A DNA stretch of 64,000 nucleotides from contig NZ_CP141212.1 in NCBI RefSeq assembly GCF_035610345.1, positions 5,976-69,975 of the forward strand, in the 5' to 3' direction. Of this stretch, positions 1 through 64,000 are shown piece after piece (the first letter of the stretch is position 1; each line of letters starts with the position of its first letter). A program made the position numbers and the translations under genes. The notes below the pieces were generated by a model. The model worked only from the letters and a program-made list of their open reading frames with translations, was not told where the DNA came from and made no database searches. The stretch is from Sinorhizobium meliloti. Its GTDB lineage: Bacteria > Pseudomonadota > Alphaproteobacteria > Rhizobiales > Rhizobiaceae.

Positions 1-81
1 ATACGCCCAAAGCACCGTCAATAGACGTGTTCAAAAGAAGTCGAGCGTTAAACCGCCCGCTTCACCAGCTTCTCAATTCGG

Positions 82-102
82 TTTGCGCCCTTAAGGCGCA
101 AA
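82..102 (+). other. 23S-5S spacer stem-loop
   Basis: An 8-bp perfect stem (TTTGCGCC at 82-89, GGCGCAAA at 95-102) with a 5-base loop lies just upstream of the 5S rRNA. A structure in this position probably takes part in rRNA precursor folding or processing. Positions 1-116 as a whole look like the spacer between 23S (off the left edge) and 5S; I see no gene in it. Confidence 0.5.
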
Positions 103-116
103 TCTTGCGCTTTGCC

Positions 117-234
117 GACCTGGTGGTTCTGGCGGGGTGGCTGCACCCGTTCCCATTCCGAACACGGCCGTGAAACGCCCCAGCGCCGATGGTACTTCGT
201 CTTAAGACGCGGGAGAGTAGGTCGCTGCCAGGTC
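117..234 (+). rRNA. rrf: 5S ribosomal RNA
   Basis: This is the large-subunit 5S rRNA. The ends pair (GACCTGG... with ...CCAGGTC), and the typical alphaproteobacterial core is present: CCCGTTCCCATTCCGAACAC around 148-167 and the GGGAGAGTAGG helix near 211-221. The length of about 118 nt fits. It sits between a 23S-side spacer and tRNA-fMet, the usual order at the end of a rhizobial rrn operon. The exact ends could differ by one to three bases. Confidence 0.95.
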
Positions 235-306
235 TGCAAATCGCAAGAGAAACAAACCGATCATCTTCTCTCACACGGCCGAAACAAACCGGCCAACAGA
301 CCGACC

Positions 307-360
307 TTTGCTACGCAAAACTCGGACGGAATAACGAGATTTTGCTGCGCAAAACTCGGA
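307..360 (+). repeat. 20-bp direct repeat pair in the 5S-tRNA spacer
   Basis: Two copies of a 20-base unit (TTTGCTACGCAAAACTCGGA at 307-326 and TTTGCTGCGCAAAACTCGGA at 341-360) differ at one base and are 14 bases apart. Each contains a small inverted repeat (TTTGC/GCAAA), so each copy could fold into a short hairpin in the rrn transcript. It could be a processing signal or simply a local duplication. Confidence 0.6.
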
Positions 361-363
361 TAA

Positions 364-440
<77 letters not shown>

Positions 441-461
441 AAATTACCTGCGATCCCTAAG

Positions 462-483
462 AGCCCCCTCATGGGGCTTTTTT
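462..483 (+). terminator. rrn operon terminator
   Basis: The stem AGCCCC (462-467) / GGGGCT (473-478) with a short loop is followed by a run of Ts (478-483). This is a classical intrinsic terminator about 20 bases after tRNA-fMet and should end the rRNA operon. Confidence 0.85.
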
Positions 484-590
484 GCGTTTTGGGCGCACTT
501 ATCGAAAAGCTTCGCCTTCTCACTCCTCTGCGACCTCTTGTGGGTGCGGACGGGTCACCGTGCCGCAAGCAAGGGTCGGTCGCGGCCAGA

Positions 591-669
591 TCGCCGCGCA
601 GCACGAGCGCAAGCCCAAGATTCGACCGGGAAAATGCATCAATGACGAAGGTCACGCAGACCTGCTTCC
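591..669 (-). pseudogene. IS3-type transposase scrap (split by IS66)
   Basis: Read on the minus strand, the segment ending at 669 encodes KQVCVTFVIDAFSRSN, which resembles the start of the integrase core of IS3-family OrfB proteins, where the first catalytic Asp lies in FVIDxxxR. The frame continues upstream across the IS66 insertion (from about 3180) as only a few codons before a stop, and downstream the similarity fades within about 15 residues. There is no start, no second Asp or Glu, and no visible ends. I read it as a decayed transposon remnant interrupted by the IS66 element. Nothing else is recognisable between 484 and 590. The match is short, so confidence is limited. Confidence 0.4.
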
Positions 670-753
670 GTAAGCGGCAAGCAGATCCCGTCTGGCGGAA
701 GGGGTGAGCGGTCGGATATTGGTAGCGGACACGATGAGCTGCTGTGAGCTTCT

Positions 754-1137
754 ATGTCTGCGCCTAGTTCTGGAACTCGAACCTTCCATATGATCGAAGC
801 CGTTGCCGAGCGCCTTGAGGGTGCGCCGCGGCAGCTTCGCCGACGCTGGTCGGATGAGTTCAAGGCACGGGCGGTGGCGGAGGCATTGGAGCCAGGCGCG
901 AGCGTCTCGGCGATTGCGCATCGGCTCGGCATTCACCCGTCGCAGCTCTTTGGCTGGCGTCGTGCGGTCTTAGACGCTCGGAAGGTTTCCACGGAACCGG
1001 CGCGTTGTGAGATAGCCGCGGCGTCTACTGGCGAAGCGGTGATCGAGGTTGTCATTGGCGACATTGTCGTGCGCGCCGGCGCAGACGTCGACGAGGTGCA
1101 CTTGCAGCGGGTGATCCGCGCGGTCCGTTCGGCATGA
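754..1137 (+). CDS. tnpA: IS66 TnpA-type accessory protein (127 aa)
   Basis: First gene of the IS66 element. It contains a Tnp1/IS3-like helix-turn-helix: RRRWSDEFKARAVAEAL followed by VSAIAHRLGIHPSQLFGWR, roughly residues 29-70. In the IS66 family this small protein is needed for transposition together with TnpB and TnpC, although its biochemical role is unclear. The stop codon overlaps the tnpB start (ATGA, 1134-1137), indicating translational coupling. The start could be at 754 or at the internal ATG in HMIEAV (codon 13). Confidence 0.88.
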   Translation: MSAPSSGTRTFHMIEAVAERLEGAPRQLRRRWSDEFKARAVAEALEPGASVSAIAHRLGIHPSQLFGWRRAVLDARKVSTEPARCEIAAASTGEAVIEVVIGDIVVRAGADVDEVHLQRVIRAVRSA

Positions 1138-1478
1138 TCCCCTCCGGCGTGAAGGTGTTCCTCGCCAGTCATCCGGTCGACTTCCGCAAGGGCCCGGACA
1201 GCTTGCTGTCGCTGGTGCGCGACGCCGGCAGTGATCCATTCAACGGTGCGCTATATGTCTTCCGGGCCAAACGAGCGGACAGAGTGAAGATCGTCTGGTG
1301 GGACGGCTCCGGCGTCTGCCTTTATGCCAAGCGGTTGGAAAAATCGCAGTTCTGCTGGCCGCGGATCGGTCATAACCGGGTTCAGCTCAACCATGCCCAG
1401 CTTCTGGCGCTCATCGATGGCATGGACTGGAAGCGGGTTCGCGTCGTCCCGGTGAAGCCGCCGGAGATTGTTGGGTAA
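1134..1478 (+). CDS. tnpB: IS66 TnpB (Orf2) protein (114 aa)
   Basis: Full-length IS66 Orf2-like protein. It shows the family's conserved features: an N-terminal VFLASHPVDFRKG, then LYVFRAKRADRVKIVWWDGSG and LYAKRLEKSQFCWP. In this family TnpB is required for transposition but is not the DDE transposase. The start overlaps the tnpA stop by 4 bp. It is followed by a gap of 74 bases before tnpC. Confidence 0.92.
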   Translation: MIPSGVKVFLASHPVDFRKGPDSLLSLVRDAGSDPFNGALYVFRAKRADRVKIVWWDGSGVCLYAKRLEKSQFCWPRIGHNRVQLNHAQLLALIDGMDWKRVRVVPVKPPEIVG

Positions 1479-1552
1479 AAGCCCTGCGGCGAAGTGAATC
1501 AGCAGCCTGAAAGGGCGGGAAAACCGAGGCAAAATGTGCTTTTGTCGACCCG

Positions 1553-3145
1553 ATGACGCCGCCCGAACTCAAACTCCCGGATGACATAGAAGCGCTGAAA
1601 GCCATGGTGCTTGCCATGGCCGAAAAGGCGGCGCGGGCCGAGGTCCTGGCGAGCGAGGTCGCCGATCTCAAGGCGCGCAACGCCGATGCCGATGAGCGCA
1701 TCGAGCGGCTGACGCAGATCCTGAAAGCCTTCGATCGCGCCCGCTTCGGCCGCCGATCGGAGAAGCTCGGCTCCCCAAGCACCGACGACGAGCAGCAGGC
1801 CTTTGTCTTCGAGGAAATCGAGACCGGCATCGCCGCGATCAGGGCGAAGGTCAACAAGGGCAGCGAGCGTCCGGATGGCAAACGTCCGCCGCGGCCACGC
1901 AAGGGCTTCGCACCCCACCTGGAGCGGGTCGAAGTCGTGATAGAGCCGGAGGAGCTGCCGGAGCATGCCGGCAAGCAAAAGGTGCTGATCGGCGAGGACG
2001 TCTCAGAGCGGCTGGATGTCATGCCGGCGAAGTTCCGCGTGATCGTCACCCGCCGGCCGAAATATGCCTTCAAAAACGAGGACGGCGTCATCCAGGCACC
2101 GGCGCCGGCACGCATCATCGAGAGCGGCATTCCGACGGAAGCGCTTCTGGCGCAGATTGCCGTCTCCAAGTATGCCGATGGCCTGCCGCTCTACCGACAG
2201 GAGGCGATCTACGCCCGCGATAAGGTCGAGCTCGATCGCAAGCTGATGGCGCAATGGATGGGGAAGCTGGGGTTCGAATTGGAGATCCTCGCCGACTACC
2301 TCTTCGATGAGATCAAGAAGGGCGAGCGGATCTTCGCCGACGAGACCACGCTACCAACGCTCGCGCCCGGTTCCGGATCGACAAAGACCGCTTGGCTTTG
2401 GGCGTATGCCAGGGATGATCGAACATTCGGAGGCAGTGGGCCGCCGATGGTAGCCTATCGCTTCGAAGATAGCCGAGCCGGCGAATGCGTCGCCCGGCAT
2501 CTAAATGGCTATCGCGGCATTCTGCAGGTGGATGGTTATGCCGCCTACAACAAGCTGGTCCGCTCCGATGGCGGCAATGACGGCGTCACATTGGCTGGCT
2601 GCTGGTCGCACAGCCGGCGCAAGTTCTACGAGCTGCATGCTGCGGAAAGCTCGAAGGTCGCCACGGCGACGGTCGAACGGATGGCGAAGCTCTGGCAGAT
2701 CGAAGAGACCGTGCGCGGCCAAGATCCCGATGTCCGCGTGGCGGCGCGCCAGCAGGCCTCTGCGGCGGTGGTCGCCGAGCTCTTCGCTCTGTGGCAGCAG
2801 ACCCTGCCGCGGATATCAGGCAAATCGAAGCTCGCCGAGGCGATCCGTTACGCCATCTCGCGTCGGGCGATCTTCGAGCGCGTCCTGACCGACGGCCGCA
2901 TCGAGCTCGACTCCAACATCGTCGAGCGAGCAATCCGGCCCCAGGCCATTACGAGAAAAAACTCACTCTTTGCAGGCAGCGACGGCGGCGGAAGAACCTG
3001 GGCAACCATCACGACGTTGCTGCAGACGGCAAAGATGAATAACGTCGATCCGCTTGCCTGGCTCACCCAGACCCTCGAGCGCATTGCCAACGGCTGGCCG
3101 AGCTCAGAAATCGACGCGCTAATGCCGTGGAACTACGCCCGCTGA
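1553..3145 (+). CDS. tnpC: IS66 transposase TnpC (530 aa)
   Basis: The DDE transposase of the element. The N-terminal region is a helical, probably leucine-zipper segment (residues 1-60, LKLPDDIEALKAMV...). A zinc-finger/linker region follows, then the catalytic core with FADETTLPTL (first Asp), LQVDGYAAYNKL (second Asp) and the C-terminal SNIVERAIRPQAITRKN segment that carries the catalytic Glu. The length is normal for IS66 and I see no frameshift. The gene ends 22 bases before the right terminal repeat, as usual for this family. Confidence 0.93.
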   Translation: MTPPELKLPDDIEALKAMVLAMAEKAARAEVLASEVADLKARNADADERIERLTQILKAFDRARFGRRSEKLGSPSTDDEQQAFVFEEIETGIAAIRAKVNKGSERPDGKRPPRPRKGFAPHLERVEVVIEPEELPEHAGKQKVLIGEDVSERLDVMPAKFRVIVTRRPKYAFKNEDGVIQAPAPARIIESGIPTEALLAQIAVSKYADGLPLYRQEAIYARDKVELDRKLMAQWMGKLGFELEILADYLFDEIKKGERIFADETTLPTLAPGSGSTKTAWLWAYARDDRTFGGSGPPMVAYRFEDSRAGECVARHLNGYRGILQVDGYAAYNKLVRSDGGNDGVTLAGCWSHSRRKFYELHAAESSKVATATVERMAKLWQIEETVRGQDPDVRVAARQQASAAVVAELFALWQQTLPRISGKSKLAEAIRYAISRRAIFERVLTDGRIELDSNIVERAIRPQAITRKNSLFAGSDGGGRTWATITTLLQTAKMNNVDPLAWLTQTLERIANGWPSSEIDALMPWNYAR

Positions 3146-3203
3146 ACGGCCTCAGCTTGCCGCTTACCTGCTTCCAGGGATTCCGTCAAGTTGAATCCCG
3201 ACC

Positions 3204-3968
3204 TCAGGTGACGGCGTAACCGCCGTCGACCGGTACGATCGTTCCCGTGATGAAGCCGGCGTGCGGGCTTGCGAGGAAAAGCGCTATGCCCTGCAGGTCC
3301 TCCGGCGTACCCCAGCGGGCCATCGGCGTTCGCGCCAGAATCGGTCCGGCGCGTGCCGGATCGTCCTGCAGCGCCTTCGTCAGTGGCGTTGCAATCCACC
3401 CGGGGGCGATGGCGTTCACCCGCACGCCCCTCGGGGCGTAGGCGATCGCCAGGGACTTGGTAAGCTGGGCGATGCCGCCCTTGGAGGCCGAATACCCCGG
3501 CACCAGCCCGCCGCCGAAGAAGCTTAGCATTGAGGCGATATTGATGATGCAGCCGGCCTTGGCCGCCAGCCTGTCCAGCGATGCCTCACAGACGCGCATC
3601 GTGCCGTTCAGGTTGATGTCGACCACGGTGTCGAAGACGTCGGGATCACGCTCCTGACCCCGGCGGATGATGCCGGCGCAGTTGACGACGACATCGAGGT
3701 CGCCGAGTTCCCCAATGAAGCCCTTGGTGGCATCGTTGGACCGGACATCCAGTACGCCGTAGCGAATCGTGCCGGATGGGTCGTTGTTTCGTGCCTGGGC
3801 GCATTCGGCGTCCGTTGCGCCCGTGGAGTGAACCGTTGCGCCGGCGTCACGAAAGCATTGAGCGATGGCTCTGCCGATGCCGCCTGTTCCTCCTGTCACG
3901 AGGACGGTGCGCCCTTCCGTCCAGCCGCGGGCCCATTCCGCGGTGTCAGCGGATGAACTGATCGACAT
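3204..3968 (-). CDS. SDR-family NAD(P) oxidoreductase (254 aa)
   Basis: Classical short-chain dehydrogenase/reductase. The cofactor motif TGGTGGIGRA is near residues 26-35, VVNCAG near 95, the catalytic Ser in NIASML, and the YSASKGG active-site Tyr/Lys near 158. The C-terminal VPVDGGYAVT is the usual SDR end. It is the last gene of the leftward sugar-acid operon and its start overlaps the preceding cupin gene by 23 bp. By context it probably oxidises or reduces a sugar acid or keto acid (such as a mannonate/fructuronate-type step), but the substrate cannot be read from the sequence. Confidence 0.85.
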   Translation of the reverse strand: MSISSSADTAEWARGWTEGRTVLVTGGTGGIGRAIAQCFRDAGATVHSTGATDAECAQARNNDPSGTIRYGVLDVRSNDATKGFIGELGDLDVVVNCAGIIRRGQERDPDVFDTVVDINLNGTMRVCEASLDRLAAKAGCIINIASMLSFFGGGLVPGYSASKGGIAQLTKSLAIAYAPRGVRVNAIAPGWIATPLTKALQDDPARAGPILARTPMARWGTPEDLQGIALFLASPHAGFITGTIVPVDGGYAVT

Positions 3969-4443
3969 AATCCGCCCCTAATCCGACCTGCTCGTAGTGA
4001 GCGCGGCACATGTCGATCTTGGTAAACACGTCCTCGTAGCCGATTTGGCTGTTGTCCTTGTCGAGATAGACCATGCAGCCCGAGATGTTGAAGAAGGTGA
4101 TCATCTCGTCGCAATCCTCGGGCACGTTCAGCGTGTGGATCTCGCCGGGCGGCTCGAACACGAAAGAGCCTTCCTCCGCCACCCAATCGTGCTCGAAGTA
4201 GTGCCATTTGCCCTTCATCACCATGCCGAAGACTGGCGCGGGGTGCACATGCCGGGACAGGATGCCCGAGCGGGTGACCTTCAGGAGGTTGCACCACTGC
4301 CCTGTCAAGGTGTTGAGAAACATCGGCCGGAAGAAGACGTCCGGGGCCTGAGGCACCCAGACGCGCGGATCGTCCGGTATCGCCTTGATGGCAATTTCCG
4401 CCGAGGCAAGCTCGTGGGTAGAGCCCTTCATGAACTTGTACAT
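3946..4443 (-). CDS. cupin protein, 2,4'-dihydroxyacetophenone dioxygenase-like (165 aa)
   Basis: Single-domain cupin. Candidate metal ligands occur in LSRHVHPAPVFGMV (two His) and in FVFEPPGEIHTL (Glu/His), the two cupin motifs at about residues 60-115. The overall pattern resembles the ChrR-like/2,4'-dihydroxyacetophenone dioxygenase family, whose members cleave C-C bonds or act as sugar-type cupins. The start at 4443 gives a compact protein beginning MYKFMKG; a longer upstream reading has no cupin similarity. It lies inside the sugar-acid operon, so a role with an acyl or sugar-derived intermediate is more likely than aromatic cleavage. The function is inferred. Confidence 0.7.
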   Translation of the reverse strand: MYKFMKGSTHELASAEIAIKAIPDDPRVWVPQAPDVFFRPMFLNTLTGQWCNLLKVTRSGILSRHVHPAPVFGMVMKGKWHYFEHDWVAEEGSFVFEPPGEIHTLNVPEDCDEMITFFNISGCMVYLDKDNSQIGYEDVFTKIDMCRAHYEQVGLGADYVDQFIR

Positions 4444-4513
4444 ATTCCCAACCTTTCTGCAGGCTGCGCCGATCTCAGTCACGCGAAGCTTCGCGCCGCA
4501 TGGGTTCGCGGTG

Positions 4514-4975
4514 TCACGCGAGCTTTTCCAGCGCCCGCATGGCCATCGCATGGTCTTCCACATCCGGCAGGCCGCTAATGGCAACGGTACCTGCGATCCC
4601 GACGTTCCGGACGCGAACGGGAACGCCGCCACCGCTGGCCGCAAAGTCCGCAGGGGGGAGGCGATAGCGGGCGTGGAAATCCGTGGCATTGCGCTCGCAA
4701 AGCAGGCGCATGTAGAGCGAGCTGCGGTTGAACCGTTCGACCACCGCCCGCTTCCGGCGAGCCCACACCAGGTTGTCCGGAGAGGCTCCGGGCAGCAGCG
4801 CCGTAAAAACGGCGGTGCCATGGTGGCTGACTTCTATCGCGATCGGCAGGCTCTTCACAGAGGCCGTCTCGCGAATGGCACAGCCGAGCCGCCATGCCAG
4901 TTCATAGTCGAAGCCACCGAGCTGAATGGTCTCCTCCTCGGCGATCAGCTCTTCTATCGTCAGTGCCGCTGCCAT
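4514..4975 (-). CDS. HbpS/GlcG-like UPF0303 protein (153 aa)
   Basis: Resembles the heme-degrading/HbpS-like UPF0303 family. It begins AAALTIEELIAEEE and contains the motif NATDFHARYRLPPADFAASGGGVPV followed by GTVAISGLPDVEDHAM, typical of these roughly 155-residue proteins. The chosen ATG at 4975 has AAGGA about 10 bases upstream; an ATG seven codons earlier (4996) is possible. Members often occur in sugar or glycolate catabolic operons next to RraA-type or SDR genes, as here. The biochemical role is not firmly known. Confidence 0.75.
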   Translation of the reverse strand: MAAALTIEELIAEEETIQLGGFDYELAWRLGCAIRETASVKSLPIAIEVSHHGTAVFTALLPGASPDNLVWARRKRAVVERFNRSSLYMRLLCERNATDFHARYRLPPADFAASGGGVPVRVRNVGIAGTVAISGLPDVEDHAMAMRALEKLA

Positions 4976-5058
4976 GGTGATATCCGGTCCTTGCATTTTT
5001 CTTTTCGGCGAAGCGGCTCGGCCGCTCCGTCGCGCCTGAGCCTTGTTGCGTCCTTCGA

Positions 5059-5808
5059 TCAGTCGGCCATCTGAGCATTGCGCCAGGCGACGTATTCGTC
5101 CTGCACCGCTTCCGTGAGCGGGTAATACTTGCGCAGATCGCCCCCCTGTGACAGGCGAAACCGGGCGAACTCTTCCCACTCGGCGTGTTCGCTCGAACGC
5201 GCGATCACTTCGACCGCAAGCGCGCCCGGCACGACAATCACCCCGTCGTCATCGGCCACGATGATGTCGCCTGGCATCACCAAAACACCGCCGCATGCCA
5301 CCGGCACGTTGACCGCAAAGGGGATCAGCCCTGTCTGGGCGTGATAGTTGGGTGTCACACCCCGCACCCAGATGCCGAGATCGAGTTCCTTGGCCTTGGC
5401 GGAATCGCGGATGCAGCCGTCCACGACGATGCCCGCGCCACCACGGCCGGCCAGGAAAGTCAGCATCATCTCGCCGAAGATACCGCTTGCCATGTCGCCG
5501 CGGGCATCGACGACCACCATGTCGCCGGCCTGGGCCGGATAGAGAACGTGGCGATGCAGCTGCAGTTCGGGATTGTCGTATTCGTTGGAGCCGTAAAGAT
5601 CCTCGCGCTTCGGCATGCACTGCAGCGTCAGCGCCGGACCAGCCACCGAGCGGCCGTACTTCAGGGGAAGCGGCCCGCGGATCTGCGGGTCTCGGATCCC
5701 CATGAGGCTCAGTTCGCTGCTGGCGGTTGCCGTGCCGATCAGAGCCAGGGCGTCGCACAACTCACGTGCCGGTCGGTTGATGTCTTTGATTTCTGCGGGA
5801 GACTGCAT
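5059..5808 (-). CDS. RraA / HMG-aldolase-like protein (249 aa)
   Basis: Member of the RraA/4-hydroxy-4-methyl-2-oxoglutarate aldolase family. It shows the core DMVVVDARGDMASGIFGEMM, then GAGIVVDGCIRDSAKAKELD, the Gly-rich and Arg-Asp region that binds the divalent metal and pyruvyl enolate in class II aldolases of this fold, and GDIIVADDDGVIVVPGALA. The N-terminus is longer than in minimal RraA proteins, as in sugar-acid catabolic members. In this operon it could perform a retro-aldol or decarboxylation of a keto acid formed by the dehydratases. RNase E inhibition, the other family role, is unlikely here. Confidence 0.82.
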   Translation of the reverse strand: MQSPAEIKDINRPARELCDALALIGTATASSELSLMGIRDPQIRGPLPLKYGRSVAGPALTLQCMPKREDLYGSNEYDNPELQLHRHVLYPAQAGDMVVVDARGDMASGIFGEMMLTFLAGRGGAGIVVDGCIRDSAKAKELDLGIWVRGVTPNYHAQTGLIPFAVNVPVACGGVLVMPGDIIVADDDGVIVVPGALAVEVIARSSEHAEWEEFARFRLSQGGDLRKYYPLTEAVQDEYVAWRNAQMAD

Positions 5809-5844
5809 GTCATGAACCTCGAAGTGGGAATTTGAAGGCGGCGA

Positions 5845-6600
5845 TCAGACCCAGCCGCCGTCGATGATGTAGTTCTGGCTGGTGATCACCCGCGCGTCGT
5901 CGGATGCCAGGAAGAGAGCGAGCTTGGCGACATCCGCCGGCATCAGCCGTTGCTTGAGAGCCTGGCGTTCCTGACGCATGGCATCCGCCTCCGGCGTCAG
6001 CCAGAGATCCAGTTGTCGCTGCGTCATGATCCAGCCTGGCGTGACGGCGTTGACGCGGATGTTGAACGGGCCAAAGTCCCGGGCGAGCGACCGGACAAGC
6101 CCGATAACGGCCGACTTGGAGGCGGTGTACAGAGCCATGCCGCCAAATCCGGCCATCCACGAGATCGAACTCATGCAGATGATCGCTCCGCCGCCAGCCG
6201 CCCTCATGTCGGGCAGCACCGCCTGCGAGGCGAAGAACTGGTGCTTGAAGTTGGTGGCGATGCGATCGTCGAAATATGCCTCTGTCACATCCTCCGTCGC
6301 ATGGCGTTCGTCATGCGCGGCATTGTTGACGAGAACGGTTATCGCTCCCAGCTCAGTTCTGACGGTCTCGATGCCGGCGCGGAGCGTTTCCGTGTCGCGC
6401 AGGTCAAGGGGCACGAAGAGAACCTGGCTGCCCTGCGACGTCAAAGCATTGGCTAGAGCCGTGCCGGCCGTCTCGTCCCGATCCAGAAAACCGACCTTGG
6501 CTCCCTGCTGGGCGAAGGCTTCGACCAGCGCTGCGCCGATACCGCTTGCGCCCCCGGTAACCAGGACCGTCTTTCCCCTCAGGTCCGGATAGATCGCCAT
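5845..6600 (-). CDS. SDR-family oxidoreductase (251 aa)
   Basis: Short-chain dehydrogenase with TGGASGIG (about residues 16-23), LVNNAA, ICMSSISW (catalytic Ser) and YTASKSA (catalytic Tyr/Lys). The C-terminal NYIIDGGWV is typical. The ATG at 6600 is preferred because GGGAGG lies about 10 bases upstream; a GTG two codons earlier (6606) would overlap the stop of the ABC ATPase gene (GTGA). It is the second SDR of the operon, so two different hydroxy/keto intermediates are probably interconverted. It may act as a sugar or sugar-acid dehydrogenase. Confidence 0.87.
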   Translation of the reverse strand: MAIYPDLRGKTVLVTGGASGIGAALVEAFAQQGAKVGFLDRDETAGTALANALTSQGSQVLFVPLDLRDTETLRAGIETVRTELGAITVLVNNAAHDERHATEDVTEAYFDDRIATNFKHQFFASQAVLPDMRAAGGGAIICMSSISWMAGFGGMALYTASKSAVIGLVRSLARDFGPFNIRVNAVTPGWIMTQRQLDLWLTPEADAMRQERQALKQRLMPADVAKLALFLASDDARVITSQNYIIDGGWV

Positions 6601-6602
6601 CG

Positions 6603-7673
6603 TCACGCCGCCTCCCGGAAGTCGACGCGCTGCCCGCTCTTGCCGTCGAAAAGCTGGATACGCTCGGGGAGGAGGGAGACATGCAGGATCTCGCCGGGCT
6701 TACGCAGGATTCGTTCGCGGAAGACGCCGATGATGTCGTGGCCGGCAAGCCGCAGGAGAACTTGTGTCTCCGCGCCGGTGGGCTCGATCGTGATGATCTC
6801 GGCCGCATGCCCGTTCGCGTCGAGCAGGAGATGTTCGGGACGGATGCCGAGCTTCATCTCCCCTCCCTCGAATTCCGTCACCGGAAAGGGCAGGGCAATG
6901 CGGGTGCCGTCGTCGCCGATGAAGCCGCCGCCGATCACCTTGCCGCCGATGACGTTCATCGCAGGGGAGCCGATGAAGCCTGCAACGAAAAGGTTCGCCG
7001 GGTAATCGTAGAGTTCGAGGGGAGATCCCACCTGCTCCACGATCCCGCCATGCATCACGACGATCTTGTCGGCCATGGTCATGGCCTCAATCTGGTCGTG
7101 AGTCACGTAGACGGTCGTCGTATTGAGCCGATGGTGGTTCTGCTTAATCTCCGACCGCATCTGCACCCGCAGCTTCGCGTCGAGGTTGGACAGCGGCTCG
7201 TCGAAGAGGAAGACTTCCGGATTGCGCACCATGGCGCGGCCCATGGCGACGCGCTGGCGCTGCCCACCGGACAGCTGACGCGGGTAGCGGTCGAGATAGT
7301 CGACGAGGTTGAGCATGGCCGCAACCTTGGCGACCCGGCTGCGGATCTCCTCCTTGGGCGCGCGGGCAAGCTTCAGCGAGAAGCCCATGTTCTGCTCGAC
7401 CGTCATGTGCGGGTAGAGCGCATAGCTCTGGAAGACCATGGCGATGTCGCGCTCCTTCGGCTGAAGGGAATTGACGACGCGGTCGCCGATGGAGATCTCT
7501 CCTGCCGAGATGTCCTCGAGCCCGGCCAGCATGCGCAGCAAGGTCGACTTGCCGCAGCCGGACGGACCGACGAGAACCACGAATTCGCCGTCGGCTATGT
7601 CGATTGACACGCCATGCAGCACCTCCAGGGCGCCATAGGATTTCCGAACGTTGTTGATCGATACCGGTGCCAA
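6603..7673 (-). CDS. ugpC: sugar ABC transporter ATPase, UgpC/MalK type (356 aa)
   Basis: Energising subunit of the carbohydrate importer encoded upstream. Walker A GPSGCGKST is at about residues 36-44, with the Q-loop in MVFQSYALYPHMTV, signature LSGGQRQRVAMGRA, Walker B EVFLFDEPLSNLDAKLR and the H-loop in VYVTHDQIEA. The C-terminal third is a MalK-type TOBE/OB regulatory domain, including KLGIRPEHL. The start is most likely the TTG at 7673: AGGAG lies 7 bases upstream, whereas an upstream TTG at 7700 overlaps the reductase stop without a good ribosome site. The symbol is the generic family name and does not imply glycerol-3-phosphate as substrate. Confidence 0.92.
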   Translation of the reverse strand: MAPVSINNVRKSYGALEVLHGVSIDIADGEFVVLVGPSGCGKSTLLRMLAGLEDISAGEISIGDRVVNSLQPKERDIAMVFQSYALYPHMTVEQNMGFSLKLARAPKEEIRSRVAKVAAMLNLVDYLDRYPRQLSGGQRQRVAMGRAMVRNPEVFLFDEPLSNLDAKLRVQMRSEIKQNHHRLNTTTVYVTHDQIEAMTMADKIVVMHGGIVEQVGSPLELYDYPANLFVAGFIGSPAMNVIGGKVIGGGFIGDDGTRIALPFPVTEFEGGEMKLGIRPEHLLLDANGHAAEIITIEPTGAETQVLLRLAGHDIIGVFRERILRKPGEILHVSLLPERIQLFDGKSGQRVDFREAA

Positions 7674-7696
7674 TTGCAGTCTCCTGTCAGGGCGTC

Positions 7697-8512
7697 TCAA
7701 TCATCCCAGCGGGGTGATTTGGCCGGATTGATATGCCGTGCGGAGCGGTCCAGCATGCGGATCCGCGCGATCTCGTCGGCGGTGAGGTTCACGTCTTGCG
7801 ATGCGAAGTTGTTTCTCAGATTTTCAAGGCTGGAGGAGGCAGGGATGACGGCGTGGCCTTCCGCCATGAGGAAGGCCAGCGCGACGGCAGCGGCAGTAAC
7901 GCCGTGGGTCTCGGCGATGGCCTTCAGCAGCGGGTCGTCGTTGACGGCTCCCTTGTAGAGGGGCTGGTAGGCAGTCAGCGCCAGTCCCTTGCTGCGGCAG
8001 TGGTTCACGAGCCGTGGTGCCTGCAGGTAAGGGTGGATCTCGACCTGATCCGTGGTGATCGTATTCTCGCCCAGAAGAGCGAAGGCCTTGTCGAGGAGAG
8101 CGATCGGGAAGTTGGAGACGCCGATATGGCGGGTCCATCCGCGTTGCCGTGCTTCGGCCAGCGCCAGCATGTAGTCGTCGAACGGCACCTCATCATTCTG
8201 GGATGGCCAGTGAATAAGCAGCAGGTCGACCTGGTCGGTACCGATCGTCTCGAGGCTCTTCTCGACGCTCGGCAGGAAATCGGCTTTCGACAGATTGGTG
8301 TCTGCAACCTTGGTGGTGACGAAGAAGTCGGATCGCGGCAGCCCGGAACGGCGGATGGCTTCGCCGACGCTGCTTTCGGTATCATAGCTTTGGGCCGTAT
8401 CGATGTGGCGATAGCCGATCTCGATCGCCGACAGGATCGCCCGGATGCCCGCGTCGCCCGTGCGTCCGAATGTACCGAGGCCAAGTTGGGGGATAGGGGA
8501 GGTATAGGTCAT
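7697..8512 (-). CDS. aldo/keto reductase (271 aa)
   Basis: AKR-superfamily (beta/alpha)8 reductase. The catalytic tetrad is visible: Asp and Tyr in YRHIDTAQSYDTE, Lys in FVTTKV and His in LLLIHWPS. The HIGVSNFP motif and the C-terminal NADPH-binding IPASSSLENLRNNF are typical of the 2,5-diketo-gluconate reductase-like group. It lies between the permease and ATPase genes of the ABC operon, so its substrate is probably the imported sugar or sugar acid, or an aldehyde derived from it. Confidence 0.9.
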   Translation of the reverse strand: MTYTSPIPQLGLGTFGRTGDAGIRAILSAIEIGYRHIDTAQSYDTESSVGEAIRRSGLPRSDFFVTTKVADTNLSKADFLPSVEKSLETIGTDQVDLLLIHWPSQNDEVPFDDYMLALAEARQRGWTRHIGVSNFPIALLDKAFALLGENTITTDQVEIHPYLQAPRLVNHCRSKGLALTAYQPLYKGAVNDDPLLKAIAETHGVTAAAVALAFLMAEGHAVIPASSSLENLRNNFASQDVNLTADEIARIRMLDRSARHINPAKSPRWDD

Positions 8513-8524
8513 TGCATTCCTCTC

Positions 8525-9373
8525 TCAGCCCTTTGTCGCGCCGGCGGTCAGGCCACCGACAAAGAGCCGCTGCATGGATAGAAACAGGATGGCAATCGGC
8601 AGGGTCATCACCACGGAGGCTGCCATGACGGCGCCCCAGTCGGTGTTGAACTCCGTCGAGAACTCCGCAAGCCCGATGGGCAGCGTCTTCACCGAGGAGT
8701 CGGTGGCAAAGCAGAGCGCGAAGATGAACTCGTTCCAGGTCGTGACGAAGGCGTAGACCATGACGGAGGCGAGACCGGGCAAGGAGAGGGGAAGCGTGAT
8801 GCGGAAGAGGCACTCCAGGCGGCTGGCGCCGTCGATGATCGCTGCTTCCTCCAGTTCGACCGGAATGTTCTTGAAGTAGCTGGTGAGCATCCACACCGAC
8901 AGCGGGAGCGTGATGATCATGTAGACGAGGATCAGGCCCCAGTAGGTGTTGACCAGATTCAGCACCCGAAGCGTGACGAACAGGGGCACGATGATGGCGG
9001 CCGTCGGCAGGAGCTGGCCCACCAGCACGAAGGACTGGAGAAGCGGCTTTCCCCTGAAGTTGAAGCGGGCAAAGCCGTAGGAAGCAAAGATCGCGAGCAC
9101 CAGCGCGAGTGCCGTTGATCCGACGGAGATGACGATGCTGTTGAGGAAGTAGCGCGGGATGTTCGATTCAAACAGGACTGTGCGATAGTTATCCCATGTG
9201 GGGGCCGCGGGCCACCAGATCGGCGGAACCGTGTAGAGCTCGCGCAGCGTCTTCACCGAAGACAATACCATCCACCAGAAGGGGAACAGGCAGACCAGGA
9301 CCAGCAGAACCGAACCGAAGAGGATCAGCCAGCCCGGCAGGCCTGGGCGCTTGAGGGTCTGAAGCTTGTTCAA
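8525..9373 (-). CDS. sugar ABC transporter permease, MalG type (282 aa)
   Basis: Inner-membrane permease with six predicted transmembrane segments. It has the EAA loop ELEEAAIIDGASRLECLFRITLPLSLPG that docks onto the ATPase. The C-terminus LFVGGLTAGATKG is characteristic of MalG-like CUT1 permeases. The likely start is a TTG at 9373 preceded by GGAGG; it overlaps the stop of the other permease gene (TTGA), so the two subunits are translationally coupled and probably made in equal amounts. Confidence 0.93.
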   Translation of the reverse strand: MNKLQTLKRPGLPGWLILFGSVLLVLVCLFPFWWMVLSSVKTLRELYTVPPIWWPAAPTWDNYRTVLFESNIPRYFLNSIVISVGSTALALVLAIFASYGFARFNFRGKPLLQSFVLVGQLLPTAAIIVPLFVTLRVLNLVNTYWGLILVYMIITLPLSVWMLTSYFKNIPVELEEAAIIDGASRLECLFRITLPLSLPGLASVMVYAFVTTWNEFIFALCFATDSSVKTLPIGLAEFSTEFNTDWGAVMAASVVMTLPIAILFLSMQRLFVGGLTAGATKG

Positions 9374-10230
9374 CGCGCTTCCTCCGGGTTGGAGGCCAGC
9401 GTCCGGATGTAGATGAACACAACCACGATCGCGACAGCAAAGAACATGACGGAAAGGGCCGCCGCCTGTCCGAACTGGACGCTCTCAAAGGCTGTCCTGA
9501 AGATCTGGATCGGTGTGATCAAGGTCCGGTTCGCCGGTCCTCCGCGGGTAATGGCATAGATAATGGTGATGTGGTTCAAGGCCCAGATGACCAGGAGAAG
9601 CGTGACCGCGACGATCACCGTCCGAACCTGGGGCAGCATGACGTAGCGGACCTCTTCCCAGAAGCTTGCCCCATCGATGCGGGCCGCTTCGTAGAGATCG
9701 TTGGAGATGGACTGCAGCCCGGCCAGGACCATGATGGCGACGAAGGGAAACATCTTCCAGATGTTGATCGCGATCATCACCGGCATCACGGTGCTGCCGT
9801 TCGTCAGCCAGCCGACCGGCTCGTCGATCAGACCCGGGCTCGTGAGCATGTAGTTGATGATGCCGAACTCCGTGTGGAGCATCCATGCCCAGGTGGTTGC
9901 GGCAACGATGCCCGGCACCACCCACGGCACCAGGGTCACAGAGCGGACGACGGCCCTGCCGCGAAAGTTCTGGTTCAGCAGGATTGCCGTCAGGACGCCG
10001 AGGATGACCTGAAAGACGATGGACCCGAACACCCACCAGAGGGTGTTCCAGAATGCCGTCGGCGTGGCGCGCGCGGACAGAATGCGCCGGAAGTTGTCCA
10101 GCCCGACATAATTTCCGGCATTGTCCGTGACGCTCAGCAGCCCGGTATAGGCGACCGGATAAGCGATCAGCATGCCCAGCACCATCAGCGCGGGTAAAAC
10201 GAACAGGTACCCAGTGGATTGTTTCTGCAT
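9370..10230 (-). CDS. sugar ABC transporter permease, MalF type (286 aa)
   Basis: Partner permease of the CUT1 importer. Several hydrophobic helices are present, with the docking loop SNDLYEAARIDGASFWEEVRYVMLPQVR and the preceding WVVPGIVAATTWAWML region, both typical of MalF/UgpA-type subunits. It follows the substrate-binding protein gene by 71 bases and overlaps the MalG-type gene by 4 bp. The complex would import a mono- or oligosaccharide or a sugar-acid; the ligand is not predictable from these sequences. Confidence 0.93.
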   Translation of the reverse strand: MQKQSTGYLFVLPALMVLGMLIAYPVAYTGLLSVTDNAGNYVGLDNFRRILSARATPTAFWNTLWWVFGSIVFQVILGVLTAILLNQNFRGRAVVRSVTLVPWVVPGIVAATTWAWMLHTEFGIINYMLTSPGLIDEPVGWLTNGSTVMPVMIAINIWKMFPFVAIMVLAGLQSISNDLYEAARIDGASFWEEVRYVMLPQVRTVIVAVTLLLVIWALNHITIIYAITRGGPANRTLITPIQIFRTAFESVQFGQAAALSVMFFAVAIVVVFIYIRTLASNPEEAR

Positions 10231-10301
10231 CCGATTTCATTCCTGATTACAGGACGGGAAGGCGCCGGCAGGATGCCGAGCGCCTTCCGGACGGGAGGGA
10301 T

Positions 10302-11513
10302 CTAAAGAAGCCCTTCGATTTCTTCGGCGGCGCCATCCATGGCGGTCTTGACGTCCTCGTCGCCGAGGAGGATGCGCTGGATCCCATCGAAATAGGCCTG
10401 GGATATCTGGACCCAGTTCGGATGGGCCGGCACGGGCCGTCCGAACGGGAGCATTTCCTTGAAGACCTGCAGGATCGGGTCGTTGAAGCGTTCGGCTTCC
10501 ATAGCAGACAGGCGGGCGGGGAAGGTGTCGGTCAGAACGGCCTGGTTCTCCGCCTCGGCAAGGAAGCCCAGGAGCTTCTTCGCGTCGTCGGGGTTCTTCG
10601 CCTCGCTCGGAATGACAAAGCTCCACCCCCCGAGGATCGCTGCCGTCTTCCCGTTGTCGGGATGGGGGACCGGGATTACGCCGATGTCGATATTTGGGTT
10701 TTCCTTGCGGATAGACTGGATATCGAACTGACCGGACTGATACATCGACACCGTCTCGGCGATGAACAGCCGGCGATTGGCGGTGCCGTCATTCTCCAGC
10801 GTCGACGACGGCGAAATGCCTTCCTTCAGGAAGTCGGTGTAGAAGGTCACGGCTTCGATGGATTCCGGGCTGTTGACCAGGACCTGCTTGCCGTCATCCG
10901 AGATGATGCCGCCACCCAGCATCCACATGAAGGGCAAGGACCGGAAGATGGTGTTGCCGACTTCTCCGCCGCCCGTGATCGCAAAGCCGGACTTCCCGTT
11001 GGTGGTCAGTTTCTTGGCAGCGTCCTTGAAGGCGGTCCACGTGGTCGGCGGGTTTTCGGGATCGAGACCGGCCGCCTTGTAGTCGCCCTTGTTGATGATC
11101 ACGGCATGGGTTTCGATCCGGTAGGGAATGCCCCACAGCTTGCCGTCCCAAGTGTCGTACCCCAGGGCGGCGGGAATGTAGTCCTCGCGATCGGTCAACA
11201 CCTCGTCGACGGGCAGGACCAGGTTATTTTGAGCGTAGCCGTTCACCCAGCCATGCTGCACGTCGATGACGTCCGGCGCAGCTCCCGACTGCAGGGCCGT
11301 CAGGATGCGCTGCGGCAGTCCGTCGGTGGTGGTGATTTCAAGCTTCACTGTCACGTCCGGATTGGCAGCCTGAAATTTCTCCACGAGATCCCGGGCACGG
11401 GCCTCGTTGAAGTTCGGCGTCCACCAGACCACTTCGCCAGCCCAAGCAGCGGCCGACATTGCCAGAAACGACGCTGTTGCGGCCATCGCCAGCTTCATAG
11501 TCAACGTTTTCAT
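10302..11513 (-). CDS. sugar ABC transporter substrate-binding protein (403 aa)
   Basis: Family 1 extracellular solute-binding protein. It starts with a clear Sec signal peptide (MKTLTMKLAMAATASFLAMS, cleavage near AWA-GEV). The mature part has the usual VVWWTPNF..., VTVKLEITTTDGLPQRILTAL and GAAPDVIDVQHGW segments and a C-terminal domain with AILGGWSFVIPSEAKN. GGGAGG lies a few bases before the ATG. It captures the sugar or sugar-acid ligand in the periplasm and delivers it to the MalF/MalG-type permeases encoded next. As in many such operons it should be the most abundant product. Confidence 0.93.
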   Translation of the reverse strand: MKTLTMKLAMAATASFLAMSAAAWAGEVVWWTPNFNEARARDLVEKFQAANPDVTVKLEITTTDGLPQRILTALQSGAAPDVIDVQHGWVNGYAQNNLVLPVDEVLTDREDYIPAALGYDTWDGKLWGIPYRIETHAVIINKGDYKAAGLDPENPPTTWTAFKDAAKKLTTNGKSGFAITGGGEVGNTIFRSLPFMWMLGGGIISDDGKQVLVNSPESIEAVTFYTDFLKEGISPSSTLENDGTANRRLFIAETVSMYQSGQFDIQSIRKENPNIDIGVIPVPHPDNGKTAAILGGWSFVIPSEAKNPDDAKKLLGFLAEAENQAVLTDTFPARLSAMEAERFNDPILQVFKEMLPFGRPVPAHPNWVQISQAYFDGIQRILLGDEDVKTAMDGAAEEIEGLL

Positions 11514-11568
11514 GTTTACCTCCCAACTGAATCCGTTGTCTGTTTTCCAGCCGTGTGGCTGGCATGAT

Positions 11569-12702
11569 CTATTCCGCAGCCGCCGAGGGTTCCTCGGCCC
11601 GATGGCCGGCGGACCCGGAAGAGCTTCTGGTCAAGGCGTCTGCGTGTGCGACAAGCGCCTTCATGTAGCCGATCGTGTAGGCATGTCCGGCGTGCCATGG
11701 GGCCGGGCACTCGAGTTCCGGAACGTGGTCAGGAACCAGTATCCCGTCGTATTCTTCCTCGTGGAGCACGCGCACGATGCGGGCCATGTCGACGTCACCG
11801 TCGTCCACGAAGGTCTCCACGTAGTTCGGCACCTTTCCGCGGACATTGCGGAAGTGGACATAGGCGATGGCGTTTCGACGGGCAAAACGGCGGGTCGTCT
11901 CATAGACGTCGCCATCGGGCATTTCCGCCAATGAGCCGACGCAGAATTCCAGCGCGTTGGCCGGGCTCTCTACGAGCGAAAGAAGCCGGTCGTATTTGGC
12001 GTGGCTGTTGACCAGCCGCGCGGTGCCGCGCAGCCGTTCGACCGGCGGATCGTCCGGATGCGCGGCCAACCGGACGCGAGATTCTTCCGCTACCGGTAAA
12101 AGCTTCTCCAGGAACCAATGAAGCCGCGACCAAAGTGTGGCCTCGTCAACCGTCTGAGGCTTTGCCCCGGGAACGGCCAGGCGGTAGCGCATGTTGCCGA
12201 CCATGCCGTCGGGGACAGGGCTTTCAGCGTCGAATTCGTCGATGGCGAAGACGGCCGTCACCGCATTGCCGCGCGCCACCGGCTTGCGCTGCCATCCCCA
12301 CACGCCGGCGATGGAAAAATTATATCCGAGAACAGGTATGCCAAGACGCCCCATGTTCCTGACGAGGTCCTGAAGGTCCTGCATCTGCGCATCCTTCTTC
12401 GGACCGTCGAGCAGAATGTCGGACCAGAAGTTGGGCGAGATGTTCTCGAGGGCGGCGACCCTGAGGTTGTGTCGCGAGAGCATCGCCACCAGGTCCGTCA
12501 GGCGATCATAGGACCACAGAGGCGCATCGATGCATTCGCCGTTGATCGGGCCGACGACGCCACCCGCGGCATAGGCGCTCGCGTCCGCGTTCCGTCCATA
12601 GTCGGTGAGGTGGACGACGACGTCTTCCACTCCGAGCTGACTGGCGAAACGGGCACCCGCTTCGCTCAGAAGCGGCCCATACAATGAGATTCCCACCTTC
12701 AA
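11569..12702 (-). CDS. mannonate dehydratase-like (UxuA family) protein (377 aa)
   Basis: TIM-barrel protein resembling mannonate dehydratase UxuA, which converts D-mannonate to 2-keto-3-deoxygluconate. Family motifs are seen: LAAHPDDPP, ALEFCVGSLAEM (Cys), IAYVHFRNVRG (His) and GILVPDHVPEL (Asp-His), the presumed metal and active-site residues. The TTG at 12702 is preferred: it is preceded by a GGGGGGAGAG ribosome site, and the upstream ATG at 12738 falls inside an operator palindrome. It is the first gene of the long leftward operon. The N-terminal half diverges from E. coli UxuA, so another sugar acid could be the substrate. Confidence 0.78.
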   Translation of the reverse strand: MKVGISLYGPLLSEAGARFASQLGVEDVVVHLTDYGRNADASAYAAGGVVGPINGECIDAPLWSYDRLTDLVAMLSRHNLRVAALENISPNFWSDILLDGPKKDAQMQDLQDLVRNMGRLGIPVLGYNFSIAGVWGWQRKPVARGNAVTAVFAIDEFDAESPVPDGMVGNMRYRLAVPGAKPQTVDEATLWSRLHWFLEKLLPVAEESRVRLAAHPDDPPVERLRGTARLVNSHAKYDRLLSLVESPANALEFCVGSLAEMPDGDVYETTRRFARRNAIAYVHFRNVRGKVPNYVETFVDDGDVDMARIVRVLHEEEYDGILVPDHVPELECPAPWHAGHAYTIGYMKALVAHADALTRSSSGSAGHRAEEPSAAAE

Positions 12703-12731
12703 GCAGCTCTCCCCCCGTTGCTGCTTAAGTG

Positions 12732-12747
12732 AGTTCATATTTGAACT
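12732..12747. promoter_or_regulatory. probable IclR operator before the uxuA-like operon
   Basis: A perfect palindrome, AGTTCA-TATT-TGAACT, lies 30 bases upstream of the likely start of the leftward operon. The half-site AGTTCATAT matches the 9-bp arms of a second palindrome at 15714-15736 next to the iclR gene. The shared half-site suggests one regulator controls both promoters. IclR-family proteins do bind such palindromes; the assignment is inference. Confidence 0.6.
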
Positions 12748-12812
12748 ACACTTGTTCTAAATATAACTATGTGGCGAAGGGGAGCCGGTGTCAACTCCCT
12801 TTCCCGTGACTT

Positions 12813-13991
12813 CTATTCGCTTTCGTCCGCCGCGAATGTGTGAGCGCCCGTCGCTACGCCGGTCGTGTTCATGGACCCATCGAAGAGCGGAACATTGGTT
12901 GGCTGATAGGCAAAGCGCTCGCAGGCTTCCTCGATCAGTTCGACGCCGAGACCCGGCGCTGTGGGCGCCAGAATTGCGCCCTTGTCGAACTGCAGGGTTT
13001 CCCGGACGAGTTCCTTGCGCCAGGGGACATCCATCGATACGGTCTCGAAGACCGAGAAATTCGGCATGGCGAGCGAGGCGTGCAGCGTCATGGCGTTCAT
13101 GACCGGCCCGACGGGATTGTGAGGCGCGACCGGAATGAGATGCGTGTGCGCCAGATGCGCAACTCGTTTCGTCTCGCCCATCCCGCCGGCGTGCGACACG
13201 TCGGGCTGCAGGATATCGACAGCCTTCTTGGACAGGGCCTCGAGAAATTTCCCCGGTTCGTACCAGCGTTCGCCGGCAGCGATCGGCACCGGGCTGGCGG
13301 CACGCACTTCTGCCAGCGCATCGATGTTTTCCGGCGGCGTCGGCTCTTCGACCCACGTCAGATCGAAGGGTGCCAGTGCCCGGCACATGGCAATCGCGGT
13401 CGGGACGTTGAGACGGCCGTGGACGTCGAGCATCAGATTGACGTCGGGCCCCACCGCATCTCGAACGGCCTCGACGATCTCGATCGTCTGGCGTCGCTGC
13501 CGACGGTCCATTTCAAGATCCGCGGTATCGAAAGGGTCCCATTTCAGGGCCCGGTACCCCATAGCGACTGCCTTGCGGGCATTGGCGGCGTATTCCTCGG
13601 GTTTTGTTGCACCGAAGAACCAGTGGTTGGCGTAGCATTCGACACGATCGCGGAATTTGCCGCCGAGCAGTTCGAAGACGGGAACGCCGAGCGCCTTGCC
13701 CTTGATGTCGAGGAGGGCGGCCTCGATGCCACCGAGCGCCGTGCGGAAGACGGCGCCCGTTCGCCAGTAGCTGTCCCTGTGGAGCTGCTCGATGATGGCA
13801 TCCACGGCAAAGGGGTCGCGGCCGACGAGGACCCGTTCCAGCTCTTCCAGAGCCGCGACGACGGTTTTCGTCTTCCATTCCAGCGTTGCCTCGCCGACGC
13901 CCTCGATCCCGTCGTCGGTGTAGAGCTTGACGAAGACGAAGTTCGTCCTCTGGGCGTTCGCGACAAATACTTTCTGGGCCGTGATCTTCAT
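12813..13991 (-). CDS. enolase-superfamily sugar-acid dehydratase (mandelate racemase family, 392 aa)
   Basis: Mandelate racemase/muconate-lactonizing enzyme family, resembling galactonate-type dehydratases. Visible residues: Lys in [10 protein letters not shown] on the second barrel strand, three acidic metal ligands in [21 protein letters not shown] and IAAGERWY, the Asp in [11 protein letters not shown] and the His in [10 protein letters not shown] that forms the His-Asp dyad. It would dehydrate an aldonate to a 2-keto-3-deoxy acid. The ATG at 13991 overlaps the stop of the Fe-alcohol dehydrogenase gene by 4 bp. The substrate is not determinable; galactonate, arabinonate and related acids are possible. 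Confidence 0.85.
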
Positions 13992-15136
13992 GGGCGGTTC
14001 CTGCCGGGTTGGGCCAAGGCTTCCTGCAGCATGGCGCGATAGTCCTCCGCCGACGGAGGAAGGGGGTTGGTGGCGTGGCTGTGATCGGCAAGCGCCCGCT
14101 CGATGACCCAGTCGAAACATCCTGGGGTGACGCCCATGGCCGCCAGGCCGGCGGGCATGTTCAATCGGCGGTTCAAGGCTTCCAATTCGCCAGGCACGTC
14201 GGCGCCTGCCGGAAGTCCCATGGCTGCCCGCAACCTGTTCAGCTTGTCACCGACCGCGGGAGCATTGAAGCGTACGACGATCGGCATGAGGATGGCGTTC
14301 AGCGTGCCATGATGAAGCCTGGGCTCCTTCAGGCCGCCAAGCGCATGGCTGAGCGAATGGACGGCGCCGAGACCCTTCTGGAAAGCCAGACCGCCATGGA
14401 GTGCTCCGAGCATGACCTCGCTGCGGGCTGTGATGTCGCCCGGCACGGCGAACGCCTGGGGAAGATTTCTCCAGATGCGGCCCGCGCCATCCAGCGCGAT
14501 CGCTTCCGCGGTCGGATTGAAGCGCGGCGAAAACAGGGTTTCGATGCAGTGGGAAAGGCCATCAAGTCCCGTCGCTGCGGTGAGCGCCGGTGGCAGATCG
14601 AGCGTGAGCAGCGGGTCGCAGATGGCGCGCCGCGGGATGAGGTGCGGACTGATGAAACCAAGCTTGCGGCCGTCGTCCAGCGTGAGCAGTGCCGCGCGCC
14701 CGACCTCTGCGCCGGTGCCGGCCGTTGTCGGGATGGCAATGACCGGCGCGACGGTTGGTCGGATGCGCTCTACGCCGCCGTAGATGGCGGCGTACTGCTC
14801 CAGCGATCCCTCATGCGTTGCCCGGAGCGCGACGCCCTTTGCCAGGTCGATCGGCGAGCCGCCGCCGAGGGCGATCACGCCGTCGCAAGAACGCGCGCGA
14901 TAGACCTCGAGCGCATCGGAGACGGCAGCTTCCGTCGGGTTCGAGGGCGTCTCGAGATAGGAGGCGGTCACCTCAGGCATCAAAGCCTGCACCTTGTCGG
15001 CCAGCCCCGAGGAGGCCAGGCCCTGGTCGGAAATGAAGAGCGGCCGAGATATTCCGAGCTCAGCCATGGCTGCGGGGAGGCCTTTCAGCTCTCCCGGGCC
15101 AAAATCGATCGCCGTCAGATAGTTGATCCTGGGCAT
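13988..15136 (-). CDS. iron-containing alcohol dehydrogenase (382 aa)
   Basis: Group III Fe-dependent alcohol dehydrogenase. The NAD-binding motif [11 protein letters not shown] is near residues 92-102 and [11 protein letters not shown] near 138. The metal-binding His residues lie in DGLSHCIET and [12 protein letters not shown], with HHGTLNAI nearby. It is co-transcribed with the VOC gene upstream (2-base gap) and the dehydratase downstream (4-bp overlap). In sugar-acid loci such enzymes reduce or oxidise an aldehyde or semialdehyde (lactaldehyde, tartronate semialdehyde, maleylacetate-like), which is an inference for this copy. Confidence 0.88.
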
Positions 15137-15138
15137 GA

Positions 15139-15570
15139 TCAGTTCCCCCGGAGGCGGGCAATCGCCTTCGCCTGCATTCCGTCCGAGGCCATCTCCATAA
15201 GCTCAATGCGATGCCCGTCCGGGTCCACGATCCAAGTCTGCCAATTGCCGTCGGCGCCCTGGACCTTCGGTCGGAAGAGCGGAATTTCAGCGGCTTCAAG
15301 CTCGCGGACGGTCTGATCTATGCTCGGGACGGAAAGACACATGTGGTTGTATCCCACGGCCTCCGCTCCCGGAGCGTCTCCGCCCCGGCCCTCCGGAAAG
15401 ACCTCAAGATACTGATCGTCGGTGATGCGCAGATAGACCAGCCAGAGGCGCCCGTCGCGGTCGAGGCGCAGAAGCTCCGAAAAGCCTAGCTTGTTGATAT
15501 AGAAATCGAGGGTGCGGTCGATATCCTGCACCCTTATGGCGACATGGGTAATTGCGGAAACGGTCAGCAT
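15139..15570 (-). CDS. VOC-family (glyoxalase-like) protein (143 aa)
   Basis: Single vicinal-oxygen-chelate protein with two beta-alpha-beta-beta-beta modules. Candidate metal ligands are His in [10 protein letters not shown], Glu in YLEVFPEG, His in GYNHMCLSV and Glu in GHRIELMEM, the arrangement of glyoxalase I-type enzymes and VOC dioxygenases or isomerases. It is the first gene of the second leftward operon, divergent from iclR across an operator-containing region. It may act on a small keto or hydroxy acid; glyoxalase activity itself is not certain. Confidence 0.85.
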
Positions 15571-15713
15571 TCTGAGCCCCTGTACTTGGCCAATGAGGGA
15601 GGGTGCTGGTGGTTTTCATTTCGCTGCCGGGTGTTTTGTCGCCGTGCGGGTGCACTTTAGCGGCATGTCAGCGTGAAACCGAATTCGGACGTCCGCCTCC
15701 TTCGGCTATCCAA

Positions 15714-15736
15714 ATATGAACTTTGACAGTTCATAT
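15714..15736. promoter_or_regulatory. probable IclR operator in the divergent promoter region
   Basis: Perfect 9-bp inverted repeat ATATGAACT (15714-15722) / AGTTCATAT (15728-15736) around a 5-base centre. TTGACA at 15723-15728 in the centre looks like a rightward -35 box for iclR, so binding would block it: simple autorepression and co-control of the leftward operon. The half-site recurs at 12732-12747. The rest of the gap from 15571 to 15782 holds no gene. Confidence 0.65.
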
Positions 15737-15782
15737 ATGTATGCTAATGACGAGCTGAGTTTTGTCAACAGGGCAGGTGCCG

Positions 15783-16565
15783 ATGAGCGAAGCCGCAGAA
15801 GATGGCGTGAGCAAGCACACGATCCCGGTCATAGACCGGATGATGGATGTGCTGTGCGAGATCGAACGCAAGGACAGGGGACTTTCGATCAGCGAATTGA
15901 CGGAGGCGCTCAAGCTTCCCCGAACGACCATCTACCGGATCCTCAACTCGTTGCAGCAGCATGACATCGTCTACCGTGACGACACGGGCAGCTATCACCT
16001 GGGACGCCGGCTGCTGTCGCTTGCAGCCCATGTCGGCGTCCGGGCGACGGAGTTCGACCTTGCCGCCCTCTGCCAGCCGTATCTCGACAAGCTGGCCGCC
16101 GAACTGGGCGAGGGTGTCAAGCTGAGCATCCTCGATCAGGAGGGAATCCTTGTTCTCGCGGCAGCCCAGGGCAAGCGGGAGTATGCCCTGACGGTGGCGC
16201 CGGGGCAGCGCATGCCCATCCATGCTGGCGCGGCGAGCAAGCTGCTGCTCGCCTATCTGCCGCCCGAAGACCTGGATTACTGGCTCGCGCGTCCGCTCGT
16301 TGCCTTCACCGCTAAGACCATCACGGATCCCAAACGGCTGCGCAGCGAACTCGCCCGCATCAGGCGTCTCGGATGGGCGCAGGACAAGGGGGAGAACGCC
16401 CCCAGCATCCAGGCTTTCGCAACGCCGGTGTTCACGCGCAGCGGCAGGATGCTGGCGGCGGTCAGCGTGCCGTTCCTGGCCGGCACCCAGCCCAGCCGCA
16501 TGGAGGAGATCCGCCTGGCTGCGATAGAGACCGCCAAGGCCATCAGTGCCGTCATTCCAGTCTGA
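15783..16565 (+). CDS. IclR-family transcriptional regulator (260 aa)
   Basis: N-terminal winged HTH (residues about 12-70: IPVIDRMMDVLCEIE, LSISELTEALKLPRTTIYRIL, then wing DTGSYHLGRRL) followed by the IclR effector-binding GAF-like domain (about 85-255) with GEGVKLSILDQEG and MPIHAGAASKLLLAY. The ATG at 15783 has GGCAGGTG upstream; an upstream TTG (15762) is less likely. It is divergent from the VOC operon and upstream of two further catabolic genes. It probably senses a pathway sugar acid or keto acid and binds the palindromes at 15714 and 12732. Confidence 0.92.
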   Translation: MSEAAEDGVSKHTIPVIDRMMDVLCEIERKDRGLSISELTEALKLPRTTIYRILNSLQQHDIVYRDDTGSYHLGRRLLSLAAHVGVRATEFDLAALCQPYLDKLAAELGEGVKLSILDQEGILVLAAAQGKREYALTVAPGQRMPIHAGAASKLLLAYLPPEDLDYWLARPLVAFTAKTITDPKRLRSELARIRRLGWAQDKGENAPSIQAFATPVFTRSGRMLAAVSVPFLAGTQPSRMEEIRLAAIETAKAISAVIPV

Positions 16566-16588
16566 ATTGTGCCTTGGGGGGAGCCCGC

Positions 16589-17785
16589 ATGAAAATCGTC
16601 GACATCAAATGTGCCGTCATCGGCAAGAGCCCGATCGTCCGGATCGTCTCGGACGAAGGCATATCGGGCTTCGCCCAGGCGGAAACCTGGAAGCCCTACC
16701 TGAAGCCGCACATCATGGCCTTCCGCGATGCGCTGATCGGTGAAGACCCCACCCTCGTGGAGAGGGTGATGCTGAAGATTCGCCAGAGAGGCGGGTTCAA
16801 GCCCTGGGGGAGTGCCGTCAGCGTCATCGAAATGGCGCTCTGGGACCTTGCTGGAAAGGCGGCGGGCCTGCCCGTCCACAAGCTGCTTGGTGGGAAGGTG
16901 CGTGACCGGGTGCGGGTCTACAACGGCTCGATGCGATTTCCCTTCGCCGGCCATGAACCGCAGGATTATGCCGACGACATCGCGAAGATGATGGCCCTGC
17001 CGGAGGGCTTCACCATCATCAAGCAGCCGATCGGCTTTCATTCGCCGATGAAGCGCGAAGTGCCGAACTTCTACTATGGGGAGCCGAGCGCCAGCCCCTT
17101 TCACGGCGCTCTCGATCGGGGTCCAGTCACGGAAAAAGGCCTCAAGCATCTCGTAGACTGCGTAGCGGCCATGAAGGAGGTGGCTGGCGACACGGTGGGG
17201 CTGGCGCTGGACTGCGGACCGGGCTGGATGCTGGCGGACGCGATCCGTCTGGCGCGGATGCTCGAACCCTTCAACCTCCTGTGGCTCGAGGATCTCCTGT
17301 CGGGGGACTACACGCCCTGGGTCAATGCCGGCGTCTACAGGGAACTCACCCGATGCTCGACGACGCCTATTCATACTGGGGAGCAGATCTATCTGCGCCA
17401 GAACTTCAAGGACCTGATCGAATCCCACGCCGTTCACGTGATCGGACCGGACCCCGCCGACGTAGGGGGAATCGCTGAACTGAAATGGATCGCGGAATAC
17501 GCGGATCTGCATGGCATCACCGTAGCCCCCCATGGGACCGCGAACGGGCTGCTGGGGCTGGCGGCCCTGGTCCAGGTTTCTGCGACCCTCCCCGCCAATT
17601 TTATCGCCTTTGAATACACGACGGCGGATCCGGAGTGGTGGACGGATCTGGTCGATGGGTTCCCGGCTCCGATCGTAACCAACGGCATGATCGACGTTCC
17701 GGACCGGCCGGGCATGGGCGTGGAGATCATCGCCGAACGCGCCAAAGCCTACCTGTCGCCGGAAGACCACGCCTTTTTCGATTGA
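16589..17785 (+). CDS. second enolase-superfamily enzyme (mandelate racemase family, 398 aa)
   Basis: Paralogue of the enzyme at 12813 but clearly divergent. Residues seen: Lys in TIIKQPIGFH, metal ligands in LALDCGPGW (Asp), LWLEDLLSG (Glu) and PIHTGEQIY (Glu), Asp in VIGPDPADVGG and His in VAPHGTANGLLG. The presence of the dyad Asp and His argues for an active dehydratase or epimerase. GGGGGGAGC precedes the ATG. It is 23 bases after iclR and 11 before the Gfo/Idh/MocA gene, so the three form a rightward operon. It probably acts on an isomeric sugar acid. Confidence 0.85.
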   Translation: MKIVDIKCAVIGKSPIVRIVSDEGISGFAQAETWKPYLKPHIMAFRDALIGEDPTLVERVMLKIRQRGGFKPWGSAVSVIEMALWDLAGKAAGLPVHKLLGGKVRDRVRVYNGSMRFPFAGHEPQDYADDIAKMMALPEGFTIIKQPIGFHSPMKREVPNFYYGEPSASPFHGALDRGPVTEKGLKHLVDCVAAMKEVAGDTVGLALDCGPGWMLADAIRLARMLEPFNLLWLEDLLSGDYTPWVNAGVYRELTRCSTTPIHTGEQIYLRQNFKDLIESHAVHVIGPDPADVGGIAELKWIAEYADLHGITVAPHGTANGLLGLAALVQVSATLPANFIAFEYTTADPEWWTDLVDGFPAPIVTNGMIDVPDRPGMGVEIIAERAKAYLSPEDHAFFD

Positions 17786-17796
17786 GGAGCAGACCG

Positions 17797-18768
17797 ATGC
17801 ACAAGATCGGTATTCTAGGCGCGGCCGGCATCGCGCCGCGGTCCATCATTCAGCCAGCGCGTCGTCGTGACGACTGCGTCATCCATGCGGTCGCCTCCCG
17901 GCGTCGCGCCGCTGTCGAGGCCTATGCGCGGCTGCATGGGATCACGAAGGGTTATTCAAGCTATGACGAGCTTCTGTCGGATCCGGACATCACCATCATC
18001 TACAATGCTCTGCCGCCGGCCGCGCACGCCGAGTGGTCGATCAAGGCGCTGAAGGCCGGCAAGCATGTGCTCTGCGAAAAACCTCTGGCGATGACGGCCG
18101 ACGAGGCGGAGTTGATGGTCGAGGCAGCCGAGACTGCCGGGAGAGTGCTGGCCGAAGCGTTCCACGACCGTTACCATCCCGTCTTCCTGCATCTTCTTGC
18201 GCGCAAGGCGTCGCGAGCGCTCGGGGAGATCCGCGCGTTGCGGGCGGAATTCCATGTCGATATCCCGTTCGATCCGCACAACATCCGGCACGACCCGGCG
18301 CAGGGTGGCGGAGCCATGATGGATCTCGGATGCTATCCGCTGCACTGGCTGCGCAGCTTCATGGGCCAGGAGCCCGAGATCCTCTCCGCGCATGCCGAGC
18401 TTACGCCGCTGAACGTCGATCAGCGGATGGAGGTGTCGATGGGCTTTGCAGGCGGGGTTGAAGCGCAACTGGTTGCAGACATCGCCAGCCCGCCGTTTCG
18501 GGGATTGCTTCGGGTCGAGGGCGAGAAGGGCGCGATCGAGGTCGACAACCCCTGCCTGCCGCACAAGGGACATTCCATCCGGGAATGGTTCGGGGACAGC
18601 TACCGCGAGTTCACGTTAGCTGCCGGCACCACCTACGACTACCAACTGGCTGCATTCGTGGACGCGGTAAACAATGGGACTTCGCTGCCGACGGGCGGCC
18701 AGGATGCCATCGGCAACATGAAGGCGCTGGACGCGATCTATATTGCCTCCGGGCTTCGCGCAAGTTAG
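17797..18768 (+). CDS. Gfo/Idh/MocA-family oxidoreductase (323 aa)
   Basis: NAD(P)-dependent sugar or cyclitol dehydrogenase. The Rossmann motif is GILGAAGIAP at the N-terminus; the family signature AGKHVLCEKPLAM is near residues 87-99. The C-terminal alpha/beta domain contains GGGAMMDLGCYPLHWLR, with the Asp and His of the usual catalytic site. GAGGAG lies 7 bases before the ATG. It ends the iclR operon. It likely oxidises the free sugar at the start of the pathway or a keto intermediate. The 186 bases after it (18769-18954) show nothing I can identify. Confidence 0.9.
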   Translation: MHKIGILGAAGIAPRSIIQPARRRDDCVIHAVASRRRAAVEAYARLHGITKGYSSYDELLSDPDITIIYNALPPAAHAEWSIKALKAGKHVLCEKPLAMTADEAELMVEAAETAGRVLAEAFHDRYHPVFLHLLARKASRALGEIRALRAEFHVDIPFDPHNIRHDPAQGGGAMMDLGCYPLHWLRSFMGQEPEILSAHAELTPLNVDQRMEVSMGFAGGVEAQLVADIASPPFRGLLRVEGEKGAIEVDNPCLPHKGHSIREWFGDSYREFTLAAGTTYDYQLAAFVDAVNNGTSLPTGGQDAIGNMKALDAIYIASGLRAS

Positions 18769-18954
18769 CGCGGCTGATACTGATGTTGCCTGCCACGTCG
18801 CGTTTAAGGTCGAGTTACGGCGGCTGTCTGCAGGGTCGCTTTCAGCATAGCAATACGGGGCGTTCAATCCTTCCGTAGTGCAGCCCCGCGGACCGCCATT
18901 TTTCCATCTAATTGCCCGGTTGAGCGCCCGGAAGGTTATGGTTAGGTTCGGGGC

Positions 18955-20271
18955 ATGGGGATGCTCAAGGATATCGGCGGACTGGCGGCATTGACGGCGC
19001 GCCTTCTTGCGCGTTTCTGGCCGCAGCTTCTGCTTGCCGCGACGCTCGGATATATCGCGCGTGTCCTGCTCCTCGAGGCTGCGGTCGGCGTCGGCCTGAA
19101 AACCCCCCTTGGCGGAATGGTAACGCTGTCGCTTGTCGTCCTCGTCAAGCTGCTGGTGGTCATTGCGATGTTCGCGATCCTGCGTCCCGGCCTGCCGGTG
19201 CTCGCCGCGTTGCGCGGCGTGGCGCCAGCTGCCGGCTCGACGAAGAAGGAACGGCAGTTGAATCGCCTTCTGGTGATTGCCTCCGCAGCCCTCTTGCCGT
19301 TCTTCGCCTATTACGCCGCGTGGGGTTTCCTCGGCGACACGGTGCGCGAGTATTCGCGTCTCGCCCTGGATCGGGTGGCACTGGGAGAACGGTTACAGAT
19401 TTTCGAGCTCCTGCGCTCGCGCAGCCTGATTGCGGCGATCCTCGCCTGCTGGTTCGTGCGATGGCTTGCCAAGCGCGCCAACGGGCGCCTGCAGTTGCCG
19501 TGGCTGCGTTTCGTTATCGTGGCGGCGGACGCGAGCTGGATCTTCATCGGGCTCTATGCGCTGGACAGATGGAAGGACGACTTCATAAGCTGGCTCGGCG
19601 CCGGCGCGTTTCTCGATGCGGTGGAAGCCGGCATCGCCGGATTTTCCATGGAAGCACACGCGGCAGCGGGCGGCACTGCGGTGGAGTTCCAGGAGCCTGG
19701 GCTCGTCACGCAGGCGCAGGAACTGTTCTTCTACGCCCTCCTGCCGCTCGTCTGGCTCGTAATGGCTGCCATCGTCTATGGCTACGACGTTTCGGCAAAA
19801 CCCGTCGCCGCTCCGTCGCCGCCCGCTCGCGCCACCACGCTACGCAGATGGCTGGCCGATTTCGCCGCCCACTTCCTCGGAGGCTATCGGACCCGCTACC
19901 GGCCGGTCTGGGCCTGCCTGCGCACGGTGCTCGGCGCCGGTCTCGGGACGTTGCTCGCCTTCGTCGTGCTTTACCGCGCCACCAGCTGGCTCCCCGCCTG
20001 GGCGTGGTACGGCGCAACCCGTCATCTCGGCCCGCACGACCTCGAAACCTGGCAGCGGATAGGCGACCTCCTGGCCGTTCTCGTCGGCAGTCCGACCGAG
20101 CTCGACGGCGGAATCCTTTTCGGTCCGGTGCGGATCGCCCTGCTGGCCGCCATGCTGGAATACGCAGTGTCCCGATCCGCCGAAGCCGGCGTCCCACAGG
20201 CTTATGGTCACCGGAAAAGCGTTATTTCAAGAGAATCGGAGGCGAGCCGGTCAGGGCAAGCGACAGGGTGA
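18955..20271 (+). CDS. polytopic membrane protein of unknown function (438 aa)
   Basis: I do not recognise a family. The protein has about seven to eight hydrophobic segments, among them LLLAATLGYIARVLLL, LVVLVKLLVVIAMFAIL, LLVIASAALLPFFAYY, FVIVAADASWIFIGLY, LFFYALLPLVWLVMAAIV and LGAGLGTLLAFVVLY, with basic loops between them, and a polar C-terminus. It is convergent with, and overlaps by 50 bp, the leftward gene ending at 20222. The leftward three-gene operon also encodes membrane-anchored proteins, so the four could work together, but this is only proximity. The ATG at 18961 is an alternative start. Confidence 0.75.
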   Translation: MGMLKDIGGLAALTARLLARFWPQLLLAATLGYIARVLLLEAAVGVGLKTPLGGMVTLSLVVLVKLLVVIAMFAILRPGLPVLAALRGVAPAAGSTKKERQLNRLLVIASAALLPFFAYYAAWGFLGDTVREYSRLALDRVALGERLQIFELLRSRSLIAAILACWFVRWLAKRANGRLQLPWLRFVIVAADASWIFIGLYALDRWKDDFISWLGAGAFLDAVEAGIAGFSMEAHAAAGGTAVEFQEPGLVTQAQELFFYALLPLVWLVMAAIVYGYDVSAKPVAAPSPPARATTLRRWLADFAAHFLGGYRTRYRPVWACLRTVLGAGLGTLLAFVVLYRATSWLPAWAWYGATRHLGPHDLETWQRIGDLLAVLVGSPTELDGGILFGPVRIALLAAMLEYAVSRSAEAGVPQAYGHRKSVISRESEASRSGQATG

Positions 20272-20761
20272 ACCCGTCTGCCTGCCGCGGCACGAGAAAG
20301 AGCTCGACCACGCGAAGCGACGCCTCGCCGGCCTCACCGATCGTCAGCGTCGTGCATTGCGGCCTGTCGGCAATTGCCGGATCAGCCTGGCGTAAAAGAC
20401 GGCCGGGCAGCGGCAGCGGGTCCCAGCGGCGGCCAGCGCCATCCGTCAGCGAGAGCGCGCAGGGCAAGGCCTGCTTCAAGACGTCCGCTGCCTGGACCGA
20501 GACGTCGATTTCCGCCAGCATGAGGCTCGTGTCCGGCAAGGTTCCCGGCAGGCGGCGCAGCGATGTGAGCCGCCAGCTGCCGCCGGCGCCTTGCCCGCTG
20601 CCGTCGCGCTCGACGGTCACAGGTGGTTGCATGCGCCGTTGCAGCCATGCGGCGAATTCGCCCCGGGACCCGACGAGGACCGCGAGCGGCACGGCGGCGA
20701 GCAGCGATACGAGGCTGATCCAGTAGCTCGTTCTCTCCCGTGACGAAGCCGGTGCGCTCAT
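20222..20761 (-). CDS. membrane-anchored hypothetical protein (179 aa)
   Basis: Unrecognised. One N-terminal transmembrane helix (WISLVSLLAAVPLAVLVG) is followed by a predicted extracytoplasmic domain rich in beta-type segments (WRLTSLRRLPG, LMLAEIDVSVQAADVL, CALSLTDGAGRRWDPLP, CTTLTIGEAG, LRVVELFLVPRQADGFTLSLAL). The start overlaps the stop of the preceding gene (ATGA at 20758-20761), so it is translated in series. Its C-terminus runs into the opposing membrane-protein gene. It is the third gene of an operon of three similarly built proteins. Confidence 0.75.
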   Translation of the reverse strand: MSAPASSRERTSYWISLVSLLAAVPLAVLVGSRGEFAAWLQRRMQPPVTVERDGSGQGAGGSWRLTSLRRLPGTLPDTSLMLAEIDVSVQAADVLKQALPCALSLTDGAGRRWDPLPLPGRLLRQADPAIADRPQCTTLTIGEAGEASLRVVELFLVPRQADGFTLSLALTGSPPILLK

Positions 20762-21351
20762 TGCTGAAACTCCAGCGACCAGGGCATGATGCGGCCGCCG
20801 CGTGCAAGGGTGAGGGACTCGTGCCTGCTTTCCGGCGGCACGCTGTCCATGGCGATCTCCACCTGCTCGGACAGGGGAGTCAGCGCGGTCTCGGCGACCA
20901 GCAGTGTACCGCCCTCGATCTGGTCCTCGGGCAGCTCGAATATCAGCAGAACCGGGCGTGGAATCCCGGGCTCCAGGCGCTCGGCACCCAACAGCCCGAG
21001 CGAACTGCCGATGCGCGTGCTCATGGTAAAGCGCAGGCCGGAAGGGCCGCGCCACGCAGCCGAGGTCAGCGATATCGATCGGTCTTGCGCCTTCGCCGCC
21101 GCTTCGACGACAAGCCATTTTCCAGAGGTGGTGTAGGTACGCGGCTCGCCGAAATGCGAAGCGACCAGTTGGCGGGCGAGATGCACCTTGGCGACCCCGA
21201 AGACGAAGCGTTCGGCCTGCGCCGGTTTTCCCTGCGCGGCCGGCACCGTCACGGGCGACAGGATTTCGCTGTAGGAGGGCGTCGAGTGCTGCATGCCGTA
21301 GAGCGCCGCCGTCGCCAGGAGCAGGGCTACGGTATTTGTGAAGGCCGTCAT
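20758..21351 (-). CDS. membrane-anchored hypothetical protein (197 aa)
   Basis: Unrecognised. The N-terminal hydrophobic segment (FTNTVALLLATAALYGM) may be a signal anchor. The rest is a soluble domain containing FVFGVAKVHLARQLVASHFGEPRTYTTSGKWLVVEAAAKAQ, a pattern reminiscent of extracellular beta-sandwich domains in which the substrate or partner is protein. It overlaps both neighbours by 4 bp (ATGA), a strong sign of co-translation and perhaps of complex formation. Confidence 0.75.
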   Translation of the reverse strand: MTAFTNTVALLLATAALYGMQHSTPSYSEILSPVTVPAAQGKPAQAERFVFGVAKVHLARQLVASHFGEPRTYTTSGKWLVVEAAAKAQDRSISLTSAAWRGPSGLRFTMSTRIGSSLGLLGAERLEPGIPRPVLLIFELPEDQIEGGTLLVAETALTPLSEQVEIAMDSVPPESRHESLTLARGGRIMPWSLEFQQ

Positions 21352-21941
21352 TGCCTTGCCCTCGCCGCTTCCTGCTCAACAGTGAGGGACACCACCGCCA
21401 CCGGATCACGGTCGAACCAGTTGGAGGCGCCATAGAGATTGTCGCGTTTCTTGTAGATCTGGCTCCCGATCAGCAGGTCCAGCTCACGCGGCGGCATTTC
21501 CCCCGCCGGCCATTCCCATACGGCGGTCAAACTCTCCGGCATGCCCGGGTGCAGGCCGGGGCTGAACGCCTTGTCCCGTGTCAAATAGAAGGTGGGGGAA
21601 GCAAGTTTCGCCTCCAGGCCGGCAAAGGTGAGCAGTTTCGCCGGCAGGTGGGCGGTCGCCGCCGAGCGGTTGCCGGCCTCGAAATCGACAAGCAGGAAAG
21701 TTTTCGGCTCGGGCGGTCTCCTGCCGGAAGGGGGGACATCGCTCACGCGGGCTCCGGCGATCGTCACATGCCATCGCCCGGTATCGACCGTCTCGCCCGG
21801 CCCGGCGGCGCGCAGGGGTTCGGGATTGGCGGCGCGATAGATCGCCGCTCCGTAGGAGATCGCACTGGCCGCCAGAGTGCCGATACTGGCGGCGGCCAGC
21901 GCAATGAGCCGTTGCCGGTAGCTCCGTCGTTGCTCGTCCAT
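21348..21941 (-). CDS. membrane-anchored hypothetical protein (197 aa)
   Basis: Unrecognised first gene of the three-gene operon. A basic N-terminus (MDEQRRSYRQRLIA) precedes a single transmembrane helix (LAAASIGTLAASAISYGAAIY). A periplasmic domain follows with TGRWHVTIAGARVSD, KTFLLVDFEAGNRSA and PRELDLLIGSQIYKKRD; the TFLLVDFEAGNRSA stretch is typical of small immunoglobulin-like (DUF4352-type) domains. The ATG at 21941 is preferred because upstream codons lack such features. Domain type is tentative. Confidence 0.7.
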   Translation of the reverse strand: MDEQRRSYRQRLIALAAASIGTLAASAISYGAAIYRAANPEPLRAAGPGETVDTGRWHVTIAGARVSDVPPSGRRPPEPKTFLLVDFEAGNRSAATAHLPAKLLTFAGLEAKLASPTFYLTRDKAFSPGLHPGMPESLTAVWEWPAGEMPPRELDLLIGSQIYKKRDNLYGASNWFDRDPVAVVSLTVEQEAARARQ

Positions 21942-22055
21942 CGCGACACCCGATCCGCAGCCGTTCACAAGTCGACCCAAGCCCGCGGAGAAACCTAGAA
22001 CAATTTTCGCCAAGGCGCCACGTTCTCGATTCGATGCCCGCTGCCCAATCGGAAT

Positions 22056-22733
22056 TCAACGCACGCTAGCATGATCTGTGCCCGATTCGGTCACCACGGC
22101 GTCCATCCGGATGTCATGTGCCTGAGGATAAATAGTCCTTATCCTCGACTGTGCGAAACCAACGCCCAGCACGCGGCGCGTCGCCGCCATTGCCGCCAGT
22201 GTCCGGTCGTAATAGCCCCCGCCATAACCAAGCCGATAGCACGACGGATCAAAGCCCACGACCGGGGCGACGACGATATCGGGGGTGCATGAAACAGGCC
22301 TGGCCGGGACGGGTATGTTCCAGATACCACGGACGAGTTTGTCGCCTGGCCGCCAGATGCGAAACTCCAGAGGCTGTCCTTTTTCGACCACGACCGGGAG
22401 CGCACATCGGCCGCCGTCATCGGCTATTTGCCGCATCAGCGGTCTGAGATCGGGCTCACCCCGAAACGGCCAGTAGACGCTGACCACACGGCCGCGCACC
22501 TGTCCGATCTCGGCAAGTAGACGGCTGACGATCTGCGCTTCGCAAGCGGCCCGAAGGTCGGGAGATATGGCCAGGCGTTGCGCGATGAGGCGAGCCCGTT
22601 CGCTTGTCCGCCACCGCCTGACATCGGCACAGATCGACCGGTCGGATGACAGGCCCGCATAGGCCGGGTCGAGCTCGTGCATCAAGCAGGGTGGCGACGC
22701 AAAAGTCGGCGGAATATCATCGTCGATGTCCAT
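22056..22733 (-). CDS. 5-formyltetrahydrofolate cyclo-ligase (225 aa)
   Basis: MTHFS/YgfA family enzyme, which uses ATP to convert 5-formyl-THF to 5,10-methenyl-THF. Recognisable motifs: VVSVYWPFRGEPDLRPL, GGRCALPVVVEKGQPLEFR, DIVVAPVVGFDPSCYRLGYGGGYYDRTL (the nucleotide/Mg loop with GYGGGYYDR) and the C-terminal DIRMDAVVTESG. It has an N-terminal extension of about 40 residues. It lies 29 bases downstream of the cystathionine gamma-synthase gene and is probably co-transcribed with it. It links to one-carbon metabolism but is well apart from the folD-purU genes further right. Confidence 0.9.
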   Translation of the reverse strand: MDIDDDIPPTFASPPCLMHELDPAYAGLSSDRSICADVRRWRTSERARLIAQRLAISPDLRAACEAQIVSRLLAEIGQVRGRVVSVYWPFRGEPDLRPLMRQIADDGGRCALPVVVEKGQPLEFRIWRPGDKLVRGIWNIPVPARPVSCTPDIVVAPVVGFDPSCYRLGYGGGYYDRTLAAMAATRRVLGVGFAQSRIRTIYPQAHDIRMDAVVTESGTDHASVR

Positions 22734-22762
22734 CCCTGTCTACCTCCTCAATCGATCTTCGC

Positions 22763-23926
22763 TCAACAGGCGCCCAATCCAAGTTCAAGTCCTTCCAGAA
22801 GATCGTCAATGTGTTCCAGCCCGATCGAAAGTCTGAGAAGCTCGTCGCGAATACCCGCGCTCTCTCTGGCTTCAGCCCCCATGTCGAGATGGGTCATGGT
22901 GGCCGGATGAGCTACGAGACTTTCGACCCCTCCAAGCGACTCGGCCAATGTGAAGCAGCGAACATGTGCCAGGAACCGCCGAACGGCGGGAACGCCCCCT
23001 TCAAGTTCGAAACTCATCATGGCGCCGAAGCCGCGCTGCTGCCGTCTTGCGACTTCGTGGTCTGCGTGATCCGGAAGCCCCGCGTAGTGGACGTGCCGCA
23101 CCGCAGGATGGGCGTCGAGATATTCGGCGATCGTCATGGCGCTGCGTTCTTGGCTGGACATTCGCGCAAACAACGTTCTCAGCCCGCGCAAAGTCAACCA
23201 GGCATCGAAAGGTGCAGCGACTGCCCCGGTGACGTTGGCCCAGCGCTTGAGATCACGTGCCTCCTGTGGCTCGGCAGCGATCACCGCACCGGCGATGACG
23301 TCCGAATGCCCGTTCAGGAATTTGGTCGCCGAGTGAATGGCGTAATCGGCTCCGAGAGAAAGGGGCTGCTGGAGAGCGGGGGAGAGAAACGTGTTGTCGA
23401 CGGCCACGGCGGAGCCTGCCGCCTTGGCGAGACTGGACAATCGGGCAATGTCGGTGACGCGCATCAGGGGATTGCTGGGGCTCTCGATGAGGACGAGAGC
23501 CGGAGCATCCGCTAGTGCGGCCTCGAATCCGCCGAGATCCCTCTGGTTGGTAAGCCGGAATGTGAGGTGCCCCAGATCGGCACGCGCCTTCAGCAGTCGC
23601 AATGTACCGCCATAGCAATCATGTGGTGCCAGCACGAGATCGTTTCGCCTCAAGCGCCCTAACAGGAGGTCGAGCGCGGCCATGCCGCTCGGCGTGACGA
23701 CCGCGCCGGCGCCTCCCTCGAGCTTCGCAAGTGCTTGCGCCAGCAAGTCACGGGTCGGATTTCCAGAGCGGCCGTAGTCATAGGCGCGCGGCGTGTCGAA
23801 ACCGGCGAACTCGTAGGTGCTGGACAAGTATAGTGGCGGCACCACGGAGCCGAATGCCGGGTCGGTCGCGACCCCGTGGGCTGCAGCCGTGGTTTCGGCT
23901 CTGTCAGAGGATTTTCGCTCGAACAT
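22763..23926 (-). CDS. metB: cystathionine gamma-synthase-type PLP enzyme (387 aa)
   Basis: Cys/Met-metabolism PLP-dependent enzyme. The N-terminal YDYGRSGNPTRD is the phosphate-binding and inter-subunit motif; VVTPSGMAAL and VAVDNTFLSPALQQPL follow, and the PLP lysine is in HSATKFLNGHSDV (about residue 193). The C-terminal FTLAESLGGVESLVAHPATMTH is typical of cystathionine gamma-synthases and beta-lyases. It could act as gamma-synthase, beta-lyase or gamma-lyase; the sequence alone does not separate these. It is divergent from a LysR regulator, a common arrangement for sulfur amino-acid genes. Confidence 0.85.
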   Translation of the reverse strand: MFERKSSDRAETTAAAHGVATDPAFGSVVPPLYLSSTYEFAGFDTPRAYDYGRSGNPTRDLLAQALAKLEGGAGAVVTPSGMAALDLLLGRLRRNDLVLAPHDCYGGTLRLLKARADLGHLTFRLTNQRDLGGFEAALADAPALVLIESPSNPLMRVTDIARLSSLAKAAGSAVAVDNTFLSPALQQPLSLGADYAIHSATKFLNGHSDVIAGAVIAAEPQEARDLKRWANVTGAVAAPFDAWLTLRGLRTLFARMSSQERSAMTIAEYLDAHPAVRHVHYAGLPDHADHEVARRQQRGFGAMMSFELEGGVPAVRRFLAHVRCFTLAESLGGVESLVAHPATMTHLDMGAEARESAGIRDELLRLSIGLEHIDDLLEGLELGLGAC

Positions 23927-24131
23927 CGGCAGTAGGGCCCTTCATCAGATGGCAGCAAAGCAGCGTGGCTGGTCGGGATCAGCCGAGGCACGCGGACCAG
24001 GATGGCAAGCGGGAATTCCGCTGACAAACGAATTGAATTGCTGGTTAACCGCAAATATTCTGCACTTATTTGATGAGTGCGTGCCGCCGGCAGTCAGGCT
24101 GACGTGGCGACGCTATTTGCGCGGGGCGAAG

Positions 24132-24983
24132 ATGGACATCAGCATTGCGCGTACGTTCCTCGAGGTGGTCAAGACAGGAAGTTTCGTGAATGCCGCTGCC
24201 AATCTGAACATCTCCCAGACCGCAGTCAGTGCGCGAATTCGCGTGCTCGAGGAACAACTCGACAGGCCCATGTTCATTCGGAACAAGGCCGGTGCCAGGC
24301 TGACCCCCGCCGGAGAGCAGTTTTTCCGTTTTGCGACGAGCCTGGTGCAAGTATGGGAGGCGGCGCGAACCACGGTCGCTTTGCCCCCGGGGCGCGAGGC
24401 CATGGTGACGATCGGTGCGGAGCTCAGTCTGTGGGATCCACTGTTGAAGCATTGGCTTTTTTGGATGCGCCGCGAATGCCCCAGCGTGGCCATTCGAACG
24501 TCGATCGACAGATCGGAGCGGCTGATGGAGCTCGTGCAGGACGGTTCACTTGACGCGGCGGTCCTTTATGGAGCGCCAAATCGTCCAGGCACGCTTACGG
24601 AGCTGCTTTTCGAGGAAAAACTCGTTCTCGTCCGCACGACGGTCATGCCGCAGCCGCCCGGACCGGAAGACCTCGTTGGCATCGATTGGGGAGAGGATTT
24701 TGCCGGCAGCTATAGGGCGGCTTTTCCGGGCGGTCCGAGTCCGGTGGTGGCGATCAGTTATGGGCCGCTTGCTCTCGACTACATTCTGGCAGTCGGCGGA
24801 TCCGGATATTTTCGGCAGGGCTTCGTTCGGCCCTATCTTGCGGACGGCAGTCTCGAGCTCGTTCCCAACAGTCCGGAATTTGCCTACCCCGCTTATCTCG
24901 TTTCCTCAGCTAAGGCAGATCGGTCTATGCTGGATCGCATTCGGGCGGGATTGAGGGCCGCCGCGTCCTGTGCCGGCGTCTGA
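24132..24983 (+). CDS. LysR-family transcriptional regulator (283 aa)
   Basis: N-terminal winged HTH (residues 1-60: ISIARTFLEVVKTGSFVNAA, then LNISQTAVSARIRVLEEQL) and a LysR substrate-binding domain that is shorter and less conserved at the C-terminus (SLDAAVLYG, LVLVRT, VGGSGYFRQGFVRPYL). The ATG at 24132 matches the usual LysR start. The 205-base divergent gap to metB (23927-24131) should carry its operator; I see no clear T-N11-A site. It may regulate metB or the downstream cupin gene (74 bases away). Ligand unknown. Confidence 0.88.
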   Translation: MDISIARTFLEVVKTGSFVNAAANLNISQTAVSARIRVLEEQLDRPMFIRNKAGARLTPAGEQFFRFATSLVQVWEAARTTVALPPGREAMVTIGAELSLWDPLLKHWLFWMRRECPSVAIRTSIDRSERLMELVQDGSLDAAVLYGAPNRPGTLTELLFEEKLVLVRTTVMPQPPGPEDLVGIDWGEDFAGSYRAAFPGGPSPVVAISYGPLALDYILAVGGSGYFRQGFVRPYLADGSLELVPNSPEFAYPAYLVSSAKADRSMLDRIRAGLRAAASCAGV

Positions 24984-25057
24984 AGCGGGTCGGAGAACTC
25001 GCGTCGGATCAAATCACCTTCCCCGATAGTTGCGGCGAACAGCCGAAAGGATATCCG

Positions 25058-25414
25058 ATGAAACCAATCAATATTTCCGAGAAGCTGGCTCTGTTTTCGA
25101 GCCATTGGGATCCGCACGTCGTGTCCGATTACAACGACAACGATGTCATGGTCGTCAAGTTTAAAGGGGAATACCCATTTCACAAGCATGAGACCACGGA
25201 CGATTTCTTCTACGTCCTGGAGGGCGAAATGATTATGGACATCGAAGGGAAACCCTCTCAGGTGGTCAGAGCTGGCGAGCTGTTTGTGGTTCCGAAAGGG
25301 GTTGTGCATCGTCCCCGGGCAGAGACGGAGGTCAAGGTTCTTCTAATCGAGCCAAAGGGAGAACCCAATTCGGGTGACTCGGACCGAGCACCGGCGCCAA
25401 AAACACGCATCTAG
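25058..25414 (+). CDS. small single-domain cupin (118 aa)
   Basis: A complete RmlC-like cupin. First motif FKGEYPFHKHETTDDFFYVLEGEM supplies the His-His-Glu ligands and second motif GELFVVPKGVVHRPRAE the remaining His. Such proteins often act as small metal enzymes or ligand sensors in sugar and amino-acid metabolism. It follows the LysR gene by 74 bases and may be co-transcribed. No substrate can be inferred. The ATG at 25058 has a modest upstream AAAGGATATCC ribosome site. Confidence 0.85.
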   Translation: MKPINISEKLALFSSHWDPHVVSDYNDNDVMVVKFKGEYPFHKHETTDDFFYVLEGEMIMDIEGKPSQVVRAGELFVVPKGVVHRPRAETEVKVLLIEPKGEPNSGDSDRAPAPKTRI

Positions 25415-25460
25415 CGCCCGGACGACCTGGTCCTGCATATAATATCCACGGCTCGACGCC

Positions 25461-26612
25461 TCAGATACCCTGCCCGTTGCCCTGCATTATTTCGGACAGA
25501 CCATTATGCGAGAGACTTTTGGCCAAAGTCGCGAGCAGATCGGTCTGGGATATGATGCCCACAACCTTGCCGCCGTCGTCGAGAATGACGACGGCGTGTG
25601 TCGCCCCGTCCGTCAGGCGGGGGAGCAGGCCGATCGCAGGGTCGGATGGCCTGGCGGTAGCTGCCGCGCTTATCGGCAGTTTGCTGCCGGGCTCTTTGCC
25701 GGCGAGCTCCCGCAGGCCCACCGTACCCTGAAGCTTCTCGTTCTCGTCAAGCACTGGAAGTGTACGAATGTCGTGCTTCAACAACAGGTATCGTGCATGC
25801 TCGGGGGTCGTGTCGCCGGGCACGGTTACGACGTCGCGGGACATGATGTCGGCACAAGTCAACTCTCCCCTCTGTCGGACGAGGGCCTGCAGTTCGACTT
25901 CCCTCAAGAGGGCATCGATGTCCTCCCGGCTGATATCGAGTGTTTCATTCAACCGCGCGATTGCCGAGTCTATGTCCTCGGAATTGAAGCCGACACGAAG
26001 CGCAGGTGGGGGATCCGCCGTCGCATGTGTATTCACCGGCGCAATTCCGGGTCGATGAGGATATTGGCGGCGGGCCAGCCTATGAAACACAATGCCCAAT
26101 CCGACGAGGATCAGGGAGTTGATCGCAACGGGTATGAACGGGAACCAAAAACCTGAGCGCGCGACCGCGGCTCCACCGATGACAGCCGTCAGCGCGGCGG
26201 CGCCTCCTGGCGGATGAAGCGATCGCGTGAGCGACATCGCAAGAATCGCCAGAGCGACTGCGAGGCCGATGGCAAGCATCTGGTCCGTCACGATATAGGT
26301 CACGGAGACGCCGATCAGGGCGGAGATCGTGTTCCCGCCGATGATCGACCAAGGCTGCGCAAGCGGACTGGCCGGCACGGCAAAGAGCAAGACGGCAGAG
26401 GCGCCGATGGGCGCAACGATCAGCGGCAGCTGGGGGTCGTCTCCAAAAACGAACCCGCAAACCAGGCCGGTGACACAAATCCCGATCAACGCTCCGATAC
26501 AGCCGATCAAGCGCTCTTTCAGCGTTGCACCCGCCAGAATCGGCGAGAACAGCTTGAATCTCGGCAAACGGCCGGACTTTCGAACTTCGTGTGGCGGAGG
26601 GGGGACAATCAT
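25461..26612 (-). CDS. HPP-family membrane protein with C-terminal CBS pair (383 aa)
   Basis: The N-terminal half is an HPP transmembrane domain (four hydrophobic helices; the LHPPGGAAAL motif near residue 130 gives the family its name). The C-terminal half has two CBS domains: CADIMSRDVVTVPGDTTPEHARYLLLKHDIRTLPVLDEN (about 250-295) and a second ending VVILDDGGKVVGIISQTDLL. HPP proteins have been associated with nitrite transport in plants; CBS pairs usually bind adenosyl nucleotides and may gate the channel. Function here is unknown. The strong family pattern makes the call secure but not the activity. Confidence 0.88.
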   Translation of the reverse strand: MIVPPPPHEVRKSGRLPRFKLFSPILAGATLKERLIGCIGALIGICVTGLVCGFVFGDDPQLPLIVAPIGASAVLLFAVPASPLAQPWSIIGGNTISALIGVSVTYIVTDQMLAIGLAVALAILAMSLTRSLHPPGGAAALTAVIGGAAVARSGFWFPFIPVAINSLILVGLGIVFHRLARRQYPHRPGIAPVNTHATADPPPALRVGFNSEDIDSAIARLNETLDISREDIDALLREVELQALVRQRGELTCADIMSRDVVTVPGDTTPEHARYLLLKHDIRTLPVLDENEKLQGTVGLRELAGKEPGSKLPISAAATARPSDPAIGLLPRLTDGATHAVVILDDGGKVVGIISQTDLLATLAKSLSHNGLSEIMQGNGQGI

Positions 26613-26892
26613 TCGGGAGCGTCGGATGCAGTTGCTTATTTTTCGAAGCTTATGTGCCTATAAAAAGGGCGAAGCAATAGCACGGACGGATTTCTGTGTG
26701 GTTCCAGCGACATTTCGGAAATGGGCCAGTGTGACCGGGCGCGATGACGCGGATCGAGGAGAAGTGCCTCGGCGTAGCGATCACTATTGCATCGCGCGTT
26801 TTCGTTCGCTGCTGCGGCCCATTCCAGGGGAGGCTGGAAGTTGGCATGTAAATTGCTGCCCTAACACGACCACAGTCGGGTACGGGTGCAAC

Positions 26893-27189
26893 TTGGATTT
26901 CTTCGGCTTCTCCTCTTCTGTGCTGATTTGGCTCGCTCTAGGCTTGAGCGGCCCTGCGTTTCTTTCCGCTTTTCGCACTGGATCCCTTAACTGGGAATCC
27001 GCGGCCGAGACGACTGTCGGAGCCGCGGTTTTCGTCGGAGCATTGGGTCTGTATCTCTCTGCCGGAAGCGTTCTTGCCGCAGCGGTCGTCTCTCTCGCAG
27101 CCCTTGCGATCGCCCCCATGTTTCGCGTGAAGAGTCGACGGTTGCCGATGCTGGCCGTTTCGATTCTCTGCCTGGGCATGTATCTCTAG
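26893..27189 (+). CDS. possible small hydrophobic protein (98 aa)
   Basis: An open frame reading from a TTG at 26893 encodes an unusually hydrophobic protein with three likely membrane segments: SVLIWLALGLSGPAFLSAF, TTVGAAVFVGALGLYLSA and VLAAAVVSLAALAIAPM, then a basic stretch and a short hydrophobic tail. No good ribosome site is seen and no family is recognised, so it may not be translated. The flanking DNA in this 860-base gap (26613-26892 and 27190-27472) shows no feature I can support. Confidence 0.35.
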   Translation: MDFFGFSSSVLIWLALGLSGPAFLSAFRTGSLNWESAAETTVGAAVFVGALGLYLSAGSVLAAAVVSLAALAIAPMFRVKSRRLPMLAVSILCLGMYL

Positions 27190-27472
27190 AGAATTTCCTT
27201 TCTCACGTCGCGTGCGCCGGTGGAAACCATTTTCCTCACGCCGCAACGCCCGGAGGTCTACTCGGGCGGGCTCTCGCCGTCGCATTGCCCCTTGGTCCAA
27301 CTTCTCATGCCCGTACGTCCGACCGATAATCTGGCCGGCTTACGTGTGCCGGCACTCGAGCTTGGGAACGGTTTCCAGCTCCAGGGAGCTGTCACGGCAA
27401 GGCCACGCCTTGATGTGCAGGGATGCAAGCCGCGCATCGGAAAACACCTATTTATCTATTCAGGAGCAAAGC

Positions 27473-29107
27473 ATGAGCCCTCCAGATGCCGAAAAGCGCG
27501 AGAAAGTGCAGGATTCCTTGTCTTTAGATCGTCGAAGCCTCCTGCTCGGCGGCACGATGCTTGCTGCAGCTGCCGCAAGCGGTGTCACGGGCGTTGGCAC
27601 TGCAAAGGCTCAGCAACAGCCGGCAGCTTCCGGCGGGAAACAGCCCAACATTCTCGTCATCTGGGGAGATGACATCGGTACCTGGAATATCAGCCACAAC
27701 AATCGTGGCATGATGGGTTACAGGACCCCGAACATCGACCGGATTGCCCAGGAAGGCTTGTCGTTCACGGATTACTACGGTCAGCAAAGCTGCACAGCGG
27801 GTCGGGCCGCCTTTATCGGCGGCAACGTCCCCGTTCGCACCGGCATGACGAAGGTGGGTCTACCGGGTGCGAAGGAAGGCTGGCAAGAGAGCGACGTGAC
27901 GATGGCCACCGTCCTGAAAAGCCAAGGATATGCCACGGGTCAATTCGGCAAGAACCACCAGGGCGACCGCGACGAACACCTTCCGACCAACCACGGTTTC
28001 GATGAGTTCTTCGGCAATCTGTACCACCTGAACGCCGAGGAAGAGCCTGAGAACCGCGACTATCCGAAAAGCACGGACTTTCGAAAGAATTTCGGCCCGC
28101 GCGGCGTCATCAAGGCCAGCGCGGACGGAAAGATCGAGGACACCGGGCCGCTGACGAGAAAGCGGATGGAAACGGTCGATGCCGAAACCCTCGCTGCGGC
28201 CCGGGATTTCATCTCACGTCAGCATGAGGCGCAGAAGCCGTTCTTCGTCTGGTGGAACGCCACGCGGATGCATTTTCGTACGCATGTGAAAGAGTCCAAT
28301 ACCGGGATATCGGGACCGAGCGGCGACGAGTACCATGACGGGATGGTCGAGCATGACATGCAGGTCGGCGAACTGCTGCAGCTTCTGGACGATCTCGGCA
28401 TCGCCGAAGACACCGTCGTCATGTACTCCACCGACAATGGGCCTCACTACAATACATGGCCGGATGCCGCCACGACGCCCTTCAGAAGCGAGAAGAACTC
28501 GAACTGGGAAGGAGCCTATCGCGTTCCGACCTTTGTGCGCTGGCCCGGTCGCTTCCCGGCCGGAAAGACGTTGAACGGTATCGTCTCGCACGAGGATTGG
28601 CTGCCGACCTTCGCCGCCATCGCGGGGGCACCGGACATCAAGGAAAAACTTCTTGACGGGGTCGATCTGAACGGCCGTCATTACCGCAACTACATCGACG
28701 GCCACAACCAGCTCGATTATCTGGAAGGCAAGGTCAACGAGTCACCGCGTCGTGAGTTCTGGTACGTGAACGACGATGGTCAGGTCGTGGCGGCGCGTTA
28801 CGACGATTGGAAAGTTGTCTTCCTGGAAAATCGGGGCGAAGCCTTCGGTGTCTGGCGCGAACCCTTCACCGAGCTGCGCGTGCCGCTGCTCTTTCACCTG
28901 CGCCGTGATCCCTTCGAGAAAGCGCAGCACAATTCGAACACCTACAATGATTGGTTCCTGGAGCGCGTCTTCGTCATCGTGCCGATCCAAGGCATGGCAG
29001 CGAAGTTCCTGCAGACGATGAAGGATTATCCTCCCAGCCAATCGCCTGGTTCGTTCAATCTGAGCAAGATCGAAGCTGCTTTGCGCTCGGCCGGCGGAGG
29101 CAAATAG
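27473..29107 (+). CDS. Tat-exported arylsulfatase-type sulfatase (544 aa)
   Basis: Alkaline-phosphatase-superfamily sulfatase. A twin-arginine signal is present (LDRRSLLLGG, residues 18-27, then a hydrophobic stretch and Ala-rich cleavage region). The N-terminal ILVIWGDD gives the metal Asp pair (about 66-67). The sulfatase signature SCTAGR (Cys107, Arg111) has the C-x-A-x-R form whose Cys is modified to formylglycine. MYSTDNGPH carries further metal ligands and the frame is intact. AGGAG lies 6 bases before the ATG at 27473. It is monocistronic. It would hydrolyse a sulfate ester in the periplasm; the substrate is unknown, and sulfate scavenging is a plausible role. Confidence 0.9.
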   Translation: MSPPDAEKREKVQDSLSLDRRSLLLGGTMLAAAAASGVTGVGTAKAQQQPAASGGKQPNILVIWGDDIGTWNISHNNRGMMGYRTPNIDRIAQEGLSFTDYYGQQSCTAGRAAFIGGNVPVRTGMTKVGLPGAKEGWQESDVTMATVLKSQGYATGQFGKNHQGDRDEHLPTNHGFDEFFGNLYHLNAEEEPENRDYPKSTDFRKNFGPRGVIKASADGKIEDTGPLTRKRMETVDAETLAAARDFISRQHEAQKPFFVWWNATRMHFRTHVKESNTGISGPSGDEYHDGMVEHDMQVGELLQLLDDLGIAEDTVVMYSTDNGPHYNTWPDAATTPFRSEKNSNWEGAYRVPTFVRWPGRFPAGKTLNGIVSHEDWLPTFAAIAGAPDIKEKLLDGVDLNGRHYRNYIDGHNQLDYLEGKVNESPRREFWYVNDDGQVVAARYDDWKVVFLENRGEAFGVWREPFTELRVPLLFHLRRDPFEKAQHNSNTYNDWFLERVFVIVPIQGMAAKFLQTMKDYPPSQSPGSFNLSKIEAALRSAGGGK

Positions 29108-29115
29108 CTAATGAG

Positions 29116-29153
29116 CCAGCGACGGTCCGATCCCATTGGCGGACCGTCGCTGG
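29116..29153. terminator. strong hairpin between convergent sulfatase and folD genes
   Basis: A perfect 14-bp stem, CCAGCGACGGTCCG (29116-29129) with CGGACCGTCGCTGG (29140-29153), and a 10-base loop begin nine bases after the sulfatase stop. A convergent gene (folD) ends 65 bases further on, so this could serve as a bidirectional terminator. There is no clear T tract on either side, so it may instead need Rho or only stabilise 3' ends. Confidence 0.55.
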
Positions 29154-29218
29154 ACTATTCATCGAAGGATTTACACCACTCGGTGGGACCGTATTGATCG
29201 ACGGTACTGGGCGCGGGC

Positions 29219-30139
29219 TCAGCCGGATATCAGCTTCGAGAGCTGTTCGGACACCTTCAGGCCGGACGCTCTGTGAGCTGCAATCACACTGTTGGCCATC
29301 AACATGGCGATAGTCATCGGCCCGACGCCGCCGGGGACCGGCGTAATAGCCGATGCAAAAGGTGCGCACTCCGCGAAGGCGACGTCGCCGACCAGCCTCG
29401 TCCTGTTCTCCCCCTTCTCAGGTGCGGGAACACGATTGATCCCGACATCGATGACGGTGGCGGCCGGCTTCAACCAGTCCGCTTTGACCATTTCGGGCCG
29501 GCCGACCGCAGCGATCACGATATCGGCGTTGCGGCAGATCGAAGCCAGATCGGTGGTGCGGGAATGGGCGATCGTCACGGTCGCATTGGCATTCAGCAGC
29601 AGCTGTGCCATCGGCTTGCCGAAGAGATTCGAACGACCGATGACCAGCGCATTCAGGCCGGAAAGATCGCGACCGTGTACGCGGCGCACAAAGACCATCG
29701 CGCCTGCCGGGGTGCAGGAGATCAGGCCGTTCTCCAGATCGCCGGTTGCGAGCTTTCCGGCATTGGCGACATGCAGGCCGTCGACGTCCTTTTCGGGCCG
29801 GATCGACTGAATGATGGCATCTGCGTCCAGATGTTCCGGCAAGGGCAGTTGCACGAGAATGCCATGGATGCAGTCATCGCCGTTCAGTTGATGCACCAGG
29901 TCCGCAAGCTCCTGCTGCGTCGTTTCCTTCGGCAGCGTATGCTGGACCGAAAAGAAGCCGCACGCCTTGGCCATGCGGCTTTTTGCGCCGACATAGGCAT
30001 GACTTGCGGGATCGTCGCCGACGATAATGACGGCAAGTCCGGTTTTCTTGCCCGTCTGCTGCTGCAGCTCGGCATTTGCGTCTTTTATCGCGCCGTTGAT
30101 GGAAGCCGCTACGGCCTTGCCGTCGATGATCGTCGTCAT
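29219..30139 (-). CDS. folD: FolD bifunctional methylene-THF dehydrogenase / methenyl-THF cyclohydrolase (306 aa)
   Basis: Converts 5,10-methylene-THF to 10-formyl-THF in two steps, NADP-linked. Seen: the catalytic region [13 protein letters not shown] (Lys), [36 protein letters not shown] of the Rossmann domain and C-terminal [15 protein letters not shown]. The start at 30139 gives the normal N-terminus [12 protein letters not shown]. It follows the mgdD/soxG gene by 22 bases in the same direction, so it is almost certainly the last gene of that operon. Its position suits oxidation of the methylene-THF made by the upstream dehydrogenase. Confidence 0.95.
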
Positions 30140-30161
30140 GTTCGCTATCCGACAGTGGGGT

Positions 30162-30695
30162 TCAGCCAAATTCCAGGCCCATTCGGGCAAGGTCGTCCCA
30201 AAGACTTTCTGCAAAGCCGCGCAGCACGATGATCTCGAAGGTTTCCGCTCCGACGCGGGTGACATGGGCCGCGATATGGCCGATCAGCGTCACCGCGGAC
30301 TGCCCGATCGGGAACGCGGACGGGTCGAGGTCGAGCGCTGTGCCTTTTGAAAGCGCGCGATGCGCCATCTTTCCCTCGATCCGGATGCGGACGCGGCCGT
30401 GGCTCTGATCGACACCGGTGGCCCGCGGTTCGAGGGCGGCAAAGAGGCTCTTCATTTCCTGATGCGGGATAGGTGCGTCGCTGATGATGAACCACTGGTC
30501 GGGCGAAACCGGGCGCAAAGCGTGCGGAGCCGCGTCGGTGAACCTGCCGAGAAAGGGCACGATGTCCTCCTGACCCGGCCGGGCGAGAACATGGATGATC
30601 GTGCCTTCCGGAAGTGGCGAGAGCCTGAAATCGGCGAAAGCGACCGTCTGCTTGCTGCCGAGCGCCGGACGAAGGGTTGGACGGAATTCAGACAT
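30162..30695 (-). CDS. mgdD: N-methylglutamate dehydrogenase / sarcosine oxidase gamma-type subunit (177 aa)
   Basis: SoxG-like gamma subunit: [54 protein letters not shown] segments and the C-terminal [25 protein letters not shown] are typical. In heterotetrameric sarcosine oxidases this subunit is structural and helps bind folate. In NMG-pathway bacteria the homologous MgdD completes N-methylglutamate dehydrogenase. The start overlaps the soxA/mgdC stop by 8 bp (30688-30695). The neighbouring mgs genes favour the Mgd assignment; sarcosine oxidase (soxG) is the alternative. Confidence 0.8.
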
Positions 30696-33651
30696 GGAGC
30701 CTCTCGTTCTGAGGGTCGAAGAAAACCGGATTGCAGAGACGTGCAGGCGTGGATTCTCCGTGAAGGCCGCTCCAGACCAGCACCTCTTCGCCGTGACGGT
30801 TGCGGCCGTTCTTGACGAGCGCCAGCGCGATGGTGGATCCGACATGCGGAGAATAGGCGCTGGAGGTGACATAGCCCTCGTCGTTTTCGAGGGTGGCAGC
30901 CGCCCCCTTGGCGAGAATGTGCGAGCCGCTGCGGAACGACTGCTGCGGATCGAGCGGTACGACGCCCACCAGCTGCGGCCGGTCGGGCGCAGTCAGCCCC
31001 TCCCGCTGAAGCATCGCCTTGCCGACGAAATCCGGTTTGCTGGCCGAAACCATTTTCCCGAAGCCCAGATCGGCCGGCACGACGGTCCCGTTGATCTCGT
31101 TGTGCGTCACATGGCCCTTTTCGATGCGCAGGACGCTGAGCGTCTCGACGCCGTAAGGCATGATGCCGTGATCCTTCCCCGCCTCCAGGAGTGCATCGGC
31201 GACGCTTTCCCCGTAGCCGGCCGGAATCGCAAGTTCGTAGGCGAGCTCGCCGGAGAAGGAAATGCGAAAGAGGCAGCCGTGAAGGGCGCCGCCAAACAGC
31301 GAAACCTCCTTCGCTGCAAGATACGGGAACGCCGCGTCGGATATATCCTCGTCGACGATCTTCTGCAGGATCATGCGTGCTTTCGGACCGGCAATCGCCA
31401 TTTGCGCCCACTGGTCGGTGATGGAGGCAAGACGCACGTCCAGCTCCGGCCAGAGCACCTGCGCACAGAATTCGAGGTGGTTCATGACGCCGGCCGCATA
31501 GGCGGTGGTGGTCGTCATGAAAAAGCGGTTCTCCTCGAGTCGGCTCGTCGTGCCGTCGTCGTAGATGAAGCCGTCCTCGCGCAGCATGAGCCCGTAACGC
31601 GCCTTTCCGACGGGCAGTTTGAGGAAGGCGTTGCAGTATACGCGATTGAGAAATTCGGCGGCGTCGCTTCCTGTTATCTCGATCTTGCCGAGCATCGAGA
31701 CGTCGCAGAGTCCGGAATTCTTCCGTACGTTCAGGACCTCTCGCTCGACGCTCTCCCGCCAGGTCCGCTCACCGTTCAGCGGGAACCAGGAGGATCGATA
31801 CCAGAGACCCGTCTCGACGAAGACGGCACCGTGTTTCTTTGCCCAGTCATGAAGCGGCGACTTGCGGACCGGCTGGAAATGATGGCCCGTATGCGCGCCG
31901 GTCAGCGCACCGAAGGATACCGGCGTGTAGAAAGGGCGGAAGGTCGTCGTCCCGACCTCGGCGGGCGAGACGCCGCGTGCCTTGGCGATCAACCCGATCG
32001 CATTGACGTTCGAGAGCTTGCCCTGGTCCGTGGCCATGCCGGTGGTGGTGTAGCGCTTGGCAAGCTCGACATGGCTGTAGCCTTCGCGGACGGCCAGACC
32101 GATATCCCTGAGATGCACGTCGTTCTGGAAGTCGACGAAGGCCTTGTCCTTGACCCCGGGGATCGACCACAGCGGGGCAGGGGAATGTCTGCCTTCGTCG
32201 CCCTCGACCTTGGGAAGGGCGACCGGCGGGCAGGACAGACCGAACTCCTTGACGATGGCCTCAGCTCGTGCGGCGCCTTCCCCGAGGCAGGCAGCGAGGC
32301 CCGTCGTCGCTGCGGCACCGCCCGCAGCCTCGAGCCCCTTCAAGCTCCCGGGCGCGAGAAACGCCGCCTTTTCCGCAGACCAGACGGGCTTGCCGCCCCG
32401 GTGGCAGGCAAGGTGGATGACCGGGTCGAAGCCGCCCGCCATGGCGAGCGCATCGACCGCGATCGTTTCCGTTCGACCGCCGTGATGAACTTCGATCGCC
32501 GAGATCGCCTTGCCGCCCTTGGTGCCGCACACGACCGCTTCCCGGACGAGGCGCGCTTTGCCGCGATAGCCGACGCCGGCCGCAGGGCGGCTGTCGACGA
32601 TGGCGACAACGTCGACGCCTGCGGCTTCGAGGTCCTGCGCGAGCGCATAGCCGCTGTCGTTGGTGGTGAAGATGGCGGTCGCCCGGCCCGGGGCGACACC
32701 GTAGCGGTTGAGATAGGCGCGCATCGCGCCTGCCATCATCACGCCCGGCCGATCGTTGCCGCCGAAGACGAGCGGGCGCTCTTCGGCACCTGTCGCAAGC
32801 AGGGCCTTTCCGGCAACGATCCGCCACAGCCTCTCGACGGGCAGATGGCTGGCGGGCTCCCGCACATGCTTCTGCACGCGCTCGAGCGCGCCGAAGACGT
32901 TGCCGTCATACCAGCCGAAGGCGGTCGTCCGCATCAGGACCCGGACATTCGGCATCGACCGCAATTCATCGCTTGCGTCGCGGGCGAAATCAGCCGCCGC
33001 CTTGCCGCCGATCGTCGCCGTATCGGACAGGAGCGAGCCGCCGGGCAGCGAGCCCTCGTCGACGAGAATGATCCGTGCGCCGGCGCGGCCGGCGGTGAGT
33101 GCAGCGGCTAGCCCCGTCGGGCCGGCGCCGATGACCAGCAGGTCGCAATGCGCCCAGCTCTTCTCATAGGCGTCGGGATCCGCTTCGTAGCTTGCCTTGC
33201 CGAGGCCGGCAGCCTTGCGGATGACCGGTTCGTAGAGCTTCTCCCAGAGCGGCGCCGGCCACATGAAAGTCTTGTAGTAGAAGCCGGCGCCGAGGAAGGG
33301 TGACAGTAGACCGTTCAGCGCACCGATATCGAAGTCGAGCGAGGGCCAGCGGTTCTGGCTCCGCGCCTCGAGGCCCTCGTAGAGCTCCTGCATGGTGGCG
33401 CGCGTGTTCGGCTCGGCGCGGCCGCCGCGGCCAACCGTGACCAGCGCGTTCGGTTCGGCGGCCCCCGCCGTCAGGATCCCGCGGGGCCGGTGGTATTTGA
33501 AGCTGCGTCCGACGAGCATCCGCCCGTTCGCAAGCAATGCCGAAGCGAGCGTGTCGCCTTCGAGGCCCTGCATGGGGCGACCGTCGAAGGTAAAGGAGAG
33601 CGGGACGTTGCGGTCGACGAGACCGCGTTTCGGCAAACGGTAGGAGCTCAT
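30688..33651 (-). CDS. mgdC: N-methylglutamate dehydrogenase / sarcosine oxidase alpha-type subunit (987 aa)
   Basis: Large SoxA-like subunit. An N-terminal ferredoxin-like 2Fe-2S-type fold is present without the iron cysteines; then comes a pyridine-nucleotide-binding FAD/NAD domain (LLVIGAGPTGLAAAL, Gly motif about residues 175-180; ILVDEGSLPGGSLL). The C-terminal half from about residue 610 is a GcvT/aminomethyltransferase-like folate domain (MLGKIEITGSDAAEFLNRVYCN, SGELAYELAI). This architecture delivers formaldehyde from N-demethylation onto tetrahydrofolate. The normal SoxA length and overlap with the small subunits confirm the operon order B-D-A-G. The mgd reading rests on the adjacent mgs/gmaS genes; soxA is the other name. 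Confidence 0.85.
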   Translation of the reverse strand: MSSYRLPKRGLVDRNVPLSFTFDGRPMQGLEGDTLASALLANGRMLVGRSFKYHRPRGILTAGAAEPNALVTVGRGGRAEPNTRATMQELYEGLEARSQNRWPSLDFDIGALNGLLSPFLGAGFYYKTFMWPAPLWEKLYEPVIRKAAGLGKASYEADPDAYEKSWAHCDLLVIGAGPTGLAAALTAGRAGARIILVDEGSLPGGSLLSDTATIGGKAAADFARDASDELRSMPNVRVLMRTTAFGWYDGNVFGALERVQKHVREPASHLPVERLWRIVAGKALLATGAEERPLVFGGNDRPGVMMAGAMRAYLNRYGVAPGRATAIFTTNDSGYALAQDLEAAGVDVVAIVDSRPAAGVGYRGKARLVREAVVCGTKGGKAISAIEVHHGGRTETIAVDALAMAGGFDPVIHLACHRGGKPVWSAEKAAFLAPGSLKGLEAAGGAAATTGLAACLGEGAARAEAIVKEFGLSCPPVALPKVEGDEGRHSPAPLWSIPGVKDKAFVDFQNDVHLRDIGLAVREGYSHVELAKRYTTTGMATDQGKLSNVNAIGLIAKARGVSPAEVGTTTFRPFYTPVSFGALTGAHTGHHFQPVRKSPLHDWAKKHGAVFVETGLWYRSSWFPLNGERTWRESVEREVLNVRKNSGLCDVSMLGKIEITGSDAAEFLNRVYCNAFLKLPVGKARYGLMLREDGFIYDDGTTSRLEENRFFMTTTTAYAAGVMNHLEFCAQVLWPELDVRLASITDQWAQMAIAGPKARMILQKIVDEDISDAAFPYLAAKEVSLFGGALHGCLFRISFSGELAYELAIPAGYGESVADALLEAGKDHGIMPYGVETLSVLRIEKGHVTHNEINGTVVPADLGFGKMVSASKPDFVGKAMLQREGLTAPDRPQLVGVVPLDPQQSFRSGSHILAKGAAATLENDEGYVTSSAYSPHVGSTIALALVKNGRNRHGEEVLVWSGLHGESTPARLCNPVFFDPQNERLHV

Positions 33652-33926
33652 TTGCGCGCCTCCGATCGAGAGCGGTCGGCCGCATCGTCGCACGCCGCAA
33701 TCTCATGCGTCACGGTGTCCCGGGCAACGACGAGCCAGCGGCGGCACCCGGACGTGTGGTGCCAGTATTCTTCGTAGGCGCCGCGCGGGTTGTCGCGCAG
33801 GTAGACGTAGTCGAACCAATCGGCCGAATCCGCGTCAGCCGCCGGTCGCGACAGGGCCGCGCCCTTGATGGTGAATTCTTCCTTGGGTCTTCGCCCGCAA
33901 TTCGGGCAGGGCACGAGGCTTGCCAT
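33648..33926 (-). CDS. mgdB: N-methylglutamate dehydrogenase / sarcosine oxidase delta-type subunit (92 aa)
   Basis: SoxD-like small subunit. Zinc ligands are visible: CPNCG at residues 7-11 and the HHTSGCRRW motif (His56/57 and Cys61). The family folds around one zinc ion and links the large subunits. It overlaps the start of mgdC (ATGA-type, 33648-33651). The ATG at 33926 gives the normal length of about 92-100 residues. The downstream sequence ends with basic residues ADRSRSEARK. Confidence 0.87.
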   Translation of the reverse strand: MASLVPCPNCGRRPKEEFTIKGAALSRPAADADSADWFDYVYLRDNPRGAYEEYWHHTSGCRRWLVVARDTVTHEIAACDDAADRSRSEARK

Positions 33927-33951
33927 TTCGGATGTTCCTTGGTGCGCGAAA

Positions 33952-35202
33952 TCAGTGAAGGTTGGGCTGAGCGCCCTGTCCCTTTTCGTCGATGAGGAAG
34001 CCGCGCTCGAAACGGTCGAGACGAAAAGCTGCGGCGGTCTTCTGTGGCGCGCCCCGGGCGAGAAGGTGGGCGAAGCAGAATCCCGAGGCGGGAGTGGCCT
34101 TGAACCCTCCATAGCACCAGCCGGCATTCAGGTAGAGATTGTCTATCGGGGTGCGGTCGATGATCGGCGAGCCGTCCATGCTCATATCCATGATGCCGCC
34201 CCAGGAACGCAGCACGCGCACACGGGACAAGGCCGGGATCATCGCCTTGCCGGCTTCCGCCACGTGTTCCACGGTCGCGAGGTTGCCGCGCTGGGCATAG
34301 GAATTGTAGCCGTCGATATCGCCACCGAAGACCAGGCCGCCCTTGTCCGATTGCGAAACGTAGAAATGCCCGGCGCCGAACGTGACCACGCCGTCGATGA
34401 AGGGCTTCAGGCCTTCCGACACGAAGGCCTGGAGCACGTGGCTCTCCAACGGCAGGCGCAATCCGGCCATTTCGGCGACCTGCGAGGAATTGCCGGCCGC
34501 CGCCAGCGCCAGCTTTCCACAGCCGACGAAGCCGCGGTTGGTCTCGACGCCGGTGACGCGCCCGTTTTCCCGCCTGATCCCGGTCACTTCGCAATTCTGG
34601 ATGATGTCGACGCCGCGGCTGTCTGCGCCGCGGGCATAGCCCCAGGCGACGGCATCGTGACGCACGGTGCCGCCGCGGCGCTGCAGGAGCCCGCCCTGAA
34701 TGGGGAAGCGGGCATTGTCGAAATCGAGGAAGGGCAGCATCTTGCGCACTGCCGCCCGATCGAGAAGGTCCGCATCCACCCCGTGCAGCCGCATCGCATT
34801 GCCGCGCCGCGTGTAGGCGTCGCGCTGAGCGTCGGAATGGAAGAGGTTGAGAACGCCACGCTGCGAGACCATGGCATTGAAGTTGAAATCCTGCTCCAGC
34901 CCCTCCCAGAGCTTCATGGAGAGCTCGTAGAACGGATTGTTGCCGGGGAGCAGGTAGTTCGAGCGGATAATGGTCGTGTTACGGCCGACATTGCCCGAAC
35001 CGATATAGTTCTTTTCCAGCACCGCGACATTGGCGATGCCGAATTCCTTTGCGAGATAGTAGGCCGTCGCCAGGCCATGGCCACCGCCGCCGACGATGAT
35101 CACGTCGTAATGGGGCTTCGGGTCGGGCTGGCGCCATGCCGGCGTCCAGTTCCGGTTGCCGCGCAGACCGTTCAGGAGGATGGAAAGTGCTGAGTAGCGC
35201 AT
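33952..35202 (-). CDS. mgdA: N-methylglutamate dehydrogenase / sarcosine oxidase beta-type subunit (416 aa)
   Basis: SoxB-like FAD/FMN-containing catalytic subunit. The N-terminal dinucleotide motif DVIIVGGGGHGLATAYYLA lies at about residues 33-51; the DAO-type fold continues through VAVLEKNYIGSGNVGRN, SWGGIMDMSMDGSPIID and the end WCYGGFKATPASGFCFAHLL. Its 416 residues match the family. It heads the operon and is divergent from the glxA regulator across a 94-base gap (35203-35296). By genetic context it oxidises N-methylglutamate to glutamate; sarcosine to glycine is the alternative (soxB). Confidence 0.88.
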   Translation of the reverse strand: MRYSALSILLNGLRGNRNWTPAWRQPDPKPHYDVIIVGGGGHGLATAYYLAKEFGIANVAVLEKNYIGSGNVGRNTTIIRSNYLLPGNNPFYELSMKLWEGLEQDFNFNAMVSQRGVLNLFHSDAQRDAYTRRGNAMRLHGVDADLLDRAAVRKMLPFLDFDNARFPIQGGLLQRRGGTVRHDAVAWGYARGADSRGVDIIQNCEVTGIRRENGRVTGVETNRGFVGCGKLALAAAGNSSQVAEMAGLRLPLESHVLQAFVSEGLKPFIDGVVTFGAGHFYVSQSDKGGLVFGGDIDGYNSYAQRGNLATVEHVAEAGKAMIPALSRVRVLRSWGGIMDMSMDGSPIIDRTPIDNLYLNAGWCYGGFKATPASGFCFAHLLARGAPQKTAAAFRLDRFERGFLIDEKGQGAQPNLH

Positions 35203-35296
35203 GGATGCCGCCCCAAAAGTAATCCAAGGGGGCAGGTTAACATCCCGATCCTCCGGAGACTTGCAATTTTGGGACTTTCCGATGTAGGAATCGGTC

Positions 35297-36271
35297 ATGA
35301 CAGCATCTTCCGACAGCAAGAACGTGCAGAGGATCGGATTTTTGCTGGTGCGCAATTTTGCCCTGATGAGCTACGCGTCGGCGACGGAGCCCCTGCGTGC
35401 GGCCAATCTTCTTGCCGGCCGGCCGCTCTACCAGATCGTCCCGCTTGCGCAGGGAGGAGGGACCGTCTCTTCATCCTCCGGGCTGTCGGTCGGCTGTGCG
35501 GATCTGGAGAGTGAAGCGGAAGCCTGCCATACCGTCTTCGTTTGCGCGGGCGGAGAGCCAACCGACTGGGCGGATACGTCTGCATCCCACACGACGCTCC
35601 GGCGGCTCTCGCGCCTCGGTATTCGCGTCGGCGGCATATCGAGCGGAGCCTTCGTGCTTGCCGCTGCGGGACTGCTCGACAGCCGCGACTTCACCATTCA
35701 CTGGGAGCACGCGCCTGCGCTGAAGGAAGCATTTCCCCATCTCAACCCGAGACATGCGCGCTTCGTGCTGGACGGTGGAATTGCCACCTGCGGCGGCGGG
35801 GTGGCGCCGCTCGACATGATGCATGCGATGATCGCCGAACGCCTGGGAACCGACTTCGCCCGCCGGGTCAGCGACTGGTATCTGCACGCGGCCGTCGCCG
35901 AGCCGGCGGCGCCGCAGCGCGGTTCGGCCGCAGAGCGGTTCGGTACCAATCATCCCGCCCTGCTTGCGGTTCTCGAGAAGATGGAAACGGCGATCGAACG
36001 GCCGCTCGACCGGACTGTCATGGCGCGTCTGGCCGGGGTGAGCCCGCGGCATCTCGACCGGCTTTTCAGGGAGCATCGCGGTGCCGGCTTTCTCGACACC
36101 TACCGGGAGATCCGGCTGCGGCATGCCCGCCGGCTCCTGCAGCAGAGCCCGCTCTCTATCCCGGAGATCGCCTACGCCACGGGCTTTTCGAGCCCCGCAC
36201 ATTTTTCGAATGCGTTCAAACGCCTGTTTTCGGAGACTCCGGGAAGCCTGCGCCGCCGCAACGGTTCATGA
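35297..36271 (+). CDS. glxA: GlxA-family AraC-type transcriptional regulator (324 aa)
   Basis: Two-domain regulator: an N-terminal class-I glutamine amidotransferase/DJ-1-like sensory domain (residues 8-190: FLLVRNFALMSYASATEPLRAANLL, VGGISSGAFVLAAAGLL, CGGGVAPLDMM) and a C-terminal AraC-type double HTH (about 215-320: MARLAGVSPRHLDRLFREHRG, IAYATGFSSPAHFSNAFKRLF). Relatives include GbdR-like regulators of glycine betaine and methylated-amine genes. It is divergent from the mgdABCD operon and transcribed toward glxB. It probably activates one or both in response to a methylated amine, but the ligand is inferred. Confidence 0.9.
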   Translation: MTASSDSKNVQRIGFLLVRNFALMSYASATEPLRAANLLAGRPLYQIVPLAQGGGTVSSSSGLSVGCADLESEAEACHTVFVCAGGEPTDWADTSASHTTLRRLSRLGIRVGGISSGAFVLAAAGLLDSRDFTIHWEHAPALKEAFPHLNPRHARFVLDGGIATCGGGVAPLDMMHAMIAERLGTDFARRVSDWYLHAAVAEPAAPQRGSAAERFGTNHPALLAVLEKMETAIERPLDRTVMARLAGVSPRHLDRLFREHRGAGFLDTYREIRLRHARRLLQQSPLSIPEIAYATGFSSPAHFSNAFKRLFSETPGSLRRRNGS

Positions 36272-36292
36272 GCTGACGCTTCTGATCTTGCC

Positions 36293-36314
36293 TAGTAAGA
36301 AAAAAATATTCTCC
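36293..36314 (+). promoter_or_regulatory. AT-rich motif upstream of glxB (set a)
   Basis: An AT-rich island, GTAAGAAAAAAATATTCTCC, stands out from the GC-rich surroundings, 65 bases before the glxB start. The AGAAA...ATATT core recurs upstream of five other units in this region, including the xre-cupin gene. It may be part of a shared operator or promoter; no obvious -35/-10 pair was assigned. Confidence 0.4.
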
Positions 36315-36378
36315 ACAGTTGATGGTCCCGCGACTGCGTGCTAGCATCGTTCCATGCACGAATGGAGGGACTACGCGA

Positions 36379-37284
36379 ATGTGCGGCATTGTTGGTTTGT
36401 TTCTGAAAGACAGCAGGCTCGAGCCGCAGCTTGGCGAGCTTCTTTCGGACATGTTGATCACCATGACGGACCGTGGTCCGGACTCGGCCGGGCTGGCCAT
36501 TTACGGCTCGGCTACCGAGGGGAAGGCGAAGGTGACGATCCAGTCTGCGAAGCCCGAGATTGACTTCGCAGACCTTGAACGGGATCTCGCCGAAGCAGGC
36601 GTGCCGGCACGCGTTGCCGTCAAGAGCACCCATGCGGTCGTTGGGATCGCAGCCGCCAGGCTCGCGGATGTGCGTGCCGTTCTCGCCGCCATCCGTCCGG
36701 ATGTGCGCATCATGGGCGCCGGCGACAGTGTCGAAATCTACAAGGAAGTCGGCCTGCCGAAGGATGTCGTCGCACGGTTCGATGTGCGCTCGATGGGCGG
36801 TTCGCATGGCATCGGCCACACCCGAATGGCTACGGAATCGGCCGTGACCACACTTGGCGCACACCCGTTTTCCACCGGGTCGGATCAGTGCCTCGTGCAT
36901 AACGGATCGTTGTCGAACCATAACAATCTGCGCCGGGAACTGATCCGTGAAGGAATTGCCTTCGAGACGCAGAACGACACGGAGGTCGCTGCCGCGTACC
37001 TCACGGCGGAAATGGCCAAGGGTAAGGATCTCGGACAGGCCCTGACCGGCGCGCTCGACGACCTCGACGGTTTCTTTACCTTCGTCGTCGGTACCAAGTC
37101 GGGCTTCGGCGTCGTGCGTGACCCGATCGCGTGCAAGCCGGCGGTCATGGCTGAAACGGATCGCTATGTCGCATTCGGTTCCGAATACCGGGCGCTGGTC
37201 AACCTGCCAGATATCGAGAGCGCGCGCATCTGGGAGCCAGAGCCCGCGACCGTTTACTTCTGGGATCATCAGAAGGCCGCCTGA
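36379..37284 (+). CDS. glxB: N-methylglutamate synthase subunit A, class II glutamine amidotransferase-like (301 aa)
   Basis: The sequence begins MCGIVGLF, placing the Cys2 Ntn nucleophile at the N-terminus after Met removal, as in GltB/GlmS amidotransferases. Further motifs: ITMTDRGPDSAGLAIY, GIGHTRMATESAV, HNGSLSNHNNLRREL and DLDGFFTFVVG. This is the glxB product I recall from S. meliloti and corresponds to MgsA, which with glxC and glxD forms N-methylglutamate synthase, making N-methylglutamate from gamma-glutamylmethylamide or glutamate and methylamine. Three genes follow closely (36, 14 and 81 bases). The MgsA assignment is from pathway context. Confidence 0.85.
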   Translation: MCGIVGLFLKDSRLEPQLGELLSDMLITMTDRGPDSAGLAIYGSATEGKAKVTIQSAKPEIDFADLERDLAEAGVPARVAVKSTHAVVGIAAARLADVRAVLAAIRPDVRIMGAGDSVEIYKEVGLPKDVVARFDVRSMGGSHGIGHTRMATESAVTTLGAHPFSTGSDQCLVHNGSLSNHNNLRRELIREGIAFETQNDTEVAAAYLTAEMAKGKDLGQALTGALDDLDGFFTFVVGTKSGFGVVRDPIACKPAVMAETDRYVAFGSEYRALVNLPDIESARIWEPEPATVYFWDHQKAA

Positions 37285-37320
37285 CGGGTATTTCGGCCCC
37301 TTTCCAAGGATTTTTCAAGT

Positions 37321-38007
37321 ATGCCTGTTATTGATCTCGCCACCACGCCGCTGCGTGAATTCAATAGGTCCCTCCATAATATTCAGCAGGGCTCGAACGA
37401 TCTGTCCTTCGAAGTCGCCAATCCGCGCGGCAGCCATGCGGTCGCCGTCGGGATCGACGGTCCCGTCGTGGTCGATGTGAACGGCTCCGTCGGCTACTAT
37501 TGCGCCGGCATGAACGACGGCGGAACGGTCAGGGTCCATGGCTCGGCAGGCCCGGGTGTCGCGGAAAACATGATGTCCGGCACAGTCGTCATCGAGGGCG
37601 ATGCCAGCCAGTATGCGGGCGCGACCGGCCGCGGCGGCCTGCTTGTGATTAAGGGCAACGCGGCGTCGCGCTGCGGCATCTCGATGAAAGGCATCGATAT
37701 CGTCGTCCATGGAAATATCGGCCATATGTCGGCTTTCATGGGCCAGTCGGGCCACCTCGTCGTGCTCGGCGACGCGGGCGATGCCTTGGGTGACAGCCTC
37801 TACGAGGCCAAGCTCTTCGTACGCGGCACGGTCAAGAGTCTCGGCGCCGATTGCATCGAGAAGGAGATGCGTCCGGAGCACCTGCAAAAGCTGGCCGAGC
37901 TCCTGGAAAAGGCCGATGTCAAGGATGTCCGTCCGGAAGAATTCAAGCGCTACGGCTCGGCCCGCAAGCTCTACAATTTCAACATCGACAACGCAGACGC
38001 GTATTAA
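37321..38007 (+). CDS. glxC: N-methylglutamate synthase subunit B, GltB C-terminal-like GXGXG protein (228 aa)
   Basis: Right-handed beta-helix protein of the GXGXG family, the structural counterpart of the C-terminal domain of GltB. Repeated Gly patterns are visible: GGTVRVHGSAG, MSGTVVIEGDASQYAGATGRGGLLVIKGNAASRCG, GIDIVVHGNIGH and GHLVVLGDAGDALGDSLYEA. It is separate here, whereas in glutamate synthase it is fused to the amidotransferase and FMN domains. It would stabilise the complex and form the ammonia or methylamine tunnel. It corresponds to MgsB in NMG-pathway bacteria. Confidence 0.87.
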   Translation: MPVIDLATTPLREFNRSLHNIQQGSNDLSFEVANPRGSHAVAVGIDGPVVVDVNGSVGYYCAGMNDGGTVRVHGSAGPGVAENMMSGTVVIEGDASQYAGATGRGGLLVIKGNAASRCGISMKGIDIVVHGNIGHMSAFMGQSGHLVVLGDAGDALGDSLYEAKLFVRGTVKSLGADCIEKEMRPEHLQKLAELLEKADVKDVRPEEFKRYGSARKLYNFNIDNADAY

Positions 38008-38021
38008 AGGCAGGGACCAGT

Positions 38022-39350
38022 ATGAGCTATCACAACCCCTATACCCCGCCGCGCAAGTCCGCGACTTTCGACGACTATACGCTTGCGGAAATCCGCCGTG
38101 CGGCTGCGACGGGCATTTATGATATCAGAGGCGCCGGGACGAAGCGCAAGGTTCCGCATTTCGACGACCTTCTCTTTCTCGGTGCATCGATCTCGCGCTA
38201 TCCGCTCGAAGGCTATCGCGAGAAATGCGACACCTCGGTCGTTCTGGGAACGCGCTTCGCGAAGAAGCCGATCCATCTGAAGATTCCGATCACGATCGCC
38301 GGCATGAGCTTCGGAGCGCTCTCCGGCCCCGCCAAGGAAGCACTCGGACGCGGTGCGACGGCTTCGGGAACGTCGACCACCACCGGCGACGGCGGTATGA
38401 CGGATGAGGAGCGCGGTCATTCTCAGACGCTCGTCTATCAGTACCTGCCGTCGCGTTACGGCATGAACCCGAGGGATCTGCGCCGCGCGGATGCGATCGA
38501 GGTGGTGGTCGGGCAAGGGGCCAAGCCCGGTGGCGGCGGCATGCTGCTCGGCCAGAAGATCTCCGACAGGGTCGCCAACATGCGCAACCTGCCGAAGGGC
38601 ATCGACCAGCGCTCGGCCTGCCGTCATCCCGATTGGACCGGGCCGGACGACCTCGAGATCAAAATTCTCGAATTGCGCGAGATCACCGATTGGGAGAAGC
38701 CGATCTACGTCAAGGTCGGCGGTGCGCGGCCCTATTACGACACGGCGCTCGCGGTAAAAGCCGGTGCGGATGTCGTCGTGCTCGACGGCATGCAGGGCGG
38801 GACCGCGGCGACGCAGGACGTCTTCATCGAGAATGTCGGCATGCCGACGCTTGCCTGCATTCGGCCGGCCGTCCAGGCGCTCCAGGATCTCGGCATGCAC
38901 CGCAAGGTACAGCTCGTCGTGTCCGGGGGTATCCGCTCCGGCGCGGACGTCGCCAAGGCGCTGGCGCTTGGAGCCGACGCGGTGGCCATCGGCACCGCGG
39001 CGTTGGTCGCCATCGGCGACAACGACCCGCACTGGGAAGAAGAATACCAGAAGCTTGGCACGACGGCCGGCGCCTATGACGACTGGCATGAGGGCAAGGA
39101 CCCCGCCGGCATCACGACGCAGGACCCTGAACTGATGAAGCGCCTCGACCCGGTCGCCGCCGGCCGGCGGCTGGCCAACTATCTGAAGGTGATGACGCTC
39201 GAAGCACAGACCATCGCCCGTGCCTGCGGCAAGAACCACCTCCACAATCTCGAGCCGGAGGATCTGTGCGCGCTGACGATGGAAGCCGCAGCCATGGCCC
39301 AGGTGCCGCTTGCGGGAACGAGCTGGTATCCTGGCAAAGGTACCTTTTGA
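38022..39350 (+). CDS. glxD: N-methylglutamate synthase subunit C, FMN-binding glutamate synthase-like (442 aa)
   Basis: Central FMN barrel of the glutamate synthase family: ITIAGMSFGALSGPAKEALG, GQGAKPGGGGMLLGQKIS, VGGARPYYDTALAVKAGADVVVLDG, GTAATQDVFIEN and SGGIRSGADVAKALALGADAVAIG. The tight C-R-x-x-x-C-P cysteine cluster of classical GltB is not seen, so electron flow probably differs. It matches GlxD/MgsC and would catalyse transfer of the methylamine-derived nitrogen group to 2-oxoglutarate or glutamate. A hairpin follows the stop (39362), before glnT. Confidence 0.87.
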   Translation: MSYHNPYTPPRKSATFDDYTLAEIRRAAATGIYDIRGAGTKRKVPHFDDLLFLGASISRYPLEGYREKCDTSVVLGTRFAKKPIHLKIPITIAGMSFGALSGPAKEALGRGATASGTSTTTGDGGMTDEERGHSQTLVYQYLPSRYGMNPRDLRRADAIEVVVGQGAKPGGGGMLLGQKISDRVANMRNLPKGIDQRSACRHPDWTGPDDLEIKILELREITDWEKPIYVKVGGARPYYDTALAVKAGADVVVLDGMQGGTAATQDVFIENVGMPTLACIRPAVQALQDLGMHRKVQLVVSGGIRSGADVAKALALGADAVAIGTAALVAIGDNDPHWEEEYQKLGTTAGAYDDWHEGKDPAGITTQDPELMKRLDPVAAGRRLANYLKVMTLEAQTIARACGKNHLHNLEPEDLCALTMEAAAMAQVPLAGTSWYPGKGTF

Positions 39351-39361
39351 TTGAAAGGGTT

Positions 39362-39392
39362 AAGGGCCGCACTTGAGAGGGTGCGGCCCTTT
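39362..39392 (+). terminator. hairpin between glxD and glnT
   Basis: AAGGGCCGCAC (39362-39372) pairs with GTGCGGCCCTT (39381-39391), an 11-bp stem, 8-base loop and short T-rich tail (TTCGTTT). It is placed 12 bases after the glxD stop and 40 before glnT. It looks like a terminator or attenuator that could reduce read-through, letting glnT be expressed at a different level from the mgs genes. I see no obvious second promoter in the short gap. Confidence 0.6.
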
Positions 39393-39431
39393 CGTTTGAA
39401 ATTGAGTGTCGGAATCCAAAAGGGGAACAAA

Positions 39432-40739
39432 GTGACACTGGATCTCTCCACATTCGCCCGCGAAAAGGGCGTCAAATATTTCATGATCAGCTACACCGAT
39501 CTCTTCGGCGGGCAGCGCGCCAAACTGGTTCCCGCAGAGGCGATCGCCGACATGCAGAAGGGCGGCGCGGGCTTCGCAGGCTTTGCCACCTGGTTCGATC
39601 TCACGCCTGCACATCCCGATCTCTTCGCTCTCCCGGATGCGTCCGCGGCCATCCAACTCCCCTGGAAGAAGGATGTCGCCTGGGTGGCGGCAGACTGCGT
39701 CATGGACGACGCGCCCGTGGAACAGGCACCGCGCGTGGTGCTGAAGAAGCTCGTCGCTCAGGCCGCCCAGGAAGGTCTTCGCGTCAAGACCGGCGTCGAA
39801 CCGGAGTTCTTCCTGATCTCGCCGGACGGATCGAAGATTTCCGACACGTTCGATACGGCGGAAAAGCCTTGCTATGACCAGCAGGCGATCATGCGCCGCT
39901 ACGACGTGATCGCCGAAATCTGCGACTACATGCTCGAACTCGGATGGAAGCCCTACCAGAACGACCATGAGGATGCGAACGGCCAGTTCGAGATGAACTG
40001 GGAGTATGACGACGCGCTCCGGACCGCCGACAAGCATTCCTTTTTCAAGTTCATGGTGAAGTCGGTCGCCGAGAAGCACGGGTTGCGCGCGACCTTCATG
40101 CCGAAGCCGTTCAAGGGTCTGACGGGCAACGGTTGCCATTGCCACATTTCGGTCTGGGATCTGGAAGGCGAAGTGAATGCCTTTGCCGACAGCAAAGCGG
40201 AGTTCGGCCTTTCAGCCGAGGGACGCCACTTCCTGGGCGGCATCATGAAACATGCAAGCGCGCTCGCCGCGGTTACCAATCCGACGGTCAACTCCTACAA
40301 GCGGATCAACGCGCCGCGCACGATCTCCGGAGCAACCTGGGCGCCCAATTCGGTGACCTGGACCGGCAACAACCGCACCCACATGGTGCGCGTTCCCGGC
40401 CCCGGCCGTTTCGAGCTGCGCCTTCCGGACGGCGCCGTTAATCCCTACCTCCTGCAGGCGATCATCATTGCGGCCGGCCTTTCGGGCGTTCGCTCCAAGG
40501 CCGATCCCGGCCGTCACTACGACATCGACATGTACAAGGACGGCCATAAGGTAACCGACGCGCCGAAGCTTCCGCTGAACCTGCTCGACGCATTGCGGGA
40601 ATACAATCGGGACGAGGAGCTGCAGGAGGCCCTGGGACGCGAGTTCTCCGCCGCCTATCTGAAGCTGAAACAGGGCGAGTGGAACACCTATTGCTCGCAA
40701 TTCACCGAATGGGAGCACCAGACCACGCTCGACGTGTAG
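39432..40739 (+). CDS. glnT: type III glutamine synthetase-like, probable gamma-glutamylmethylamide synthetase (435 aa)
   Basis: Glutamine synthetase-fold ligase: beta-grasp N-terminus, then the ATP/glutamate core with VKTGVEPEFFLIS, QNDHEDANGQFEMNWEY, GNGCHCHISVWD and NRTHMVRVPGPGRFELRLPDGAVNPYL. It is the glnT family known from rhizobia and matches GmaS, which makes gamma-glutamylmethylamide from glutamate, methylamine and ATP. The start is a GTG at 39432 preceded by AGGGGAAC. The mgs genes directly upstream favour GmaS over a plain ammonia-assimilating role. A 14-bp terminator stem follows at 40774. Confidence 0.87.
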   Translation: MTLDLSTFAREKGVKYFMISYTDLFGGQRAKLVPAEAIADMQKGGAGFAGFATWFDLTPAHPDLFALPDASAAIQLPWKKDVAWVAADCVMDDAPVEQAPRVVLKKLVAQAAQEGLRVKTGVEPEFFLISPDGSKISDTFDTAEKPCYDQQAIMRRYDVIAEICDYMLELGWKPYQNDHEDANGQFEMNWEYDDALRTADKHSFFKFMVKSVAEKHGLRATFMPKPFKGLTGNGCHCHISVWDLEGEVNAFADSKAEFGLSAEGRHFLGGIMKHASALAAVTNPTVNSYKRINAPRTISGATWAPNSVTWTGNNRTHMVRVPGPGRFELRLPDGAVNPYLLQAIIIAAGLSGVRSKADPGRHYDIDMYKDGHKVTDAPKLPLNLLDALREYNRDEELQEALGREFSAAYLKLKQGEWNTYCSQFTEWEHQTTLDV

Positions 40740-40773
40740 CACCAGGGATTTTCCGTCAGCTTGAAAGAACCGG

Positions 40774-40807
40774 ATCGTTTCGCTGTTGAAAGACAGTGAA
40801 ACGATCT
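40774..40807 (+). terminator. terminator after glnT
   Basis: GATCGTTTCGCTGT (40774-40787) pairs with ACAGTGAAACGATC (40794-40807), a 14-bp stem with one G-T pair, 6-base loop TGAAAG and TTTGAAACG following. It lies 34 bases after the glnT stop and before the leftward gene that ends at 40853, so it is probably the end of the glxB-glnT operon. Confidence 0.8.
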
Positions 40808-40852
40808 TTGAAACGCCTCGGCCGACGTCCCGGCCGTGACCTGCAGGTCGCT

Positions 40853-41116
40853 TCAGCTCTTCCGGGCCATCACCGTGCGGATGCGCGCACGGCGGTAGGC
40901 GTCGGGGATCGACAGGGCCCAGACGAAAATGCCGCCTGCATGCCGCCCGATGAAGGAGCGGTCCGGTGGCGTCGTCATGTAGGTGATCACCGAAAAGAAA
41001 ACGACGAAAAAAGCGAAGGCCAGGCCCCGAGCCGCATCGCGCAGGGCGACATGGCCCGCCCCGGGCAGCATCGTGGCCAATATCAGCACGAGATAGGGAT
41101 TGATCGGCTTGGCCAC
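40853..41116 (-). CDS. small hydrophobic protein (87 aa)
   Basis: Short protein with two likely membrane segments, PYLVLILATMLPGAGHVAL and LAFAFFVVFFSVITYM, then a basic tail with WALSIPDAYRRARIRTV. I read the GTG at 41116 as start because GAGGAGG lies a few bases upstream. It resembles short DUF5683/TM2-like membrane proteins (the GAGHVALRDAARGLAF pattern), but no secure family is named. It follows the 252-residue protein gene by 10 bases, so the two form a leftward operon. Confidence 0.75.
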   Translation of the reverse strand: MAKPINPYLVLILATMLPGAGHVALRDAARGLAFAFFVVFFSVITYMTTPPDRSFIGRHAGGIFVWALSIPDAYRRARIRTVMARKS

Positions 41117-41126
41117 GGCGGCCTCC

Positions 41127-41885
41127 TCAGCACTTTGAAACTGCGCACTCCCGGTCCGAAAACCGCTGAATACCTTCTGGAATCGCTCCCGCCGACGGCG
41201 GCAGCGAATAAGCGGGCTCATCGTCCGCCAGCGAGCCGCTCAGGGCCTCTGCTTCGGCGATCGTCCGGCGTATCGTCTCGGGCGCAATGGCCGTGATTGA
41301 AAACTGCGCCTGCCGCAACAGCAGATGGGCGCCGCGTTGCCCCTGAGCCGCCTGGCGGACCAGCCGCACGCCGCGTGGAGTAATCGCGGCCTCCTTGAGC
41401 GTGGGATCGGCAAACAGCTTGCCGAACATGGCTGCGGCGCGTTCGACCTGCCGACGCGAAGCATTGCCGTCGCCGCGCATCAGGAGGGCGGCTTCGCTGG
41501 GCGGCGGGATCAACAGATGCGGCATCTCGTGCACGAGCGAGTAGAATTCGGCGCCGGTCGGCCGCGCCAGCGCACCGATCTTCGGCCTGGCACAGGGGCT
41601 GGTTTCGAGCAGGGTGAGCTTCAGCCACAGTTGCGGCAATCGTCGGCAGACCAGCGTGTCGGGGACGAGTTCGACCCGTACCTGCCGCCCGTCGTCCAGC
41701 CTGCCGGCGAGGATCGGAAAGTGATCTGCGCCGTGGGTTATGCGGGCTCCCGGAAAGTGCCGCGCCGCGTCGTCCAGGAGGCCGCGGCGCGCGGTAATGG
41801 CCGCCCGATGGTCGCGGACCGCGCGAACGATCATCCATACGCCGGAAGCTATTGCGAAGGCAGAGAAGGCAATTGTGGTGATCAT
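41127..41885 (-). CDS. membrane-anchored hypothetical protein (252 aa)
   Basis: Unrecognised. An N-terminal signal anchor (MITTIAFSAFAIASGVWMIVRAV) precedes a soluble domain of about 230 residues with HFPGARITHGADHFPILAGRLDDGRQVRVELVPDTL, a pattern suggesting a beta-rich domain. Its C-terminus holds a Cys-containing tail (ECAVSKC). It is co-directional with the small hydrophobic gene (10-base gap) and about 140 bases from the permease operon on the same strand. No function is proposed. Confidence 0.7.
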   Translation of the reverse strand: MITTIAFSAFAIASGVWMIVRAVRDHRAAITARRGLLDDAARHFPGARITHGADHFPILAGRLDDGRQVRVELVPDTLVCRRLPQLWLKLTLLETSPCARPKIGALARPTGAEFYSLVHEMPHLLIPPPSEAALLMRGDGNASRRQVERAAAMFGKLFADPTLKEAAITPRGVRLVRQAAQGQRGAHLLLRQAQFSITAIAPETIRRTIAEAEALSGSLADDEPAYSLPPSAGAIPEGIQRFSDRECAVSKC

Positions 41886-41988
41886 ACGATCGCCCTGGCT
41901 TGGTCGCCGGCTTCTGCGCGGGAAGCGCTCCGGACAGTTTCGTGAGGGCGGGCGGCGCGCGCCGAACGGGCAGTGCGCGCCCCTTGAA

Positions 41989-42016
41989 GGCCGGCGGCTC
42001 GCAGGCGCCGCCGGCC
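41989..42016 (-). terminator. GC hairpin after the permease operon
   Basis: GGCCGGCGGC (41989-41998) pairs with GCCGCCGGCC (42007-42016), a perfect 10-bp stem with an 8-base loop, beginning 8 bases downstream of the permease stop on the minus strand. There is no T run, so it may be a Rho-assisted terminator or a 3'-end stabiliser. I see no gene in 41886-42024. Confidence 0.45.
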
Positions 42017-42024
42017 CGACCCGA

Positions 42025-43422
42025 TCAATAGCCTTGTGGCTTTGGCCACGGCATCGTGAACTGATCGCCGCGGCGTACGAACTTGTAGCGCCGGAAGTGA
42101 AACCACAGCGAAGCCACGATGTAGAAGCACATCATCGCGCTGAGCTGCGTGCCGTAGCCTAGGAACACGGCGAAATAGGCGGTCGAGCACAGAATGAGCA
42201 GCACGACCGTGGGTAAAGGATGAAACGGGTGCACGTAGCCGCGCTTGATCTTGCCGAGCGGCCACTTGTTTCGGAACATCACCATGTTGAAGGTCATGAA
42301 GGTGTAGCCGAGCAGGCCCGACAGGATCGAGAAGGTCACGACCTGGTCGAGCGGGGCGCCGAGCGCGAAGATAAGCGCGATCGGGACCAGGAATACGATC
42401 GCTCGATAGGGCGTGCGGTAGACCGGATGGACGGCACCGAACCAGCTTGGCAGATAACGGTCACGGCTCATGGAGAACCAGGCGCGGGAAGCGTCATTGA
42501 TGCAGCCGTTGGCGGAGGCGAGCGTGGCGAATGCCGTGCCGACGAAGAGCAGGACCATCAGTCCGGTGCTGCCGGTGACGCGGGCGGCGTCGAACAAAGG
42601 CGTGCCGGCTTGGCCGAGATATTCCCACGGCATCAGGCCGGAGCAGATATACCAGGTCATGGTGGCCGCGATCAGCAGCGTCATGATGCCGGCCATCGTG
42701 CCGTAGGGAAGCGAGCGGGCAGGAGAGCGCACCTCCTCGGCCGCCTGGCAGGTACCCTCGATACCGAGATAGTACCAGAGCCCGAAATGCAGCGATGCCA
42801 CGATGCCCACCCAGCCATAGGGTAGCGGATCGGAGGTGATGGCCGAAAAATCGAGCGGCACCGCCGAGGCGCCGAACTGCACCGATACGAACAACGCCAC
42901 GATTGCAAGGAAGGCGATGGCGGTGATCACCAGGTTGAAGGTCAGGGTCGCGAGCACGCCGCGATAGTTGAGCCACGCCAGGAACATGATGGCGAGAACG
43001 ATGAAGGGTTGCTGGTTGAGCCCGGCCTGGCCCTGCATTCCGGCCACGGTGTCGAGCAGGAAGCCGACGGTGATGGCGTTGGCGGCTTCGAGCATGGTAT
43101 AGGCCATCACAAGGAAGAGGCCGACATTGAAGGCCATCAGAGGGCCGACGATGTGCTTGGCCTGAGCGTACTGGCCGCCGGCCGCGGCGACCGTCGAAGT
43201 CACTTCCGAGTCGATCATGGCGACGCAGGTGTAGAGCAGGCCGGCCACCCAGCAGGCCAACAGGCCGGCGATCATGCCGCCTTTGCCCACCGAGAAATTC
43301 CAGCCCATATATTCGCCGACGAGCACGATGCCGACGCCGAGTGCCCAGACATGTGCAGGCCCGAGCACCCTCAGCAGGCGCAGCCGGTCCGGCTCGGCTG
43401 CGGCGGATGTAGTATCGTCCAT
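42025..43422 (-). CDS. APC-superfamily amine / amino-acid permease (465 aa)
   Basis: Cytoplasmic-membrane transporter of the APC fold with about 12 hydrophobic segments. The start MDDTTSAAAEPDRLRLLRVL gives a short cytoplasmic tail; the first helices contain GIVLVGEYMGWNFSVGKGGMIAGLLACW and the helix 6-8 region has YLGIEGTCQAAEEVRSPARSLPYG. The gene has a GGGAGGA ribosome site. It is the last gene of a leftward operon whose three preceding genes encode very small membrane proteins (see 43437, 43612, 44004). An amine such as methylamine or dimethylamine, or glutamate, is a plausible cargo by context only. Confidence 0.85.
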   Translation of the reverse strand: MDDTTSAAAEPDRLRLLRVLGPAHVWALGVGIVLVGEYMGWNFSVGKGGMIAGLLACWVAGLLYTCVAMIDSEVTSTVAAAGGQYAQAKHIVGPLMAFNVGLFLVMAYTMLEAANAITVGFLLDTVAGMQGQAGLNQQPFIVLAIMFLAWLNYRGVLATLTFNLVITAIAFLAIVALFVSVQFGASAVPLDFSAITSDPLPYGWVGIVASLHFGLWYYLGIEGTCQAAEEVRSPARSLPYGTMAGIMTLLIAATMTWYICSGLMPWEYLGQAGTPLFDAARVTGSTGLMVLLFVGTAFATLASANGCINDASRAWFSMSRDRYLPSWFGAVHPVYRTPYRAIVFLVPIALIFALGAPLDQVVTFSILSGLLGYTFMTFNMVMFRNKWPLGKIKRGYVHPFHPLPTVVLLILCSTAYFAVFLGYGTQLSAMMCFYIVASLWFHFRRYKFVRRGDQFTMPWPKPQGY

Positions 43423-43436
43423 TTGCCGTCCTCCCC

Positions 43437-43598
43437 TCAGATCTCGTGGCGCTCTGCCGTCGCCTCGATCTCGCCTTCGCGAGAGGAGATCAGCAGTTCG
43501 TTGTCGTACGTGGTGTCGATGCGAACGAGATCGGCGAGCATCAGCACGCCGAACAGCGCCGAAAGCGCCCAGGCCGCGTATTCGAGTATGTCCCACAT
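43437..43598 (-). CDS. 53-residue single-pass membrane protein
   Basis: A short gene on the minus strand from ATG at 43598 to TGA at 43437-43439. It encodes MWDILEYAAWALSALFGV..., one transmembrane helix (AAWALSALFGVLMLADLV) followed by an acidic soluble tail (DTTYDNELLISSREGEIEATA). AGGGAGG lies about 10 bases upstream of the ATG. The gap to the permease start is 14 bases and the gap from the preceding gene's stop (43612) is 13 bases. I recognise no family. Tight spacing in a permease operon suggests an accessory subunit. Confidence 0.7.
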   Translation of the reverse strand: MWDILEYAAWALSALFGVLMLADLVRIDTTYDNELLISSREGEIEATAERHEI

Positions 43599-43611
43599 GG
43601 CCGCCGCCTCC

Positions 43612-43995
43612 CTAGCGTCGCTTCGTGCCGAAGCGTTCTTCGATCACTTCGCGGTATTCCCTGTCGGAAAGCCGGACCACCATCACGAAGTAACCGATGA
43701 CGAGCACGGCCATGACGACGAGCGAGGCCCAACTGAAGCTATAGTCGAAGCGCGCGGTGATGATGTCGTTGGCGGCCGCCGGATCGGTGATGCCGAGCGC
43801 GGCCCACTGCTGCTGCTCGGTGGCGTTCTGGCCGAGCGCTTCCCAGGTCGGATCGGCGATCGGATCGGGCACCTTGGCCGCGCCCGCAAGGCCAAGATAG
43901 AGCGGTATGTAGAGGGCTCCGATGGTCAGCACGAGCAACGTGATCACGTCGAAGATCTGGCCTGCAAAGCTCTGTTTCGGAGGTTCGTATGCCAT
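43612..43995 (-). CDS. small two-helix membrane protein (127 aa)
   Basis: Unrecognised protein beginning MAYEPPKQSFAGQIFDV. Two hydrophobic helices, IFDVITLLVLTIGALYIPLYLGLAG and FSWASLVVMAVLVIGYFVMVVRL, flank a polar middle loop, and the protein ends with a basic tail (REVIEERFGTKRR). AGGAGG lies a few bases before the ATG at 43995. It lies between two further small membrane protein genes in the permease operon. It could be a transporter subunit or a regulator of the permease, but no family support exists. Confidence 0.75.
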   Translation of the reverse strand: MAYEPPKQSFAGQIFDVITLLVLTIGALYIPLYLGLAGAAKVPDPIADPTWEALGQNATEQQQWAALGITDPAAANDIITARFDYSFSWASLVVMAVLVIGYFVMVVRLSDREYREVIEERFGTKRR

Positions 43996-44003
43996 GATGC
44001 CTC

Positions 44004-44321
44004 CTAGCGGCTTTGCGGGCGCATCTCGTCGAGATGCTTGAGATCGAGGCTGTAGATGAAGTGCTTGTCTTCTTCGTAATGGCGCAGCATGGCAATGATG
44101 GCGGCTGTGTTGAAGAGCAGCACCAGGCCGCAGGCGACCGTCAGGATGACGGCGATGGCCGGCGTTGCGATGTAGGGCCAAACGGTAAACAGCGCGAAGA
44201 GCAGGGTGCACCAGAGGACCACGACGAAGGCCGTAAGGCAGACGCGGTCACGTCTGTGCATTACATCGATACGCTGGCTGAAGCTCGCATCTTCGCCAAG
44301 CTTGCTTAGTGTCGCTTCCAT
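44004..44321 (-). CDS. small two-helix membrane protein (105 aa)
   Basis: First gene of the permease operon. A soluble N-terminus (MEATLSKLGEDASFSQRIDVMHRRDRV) is followed by two helices (LTAFVVVLWCTLLFALFTVW and IAVILTVACGLVLLFNTAAI) and a basic cytoplasmic tail (MLRHYEEDKHFIYSLDLKHLDEM). GGAGG lies 8 bases before the ATG at 44321. No family is recognised. The upstream divergent gap (44322-44708) carries AT-rich motifs probably read by the XRE-cupin regulator. Confidence 0.75.
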   Translation of the reverse strand: MEATLSKLGEDASFSQRIDVMHRRDRVCLTAFVVVLWCTLLFALFTVWPYIATPAIAVILTVACGLVLLFNTAAIIAMLRHYEEDKHFIYSLDLKHLDEMRPQSR

Positions 44322-44402
44322 TCGCTTTCCTCCTCCAATGGTTCTTCCTCCGGGTAGTTTTTCGTTCCTTGTAACTTGGATGCCGGGAGCCGGCCGTTTT
44401 CT

Positions 44403-44439
44403 GCTTAGAAAAAATATTTGCCTAACAGGAATGTCAGGC
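44403..44439 (-). promoter_or_regulatory. motif set b: AT-rich island and inverted repeat before the permease operon
   Basis: AGAAAAAATATTTGCC (44407-44422) is followed by the inverted repeat GCCTAACA / TGTCAGGC (about 44420-44427 and 44432-44439; 7 of 8 bases pair, 4-base spacer). The island lies about 80 bases upstream of the 105-residue protein start. Similar AT-rich cores occur upstream of the divergent xre gene and four other units. Probable operator or promoter element, by pattern only. Confidence 0.45.
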
Positions 44440-44668
44440 AAAGCGAAACCACTGTCAAGTGACGCCGTCCCGACCTGGCCGAGCCCGGGAGATCGAGCGA
44501 CAGTGAGGCGGGGGCTGACGGAGGCGCGGGCGCATTCCAGCGTGTTCGCGGCCATGCCTCGTCACGCGCAACACATCGGCGGAGCAGGCATAGGCTGCAG
44601 CGAGAGTTGATCTTCTACTCAGGGCAGAATACTTCCTCGGCCGCGCGCTTATGGCGTTGTGGAAGACC

Positions 44669-44693
44669 CAGAAATATTTACTATCAGTAAAAA
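44669..44693 (+). promoter_or_regulatory. motif set c: AT-rich inverted repeat before the xre-cupin gene
   Basis: AGAAATATTTACTATCAGTA overlaps the inverted repeat TTTACT-ATC-AGTAAA (44677-44691). It lies about 15 bases before the regulator's ATG, covering the likely promoter or ribosome region. That is the position expected for autoregulation by the product. The AGAAA..ATATT core is shared with motif a (36293) and others. Confidence 0.5.
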
Positions 44694-44708
44694 CGAGGCG
44701 AGATTGGC

Positions 44709-45443
44709 ATGGGCAGGGAAAACGCGGAAAAGCATCGGAACTCGAAGAAGAACGGCAAAGCGTCCGTGGGCGCCGACGGCGCGCGCAAGACGGCGGCAGA
44801 GTTGGCGCGTGTCACGCCGTTCACTCAGGATCCGCATGCCATCCGCGATACTCGTGAAAAGGTGCTGGAAGTCGCGATCGGTCATGAGGTGCGTGCCTTC
44901 CGCAAGAAGCTCGGCATTACAGTAGCCGACGTCGCCTCCGCGACCGATATTTCGGTCGGCATGCTGTCGAAGATCGAGAATGGCAACACATCGCCGTCGC
45001 TCACGACTTTGCAGACGCTGTCCCGGGCGCTCGGCGTGCCGATCACCGCCTTCTTCCGCCGTTTCGAGGAGGAGCATAGCGCCGTGTTCGTCAAAGCGGG
45101 GGAGGGCGTCGACGTCGAGCGGCGCGGCACCCGCGCCGGCCACCAGTACAACCTCCTCGGCCATATCGGATCGAACACCTCCGGCGTCGTCGTCGAGCCT
45201 TATCTCATCACGCTGACCGAAGACTCGGACGTCTTTCCGACGTTTCAACACGATGGTCTGGAATTCCTCTACATGCTGGAAGGCGAGGTGGTTTACCGGC
45301 ATGGCAACAATCTTTACCGCATGACTCCGGGGGATAGTCTGTTCTTCGACGCCGACGCGCCGCACGGGCCGGAAGAACTGACCACGCTGCCGATCCGGTA
45401 TCTGTCGATCATTTCCTATCCGCGCGGCCGCGGAGAGGACTGA
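44709..45443 (+). CDS. XRE-cupin transcriptional regulator (244 aa)
   Basis: N-terminal basic region (to about residue 55, probably disordered), an XRE/lambda-repressor HTH (about 58-115: VRAFRKKLGITVADVASATDI, GMLSKIENGNTSPSLTTLQTLS) and a C-terminal cupin_2 domain (about 170-240: VFPTFQHDGLEFLYMLEGEVV, PGDSLFFDADAPHGP). Such XRE-cupin proteins typically regulate amine, amino-acid or C1 genes, the cupin sensing a small ligand. It is divergent from the permease operon and upstream of purU. It is the natural candidate to bind the AT-rich motifs found in front of six transcription units here. Confidence 0.9.
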   Translation: MGRENAEKHRNSKKNGKASVGADGARKTAAELARVTPFTQDPHAIRDTREKVLEVAIGHEVRAFRKKLGITVADVASATDISVGMLSKIENGNTSPSLTTLQTLSRALGVPITAFFRRFEEEHSAVFVKAGEGVDVERRGTRAGHQYNLLGHIGSNTSGVVVEPYLITLTEDSDVFPTFQHDGLEFLYMLEGEVVYRHGNNLYRMTPGDSLFFDADAPHGPEELTTLPIRYLSIISYPRGRGED

Positions 45444-45513
45444 GGAAAGCTTCTGCTCATTTCTTTTCGCCCTACGCGCGATTTTCCGCCAAGCTGCGAA
45501 AGGAAAGTTGCCT

Positions 45514-45534
45514 CAGGAGAAATATATATTCCTG
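45514..45534 (+). promoter_or_regulatory. motif set d: inverted repeat before purU
   Basis: CAGGA (45514-45518) and TCCTG (45530-45534) flank the AT tract GAAATATATAT. It lies about 100 bases before the purU start. It shares the GGA-AT tract-TCC layout with the motif at 46661-46694 and probably belongs to the same regulatory set. Confidence 0.5.
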
Positions 45535-45632
45535 CAGATTGATTTCATCGATCTGCTCTGGTAGCAATTTGCGGCGTCGGCAACGAGGATGGATCGACAC
45601 CCGTGCGCGCTACGAACGGCGAGGGGAGAGAA

Positions 45633-46523
45633 ATGAACATGCAGAATTTCGTTCTGACCGTATCCTGCAAGTCGACGCGCGGCGTGGTTGCGGCGCTATC
45701 GGGATATCTGGCCGAGCAGGGCTGCAATATCGCCGACAGCTCGCAGTTCGACGATCTGGATACCGGCAAGTTCTTCATGCGCACCAGCTTCATCTCGGAG
45801 GAGCGGGTTGGCCTTGCGGCTCTCAAGGAAGGGCTGAAACCGATTGCCTCGAAGTTCGAGATGGAGACGGCTCTCCACGAACAGTCCGAGCGCATGAAGG
45901 TGCTGCTCATGGTGTCGCGCTTCGGCCATTGCCTGAACGATCTTCTCTACCGCTGGAAGATTGGCGCCTTGCCGATCGACATCGTCGGGGTCGTCTCCAA
46001 CCACTTCGACTACCAGAAGGTGGTCGTCAACCACGACATCCCCTTCCACTGCATCAAGGTGACGAAGGAAAACAAGCCCAAGGCCGAAGCCCAGCTGATG
46101 GACGTCGTCGAGCAGACCGGCGCCGAGCTGATCGTTCTTGCCCGCTACATGCAGGTGCTTTCCGATGCGCTCTGCAAGAAGATGTCGGGGAAGATCATCA
46201 ACATCCACCACTCCTTCCTGCCGTCGTTCAAGGGGGCGAACCCCTATAAGCAGGCCTATGAGCGCGGCGTGAAGCTGATCGGCGCGACGGCGCATTACGT
46301 CACCGCCGATCTCGATGAGGGTCCGATCATCGAGCAGGATATCGCCCGCATCACCCATGCGCAGTCGGCCGAGGATTACGTCTCGATCGGCCGCGACGTC
46401 GAAAGCCAGGTGCTGGCCCGCGCCGTGCACGCCCATATCCATCACCGCTGCTTCATCAACGGCAACCGCGTCGTCGTCTTCCCGCCGAGCCCGGGTTCCT
46501 ACGCGTCGGAACGGATGGGCTGA
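45633..46523 (+). CDS. purU: formyltetrahydrofolate deformylase PurU (296 aa)
   Basis: Hydrolyses 10-formyl-THF to formate and THF. N-terminal ACT domain (residues 1-85: FVLTVSCKSTRGVVAALSGYLAEQGCNI), then the formyl-transferase fold with RMKVLLMVSRFGHCLNDLL, IVGVVSNHF, and the catalytic region NIHHSFLPSFKGANPYKQAY (Asn-His) and TADLDEGPIIEQD (Asp). The start at 45633 has GAGGGGAGAG upstream. It sits between the XRE-cupin gene and the gcvT-like gene in the methylated-amine region. It would let formaldehyde carbon, loaded on folate, leave as formate and regenerate free THF. Confidence 0.94.
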   Translation: MNMQNFVLTVSCKSTRGVVAALSGYLAEQGCNIADSSQFDDLDTGKFFMRTSFISEERVGLAALKEGLKPIASKFEMETALHEQSERMKVLLMVSRFGHCLNDLLYRWKIGALPIDIVGVVSNHFDYQKVVVNHDIPFHCIKVTKENKPKAEAQLMDVVEQTGAELIVLARYMQVLSDALCKKMSGKIINIHHSFLPSFKGANPYKQAYERGVKLIGATAHYVTADLDEGPIIEQDIARITHAQSAEDYVSIGRDVESQVLARAVHAHIHHRCFINGNRVVVFPPSPGSYASERMG

Positions 46524-46660
46524 GGCCGATAGAAGCCGAAACCGGCTTACTCCCACGCCCCATTACCGCCCATCGCATCAGAGCCGGAAGCCGCACCAAC
46601 TCCCGCGAATCCCCGCCTTAACCACGCGACAAAAATAATCGGGCCCGCTTGCTTCCCTGC

Positions 46661-46694
46661 GGAATACTGAATATATTCAGGAAATAAATATTCC
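46661..46694 (+). promoter_or_regulatory. motif set e: nested palindromes before the gcvT-like operon
   Basis: A perfect 14-bp palindrome CTGAATATATTCAG (46667-46680) lies inside a longer repeat of GGAATA (46661-46666) with TATTCC (46689-46694). The first ATG of the operon is 25 bases further on. This is the most symmetric member of the AT-rich motif set and the best candidate operator. Confidence 0.6.
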
Positions 46695-46719
46695 GTATGG
46701 GAAAAAAAGAGGGAACGAA

Positions 46720-47853
46720 ATGGCTTTATCTTGGCGTTTCTCCGCCTTGGCGGATCGGCATCGCGCTCTCGGATCGAAACTGGAGGACTGGAGCGGCATG
46801 GGAACCGCCTGGACCTACGAGAAGGACATGTCCGAAGAGCATGTCGCGATCCGCACGAAGGCCGGGATCATGGACGTTTCCGGCCTGAAGAAGGTGCACC
46901 TGGTCGGTCCGCATGCCATCGCCGTGCTCGACTACATCACCACCCGCGACATGACGAAGATCTATCCCGGACGCTCCGTCTATGCCTGCATGCTGAACGA
47001 TCGCGGTCATTTCACCGACGACTGCATCGTGTACCGCACCGGCCCGAATTCCTGGATGCTGGTCCACGGCTCCGGCTCCGGCTACGAGGAGATCGTGAAG
47101 CAGGCCGCAGGCCGGAATTGCGCAGTCCTGTTCGACGACGATCTGCATGATCTTTCGCTGCAGGGCCCGCTTGCGGTCGACTATCTCGCAAAACATGTGC
47201 CGGGCATCCGCGACCTTAAATATTTCCACCACATGCAGACGACGCTCTTCGGCGCTCCCGTCATGATCTCACGCACCGGCTATACCGGAGAGCGTGGTTA
47301 TGAAATCTTCGTGCGCGGGCAGGATGCGGTGATGATCTGGGATCGCATCGTCGCGGAAGGCAGGGAGATGGGCGTCATCCCCTGCTGTTTCAGCGTGCTC
47401 GACATGCTGCGGGTCGAAAGCTACCTGCTCTTCTATCCTTACGACAATTCGCAGATGTATCCGTTCGCCGACCAACCGCCCGGCGACAGCCTCTGGGAAC
47501 TCGGCCTCGATTTCACCGTCAGCCCCGGCAAGACAGGCTTCCGCGGAGCAGAGGAGCATGCGCGCCTGAAAGGCAAGGAACGCTTCAAGATCTTCGGCAT
47601 GCTGATCGATGCCGACGGGCCGGCGGATCTCGGCGACGAAGTCTATGCCGAGGACAGGAAGGTCGGTGTAATCACCTGCCCGAGCTATTCGACGCTGACG
47701 AAGAAATCCATGGCGATTGCCCGTTTGGACGTCGACAAAGCCGTCCAGGGCGTGAAGCTCGAGGTGCGCGGCAAGAACCTCAACGCCAGGGCGATCGCCC
47801 ACACGCTGACCTTCGACGATCCGGAGAAGAAGAAGAGGACGGCCGTGGGTTAG
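46720..47853 (+). CDS. GcvT-like aminomethyltransferase, dimethylamine-pathway partner (377 aa)
   Basis: Folate-dependent aminomethyltransferase family (GcvT/YgfZ-like). Conserved features: the N-terminal AGIMDVSGLKKVHLVGPHAIAVLDYI, DDCIVYR, DLSLQGPLAVDYL, ISRTGYTGERGYEIF and RVESYLLFY. In bacteria with the dimethylamine monooxygenase genes a GcvT-like gene of this kind is found beside dmmABC (called dmmD by some authors; my recollection). It probably binds tetrahydrofolate and captures the formaldehyde released on demethylation. It leads the operon: dmmA begins 12 bases after its stop. AGAGGGAAC precedes the ATG. Confidence 0.78.
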   Translation: MALSWRFSALADRHRALGSKLEDWSGMGTAWTYEKDMSEEHVAIRTKAGIMDVSGLKKVHLVGPHAIAVLDYITTRDMTKIYPGRSVYACMLNDRGHFTDDCIVYRTGPNSWMLVHGSGSGYEEIVKQAAGRNCAVLFDDDLHDLSLQGPLAVDYLAKHVPGIRDLKYFHHMQTTLFGAPVMISRTGYTGERGYEIFVRGQDAVMIWDRIVAEGREMGVIPCCFSVLDMLRVESYLLFYPYDNSQMYPFADQPPGDSLWELGLDFTVSPGKTGFRGAEEHARLKGKERFKIFGMLIDADGPADLGDEVYAEDRKVGVITCPSYSTLTKKSMAIARLDVDKAVQGVKLEVRGKNLNARAIAHTLTFDDPEKKKRTAVG

Positions 47854-47864
47854 GGGAGGCGGCC

Positions 47865-48470
47865 ATGCTTGTCGAAGGCATTAAGAGCCGTCCGGTCTAT
47901 ACGGGACTTTCCATTCAGCCGCGCGCCCGGCGGCACATCTTCGCCCTGGAAGGGGAGGGCGCCCATGCCCTCCTCGACAGGAAGCCGGTACTCGACGACA
48001 CGGCGCTGTCCCGCAGCGAGATCCTCTATGTCGCGCGCGGCTCGCAGAGCAAGGGAAACGGCGAGGCGCTGCGCGCGCTTGGCGCCCATATGTTCTTCGC
48101 AGCCCCGACGATCGCGACGCTGCTCTTCCGCCTCAGGGGCACGCTGACGGCCGCCCATATGGGGACGCGGCTTTATATCGCCGGCACGGAGGGCTTTATC
48201 GGCCAGGCGATGATGGTGGCGCTCGATCACGGCATGGACCATGCCTCGATCATCACCGAACACCGCGGCTCGCTGGCGCGCCGCGTGCAATGTGTCCACT
48301 GCAAAGGCGTCACCGAGGACGTCACCCACAGCCCCTTTCCCTGCGGCCATTGCGGTCTGCAGCTTCTCGTGCGCGACCATTACTCGCGGCGCCTCGGCGC
48401 CTTCCAGGGCGTCAATGTCGATGCGGAAGAACCCGGCAGCGCGCCTGATCCGGAGGAGTTGTTCCTGTGA
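47865..48470 (+). CDS. dmmA: dimethylamine monooxygenase subunit, DmmA-like (201 aa)
   Basis: Small subunit with an N-terminal domain of about 135 residues (LYIAGTEGFIGQAMMVAL) and a C-terminal zinc ribbon: Cys143, Cys146, Cys160, Cys163 in VQCVHCKG...PCGHCG. This two-domain layout matches the DmmA-like family of dimethylamine monooxygenase subunits. GGGGAGG precedes the ATG. The stop overlaps the next start (GTGA). The predicted masses of this and the two following products (about 22, 35 and 40 kDa) approximate those I recall for the purified three-subunit dimethylamine monooxygenase. Confidence 0.78.
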   Translation: MLVEGIKSRPVYTGLSIQPRARRHIFALEGEGAHALLDRKPVLDDTALSRSEILYVARGSQSKGNGEALRALGAHMFFAAPTIATLLFRLRGTLTAAHMGTRLYIAGTEGFIGQAMMVALDHGMDHASIITEHRGSLARRVQCVHCKGVTEDVTHSPFPCGHCGLQLLVRDHYSRRLGAFQGVNVDAEEPGSAPDPEELFL

Positions 48471-49432
48471 GCGGTGGTACTGAAATTCCCGTCCGAGTGA
48501 CCCGGGTGACGCCGGTCGCTCATCGCATCAAACGCTTCCGTTTCGAGCGCCTCGACGGCCGACCGATGCCCTATTTCTCCGGTGGCGCCCACGTCATCGT
48601 TTCGATGAACGACAATGGTCACGTCCGGCGCAATGCCTATTCGCTGATGTCGGCACCATATGATTGTTCGGCCTACGAGATCAGCGTGCTGCATGTCGAG
48701 GATTCCCGCGGCGGCTCGTCCTTCATGCACGAGAAGGTGCGCGAAGGCGACGAAATGAAGGTCTCCCATCCCGTCAACCTGTTTCAGCCGGACTGGCGCG
48801 GCCGAAAGCATTTGCTGATTGCCGGCGGCATCGGGATCACGCCCTTCATCGCCATGATGGAGCAGTTTTCCCGCGAGGGCGCCCGTTTCGAAATGCATTA
48901 TGCCATTCGAACGCGCGACCGCGGCGCTTACTGCGAGGACCTCGTCGCCCGCTACGGACCGCATCGGGTGAAGATCTATTGCGATGCCGAAGACAATCGC
49001 ATTCCGCTCGCCCGCTTGCTCGACAGCCAGCCGCTCGGCACGCATCTCTATGTCTGCGGTCCCGCGGGCATGATCGACGGCGTACTCAAGACCGGGCTTG
49101 AGGCCGGCTGGCCGGAGCAGAACCTGCATTCCGAGCGCTTTCTGTCCTCCCAGCCCGGCAAACCCTTTTCGATTGAGCTGACGCGCTCCGGCAAGACCGT
49201 CCATGTGGGTCATCACGAGAGCATGCTGGAGGCGATCGAGGCGGCCGGCATCGATGCGCCCTTTCTCTGTCGCGGCGGTGCCTGCGGGCAGTGCGAAACG
49301 ACGGTCGCCCTCTGCGACGGCAAGCTGCTGCATAACGACGTCTATCTGACCGACGAAGAAAAGGCTTCCGGCCGAAAGGTGATGCTCTGCGTCTCCCGGT
49401 TCGAGGGAAAGGCTTTGCATCTCGACCTGTAG
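48467..49432 (+). CDS. dmmB: dimethylamine monooxygenase reductase subunit, PDR/VanB type (321 aa)
   Basis: Phthalate-dioxygenase-reductase-like flavin/iron-sulfur protein. FMN site R55-NAYS-L, then the NAD site LLIAGGIGITPFIAMM (about 116-131). The C-terminal plant-type ferredoxin domain has four 2Fe-2S cysteines (Cys268, Cys273, Cys276, Cys308; CRGGACGQC and MLC). It starts at a GTG overlapping the dmmA stop, with CGGAGGAG upstream. It would pass electrons from NAD(P)H to the heme subunit encoded next. Confidence 0.87.
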   Translation: MSGGTEIPVRVTRVTPVAHRIKRFRFERLDGRPMPYFSGGAHVIVSMNDNGHVRRNAYSLMSAPYDCSAYEISVLHVEDSRGGSSFMHEKVREGDEMKVSHPVNLFQPDWRGRKHLLIAGGIGITPFIAMMEQFSREGARFEMHYAIRTRDRGAYCEDLVARYGPHRVKIYCDAEDNRIPLARLLDSQPLGTHLYVCGPAGMIDGVLKTGLEAGWPEQNLHSERFLSSQPGKPFSIELTRSGKTVHVGHHESMLEAIEAAGIDAPFLCRGGACGQCETTVALCDGKLLHNDVYLTDEEKASGRKVMLCVSRFEGKALHLDL

Positions 49433-49443
49433 AGGCCGTTCCA

Positions 49444-49515
49444 GGAAAACCGTCCAACAGTTTTCCGCCCAGAAATGCGTGGTTTCAAACACTTGGATCG
49501 TTCGACGAAACGATC
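49444..49515 (+). promoter_or_regulatory. two inverted repeats in the dmmB-dmmC gap
   Basis: GGAAAAC (49450 region) pairs with GTTTTCC nearby, and GATCGTT (49496-49502) pairs with AACGATC (49509-49515). The first hairpin follows the dmmB stop within 15 bases; the second precedes the next gene by about 30. They could act as weak attenuators, RNase processing sites or operator sequence. The 111-base gap is longer than the tight gaps around it. Confidence 0.35.
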
Positions 49516-49543
49516 AATCGGGCCGACCAAGAGGAGAACGGGC

Positions 49544-50584
49544 ATGGCAATCGCCTTCAAGCAGGAAACCTTCCGGGACGATTTCAGCTATCGCAACAGT
49601 CCGGAAAACATCCGGCGCTTTCCGTTTCCCTTCGACCGCGACGAATACATGTACGCGGTGAACATGGAACCGCACGTGAAGGGGCAGAAGGGCACCGCCT
49701 TCGAAAGCCTGATCGACGTCGATGAGCACTACGTCGCCGAGATGCAGGATCGGGCTCTGGTTCTGAAAGAGGACCCGCTGCGCTACCAGGCGTTGCCACA
49801 CATGATGACGGCACAATGGGATACCCTGGAACTTCTGATGGAGGAGCAGGCCGCCGGCTTTCCCGAACATTTCACGCTCACCAGGAACGGCGATCAATGG
49901 CGCTGGATCAACCGGCCGCTCGGCATCGACGACACCTTCACCTTCGGCGATCGCTCGACGCTTCCCTATGAACCGCTCGAATACATCACCCGCCAGGCGC
50001 AGGGGGATTTCTGCATCGTCGACCAGCGCGACGGCAATCTCTGGATGGATGCCGGAATGGTGACGACCCAGGCCGACTGGTCGCTCGATTTCGACATCGG
50101 CATGAACTTCATGGAATGGCACGGCCCGGTGCCGCTCGCTCATCAGATGGGCGTCTTCGACCGCGCCCTTAAATTCCTCCTGAATCTGCAGCAGGGCAAG
50201 CCTACGCGCCGTTTCAACTGGACGATGACGATCAATCCGCGCCTCGATACCAGCCCGGAAAACTACCATAAATGGGGTCCGGACCGCGCCACGGTCACGC
50301 CAGAAAACGTCGGCGAGAAGGTGCATTTGCGCGTCGAGGTGCAGAGCCTGTGGCGCCTGCCGCGCTCGAACGCCATCCTCTTCGTCATCCGCTGCTATCT
50401 GATGAATATGAATGAGCTCGTGACGGTCCCGAAATGGGCGCGCCGCTTTCCGCGCGTGCTCAGCACGCTGCCGCCGGAACTCATCGATTACAAGGGCCTG
50501 ACGCGCTATCGCCAGACCACGATCGACTGGCTTACGAAATTCGACGACGGCGCGCCGACCAGTCCCGGCACATTCCCGGATTGA
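49544..50584 (+). CDS. dmmC: heme-dependent oxidative N-demethylase subunit (DUF3445 family, 346 aa)
   Basis: DUF3445/heme-dependent N-demethylase family protein. Recognisable stretches: [84 protein letters not shown] and [26 protein letters not shown]. This is the likely catalytic subunit of dimethylamine monooxygenase, turning dimethylamine into methylamine and formaldehyde. The start at 49544 has GAGGAG upstream. An N-terminal extension of ORF-type sequence before it was discarded. tmm begins 65 bases after its stop. Confidence 0.82.
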
Positions 50585-50649
50585 CGCCGCTTCCAGCGCC
50601 AAGACGACTGCATGCAATTGCAACTTCCACAAATCAAGGGGAATGCGTC

Positions 50650-51987
50650 ATGACAAGAGTTGCCGTCATCGGTGCCGGTCCATCGGGCCTCGCCCAGTTG
50701 CGGGCCTTCCAGTCGGCCGCCCAGAAGGGTGCCGAGATTCCGGAGATCGTCTGCTATGAAAAGCAGTCCGACTGGGGAGGGCTGTGGAACTACACCTGGC
50801 GCACCGGACTGGACGAATATGGAGAGCCGGTGCATGGCAGCATGTATCGCTACCTCTGGTCTAACGGTCCGAAGGAGTGCCTGGAATTCGCGGACTACAC
50901 CTTCGAGGAGCATTTCGGCAAGCCGATCGCCTCCTATCCGCCGCGCGCGGTGCTGTGGGATTATATCAAGGGCCGTGTGGAGAAGGCGAATGTGCGCGAC
51001 TGGGTGCGTTTCAATACCCCGGTGCGCATGGTGCACTTCGACGAACAGACGAAGAAGTTCACGGTTACCGCTCATAACCGCCTCGAAGACCGCATGTATG
51101 ACGAGGAATTCGACTATGTGGTCGTTGCGAGCGGCCACTTCTCGACACCGCACGTCCCTTATTTCGAAGGCGTGAAAACCTTCAACGGCCGCGTTCTGCA
51201 CGCCCACGATTTCCGCGATGCGCTGGAATTCAAGGGTAAGGACGTTCTCATTGTCGGCCGGAGCTACTCGGCAGAGGATATCGGTTCGCAATGCTGGAAG
51301 TATGGGGCGAAATCGGTGACGACGAGCTACCGCTCAAAGCCGATGGGCTTCAACTGGCCGGAAAACTTCGAGGAACGGCCGCTACTGACGAAGCTCGAAA
51401 ACAAGACGGCCCGTTTCGCGGACGGCTCGACAAAGGAAGTGGACGCGCTGATCCTGTGCACCGGCTATCAGCACCATTTTCCGTTCCTGCCCGATGAACT
51501 CAGGCTCAAGACCGCCAACCGCCTTTGGGCCGACCATCTCTACAAGGGCGTGGTCTTCGACAAGAATCCGCAGCTCTTCTACATCGGCATGCAGGATCAG
51601 TTTTACACCTTCAACATGTTCGACGTGCAGGCCTGGTGGGCGCGCGACGTCATGATGGGCCGCCTCGAGCTGCCGCCGGAAGAGGAGCTGAAGGCCAATT
51701 TCGACATGTGGCGCGCCCGCGAGGAAACGCTCGAACATGCCGAAGAGATGATCTGGTATCAGGGCGACTACGTGAAGGAACTGCTCGCCGAAACCGATTA
51801 TCCGAGCTTCGATATCGAAGGGGTCAACCGGACCTTCATGAAGTGGGAGCACCACAAGGCGGAAAACATCATGGGTTTTCGCGACAATGCCTATCGGTCG
51901 CTGATGACGGGCAATATGTCGCCAAAGCATCACACGCCTTGGGTGGAAGCGCTTGACGACTCCCTGGAGGAATATCTGCGCGCGTGA
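50650..51987 (+). CDS. tmm: trimethylamine monooxygenase (flavin-containing, 445 aa)
   Basis: Class B flavoprotein of the Tmm group; oxidises trimethylamine to trimethylamine N-oxide with NADPH and O2. FAD motif [11 protein letters not shown] (residues 7-17), the FMO fingerprint [11 protein letters not shown] (178-188), and NADPH motif [12 protein letters not shown] near 201-212 with Tyr206 in the position of the catalytic/gating Tyr207 I recall from Roseovarius Tmm. [13 protein letters not shown] also matches Tmm proteins. AAGGGG precedes the ATG. It follows dmmC closely and is convergent with tdm across a RIME/IS remnant region. Confidence 0.92.
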
Positions 51988-52126
51988 CGATCTTCGCCTC
52001 GGTGTATGCCCTTCCCACCTGTGGGAGGGGCAAAATCGCGCCTGCGCGTCCGAGGTACACACTTTTCGTGGAAGTGCTTCAAGGCCTGTTGAGATTCGGG
52101 CCACCCGCCGCCGCTTGTTCGATTTC

Positions 52127-52242
52127 CTCATTCCTGTGCTTGTCACAGGAATCCAGTCAGACCAGGTCCTTGGGCTGAAAGAGCTCTTCTCGCGCCGCAG
52201 ACGCGGCGCTGCTCTCATCCCTGTGACAAGAACAGGGATGAG
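52127..52242. repeat. RIME-like rhizobial intergenic palindrome
   Basis: The left arm (52127-52153, containing CCTGTGCTTGTCACAGG) and right arm (52216-52242, CCCTGTGACAAGAACAGGG) are about 27 bp each and nearly complementary, so the segment can fold into a large hairpin. The core is the TTGTCACAGG palindrome that I associate with Rhizobium/Sinorhizobium-specific intergenic mosaic elements. It lies 140 bases downstream of tmm and before the transposase remnant. It may stabilise the tmm 3' end. The rest of the 510-base gap (51988-52498) carries only the remnant below. Confidence 0.75.
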
Positions 52243-52345
52243 GACGGAGGAGAGGTTGCAGTCCTCCTAAAAGTCGCTGTAATCCTTCGAGCTGCTGCAT
52301 GTTTTGTCCATTGATCGGCTACGATCAAAGGACACATGCAATGGC

Positions 52346-52456
52346 GTGCGGTCGGTACTCAAGGAGTTCAAGGGCATCGCCATGCGTGCCGACAAAACCG
52401 ACCAGAGCTTCAACGCCATTATCCATCTTGCTGCAGCCGTCATAAACTCAAAATGA
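52346..52456 (+). pseudogene. C-terminal scrap of an IS5-type transposase
   Basis: The frame encodes VLKEFKGIAMRADKTDQ, then SFNAIIHLAAAVINSK and a stop. This is the typical C-terminus of IS5-group transposases common in rhizobia (consensus like RRIAMRSDKTDESFAAMIYLAAAVINSR). Only about 36 codons survive, with no catalytic residues and no start. It is a dead insertion-sequence remnant in the intergenic DNA between tmm and tdm, consistent with past transposition or rearrangement at this junction. Confidence 0.75.
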
Positions 52457-52498
52457 ATCTCAACAGGCCTTAGTCTAGAGAGGATTACCCAAATCGGT

Positions 52499-54868
52499 TC
52501 AGGAGCGCGGCCGCTTCTTCTGCGGATCGTAGTGCGACAGCGGCACGACGACTGCGGGCAGGCGCTTCTGATGACCGTCGAGCTTGCCGATCTCCACCTG
52601 CGTGCCGACCGTCGCATGCGTAACGTCGATCCGGGCAAGCGCGATCGTCTTGCCGAGGACCGGTGAACGGGTGGCACTGGTGATGACGCCGATCTGTGCG
52701 CGTCCGACATGCACGCAGTCGCCGTGGCCGACCGCCTCGTTCGCCTGTATGTCGAGGCCGACCATCAAGTGGCGCGGGTTTTCCTTGCGGCGGATCAGCG
52801 CTTCGCGGCCGATGAAATCGTCCTGCTTGGACTTCAGCGGCACCGTGAAGCCGATACCGGCCTCGAACGGGTCGGTCTGATCGTCGAAGTCGTAATGAGC
52901 GAAGATCAGGCCGGCCTCGATGCGAACCATGTCGAGCGCTTCCAGCCCCATCGGCCTCAGCCCATGCGGCTCGCCGGCCCGCCAGACCGCGTCGAAAACG
53001 GTCAGGGCGTCTTTGGGATGGCAGAATATCTCATAGCCGAGCTCGCCGGTATAGCCGGTGCGCGAGACGACGACGGGGGCGCCCTCGAAGCCTCCGATGC
53101 GACCGACTGCGAAGCGGAACCATTCGAGCTCACCGATCGTGGGCTGACGCGGTCCCGTCCAGACGGTCTCCTTGAGGATGTCGCGGCTCTTCGGGCCCTG
53201 AACGGCAATATTGTGCATCTGGTCGGTCGAGGAGCGCACCCAGGCCTTGAAGCCTTTCTTCTCCGCCTGTTCTCGCAGCCATATGCCGCTGTAATCGTCG
53301 CCGCCGATCCAGCGGAAGTTCCTGTCGCCGAGACGGAAAAGGGTGCCGTCGTCGATCATGCCGCCATGCTCGTAGCACATGGCGGAATAGACGACCTGCC
53401 CGGTCGAAAGCTTGCGCACGTCGCGTGTCAGGCAATATTGCAGCAATTCCTCGGCATCCGGACCCGTGACCTCGAACTTGCGCAACGGCGAAAGATCGAT
53501 GACTGCCGCGCGTTCCCGGCAGGCCCAGTATTCCTCGACCGGTCCCGCCGACGAAAACCGGTTCGGCAGCCAATAGCCGCGATATTCAGCGTAGTCTCGC
53601 GTCAGCGCGGAAAAGCGGGGGTGAAAAGCGGTTTCACGCGTCAGTTCGGGCTCGGCATCGGGTGTCATGCGATAGGCTACCGCTCGTGAGAATTGCTCTT
53701 TTCCGGAAAAGGTCCGGACGTGAATGTCGGTCGGATTCCAGCCGTTTGCCGCGTCGATATCGTCTGGGCAGGAGGAGGAGACGCAGACAAGGTCGGTCAG
53801 GGCTCGCATCAGCACGTAGTCGCCCGGACGCGACCAGGGCTCATCGAGATAGAGCTGATTGTTGTTGTCGATATTGGTGTTGTAGAAATAGTTGAGCGCT
53901 TCCCAGCCTTTGCGGCCGGGGATGCCATAAGGCGCAAGCGCCGCGTTGAAATTGTCCGTACAGTTGACGTGGCCGGGATAGCCCATGTCATCGTAATAGC
54001 GCGAATTGCAGGCGGTGGCGAAAGCGTCGTGACGGCCAACCGTGTCCTGTACGATCTCCACCAGCGGCTCGAAATCGCGATCGAAAGCCTTGGAGGGGAG
54101 GCCCGGCGCCGGATAGCTGCGCCCGAGCAGGGTACGGGTGACGGTCGAGTCGAGAGCAAGGTCGAGGCCCTTGTCGATCTTGCGTGCGGCAAATGCCTGA
54201 AAGTCCGTGCACTGGCGGCCATAGACGTCGATGATCTGTATGAAATCTCCGGCTCGCACGAAATACGCCGACGCGGTTGCAGCCTTGATGCGGATGTCCT
54301 CGATCGGATCTGCCAGCGGCTCCGGCAAGGCGGAGGAATAGTCGCGGACCACCCTGCTGCGGCGGACCTTGATCTCAATGGGTGTTGCCGTGTCCTGTGC
54401 CTCGGGCGACATCGCCTCTGCAGGTGCGGCAACGATCAGCAGCCCCTTCAGCGCGATCGTGAATTCGACCCTGCTGCCCGGCGTGGACCGTTCCCCGAAG
54501 ATGCGCACGGCGCCGGCCGTGGCCAGATCCGCACCGCGGCGCCGAAGCGCGCTGCGAATACGCAGCGCGCCCGCCTCTTCGCGGGAGAGAATGGTCTTGA
54601 GGCCATCGGCGGCATTGGTGAACGCCGCGCCGAGGCCTGCCGCCTGGAAGCGGCCGCTTTCGTCAACGAAGGAAAGTTCGCATGCCTGGCCGCCCTCGGC
54701 ATCGGTGACCGTCACCAGGTCTCCCGCTTCGACGCGTAGGACCAGTGAGCCGCCACCCTTGCATCGGTATCGTTCCGTGTCCTTCGGCAGCGCCGGAATG
54801 CCCGGATAGCGGATGATGCTCGCCGAAACCGGCCTCCCCCCAAGCATCCCAGGATGGCGAACTTCCAT
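52499..54868 (-). CDS. tdm: trimethylamine-N-oxide demethylase (Tdm, 789 aa)
   Basis: Two-part enzyme: an N-terminal DUF1989 region (two related halves, about residues 1-180 and 190-395) fused to a C-terminal GcvT/aminomethyltransferase domain (about 415-789, with VIDLSPLRKFEVTGPDAEELLQYCL and VVVSRTGYTGELGYEIF). This is the Tdm layout, which cleaves trimethylamine N-oxide to dimethylamine and formaldehyde. Cys287, Cys303 and Cys367 (spacing 16 and 64) and Asp222 match, in spacing, the zinc ligands and catalytic Asp I recall for Methylocella Tdm. The start at 54868 has a GAGGGTGAT site. The GcvT domain likely hands the formaldehyde to tetrahydrofolate. Confidence 0.9.
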   Translation of the reverse strand: MEVRHPGMLGGRPVSASIIRYPGIPALPKDTERYRCKGGGSLVLRVEAGDLVTVTDAEGGQACELSFVDESGRFQAAGLGAAFTNAADGLKTILSREEAGALRIRSALRRRGADLATAGAVRIFGERSTPGSRVEFTIALKGLLIVAAPAEAMSPEAQDTATPIEIKVRRSRVVRDYSSALPEPLADPIEDIRIKAATASAYFVRAGDFIQIIDVYGRQCTDFQAFAARKIDKGLDLALDSTVTRTLLGRSYPAPGLPSKAFDRDFEPLVEIVQDTVGRHDAFATACNSRYYDDMGYPGHVNCTDNFNAALAPYGIPGRKGWEALNYFYNTNIDNNNQLYLDEPWSRPGDYVLMRALTDLVCVSSSCPDDIDAANGWNPTDIHVRTFSGKEQFSRAVAYRMTPDAEPELTRETAFHPRFSALTRDYAEYRGYWLPNRFSSAGPVEEYWACRERAAVIDLSPLRKFEVTGPDAEELLQYCLTRDVRKLSTGQVVYSAMCYEHGGMIDDGTLFRLGDRNFRWIGGDDYSGIWLREQAEKKGFKAWVRSSTDQMHNIAVQGPKSRDILKETVWTGPRQPTIGELEWFRFAVGRIGGFEGAPVVVSRTGYTGELGYEIFCHPKDALTVFDAVWRAGEPHGLRPMGLEALDMVRIEAGLIFAHYDFDDQTDPFEAGIGFTVPLKSKQDDFIGREALIRRKENPRHLMVGLDIQANEAVGHGDCVHVGRAQIGVITSATRSPVLGKTIALARIDVTHATVGTQVEIGKLDGHQKRLPAVVVPLSHYDPQKKRPRS

Positions 54869-54939
54869 ATCACCCTCGCGGCCGAATGTTGGGCCCTGCC
54901 CGGGATCATGCTGGCAAAATACCCCACCGAAGTAAAGGA

Positions 54940-54969
54940 GATATATTGACTATGAAGAAACATTCTTCA
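54940..54969. promoter_or_regulatory. motif set f: operator-like site between tdm and the APC permease
   Basis: GGAGATATATTGAC (about 54938-54950) is followed by a perfect inverted repeat TGAAGAA-ACA-TTCTTCA (54953-54969). It lies in the divergent gap of 236 bases (54869-55104), upstream of both the tdm and permease genes. Along with sites a to e it forms a set of AT-rich, partly palindromic elements in front of methylated-amine genes. Confidence 0.55.
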
Positions 54970-55104
54970 CTATGCATAAACGGCCGGATCTGAATTCAAT
55001 GCATAAATGGGTGACCAAAAACATCGGGCCGGCTGCCGTGGGAGGCATGTTCAGGGAGACGTATCGAAGAACACGTCCGGAACAATTAAAAGGGGAATTC
55101 AGCA

Positions 55105-56889
55105 ATGACAGATGTGGTGAACGCCGGCATTGCTGCCGGCACCGAGGGAAAGCTTATACGCGCGCTCGATTGGAAGGGCGCTTTCTGGGTGGCAGCTGGC
55201 GTGCCGCCGCTCGTGCTTTTCTCCATCGGCGGCATTGCCGGCACGACCGGCAAGCTGGCCTTTGCGGTCTGGATCATTTCGATGATCATGGGCTTCCTGC
55301 AATCCTTCACCTATGCGGAAATCGCCGGGATGTTCGCCAACAAGTCCGGCGGCGCCTCCGTCTATGGAGCGACCGCATGGCTGCGCTATTCGAAATTCAT
55401 CGCTCCGCTTTCCGTCTGGTGCAACTGGTTCGCGTGGTCGCCGGTGCTTTCGCTCGGCTGCGTGATCGCCGCGGGTTATATCCTCAACGCCCTCTTCCCG
55501 ATTCCTGCGGTGGATTCGCAGGCGGTGCTCGACTGGATCGGCGCCCATGCCGCCTCCGTCAGCGCCGATAACCCCCGTGTCGCCGAGTATATCGCGGCCC
55601 ATGCCGGCACCGCGCCGGAAGATGCCGTCAAGGCGGTTCTCGCAGCCGACGGCGTAGCGGCGCTGACGCCTATGATCCGCAACTGGTCGCTGGTCAGCTT
55701 CAGCATTCCCTTCCTCGCCACGGCCAATATCAACGCCACATTCCTGATCGGCGGCATCCTGATGCTGATCATCTTCGCGATCCAGCATCGGGGCATTGCC
55801 GGGACGGCCAGCGTTCAGAAGTGGCTCGCTATGCTCGTCCTCATTCCCTTGCTGATCATCGGCATCTATCCGATCGTCAGCGGCCATATCGTTGCCTCCA
55901 ACGTCACCGGCCTCGTGCCTCCGACGGTGGCCTATTCCGGCGAGGACGGCACCTGGAGCAATGGCGGCTGGACGCTCTTTCTCGGCGGTCTCTATATTGC
56001 CGCCTGGTCGACTTACGGGTTCGAAACGGCGGTCTGCTATACGCGCGAACTGAAGAACCCCCGGACCGATACCTTCAAGGCCATCTTCTATTCCGGCCTC
56101 GTCTGTTGCCTGTTCTTCTTCCTCGTACCCTTCGCCTTCCAGGGCGTGCTTGGCCATGCCGGCATGCTGGCGCCCGGCATCATCGACGGCACGGGTGTGG
56201 CCGAGGCGCTCGGCGGCCTGATCGGCGCCGGCCGTATCGTCACCCAGCTTCTCGTCGTCCTGATGATTCTCGCGCTCTTCCTGGCCATCATGACGGCGAT
56301 GGCCGGCTCCTCGCGCACGCTTTACCAGGGTTCGAAGGACGGTTGGCTGCCGAAATATCTCGACCATGTGAACGAGAACGGCGCGCCGACCCGGGCCATG
56401 TGGACCGACTTCGCTTTCAATCTGTTCCTGCTTGCCATCGCCTCGGATGTCGGCGGCTACTTCTTCGTGCTCGCCGTCTCCAATGTCGGCTACATCATCT
56501 TCAACTTCCTGAACCTCAACTCCGGCTGGATCCACCGTATCGACTCCGCCCATATCGAGCGGCCCTGGAAGGCGCCTACCTGGCTGATTGGCCTGAACAC
56601 CGTGCTGGCCTTCGTCAACGCGCTCTTCCTGGGTGCCGGCGCTAAGGTCTGGGGCTACTCCAATGCGCTGTGGGTCGGTTTCATCTTCGCCGCGCTGATC
56701 CTGCCGGTCTTCGCCTATCGCCATTATTTTCAGGATCGCGGCAGGTTCCCGCTCGAAGCCATGGAGGACCTCGGTCTCTCCGGACAGAACCTCGGGGTCA
56801 GGAAAGCGGGCATGTTACCCTATCTGGCGCTCGGCGCAGGCCTCGCCATCGTGCTGTTCGCCAACTGGTTCTTCCAGCTGCCGGCCTGA
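55105..56889 (+). CDS. APC-superfamily permease, probable amine uptake (594 aa)
   Basis: Large APC-fold transporter of about 12 to 14 helices. Segments include FWVAAGVPPLVLFSIGG, YAEIAGMFANKSGGASVYGATAWLRY (early core), the LYIAAWSTYGFETAVCYTRELKNPRTDTFKAIFYSG motif and the IMTAMAGSSRTLYQGSKDGWLPKYL region. It is larger than the 465-residue permease at 42025, with a soluble insert near residues 130-190. AAGGGG precedes the ATG. It is divergent from tdm, so trimethylamine, its N-oxide or another methylated amine is a plausible cargo; other APC cargos are amino acids, and the assignment is contextual. Confidence 0.82.
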   Translation: MTDVVNAGIAAGTEGKLIRALDWKGAFWVAAGVPPLVLFSIGGIAGTTGKLAFAVWIISMIMGFLQSFTYAEIAGMFANKSGGASVYGATAWLRYSKFIAPLSVWCNWFAWSPVLSLGCVIAAGYILNALFPIPAVDSQAVLDWIGAHAASVSADNPRVAEYIAAHAGTAPEDAVKAVLAADGVAALTPMIRNWSLVSFSIPFLATANINATFLIGGILMLIIFAIQHRGIAGTASVQKWLAMLVLIPLLIIGIYPIVSGHIVASNVTGLVPPTVAYSGEDGTWSNGGWTLFLGGLYIAAWSTYGFETAVCYTRELKNPRTDTFKAIFYSGLVCCLFFFLVPFAFQGVLGHAGMLAPGIIDGTGVAEALGGLIGAGRIVTQLLVVLMILALFLAIMTAMAGSSRTLYQGSKDGWLPKYLDHVNENGAPTRAMWTDFAFNLFLLAIASDVGGYFFVLAVSNVGYIIFNFLNLNSGWIHRIDSAHIERPWKAPTWLIGLNTVLAFVNALFLGAGAKVWGYSNALWVGFIFAALILPVFAYRHYFQDRGRFPLEAMEDLGLSGQNLGVRKAGMLPYLALGAGLAIVLFANWFFQLPA

Positions 56890-56933
56890 ACTGGGGGGCA
56901 GCGGCACGCTCTGCATCGGATCGAAACATGGAA

Positions 56934-56957
56934 AAAGGCCCGCTTCGGCGGGCCTTT
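56934..56957. terminator. bidirectional terminator between permease and xfp
   Basis: AAAGGCCCGC (56934-56943) and GCGGGCCTTT (56948-56957) form a 10-bp stem with a TTCG loop, with As before and Ts at the end of the stem. It lies 44 bases after the permease stop and 34 before the convergent xfp stop, so it likely serves both operons. Confidence 0.85.
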
Positions 56958-56991
56958 CGTGATCGTATGTCCGGCCGCGGAAATGGGTCTT

Positions 56992-59445
56992 TCAGACATT
57001 GTCGCCTTCGGTCGATGTTCCCTGTGCCGTGCCGGCGCTGCCGGCGCCCCATTTCCAGCCACTGATCGACGGCATGTCCTCGCCGCATTTTTCGATATGG
57101 TGCCTGTGGTCGATCAGCCGCTCGTGGATCGCCTGCTTGAAATATGCGGCGCGGGCGCCGAGTTGCGGCAGCCGGTCGATGACGTCCTCGACCAGATGGA
57201 ACCGGTCCAGATGGTTGAGCACCACCATGTCGAAGGGCGTCGTCGTCGTCCCCTCTTCCTTGTAGCCGCGGACATGCAGATTGGCATGGTTCGTGCGGCG
57301 ATAGGTGAGGCGGTGGATCAGCCAGGGATAGCCATGGAAGGCGAAGATGATCGGCTTGTCCTTGGTGAACAGGGCGTCGAAGTCGCGGTCCGGCAGGCCG
57401 TGCGGGTGCTCCCCCGACGGCTGCAGCTTCATCAGATTGACCACGTTGATCACCCGCACCTTCAATTCCGGCAGGTGCTCGCGCAGCAATTGCACTGCGG
57501 CAAGCGTCTCCAGCGTCGGAACATCGCCGCAGCATGCCATGACCACGTCCGGCTCGCAGCCTTTGTCGTTGCTTGCCCATTCCCAGATGCCGAGGCCTTC
57601 GGTGCAATGCTTCACCGCCTGGTCCATGGTTAGCCATTGCGGAGAGGGCTGCTTGCCGGCAACGACGACGTTGATGTAGTTGCGGCTCCTCAGGCAATGG
57701 TCCGTCACCGACAGCAGCGTATTGGCGTCCGGCGGCAGATAGACGCGGATGATGTCCGCCTTCTTGTTGACCACGTGGTCGATGAAGCCGGGATCTTGAT
57801 GGCTGAAGCCGTTATGGTCCTGGCGCCAGACATGCGAGCTCAGGAAATAGTTCAAGGAAGCGATCGGGCGCCGCCACGGGATTTCGTTGCAGACCTTCAG
57901 CCATTTGGCGTGCTGGTTGAACATCGAGTCGATGATGTGAATGAAGGCTTCGTAGCAGGAAAAGAAGCCGTGGCGTCCGGTAAGCAGATAGCCTTCGAGC
58001 CAGCCCTGGCATTGATGCTCGCTCAGGACCTCCATCAGCCGCCCGTCCGGCGACAAATGGTCGTCTTCCGGATAGATGTCCGCCATGAAACAGCGATCCG
58101 TGACCTCGAGCACGTCCTGCCAGCGGTTCGAGTTGTTTTCGTCCGGACTGAACAGGCGGAAGTTCCCGGACTTCAGGTTGAGCTTCATCACGTCGCGCAG
58201 ATAGCTGCCCATCACGCGGGCCGACTCGGCCGTGGCCGTTCCCGGGCTCTGAACCGAAACCGCATAATCGCGGAAGTCGGGCATCTTCAGGTCGCGCAGC
58301 AACAGCCCGCCATTGGCATGCGGATTGTCGCTCATCCGGCGGCGGCCCGTTGGGGCAAGTTCCGCCAGTTCCGCCATCAGCCGCCCTTCGCCGTCGAAAA
58401 GCTCCTCCGGCCGATAGCTCTTCATCCAGCCTTCGAGGATGCGGACATGCTCCGGCTTGTCCATGTCTCCCATCGGCACCTGATGCGATCGCCAGTAATC
58501 CTCGCATTTCTTGCCGTCGATTTCGGCCGGGCAGGTCCAGCCCTTGGGTGTGCGGAAGACGATCATGGGCCAGGCAGGGCGTTTCAGATTGCCGTTGACC
58601 CGGGCGTCGGCCTGAATGCGCCTGATATCGGCAAGCGCGCTATCGAGCGCGCCTGCCAGCTGCTGGTGCACGTCTGCGGGGTCATGACCTTCGACGAAAA
58701 GCGGCGCATAGCCCGTGCCCTCGAAGAATTTCTGCAGCTCCTCTCTGGGAATGCGTGCGAGAAAGCAGGGATTGGCGATCTTGTATCCGTTGAGGTGCAG
58801 GATGGGCAGGACGCACCCGTCGCGCGCCGGGTTCAGGAACTTGTTGCCGTGCCAGCCGGTCGCGAGCGGACCCGTTTCGGCTTCCCCGTCGCCCACGACG
58901 CAGGCGACGATCAGCTCCGGATTGTCGAAGGCGGCACCGTAGGCATGGCTCAACGCGTAGCCGAGCTCGCCGCCCTCGTGAATGCTGCCAGGCGTTTCCG
59001 GCGCGACATGGCTCGGGATGCCGCCGGGGAAGCTGAACTGCTTGAACAGCTTCCGCAGGCCCTCGGCGTCCTGGCTGATGTCCGGATAGACCTCGCTATA
59101 GGTGCCCTCCAGATAGGCGTGGGCGACGAGCGAGGGCCCGCCATGCCCGGGCCCGATGACATACATCATCTCGAGATCGTCGCGCTTGATCAGCCGGTTC
59201 AGGTGGACATAGAGCATGTTCAGGCCCGGCGACGTACCCCAATGGCCGAGAAGCCGCGGCTTGATGTGCTCCCGCTTCAGCGGCTCGCTGAGAAGCGGAT
59301 TGTCGAGCAGGTAGATCTGGCCGACGGAGAGATAGTTCGACGCCCGCCAGTAGGCGTCCATCCGCCGAAGTTCATCTGCGGAGAGCGGATTGGCGGATAA
59401 TGGATTTTGGCCGGAAACGTCACCTGCCGTCCTGGGGGAAGTCAT
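56992..59445 (-). CDS. xfp: phosphoketolase (Xfp/XPK, 817 aa)
   Basis: Thiamine-diphosphate enzyme that splits xylulose 5-phosphate and/or fructose 6-phosphate to acetyl phosphate plus glyceraldehyde 3-phosphate or erythrose 4-phosphate. Motifs: [108 protein letters not shown] and [18 protein letters not shown]. Length is standard. It is monocistronic and convergent with the permease. It could feed acetyl-CoA from pentose phosphates made by the nearby sugar-acid genes. Confidence 0.95.
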
Positions 59446-59588
59446 GTATTCCTCCTGAAGCGAGAGCTCGGATAGCGACGGCGCAACGAGCTGCCGAAGC
59501 TGCCGCTGCAGAATCTATGGCGGTGCCGCGCCAGGGCAATGCCGAGCAGCGGCGGGGATTGAGAACCGTGGTCTTGCGGACCGTTTCC

Positions 59589-60374
59589 TTACCCCGGCAA
59601 CTTCGCCGCCGCATGACGCCCGCCCTGATAGCGCACGCCCTCCGAAGGCGCCTCCTCACGCTCTTCAATCGCGTGCCGGTAAGGTTCGCTGCTGTCCTGC
59701 GGGCGCCAGCCGAGGAAATCCGCATGCCCGTTTGACCACCAGACGTCACGATTGGCGGAGACGCCGTAGAGCACCAGATGGCCGATTTTCGGGGCAACGA
59801 GAAGCCCGCGCACAAGCGCCAGGAAGTCGCGCGGGCTCAGCCAGGTGGAGAGCATGCGGCGGTTCGTGGGTTCGGCAAAGCAGCTGCCGATCCTGAGGCA
59901 GGCGGTTTCCATGCCGTATTTGTCGAAATAGAGCCGGGAAAGATCCTCGCCGAAGCACTTGCTCACGCCGTAAAGGCTGTCCGGCCGCCGCGGCGACAGG
60001 TGGTCGAGCGTCTCGCCGACGGGATGGAAGCCGGTCACATGATTGGTGCTCGCAAAGAGAACGCGGTTCACGCCGGCCTTTCGCGCCGCCTCGTAGAGAT
60101 TGTAGGTGCCGAGGATGTTGGCCTGAAGAAGAGCGTCGAAGTCGGACTCCACCGAGATCGCACCGAGATGCAGGATCGCATCTGAGCCGCGCACGAGTCG
60201 GTCGACCGCCTCGCGCTCGGCGAGGTCGCAATGCACGACTTCCTCGCCTTCTCCGGCGGGAGAAAGCGTGGCGACATCCGAAAGGCGCAGAACATCGGCG
60301 CAGCCCTTCAGTCCCTCGCGGGCATAGCGGCCGAGGGCGCCTGCGGCCCCGGTTATCAATAGTCTCGTCGTCAT
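59589..60374 (-). CDS. NAD(P)-dependent epimerase/dehydrogenase, uronate-dehydrogenase-like (261 aa)
   Basis: Extended SDR: cofactor motif LLITGAAGALGR at residues 5-16, AILHLGAISVESDF, catalytic YGVSKCFGEDL (Tyr-x3-Lys). The length of about 261 residues and the LRIGSCFAEP stretch resemble uronate dehydrogenase, which oxidises glucuronate/galacturonate to aldarolactones. The start at 60374 gives a compact Rossmann N-terminus; an earlier start (60401) is possible but has no homology. It lies 63 bases from the IlvD/Edd-type dehydratase gene. Uronate dehydrogenase is the leading idea; sugar dehydrogenase or epimerase is possible. Confidence 0.75.
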   Translation of the reverse strand: MTTRLLITGAAGALGRYAREGLKGCADVLRLSDVATLSPAGEGEEVVHCDLAEREAVDRLVRGSDAILHLGAISVESDFDALLQANILGTYNLYEAARKAGVNRVLFASTNHVTGFHPVGETLDHLSPRRPDSLYGVSKCFGEDLSRLYFDKYGMETACLRIGSCFAEPTNRRMLSTWLSPRDFLALVRGLLVAPKIGHLVLYGVSANRDVWWSNGHADFLGWRPQDSSEPYRHAIEEREEAPSEGVRYQGGRHAAAKLPG

Positions 60375-60437
60375 GCTTACAACCTGCTTCGCACGGATCA
60401 TGATGACTTCGGCTCTAATGACCAGTCGTCACCGTGA

Positions 60438-62162
60438 TCAATGAATCTCGGGTTCGGGCAGCTTATGGGGCGATTGCAGGAAGGTGAAGTCGCAGCCTTC
60501 CGGTGCCTGCTGGATATTCTCCGCATGCATCTTCAGATAGCCCCTGGAATAATCGCGCTCCGGCGGACTCCATTCGGCGAGCCGGCGTTCGATCTCGGCC
60601 TGGTCGACCTCGAGCGTGATCGTGCGGCGATCGACGTCGAGCGCGATGATGTCGCCGTTGCGGACCGCTGCCAGCGGGCCGCCGACATAGGCCTCCGGCG
60701 CCACGTGGAGGATGCAGGCGCCGTAGCTGGTGCCGCTCATCCGGGCGTCGGAAATGCGCACCATGTCGCGCACGCCCTCTTTTAAAAGCTTCTTCGGGAT
60801 CGGCAGCATGCCCCATTCCGGCATGCCCGGTCCCCCGACCGGCCCGGCATTGCGCAGGATCATCACCGTGTCGGCTGTGACGTCGAGATCCTCGTCGTTC
60901 ACCGCTCTCATCATAGCGTCGTAATCGTCGAAGACGAGGGCCGGACCGCGGTGTTCGAGCAGGGCAGGGTCGGCCGCCGCGGGCTTCATCACGCAGCCCT
61001 GCGGCGCGAGGTTGCCTTTGAGAATTGCCGTGCCGCCGCGCGCGGCAACCGGCCTGTCCAGCGGTCGGATCACTTCCGGCAGATGGACCTCGGCCTCGTC
61101 GAGAGCGCCGCCGATCGTGCCGATCACATTGCGTTCCCCGGTATGCAGGAGCGGCTTCAATTGTTTCCAGAGCGCGATCAGACCGCCGGCATAGTAGAAG
61201 TCCTCCATCAGGAATTCACCGGTCGGCCGGATGTTGCAGAGAACCGGGACTTGGGCCGATACGCGGTCGAAATCATCGAGCGTCAGAGGAACGCCGCAGC
61301 GCCGCGCGATCGCGATAAGATGGATCATCGCATTGGTCGAGCCGGCCATCGCCATGTGCACCGCGAGCGCATTCTCGAATGCCTTCGCCGTCATGATGTC
61401 GGACGGCTTCAGGTCCTCGAAGACCATCTCGACGATGCGCGCGCCGGAAAGCGCCGCCATTCGCGCATGGCCGGCATCCGCCGCGGGGATGGCGGAGGCG
61501 CCGGGCAGGGAAAGCCCCAGCGTGTCGGCCAGCGCCGTCATGGTCGAGGCCGTGCCCATCGTCATGCAGGTGCCGAAGGAGCGGGCGATACCGCGCTCCA
61601 TTTCGCTCCATTCGTTCTCGGTGATGCGGCCGGCTTCCTTTTCCGCCCAGTATTTCCAGACGTCCGATCCGGAACCCAGCATCCGGCCGCGATAATTGCC
61701 GCGCAGCATCGGCCCGGCCGGCACGAAGATCGTCGGCAGGTCGACCTGGATCGCTCCCATGATCGTTCCCGGCGTAGTCTTGTCGCAGCCGGCAAGCAGT
61801 ACGACGCCATCGACCGGATGCGAGCGGATGAGCTCCTCCACCTCCATCGCCAGGAAGTTGCGGTAGAGCATCGTCGTCGGCTTCACATAGGTCTCTGCCA
61901 GCGACATGGCGGGCAGCTCGATCGGGAAGCCGCCCGCCTGCCAGACGCCGCGCTTGACCTCCTCCGCCCGAGTCCTCAGATGCGCGTGGCACGGATTGAT
62001 GTCGCTCCAGGTATTGATGATCGCGATGACGGGCTTGTTTGCGAGTTCCGCATGGTCGTAGCCCATCTGATAAAGGCGGGATCTGTGGCCGAAGGCGCGA
62101 AGGTCCTTGACGCCGAACCAGCGAAAGCTTCGAAATTCCTCCGGCTTCTTGCGCCCGGTCAT
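60438..62162 (-). CDS. IlvD/Edd-family sugar-acid dehydratase, L-arabinonate-dehydratase-like (574 aa)
   Basis: Fe-S dehydratase that converts an aldonate to a 2-keto-3-deoxy acid. Cluster ligands are Cys58 (INTWSDINPCH), Cys126 (LLAGCDKTTPG) and Cys199 (SFGTCMTMGTAST), one residue off the numbering I recall for R. leguminosarum L-arabinonate dehydratase (Cys59, 127, 200), which is about the same length. The ATG at 62162 follows AAAGGAGG. The 57-base divergent gap to the GntR gene (62163-62218) holds the promoter region. L-arabinonate is the best guess; xylonate, galactonate and similar acids are possible. Confidence 0.82.
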   Translation of the reverse strand: MTGRKKPEEFRSFRWFGVKDLRAFGHRSRLYQMGYDHAELANKPVIAIINTWSDINPCHAHLRTRAEEVKRGVWQAGGFPIELPAMSLAETYVKPTTMLYRNFLAMEVEELIRSHPVDGVVLLAGCDKTTPGTIMGAIQVDLPTIFVPAGPMLRGNYRGRMLGSGSDVWKYWAEKEAGRITENEWSEMERGIARSFGTCMTMGTASTMTALADTLGLSLPGASAIPAADAGHARMAALSGARIVEMVFEDLKPSDIMTAKAFENALAVHMAMAGSTNAMIHLIAIARRCGVPLTLDDFDRVSAQVPVLCNIRPTGEFLMEDFYYAGGLIALWKQLKPLLHTGERNVIGTIGGALDEAEVHLPEVIRPLDRPVAARGGTAILKGNLAPQGCVMKPAAADPALLEHRGPALVFDDYDAMMRAVNDEDLDVTADTVMILRNAGPVGGPGMPEWGMLPIPKKLLKEGVRDMVRISDARMSGTSYGACILHVAPEAYVGGPLAAVRNGDIIALDVDRRTITLEVDQAEIERRLAEWSPPERDYSRGYLKMHAENIQQAPEGCDFTFLQSPHKLPEPEIH

Positions 62163-62218
62163 CGGCAGCCTCCTTTGCATTTGCGGGTGGGTCGGCTAGA
62201 TTGCGCCTGTACAGAAAA

Positions 62219-62962
62219 ATGACAGGTGAAGGCAGACCCTTGAACGACGTAACGTTGAAACTGAAACCGGCGCGGCGGGAGCGGCTTGCCGATGTTCTCT
62301 ACGGGCAAATTCTCGAGCAGATCGCCAGCGGCCAGATGGCCGAGGGAGCCAAGCTGCCGTCCGAAGCGCATATCTGCCGCGACTTTCAGGTTTCCCGTCC
62401 GGTCGTGCGAGAGGCGCTGATGCGGCTGCAGGCCGATGGCCTCGTGGTTTCGCGCCAAGGCATCGGCACCTTCGTGAAATCGCGTCCGTCCGACAAGCTC
62501 ACCAGTCTCGCCGCCTCGGCCGAGATCGCGATCTATCTCCGGGCCTTCGAGCCCCGGCTCGCGCTCGAGACGGAATGCGCGGGGCTTGCCGCGATGCGCC
62601 GGACCAAGGCTCAGCTCAACCAGATCGGCGAGGCGCTGGCGGCCCTGGAAGGCGCCTTCGCGCGCGGGGAAACCGGATGGGAAGAGGACTTCGCCTTTCA
62701 CCACGCCGTCGCGGAAGCTGCGGGCAACGAACTTTTTCCACGCCTTCTGGAAGAGCTGCGTGACATTCTCAGCGGCTCTATGCGCATGGCGCTCGGCCTG
62801 ACGCGGCAGGGCTCCGATGACCGCCGCCGCCGTGTCCTCGAAGAACACCGCAAGATCTACTCTGCCATTTCGGGCCAGAACCGGGATCTCGCCCGCCTTT
62901 ACATGCGCTACCATCTGACGGAATCGCGTGCCCGTATCACCGGCTCCCATGGCGATCTCTGA
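62219..62962 (+). CDS. GntR/FCD-family transcriptional regulator (about 247 aa)
   Basis: FadR-type GntR regulator: N-terminal winged HTH (RRERLADVLYGQILEQIASGQMAEG, then VSRPVVREALMRLQADGLVVSRQGIG) and C-terminal all-alpha FCD ligand-binding domain (EDFAFHHAVAEAAGNELFPRLL, EHRKIYSAISGQN, MRYHLTESRARI) with His residues that usually bind a metal and a carboxylate. The start is uncertain: ATG at 62219 lies close to CCTGT...ACAGG at 62206-62226, while the TTG at 62240 has AGGTGAAGG upstream. It probably controls the divergent dehydratase operon. Confidence 0.85.
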   Translation: MTGEGRPLNDVTLKLKPARRERLADVLYGQILEQIASGQMAEGAKLPSEAHICRDFQVSRPVVREALMRLQADGLVVSRQGIGTFVKSRPSDKLTSLAASAEIAIYLRAFEPRLALETECAGLAAMRRTKAQLNQIGEALAALEGAFARGETGWEEDFAFHHAVAEAAGNELFPRLLEELRDILSGSMRMALGLTRQGSDDRRRRVLEEHRKIYSAISGQNRDLARLYMRYHLTESRARITGSHGDL

Positions 62963-62967
62963 TCCGG

Positions 62968-63114
62968 TCATGCTCCGATCCACTTCAAGCGCTCGCCGGT
63001 AGCCCGGCTCGACCATTTGCGGACACGCTTTCCGCCTTCGGGCGACACGCTGCCGCGGCGCACCGCGCCCAGCGGCAGGCCTTCAGGGTCGCGGGTTACG
63101 AGGGGCGTTTTCAT
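62968..63114 (-). CDS. possible short basic protein (48 aa)
   Basis: A short open frame from ATG 63114 encodes MKTPLVTRDPEGLPLGAVRR, followed by a mix of basic residues and ending RLKWIGA. It lies between the GntR gene and the lactonase gene, where otherwise 330 bases hold no gene, and it is convergent with gntR. No ribosome site, family or neighbour supports it, so it may be accidental. Confidence 0.2.
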   Translation of the reverse strand: MKTPLVTRDPEGLPLGAVRRGSVSPEGGKRVRKWSSRATGERLKWIGA

Positions 63115-63142
63115 GCAGATCTCGCGTTTTCATGCAGATCTC
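63105..63142. repeat. 19-bp tandem repeat, two copies
   Basis: The unit GCGTTTTCATGCAGATCTC occurs twice in perfect tandem (63105-63123, 63124-63142). It lies in the gap before the lactonase gene. It looks like a recent slippage duplication. Confidence 0.8.
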
Positions 63143-63153
63143 CCGGCCGGTTT

Positions 63154-63174
63154 CTTGTATTTTTATTTTACAAG
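63154..63174. promoter_or_regulatory. inverted repeat upstream of the SMP-30 gene
   Basis: CTTGTA (63154-63159) and TACAAG (63169-63174) flank a 9-base AT-only centre. It lies about 118 bases before the lactonase start. This symmetric AT-rich site in GC-rich DNA is a reasonable operator candidate, perhaps for the GntR regulator nearby. Nothing else is apparent between 63175 and 63291. Confidence 0.45.
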
Positions 63175-63291
63175 TTGAGCGAGGGCAAGAGCAATGATAG
63201 AGCTGGCAACGGCGGCAGCGAATTCAAAAACGGGAGTCTAAGCGCCTCTGGGTGCATCTTCTGGCAGCGGCCCGGGCCCATGGTGTGAAAC

Positions 63292-64000
63292 ATGTCTTTC
63301 GATTTAACATTTGAGTGTCTTCTGGATTCGCGTTGCGACGTCGCCGAAAGCCCGGTTTTCGATGAGCGCCGGAACTGCCTGTTCTTCGTCGATATCGGCC
63401 GCAGCGCCCTTCATCGCGTCGAGCTTTCGGGCGCCGGCCACGTCGAATGGACCGTCGAGGGCGGCGCCTGCAGCGCCGGCCTCGCGCGCTCCGGACGCCT
63501 CGTGCTGGCGCAGCGCGATCGCGTGGTTCTGTTCGATCCCGATGTCGGCGCGATCACCCGCGAAATCGCCGCGATCGAGCCGGACGTTGCGGATACGCGC
63601 CTCAACGACGGCAAGGTCGGACCGGACGGCGCCTTCTGGGTGGGGACGATGCACGATGTGCCCGACCGCCGGCCCGTCGCGTCGCTCTACCGCGTCTCGC
63701 CGGACGGCGCGGTGGAACGCAAGGTGGAAGGCATCGTCTGCTCCAACGGCCTTGCCTGGAGCGGCGACGGTGCTCTTCTGTTTCACTCGGATTCGCGCGG
63801 CGCCTGGATCGACCGCTGGCAGTTCGACCCCGCAACGGGCGCGCTTTCCGGGCGCAGGCGGCTGGCAAGCCTGGACGAGGCGAGCGGCCGACCGGACGGA
63901 GCCGCAACCGACGCGGAAGCCCATTACTGGAGCGCCGGCGTGTCGGCGGGCGTCGTCAATCGCTTCTCGCCCGAAGGTCGCCTTGTCGGGACGCATCGCT
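63292..64000 (+). CDS. SMP-30/gluconolactonase-like protein, 3' end beyond window (first 236 aa)
   Basis: Beta-propeller lactonase family. The N-terminal DVAESPVFDERRNCLFFVDI carries the metal Glu19. DTRLNDGKVGPDGAFWVGTM (Asn105) and GIVCSNGLAWSGDGALLFHSD (Asn152) are the remaining calcium ligand motifs visible. The frame is open to the window edge, and the missing end should hold the last Asp ligand. The start at ATG 63292 follows TGGTGTGAAAC, which is not a strong ribosome site. It hydrolyses aldono- or uronolactones, fitting the uronate-dehydrogenase-like and dehydratase genes beside it. Confidence 0.87.
   Translation, partial: MSFDLTFECLLDSRCDVAESPVFDERRNCLFFVDIGRSALHRVELSGAGHVEWTVEGGACSAGLARSGRLVLAQRDRVVLFDPDVGAITREIAAIEPDVADTRLNDGKVGPDGAFWVGTMHDVPDRRPVASLYRVSPDGAVERKVEGIVCSNGLAWSGDGALLFHSDSRGAWIDRWQFDPATGALSGRRRLASLDEASGRPDGAATDAEAHYWSAGVSAGVVNRFSPEGRLVGTHR

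Follow-up and report, generated by a model that had tools for sequence, protein, structure and literature searches.

The presence of candidate genes for the entire breakdown of trimethylamine (TMA) in one region of a rhizobial genome raises the question of whether these genes form a single functional locus, how such a locus is built, and which regulator might control it. The window, meaning the whole 64,000-nt chromosomal stretch analysed (Sinorhizobium meliloti contig NZ_CP141212.1, assembly GCF_035610345.1, positions 5,976 to 69,975 of the forward strand), very probably contains a methylated-amine catabolic island composed of a methylamine core and a TMA module, with a proposed regulon of the XRE-cupin protein regX and with the N-methylglutamate dehydrogenase (mgd) genes probably under separate control by the AraC-type protein regA.

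Gene content and proposed pathway

A first-pass annotation placed a complete TMA gene set within about 28 kb, and this is borne out: between 29219 and 56889 every gene that it named is an open frame free of internal stops, and all named enzymes are encoded there, most over curated NCBIfam cut-offs. Such cut-offs were used for Tmm, Tdm, TmoP, GmaS, PurU, FolD, DmmA, SoxA and SoxB; DmmC, DmmB, DmmD and glxB/C/D were assigned from Pfam domains and gene order, and solved structural relatives (PDB) were found for Tdm, Tmm, GmaS, SoxA, SoxB and DmmC. Gene identities, distribution and motif conservation thus described rest on sequence. The methylamine core comprises:

29219..30139, minus strand: folD, methylene-THF dehydrogenase/cyclohydrolase (NCBIfam NF010785, 485.2 bits, cut-off 396; start from the Ak57 annotation)
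30162..30695, minus strand: soxG-type gamma subunit, predicted N-methylglutamate dehydrogenase (TIGR01375, 135.3 bits, just below cut-off 143.95; gene order)
30688..33651, minus strand: soxA-type alpha subunit, predicted N-methylglutamate dehydrogenase (TIGR01372, 1478.6 bits, cut-off 1164)
33648..33926, minus strand: soxD-type delta subunit (open frame and annotation of the Ak57 counterpart, no HMM)
33952..35202, minus strand: soxB-type beta subunit, predicted N-methylglutamate dehydrogenase (TIGR01373, 752.6 bits, cut-off 529.45; PDB 1vrq_B, 437 bits)
36379..37284, plus strand: glxB / mgsA, glutamine amidotransferase-type subunit, N-methylglutamate synthase (Pfam GATase_6/7; N-terminal MCGIVG)
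37321..38007, plus strand: glxC / mgsB, GXGXG subunit (Pfam GXGXG)
38022..39350, plus strand: glxD / mgsC, FMN-binding glutamate synthase-type subunit (Pfam Glu_synthase, 290 bits)
39432..40739, plus strand: gmaS (glnT), gamma-glutamylmethylamide synthetase (TIGR03105, 670.5 bits, cut-off 469.6; PDB 7cql, 629 bits)
45639..46523, plus strand: purU, formyl-THF deformylase (TIGR00655, 326.9 bits, cut-off 285.95)

The TMA module comprises:

46584..56903, no strand: TMA module dmmDABC-tmm-tdm-tmoP, missing in strain K101 (from the K101 DNA match; edges from short shared words)
46720..47853, plus strand: dmmD, GcvT-like THF-binding partner (Pfam GCV_T, 207 bits; place before dmmABC)
47865..48470, plus strand: dmmA, dimethylamine monooxygenase subunit (NF041259, 118.5 bits, cut-off 60)
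48467..49432, plus strand: dmmB, reductase subunit (Fer2, NAD_binding_1 and DmmA-like_N domains)
49544..50584, plus strand: dmmC, haem-dependent N-demethylase subunit (PF11927, 236 bits; PDB 5lte, 504 bits)
50650..51987, plus strand: tmm, trimethylamine monooxygenase (NF058570, 852.6 bits, cut-off 675; PDB 8b2d, 6hns, 5ipy)
52499..54868, minus strand: tdm, trimethylamine N-oxide demethylase (NF053776, 1282.2 bits, cut-off 1100; PDB 9q59)
55105..56889, plus strand: tmoP, trimethylamine N-oxide (TMAO) permease (NF053774, 841.5 bits, cut-off 690)

Each step from TMA to N-methylglutamate had been assigned a candidate gene, and each of these genes is intact and of the right family; the gene calls stand with two refinements, the FolD start lying at about 30139 (not 30265) and the GcvT-like partner being DmmD. 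The dmmDABC genes follow one another in that order on one strand (46720-50584), the closest solved relatives of Tmm are bacterial FMO/Tmm proteins (PDB), and Tdm contains Cys287, Cys303 and Cys367 (spacings 16 and 64; invariant in 8/8 Tdm sequences), which we take to be zinc ligands. GATase, GXGXG and Glu_synthase domains (Pfam) occupy three adjacent genes beside gmaS, consistent with MgsABC. In RhGmaS, Trp300 and Ala48 are described as occupying the places of the Glu and Asp that are catalytic in true glutamine synthetase (PMC7948447); nine of nine RhGmaS residues checked by sequence comparison, these two included, are kept in the cluster protein, ruling out glnT as a plain glutamine synthetase.

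From these assignments we infer enzyme activities and a direction of flux, in which TmoP would bring in TMAO and Tmm would oxidise TMA to TMAO, which Tdm would cleave to dimethylamine and a C1 unit. DmmABC would convert dimethylamine to methylamine, with DmmD handing the C1 unit to THF; GmaS would join methylamine to glutamate, MgsABC would then make N-methylglutamate, and a SoxBDAG-type MgdABCD would return glutamate and methylene-THF. The folate route of C1 carbon to formate that had been suggested for this locus is likewise supported, folD and purU being intact and over cut-off; FolD and PurU would yield formate, to be oxidised by a formate dehydrogenase whose gene is present elsewhere in the genome, with a net gain of ammonia-level nitrogen and reducing power.

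A common operator-like motif and its candidate regulators

The near-palindrome GAA-N7-TTC precedes glxB, purU and dmmD, and a weaker version precedes the permease operon:

36295..36315, plus strand: operator-like motif upstream of glxB (score 31.9; exact core match)
44405..44425, plus strand: weaker operator-like motif between hyp3 and regX, at 84 bp upstream of hyp3 (score 15.6)
45515..45535, plus strand: operator-like motif upstream of purU (score 28.9; exact core match)
46677..46697, plus strand: operator-like motif upstream of dmmD (score 29.3; exact core match)

The position matrix was built from 10 training sites in the window and five same-genus loci, window sites being included in training, and the counts across genera exclude the training genus. 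At 12 bits or more, these four cluster places are the only matches in 64 kb, against 2 matches per 320 kb in shuffled sequence; genome-wide there are 10 exact matches, 3 of them in the cluster, and none to a control pattern. The hyp3 motif scores 13-16 in K101, Ak57, G025 and G019. In other genera the motif lies before glxB in 15/19 and dmmD in 23/33 cases, partially before tdm (11/71) and tmoP (14/42), these counts leaving out genes with an unmapped start or under 120 bp of upstream sequence (glxB 6/25, dmmD 1/34, tdm 15/86, tmoP 13/55). There it is missing upstream of six control genes (glxC 0/25, glxD 0/26, dmmA 0/34, dmmC 0/35, soxB 0/20, soxA 0/20) and of purU (0/8). The purU motif occurs in 5/8 stretches in which gmaS is not directly upstream and in 0/20 in which it is. 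Support for the motif is drawn from these genome-wide and cross-genus counts, since the dyad search that first hinted at it did no better than shuffles (at most 3 promoters) and, with one mismatch allowed, the four matches in the window are equalled or exceeded in 9/100 shuffles. A promoter scan expected to give 4.4 sigma-70-like sites gave a single weak one, leaving sigma-70 promoters fitted by eye beside the motifs unsupported and favouring neither activation nor repression.

Two regulators are encoded in the cluster:

35297..36271, plus strand: regA, AraC regulator of the GlxA/GbdR type next to mgd (NF052371, 240.7 bits, below cut-off 480)
44709..45443, plus strand: regX, XRE-cupin regulator, proposed motif binder (Pfam HTH_3 and Cupin_2)

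The operons glxBCD-gmaS, hyp3/permease, purU and dmmDABC may form one regulon through the common operator, which would most likely be bound by regX, with mgd probably under separate control by the TmaR-like regA. A regX match (E 1e-40) is found in exactly those 17 of 32 genus genomes that encode GmaS. A near-palindrome suits an XRE dimer, which argues against the rather unlikely alternative that the motif is the site of regA, acting as a single master activator of the whole cluster as in Ruegeria pomeroyi. In that organism the targets of TmaR include the promoters of tdm, dmm and gmaS-mgs, as described in PMC13390433, and three loci (L138, L140, L169) carry the motif before tdm and glxB with regX not seen in the stretches examined, the motif before dmmD being weak in L138 (12.2) and only 6.5 in L169; more broadly, among 13 loci compared, 7 (three from Rhodobacterales and four from Mesorhizobium) showed no regX within the stretch examined. 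TmaR is, however, described as also binding the mgd promoter and its own (PMC13390433), positions at which the motif is missing in other genera (soxB as above; regA 0/5), its maxima over all loci scored being 5.5 for soxB and 6.8 for regA. The regA gene, which is divergent from soxB at a distance of 94 bp, is an AraC-type gene adjoining the mgd operon and a positional match to TmaR (PMC13390433). The association of an XRE regulator with methylamine clusters is not new, an XRE gene recurring in Rhodobacteraceae methylamine clusters according to a figure legend in PMC7574528.

The permease module

Between gmaS and regX lies a set of minus-strand genes:

40853..41116, minus strand: hyp1, small permease-module protein (recurs by the permease; DUF6677 hint below cut-off)
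41127..41885, minus strand: hyp2, membrane-anchored, without a Pfam family (predicted model resembles TtfA and CCDC47)
42025..43422, minus strand: APC-type permease, ethanolamine-permease-like (TIGR00908, 182 bits, below cut-off 382; Pfam AA_permease)
44004..44321, minus strand: hyp3, small permease-module protein (recurs by the permease; hydrophobic stretch 25-82)

The three small unannotated proteins by this first permease (40853-41885, 44004-44321) and the common motif were absent from the first-pass annotation. This unannotated module accompanies gmaS, as judged from 18 hyp2 matches, one of them marginal and in a genome lacking GmaS (G063, 8.6e-4); in two genomes (G098, G200) hyp2 and gmaS are on separate contigs. 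The likeness of the hyp2 model to TtfA and CCDC47 comes from VIA-align, a comparison that leaves room for other folds, and a Foldseek search with the model returned no match with E ≤ 0.001. We infer the identity of the regulator and the role of the permease, a candidate importer for a small amine or amide. The chances of a bolder, tentative reading fall somewhat short of even: regX would be a previously undescribed XRE-cupin repressor or activator that, through GAA-N7-TTC, defines a methylamine regulon shared by rhizobia and some Rhodobacterales, and this regulon would include a novel importer of methylamine or gamma-glutamylmethylamide, made up of the APC permease and three small partners, with hyp2, as a TtfA/CCDC47-like membrane-anchored fold, assisting the assembly or activity of the permease.

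The Sox-type enzyme

An ordinary sarcosine oxidase, in a cluster for glycine betaine or choline breakdown to which methylated amines are incidental, is a highly improbable reading of the Sox-type enzyme, even with alpha and beta subunits over cut-off on sarcosine oxidase models and an AraC protein scoring on the GbdR model, below its cut-off. Against this, a second SoxA elsewhere in the genome scores higher on the same model (1640.7 vs 1478.3 bits), and the cluster SoxA is nearer to 13 copies from other such loci (52-93% identity; 11 near gmaS in the stretches examined) than to the genome's own second SoxA (46%). The cluster enzyme is thus unlikely to be the genome's main sarcosine oxidase; the SoxA tree includes one second-type SoxA only and no characterised Mgd, a sampling from which clade membership is not provable.

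Relation to known systems

The enzyme set is already known and common, with published versions from Aminobacter, Paracoccus and Ruegeria. R. pomeroyi DSS-3 is reported to have the same enzymes and pathway (Tmm, Tdm, DmmDABC, GmaS-MgsABC, MgdABCD; PMC5520151, PMC13390433), together with TmaR and TmoR, an AraC regulator lying beside mgd as here and the TmaR effector being given as still unidentified (PMC13390433). What sets the present locus apart is TmoP as the cluster's predicted route of TMAO uptake, the additional permease module, the near-palindrome common to several promoters and the XRE-cupin regulator. The text of PMC13390433 nowhere uses the terms motif, XRE or cupin. Paracoccus aminophilus JCM 7686, in which dmm and tmm mutants were tested, similarly has linked tmm, tdm and dmmDABC, and N-methylglutamate genes around tmm2, but there the genes are carried on plasmid pAMI6, with two tmm genes, and the organism is described as having a serine cycle (PMC4543880). 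Aminobacter (Hyphomicrobiales), of the same bacterial order as the window strain, shares the gene set, with folD, purU and fdh included; A. aminovorans KCTC 2477 is reported to carry its demethylation genes on the chromosome and its N-methylglutamate genes on a plasmid (PMC8235418), whereas here the two sets adjoin.

The rarity that the first-pass annotation implied for rhizobia is to be rejected: public records place the full set in one region both in S. meliloti Ak57 (95.7% DNA identity to the window) and on p42e of Rhizobium etli CFN42 (43-96% protein identity), which, unlike the window, has minCDE between tmm and tdm, regX directly before glxB, and no permease module seen in the stretch examined. 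New here are the two-module structure, the motif, the distribution of regX, the permease module with gmaS and a second, strain-specific Tdm; in a search of open-licence PMC papers, the common DNA switch, its likely regulator and the transporter module seem little studied. Methylamine entry and sensing could be probed through the motif, regX and the unnamed permease module.

A TMA module on a methylamine core

The TMA module is missing in K101, where the DNA match ends at 46539 and restarts at 56919 with about 40 bp in between and flanks 98-99% identical; K101 lacks dmmDABC-tmm-tdm-tmoP only, and the match ends at the same point in C101 and M103. Of 32 congeneric genomes, 10 have Tmm, Tdm and DmmA over cut-off, the set of 10 being identical for the three proteins and lying inside the 17 with GmaS; the contiguity of these genes is therefore not chance. 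Among 151 genomes of the family, Tmm occurs in 23, all within the 45 with GmaS, and DmmA in 25, of which 24 have GmaS, co-occurrence having been assessed by Fisher tests that overstate independence, as the genomes are related. Restriction of Tmm to GmaS-encoding genomes is what one expects of a feeder pathway. Two units make up the island: an upstream TMA module, confined in this genus to genomes with the core and open to loss as a whole, and the methylamine core itself.

That the cluster is a decaying remnant, retained in some strains and out of use, is the least probable alternative, the shared match end of K101, C101 and M103 being offset by window genes without internal stops, kept key residues and motif positions conserved across genera. 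The locus puts a predicted marine-type TMA pathway into a nodule-type Sinorhizobium, in the form of a dispensable module atop the methylamine core. Near-identical strains that have or lack this module provide a ready-made knock-out comparison to test if methylated amines are a nutrient for them in soil or the rhizosphere. A second Tdm, strain-specific and elsewhere in the genome, was considered as a near copy of the window tdm, a reading dropped on its 63% identity and its location beside ABC transporter genes of its own.

Gene complement of the cluster

The first-pass annotation had proposed a complete trimethylamine-to-formate pathway, and every enzyme it named from sequence was confirmed by gene calling and family searches, in frames free of internal stops.

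Gene order of the cluster (29219–56889), left to right
folD, soxG, soxA, soxD, soxB: leftmost, − strand
regA (AraC regulator), glxB, glxC, glxD, gmaS: right of soxB, + strand
hyp1, hyp2, APC permease, hyp3 (permease module; hyp1–3 are small proteins): right of gmaS, − strand
regX (XRE-cupin regulator), purU, dmmD, dmmA, dmmB, dmmC, tmm: right of hyp3, + strand
tdm: right of tmm, − strand
tmoP: right of tdm, + strand

Curated cut-offs were exceeded in the family searches by Tmm, Tdm, TmoP, GmaS, DmmA, SoxA, SoxB, PurU and FolD, with SoxG scoring slightly under its own; SoxD is assigned from its open frame and the annotation of its Ak57 counterpart. Solved structural relatives include 9q59 for Tdm; 8b2d, 6hns and 5ipy for Tmm; 7cql for GmaS; 1vrq for SoxA and SoxB; and 5lte for DmmC. 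Tdm retains three cysteines with spacings of 16 and 64, invariant in all eight Tdm sequences compared, which we take to be zinc ligands. All nine residues named for the Rhodovulum GmaS in the available text of PMC7948447 are retained, including Trp300 and Ala48, which occupy the places of the catalytic Glu and Asp of glutamine synthetase. The cluster SoxA is 46% identical to the genome's other SoxA and 52–93% identical to 13 copies found elsewhere (for 11 of them the stretch examined also contains gmaS); the resulting tree is no proof of clade because only one copy of the other kind was included. A formate dehydrogenase alpha subunit is encoded elsewhere in the genome (C1:3090550; 969.9 bits, cut-off 666.25). 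For the cluster as a whole, the predicted function is a strong inference drawn from the roles of these families.

The same gene set is found in annotated public records of Rhizobium etli CFN42 (plasmid p42e) and S. meliloti Ak57, and the available portions of earlier papers describe the pathway in Ruegeria (PMC5520151, PMC13390433), Paracoccus (PMC4543880) and Aminobacter, of the same order as the window organism (PMC8235418); the cluster is therefore real, yet of a known kind. With 29219–51987 as DNA query, matches came from 298 of 72,556 plasmid records, a single one covering ≥80% of the query, and a Tdm relative (E 1e-3 or better) is encoded in at least 584 of 595 pattern-matched stretches in genome_contigs. 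The best 80 of these are 60–68% identical to the Tdm query; Rhizobium, Shinella, Mesorhizobium and Aminobacter account for many of them, and in many cases dmm, tmm, gmaS or sox genes adjoin. The novelty is in the regulation and transport parts, not the enzymes.

Adjoining the cluster, a sulfatase-family protein lies directly left of folD (27212–29107), as in strain K101 and genome G019, and phosphoketolase, NAD-dependent epimerase-type dehydrogenase and L-arabinonate dehydratase genes to the right (56992–62180) are sugar genes with no apparent relation to it.

Distribution of the trimethylamine module

The cluster divides into two modules. Tmm, Tdm and DmmA exceed cut-off in the same 10 of 32 genus genomes (own included), all among the 17 with GmaS over cut-off; across 151 family genomes, Tmm was found in 23 (all GmaS-positive), DmmA in 25 (24 GmaS-positive) and GmaS in 45, Fisher tests on this co-occurrence ignoring the relatedness of the genomes. 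K101 is 98.9% identical to the window over 27.7 kb on the left and 98.3% on the right, its match ending at 46539 just past purU and restarting at 56919 before xfp, with ∼40 bp between; shared short words place the edges of the missing stretch at ∼46584 and ∼56903. In C101 and M103 the left match ends as in K101, the junction itself being read in K101 only. Since Ak57, G019 and G025, though less similar, carry the dmmDABC–tmm–tdm–tmoP module at the same site, the simpler explanation is that K101's lineage lost it.

In two genomes of the genus, loci L039/L040 and L041/L042 (G014, G016) encode tmm and tdm at 67–68% and 58% identity to the window's beside dmmDABC and tmoP at 90–96%, a mosaic in which tmm and tdm may have been exchanged. 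In L027 (G023) the module is on its own contig, a further purU copy (85%) adjoining tmoP. In the K101 locus (L001), whose record is unannotated here, folD and xfp each map as two pieces (∼12.0–12.3 kb and 29.4–30 kb), which frameshifts or faulty assembly could explain. Another large strain difference, adjoining the 5S rRNA gene, is window 443–18887, with ∼240 bp at the matching K101 place. The window's contig bears 5S rRNA and tRNA-Met; CP090106.1 (pSymB, 3.7 Mb) and NZ_CP104131.1 (pK101a, 3.5 Mb), which match it and are labelled plasmids, may be mislabelled chromosomes.

A second Tdm locus

A further Tdm (C1:693299–695569; 1158 bits, over cut-off), 63% identical to the window's, lies in an apparently strain-specific insertion of ∼7.5 kb.

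Second Tdm locus (L088; C1:689317–696660), in order
OpuAC-type binding protein
ABC ATPase
ABC permease
Tdm
AraC gene

Models place the ABC genes in the choline/betaine/proline group; they are named tmoXWV because Tdm adjoins and a few further loci have comparable genes beside Tdm, and TMAO would be their substrate. K101 has 76 bp in place of the 7.5 kb, the query matched C101, M103 and Ak57 over its left-flank part only, and a second Tdm over cut-off was found in no other of the 32 genus genomes; the locus looks like a strain-specific gain.

An operator-like motif and its candidate regulator

In the exact form GAATAT-N3-TTTC, an operator-like element (GAA-N7-TTC) has three copies in the window, one each before glxB, purU and dmmD, and 10 in the 6.63-Mb genome (control pattern, 0). 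One mismatch gives four window matches, a number reached by 9 of 100 shuffles, so the window count is weak taken alone. A position matrix places four window sites at ≥12 bits, all inside the cluster, the fourth being 84 bp upstream of the permease-module gene hyp3; five mononucleotide-shuffled copies of the window (320 kb) gave two such matches, none ≥20 bits. Because three window sites served in matrix training, other genera, which lie outside it, are the better test: matches precede glxB in 15/19 (0.25 expected from shuffles) and dmmD in 23/33 (0.40 expected), then tmoP in 14/42, tdm in 11/71, folD in 2/19, tmm in 3/48 and gmaS in 1/31, with none upstream of glxC (0/25), glxD (0/26), dmmA (0/34), dmmC (0/35), soxB (0/20), soxA (0/20), purU (0/8) or regA (0/5). 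Distances are nearly constant, the motif centre lying 70–76 bp before glxB in 11 of 15 matches and 29–37 bp before dmmD in 19 of 23.

Among 28 scorable purU genes from all loci examined, the motif (≥12 bits) precedes none of the 20 with gmaS directly upstream and five of the eight without, all five from the window's genus (K101, Ak57, G025, G019, G017); purU in L027, L123 and one of two copies in L143 is detached yet lacks it. This pattern fits the expectation that purU would need its own site after leaving the gmaS operon.

The putative binder is probably regX rather than regA, which is likened to TmaR. regX is favoured because it matches (E 1e-40 or better) in 17/17 GmaS-positive and 0/15 other genus genomes, because the motif is near-palindromic, and because it is absent from the mgd and regA promoters, whose R. 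pomeroyi equivalents TmaR binds according to the accessible part of PMC13390433. Against regX, it was not found in the stretch examined at 7 of 13 loci (three Rhodobacterales, four Mesorhizobium), most of which still have the motif before glxB. The words 'motif', 'XRE' and 'cupin' are absent from the text of PMC13390433, and a figure legend of PMC7574528, in the portion available, lists an XRE gene among recurring genes.
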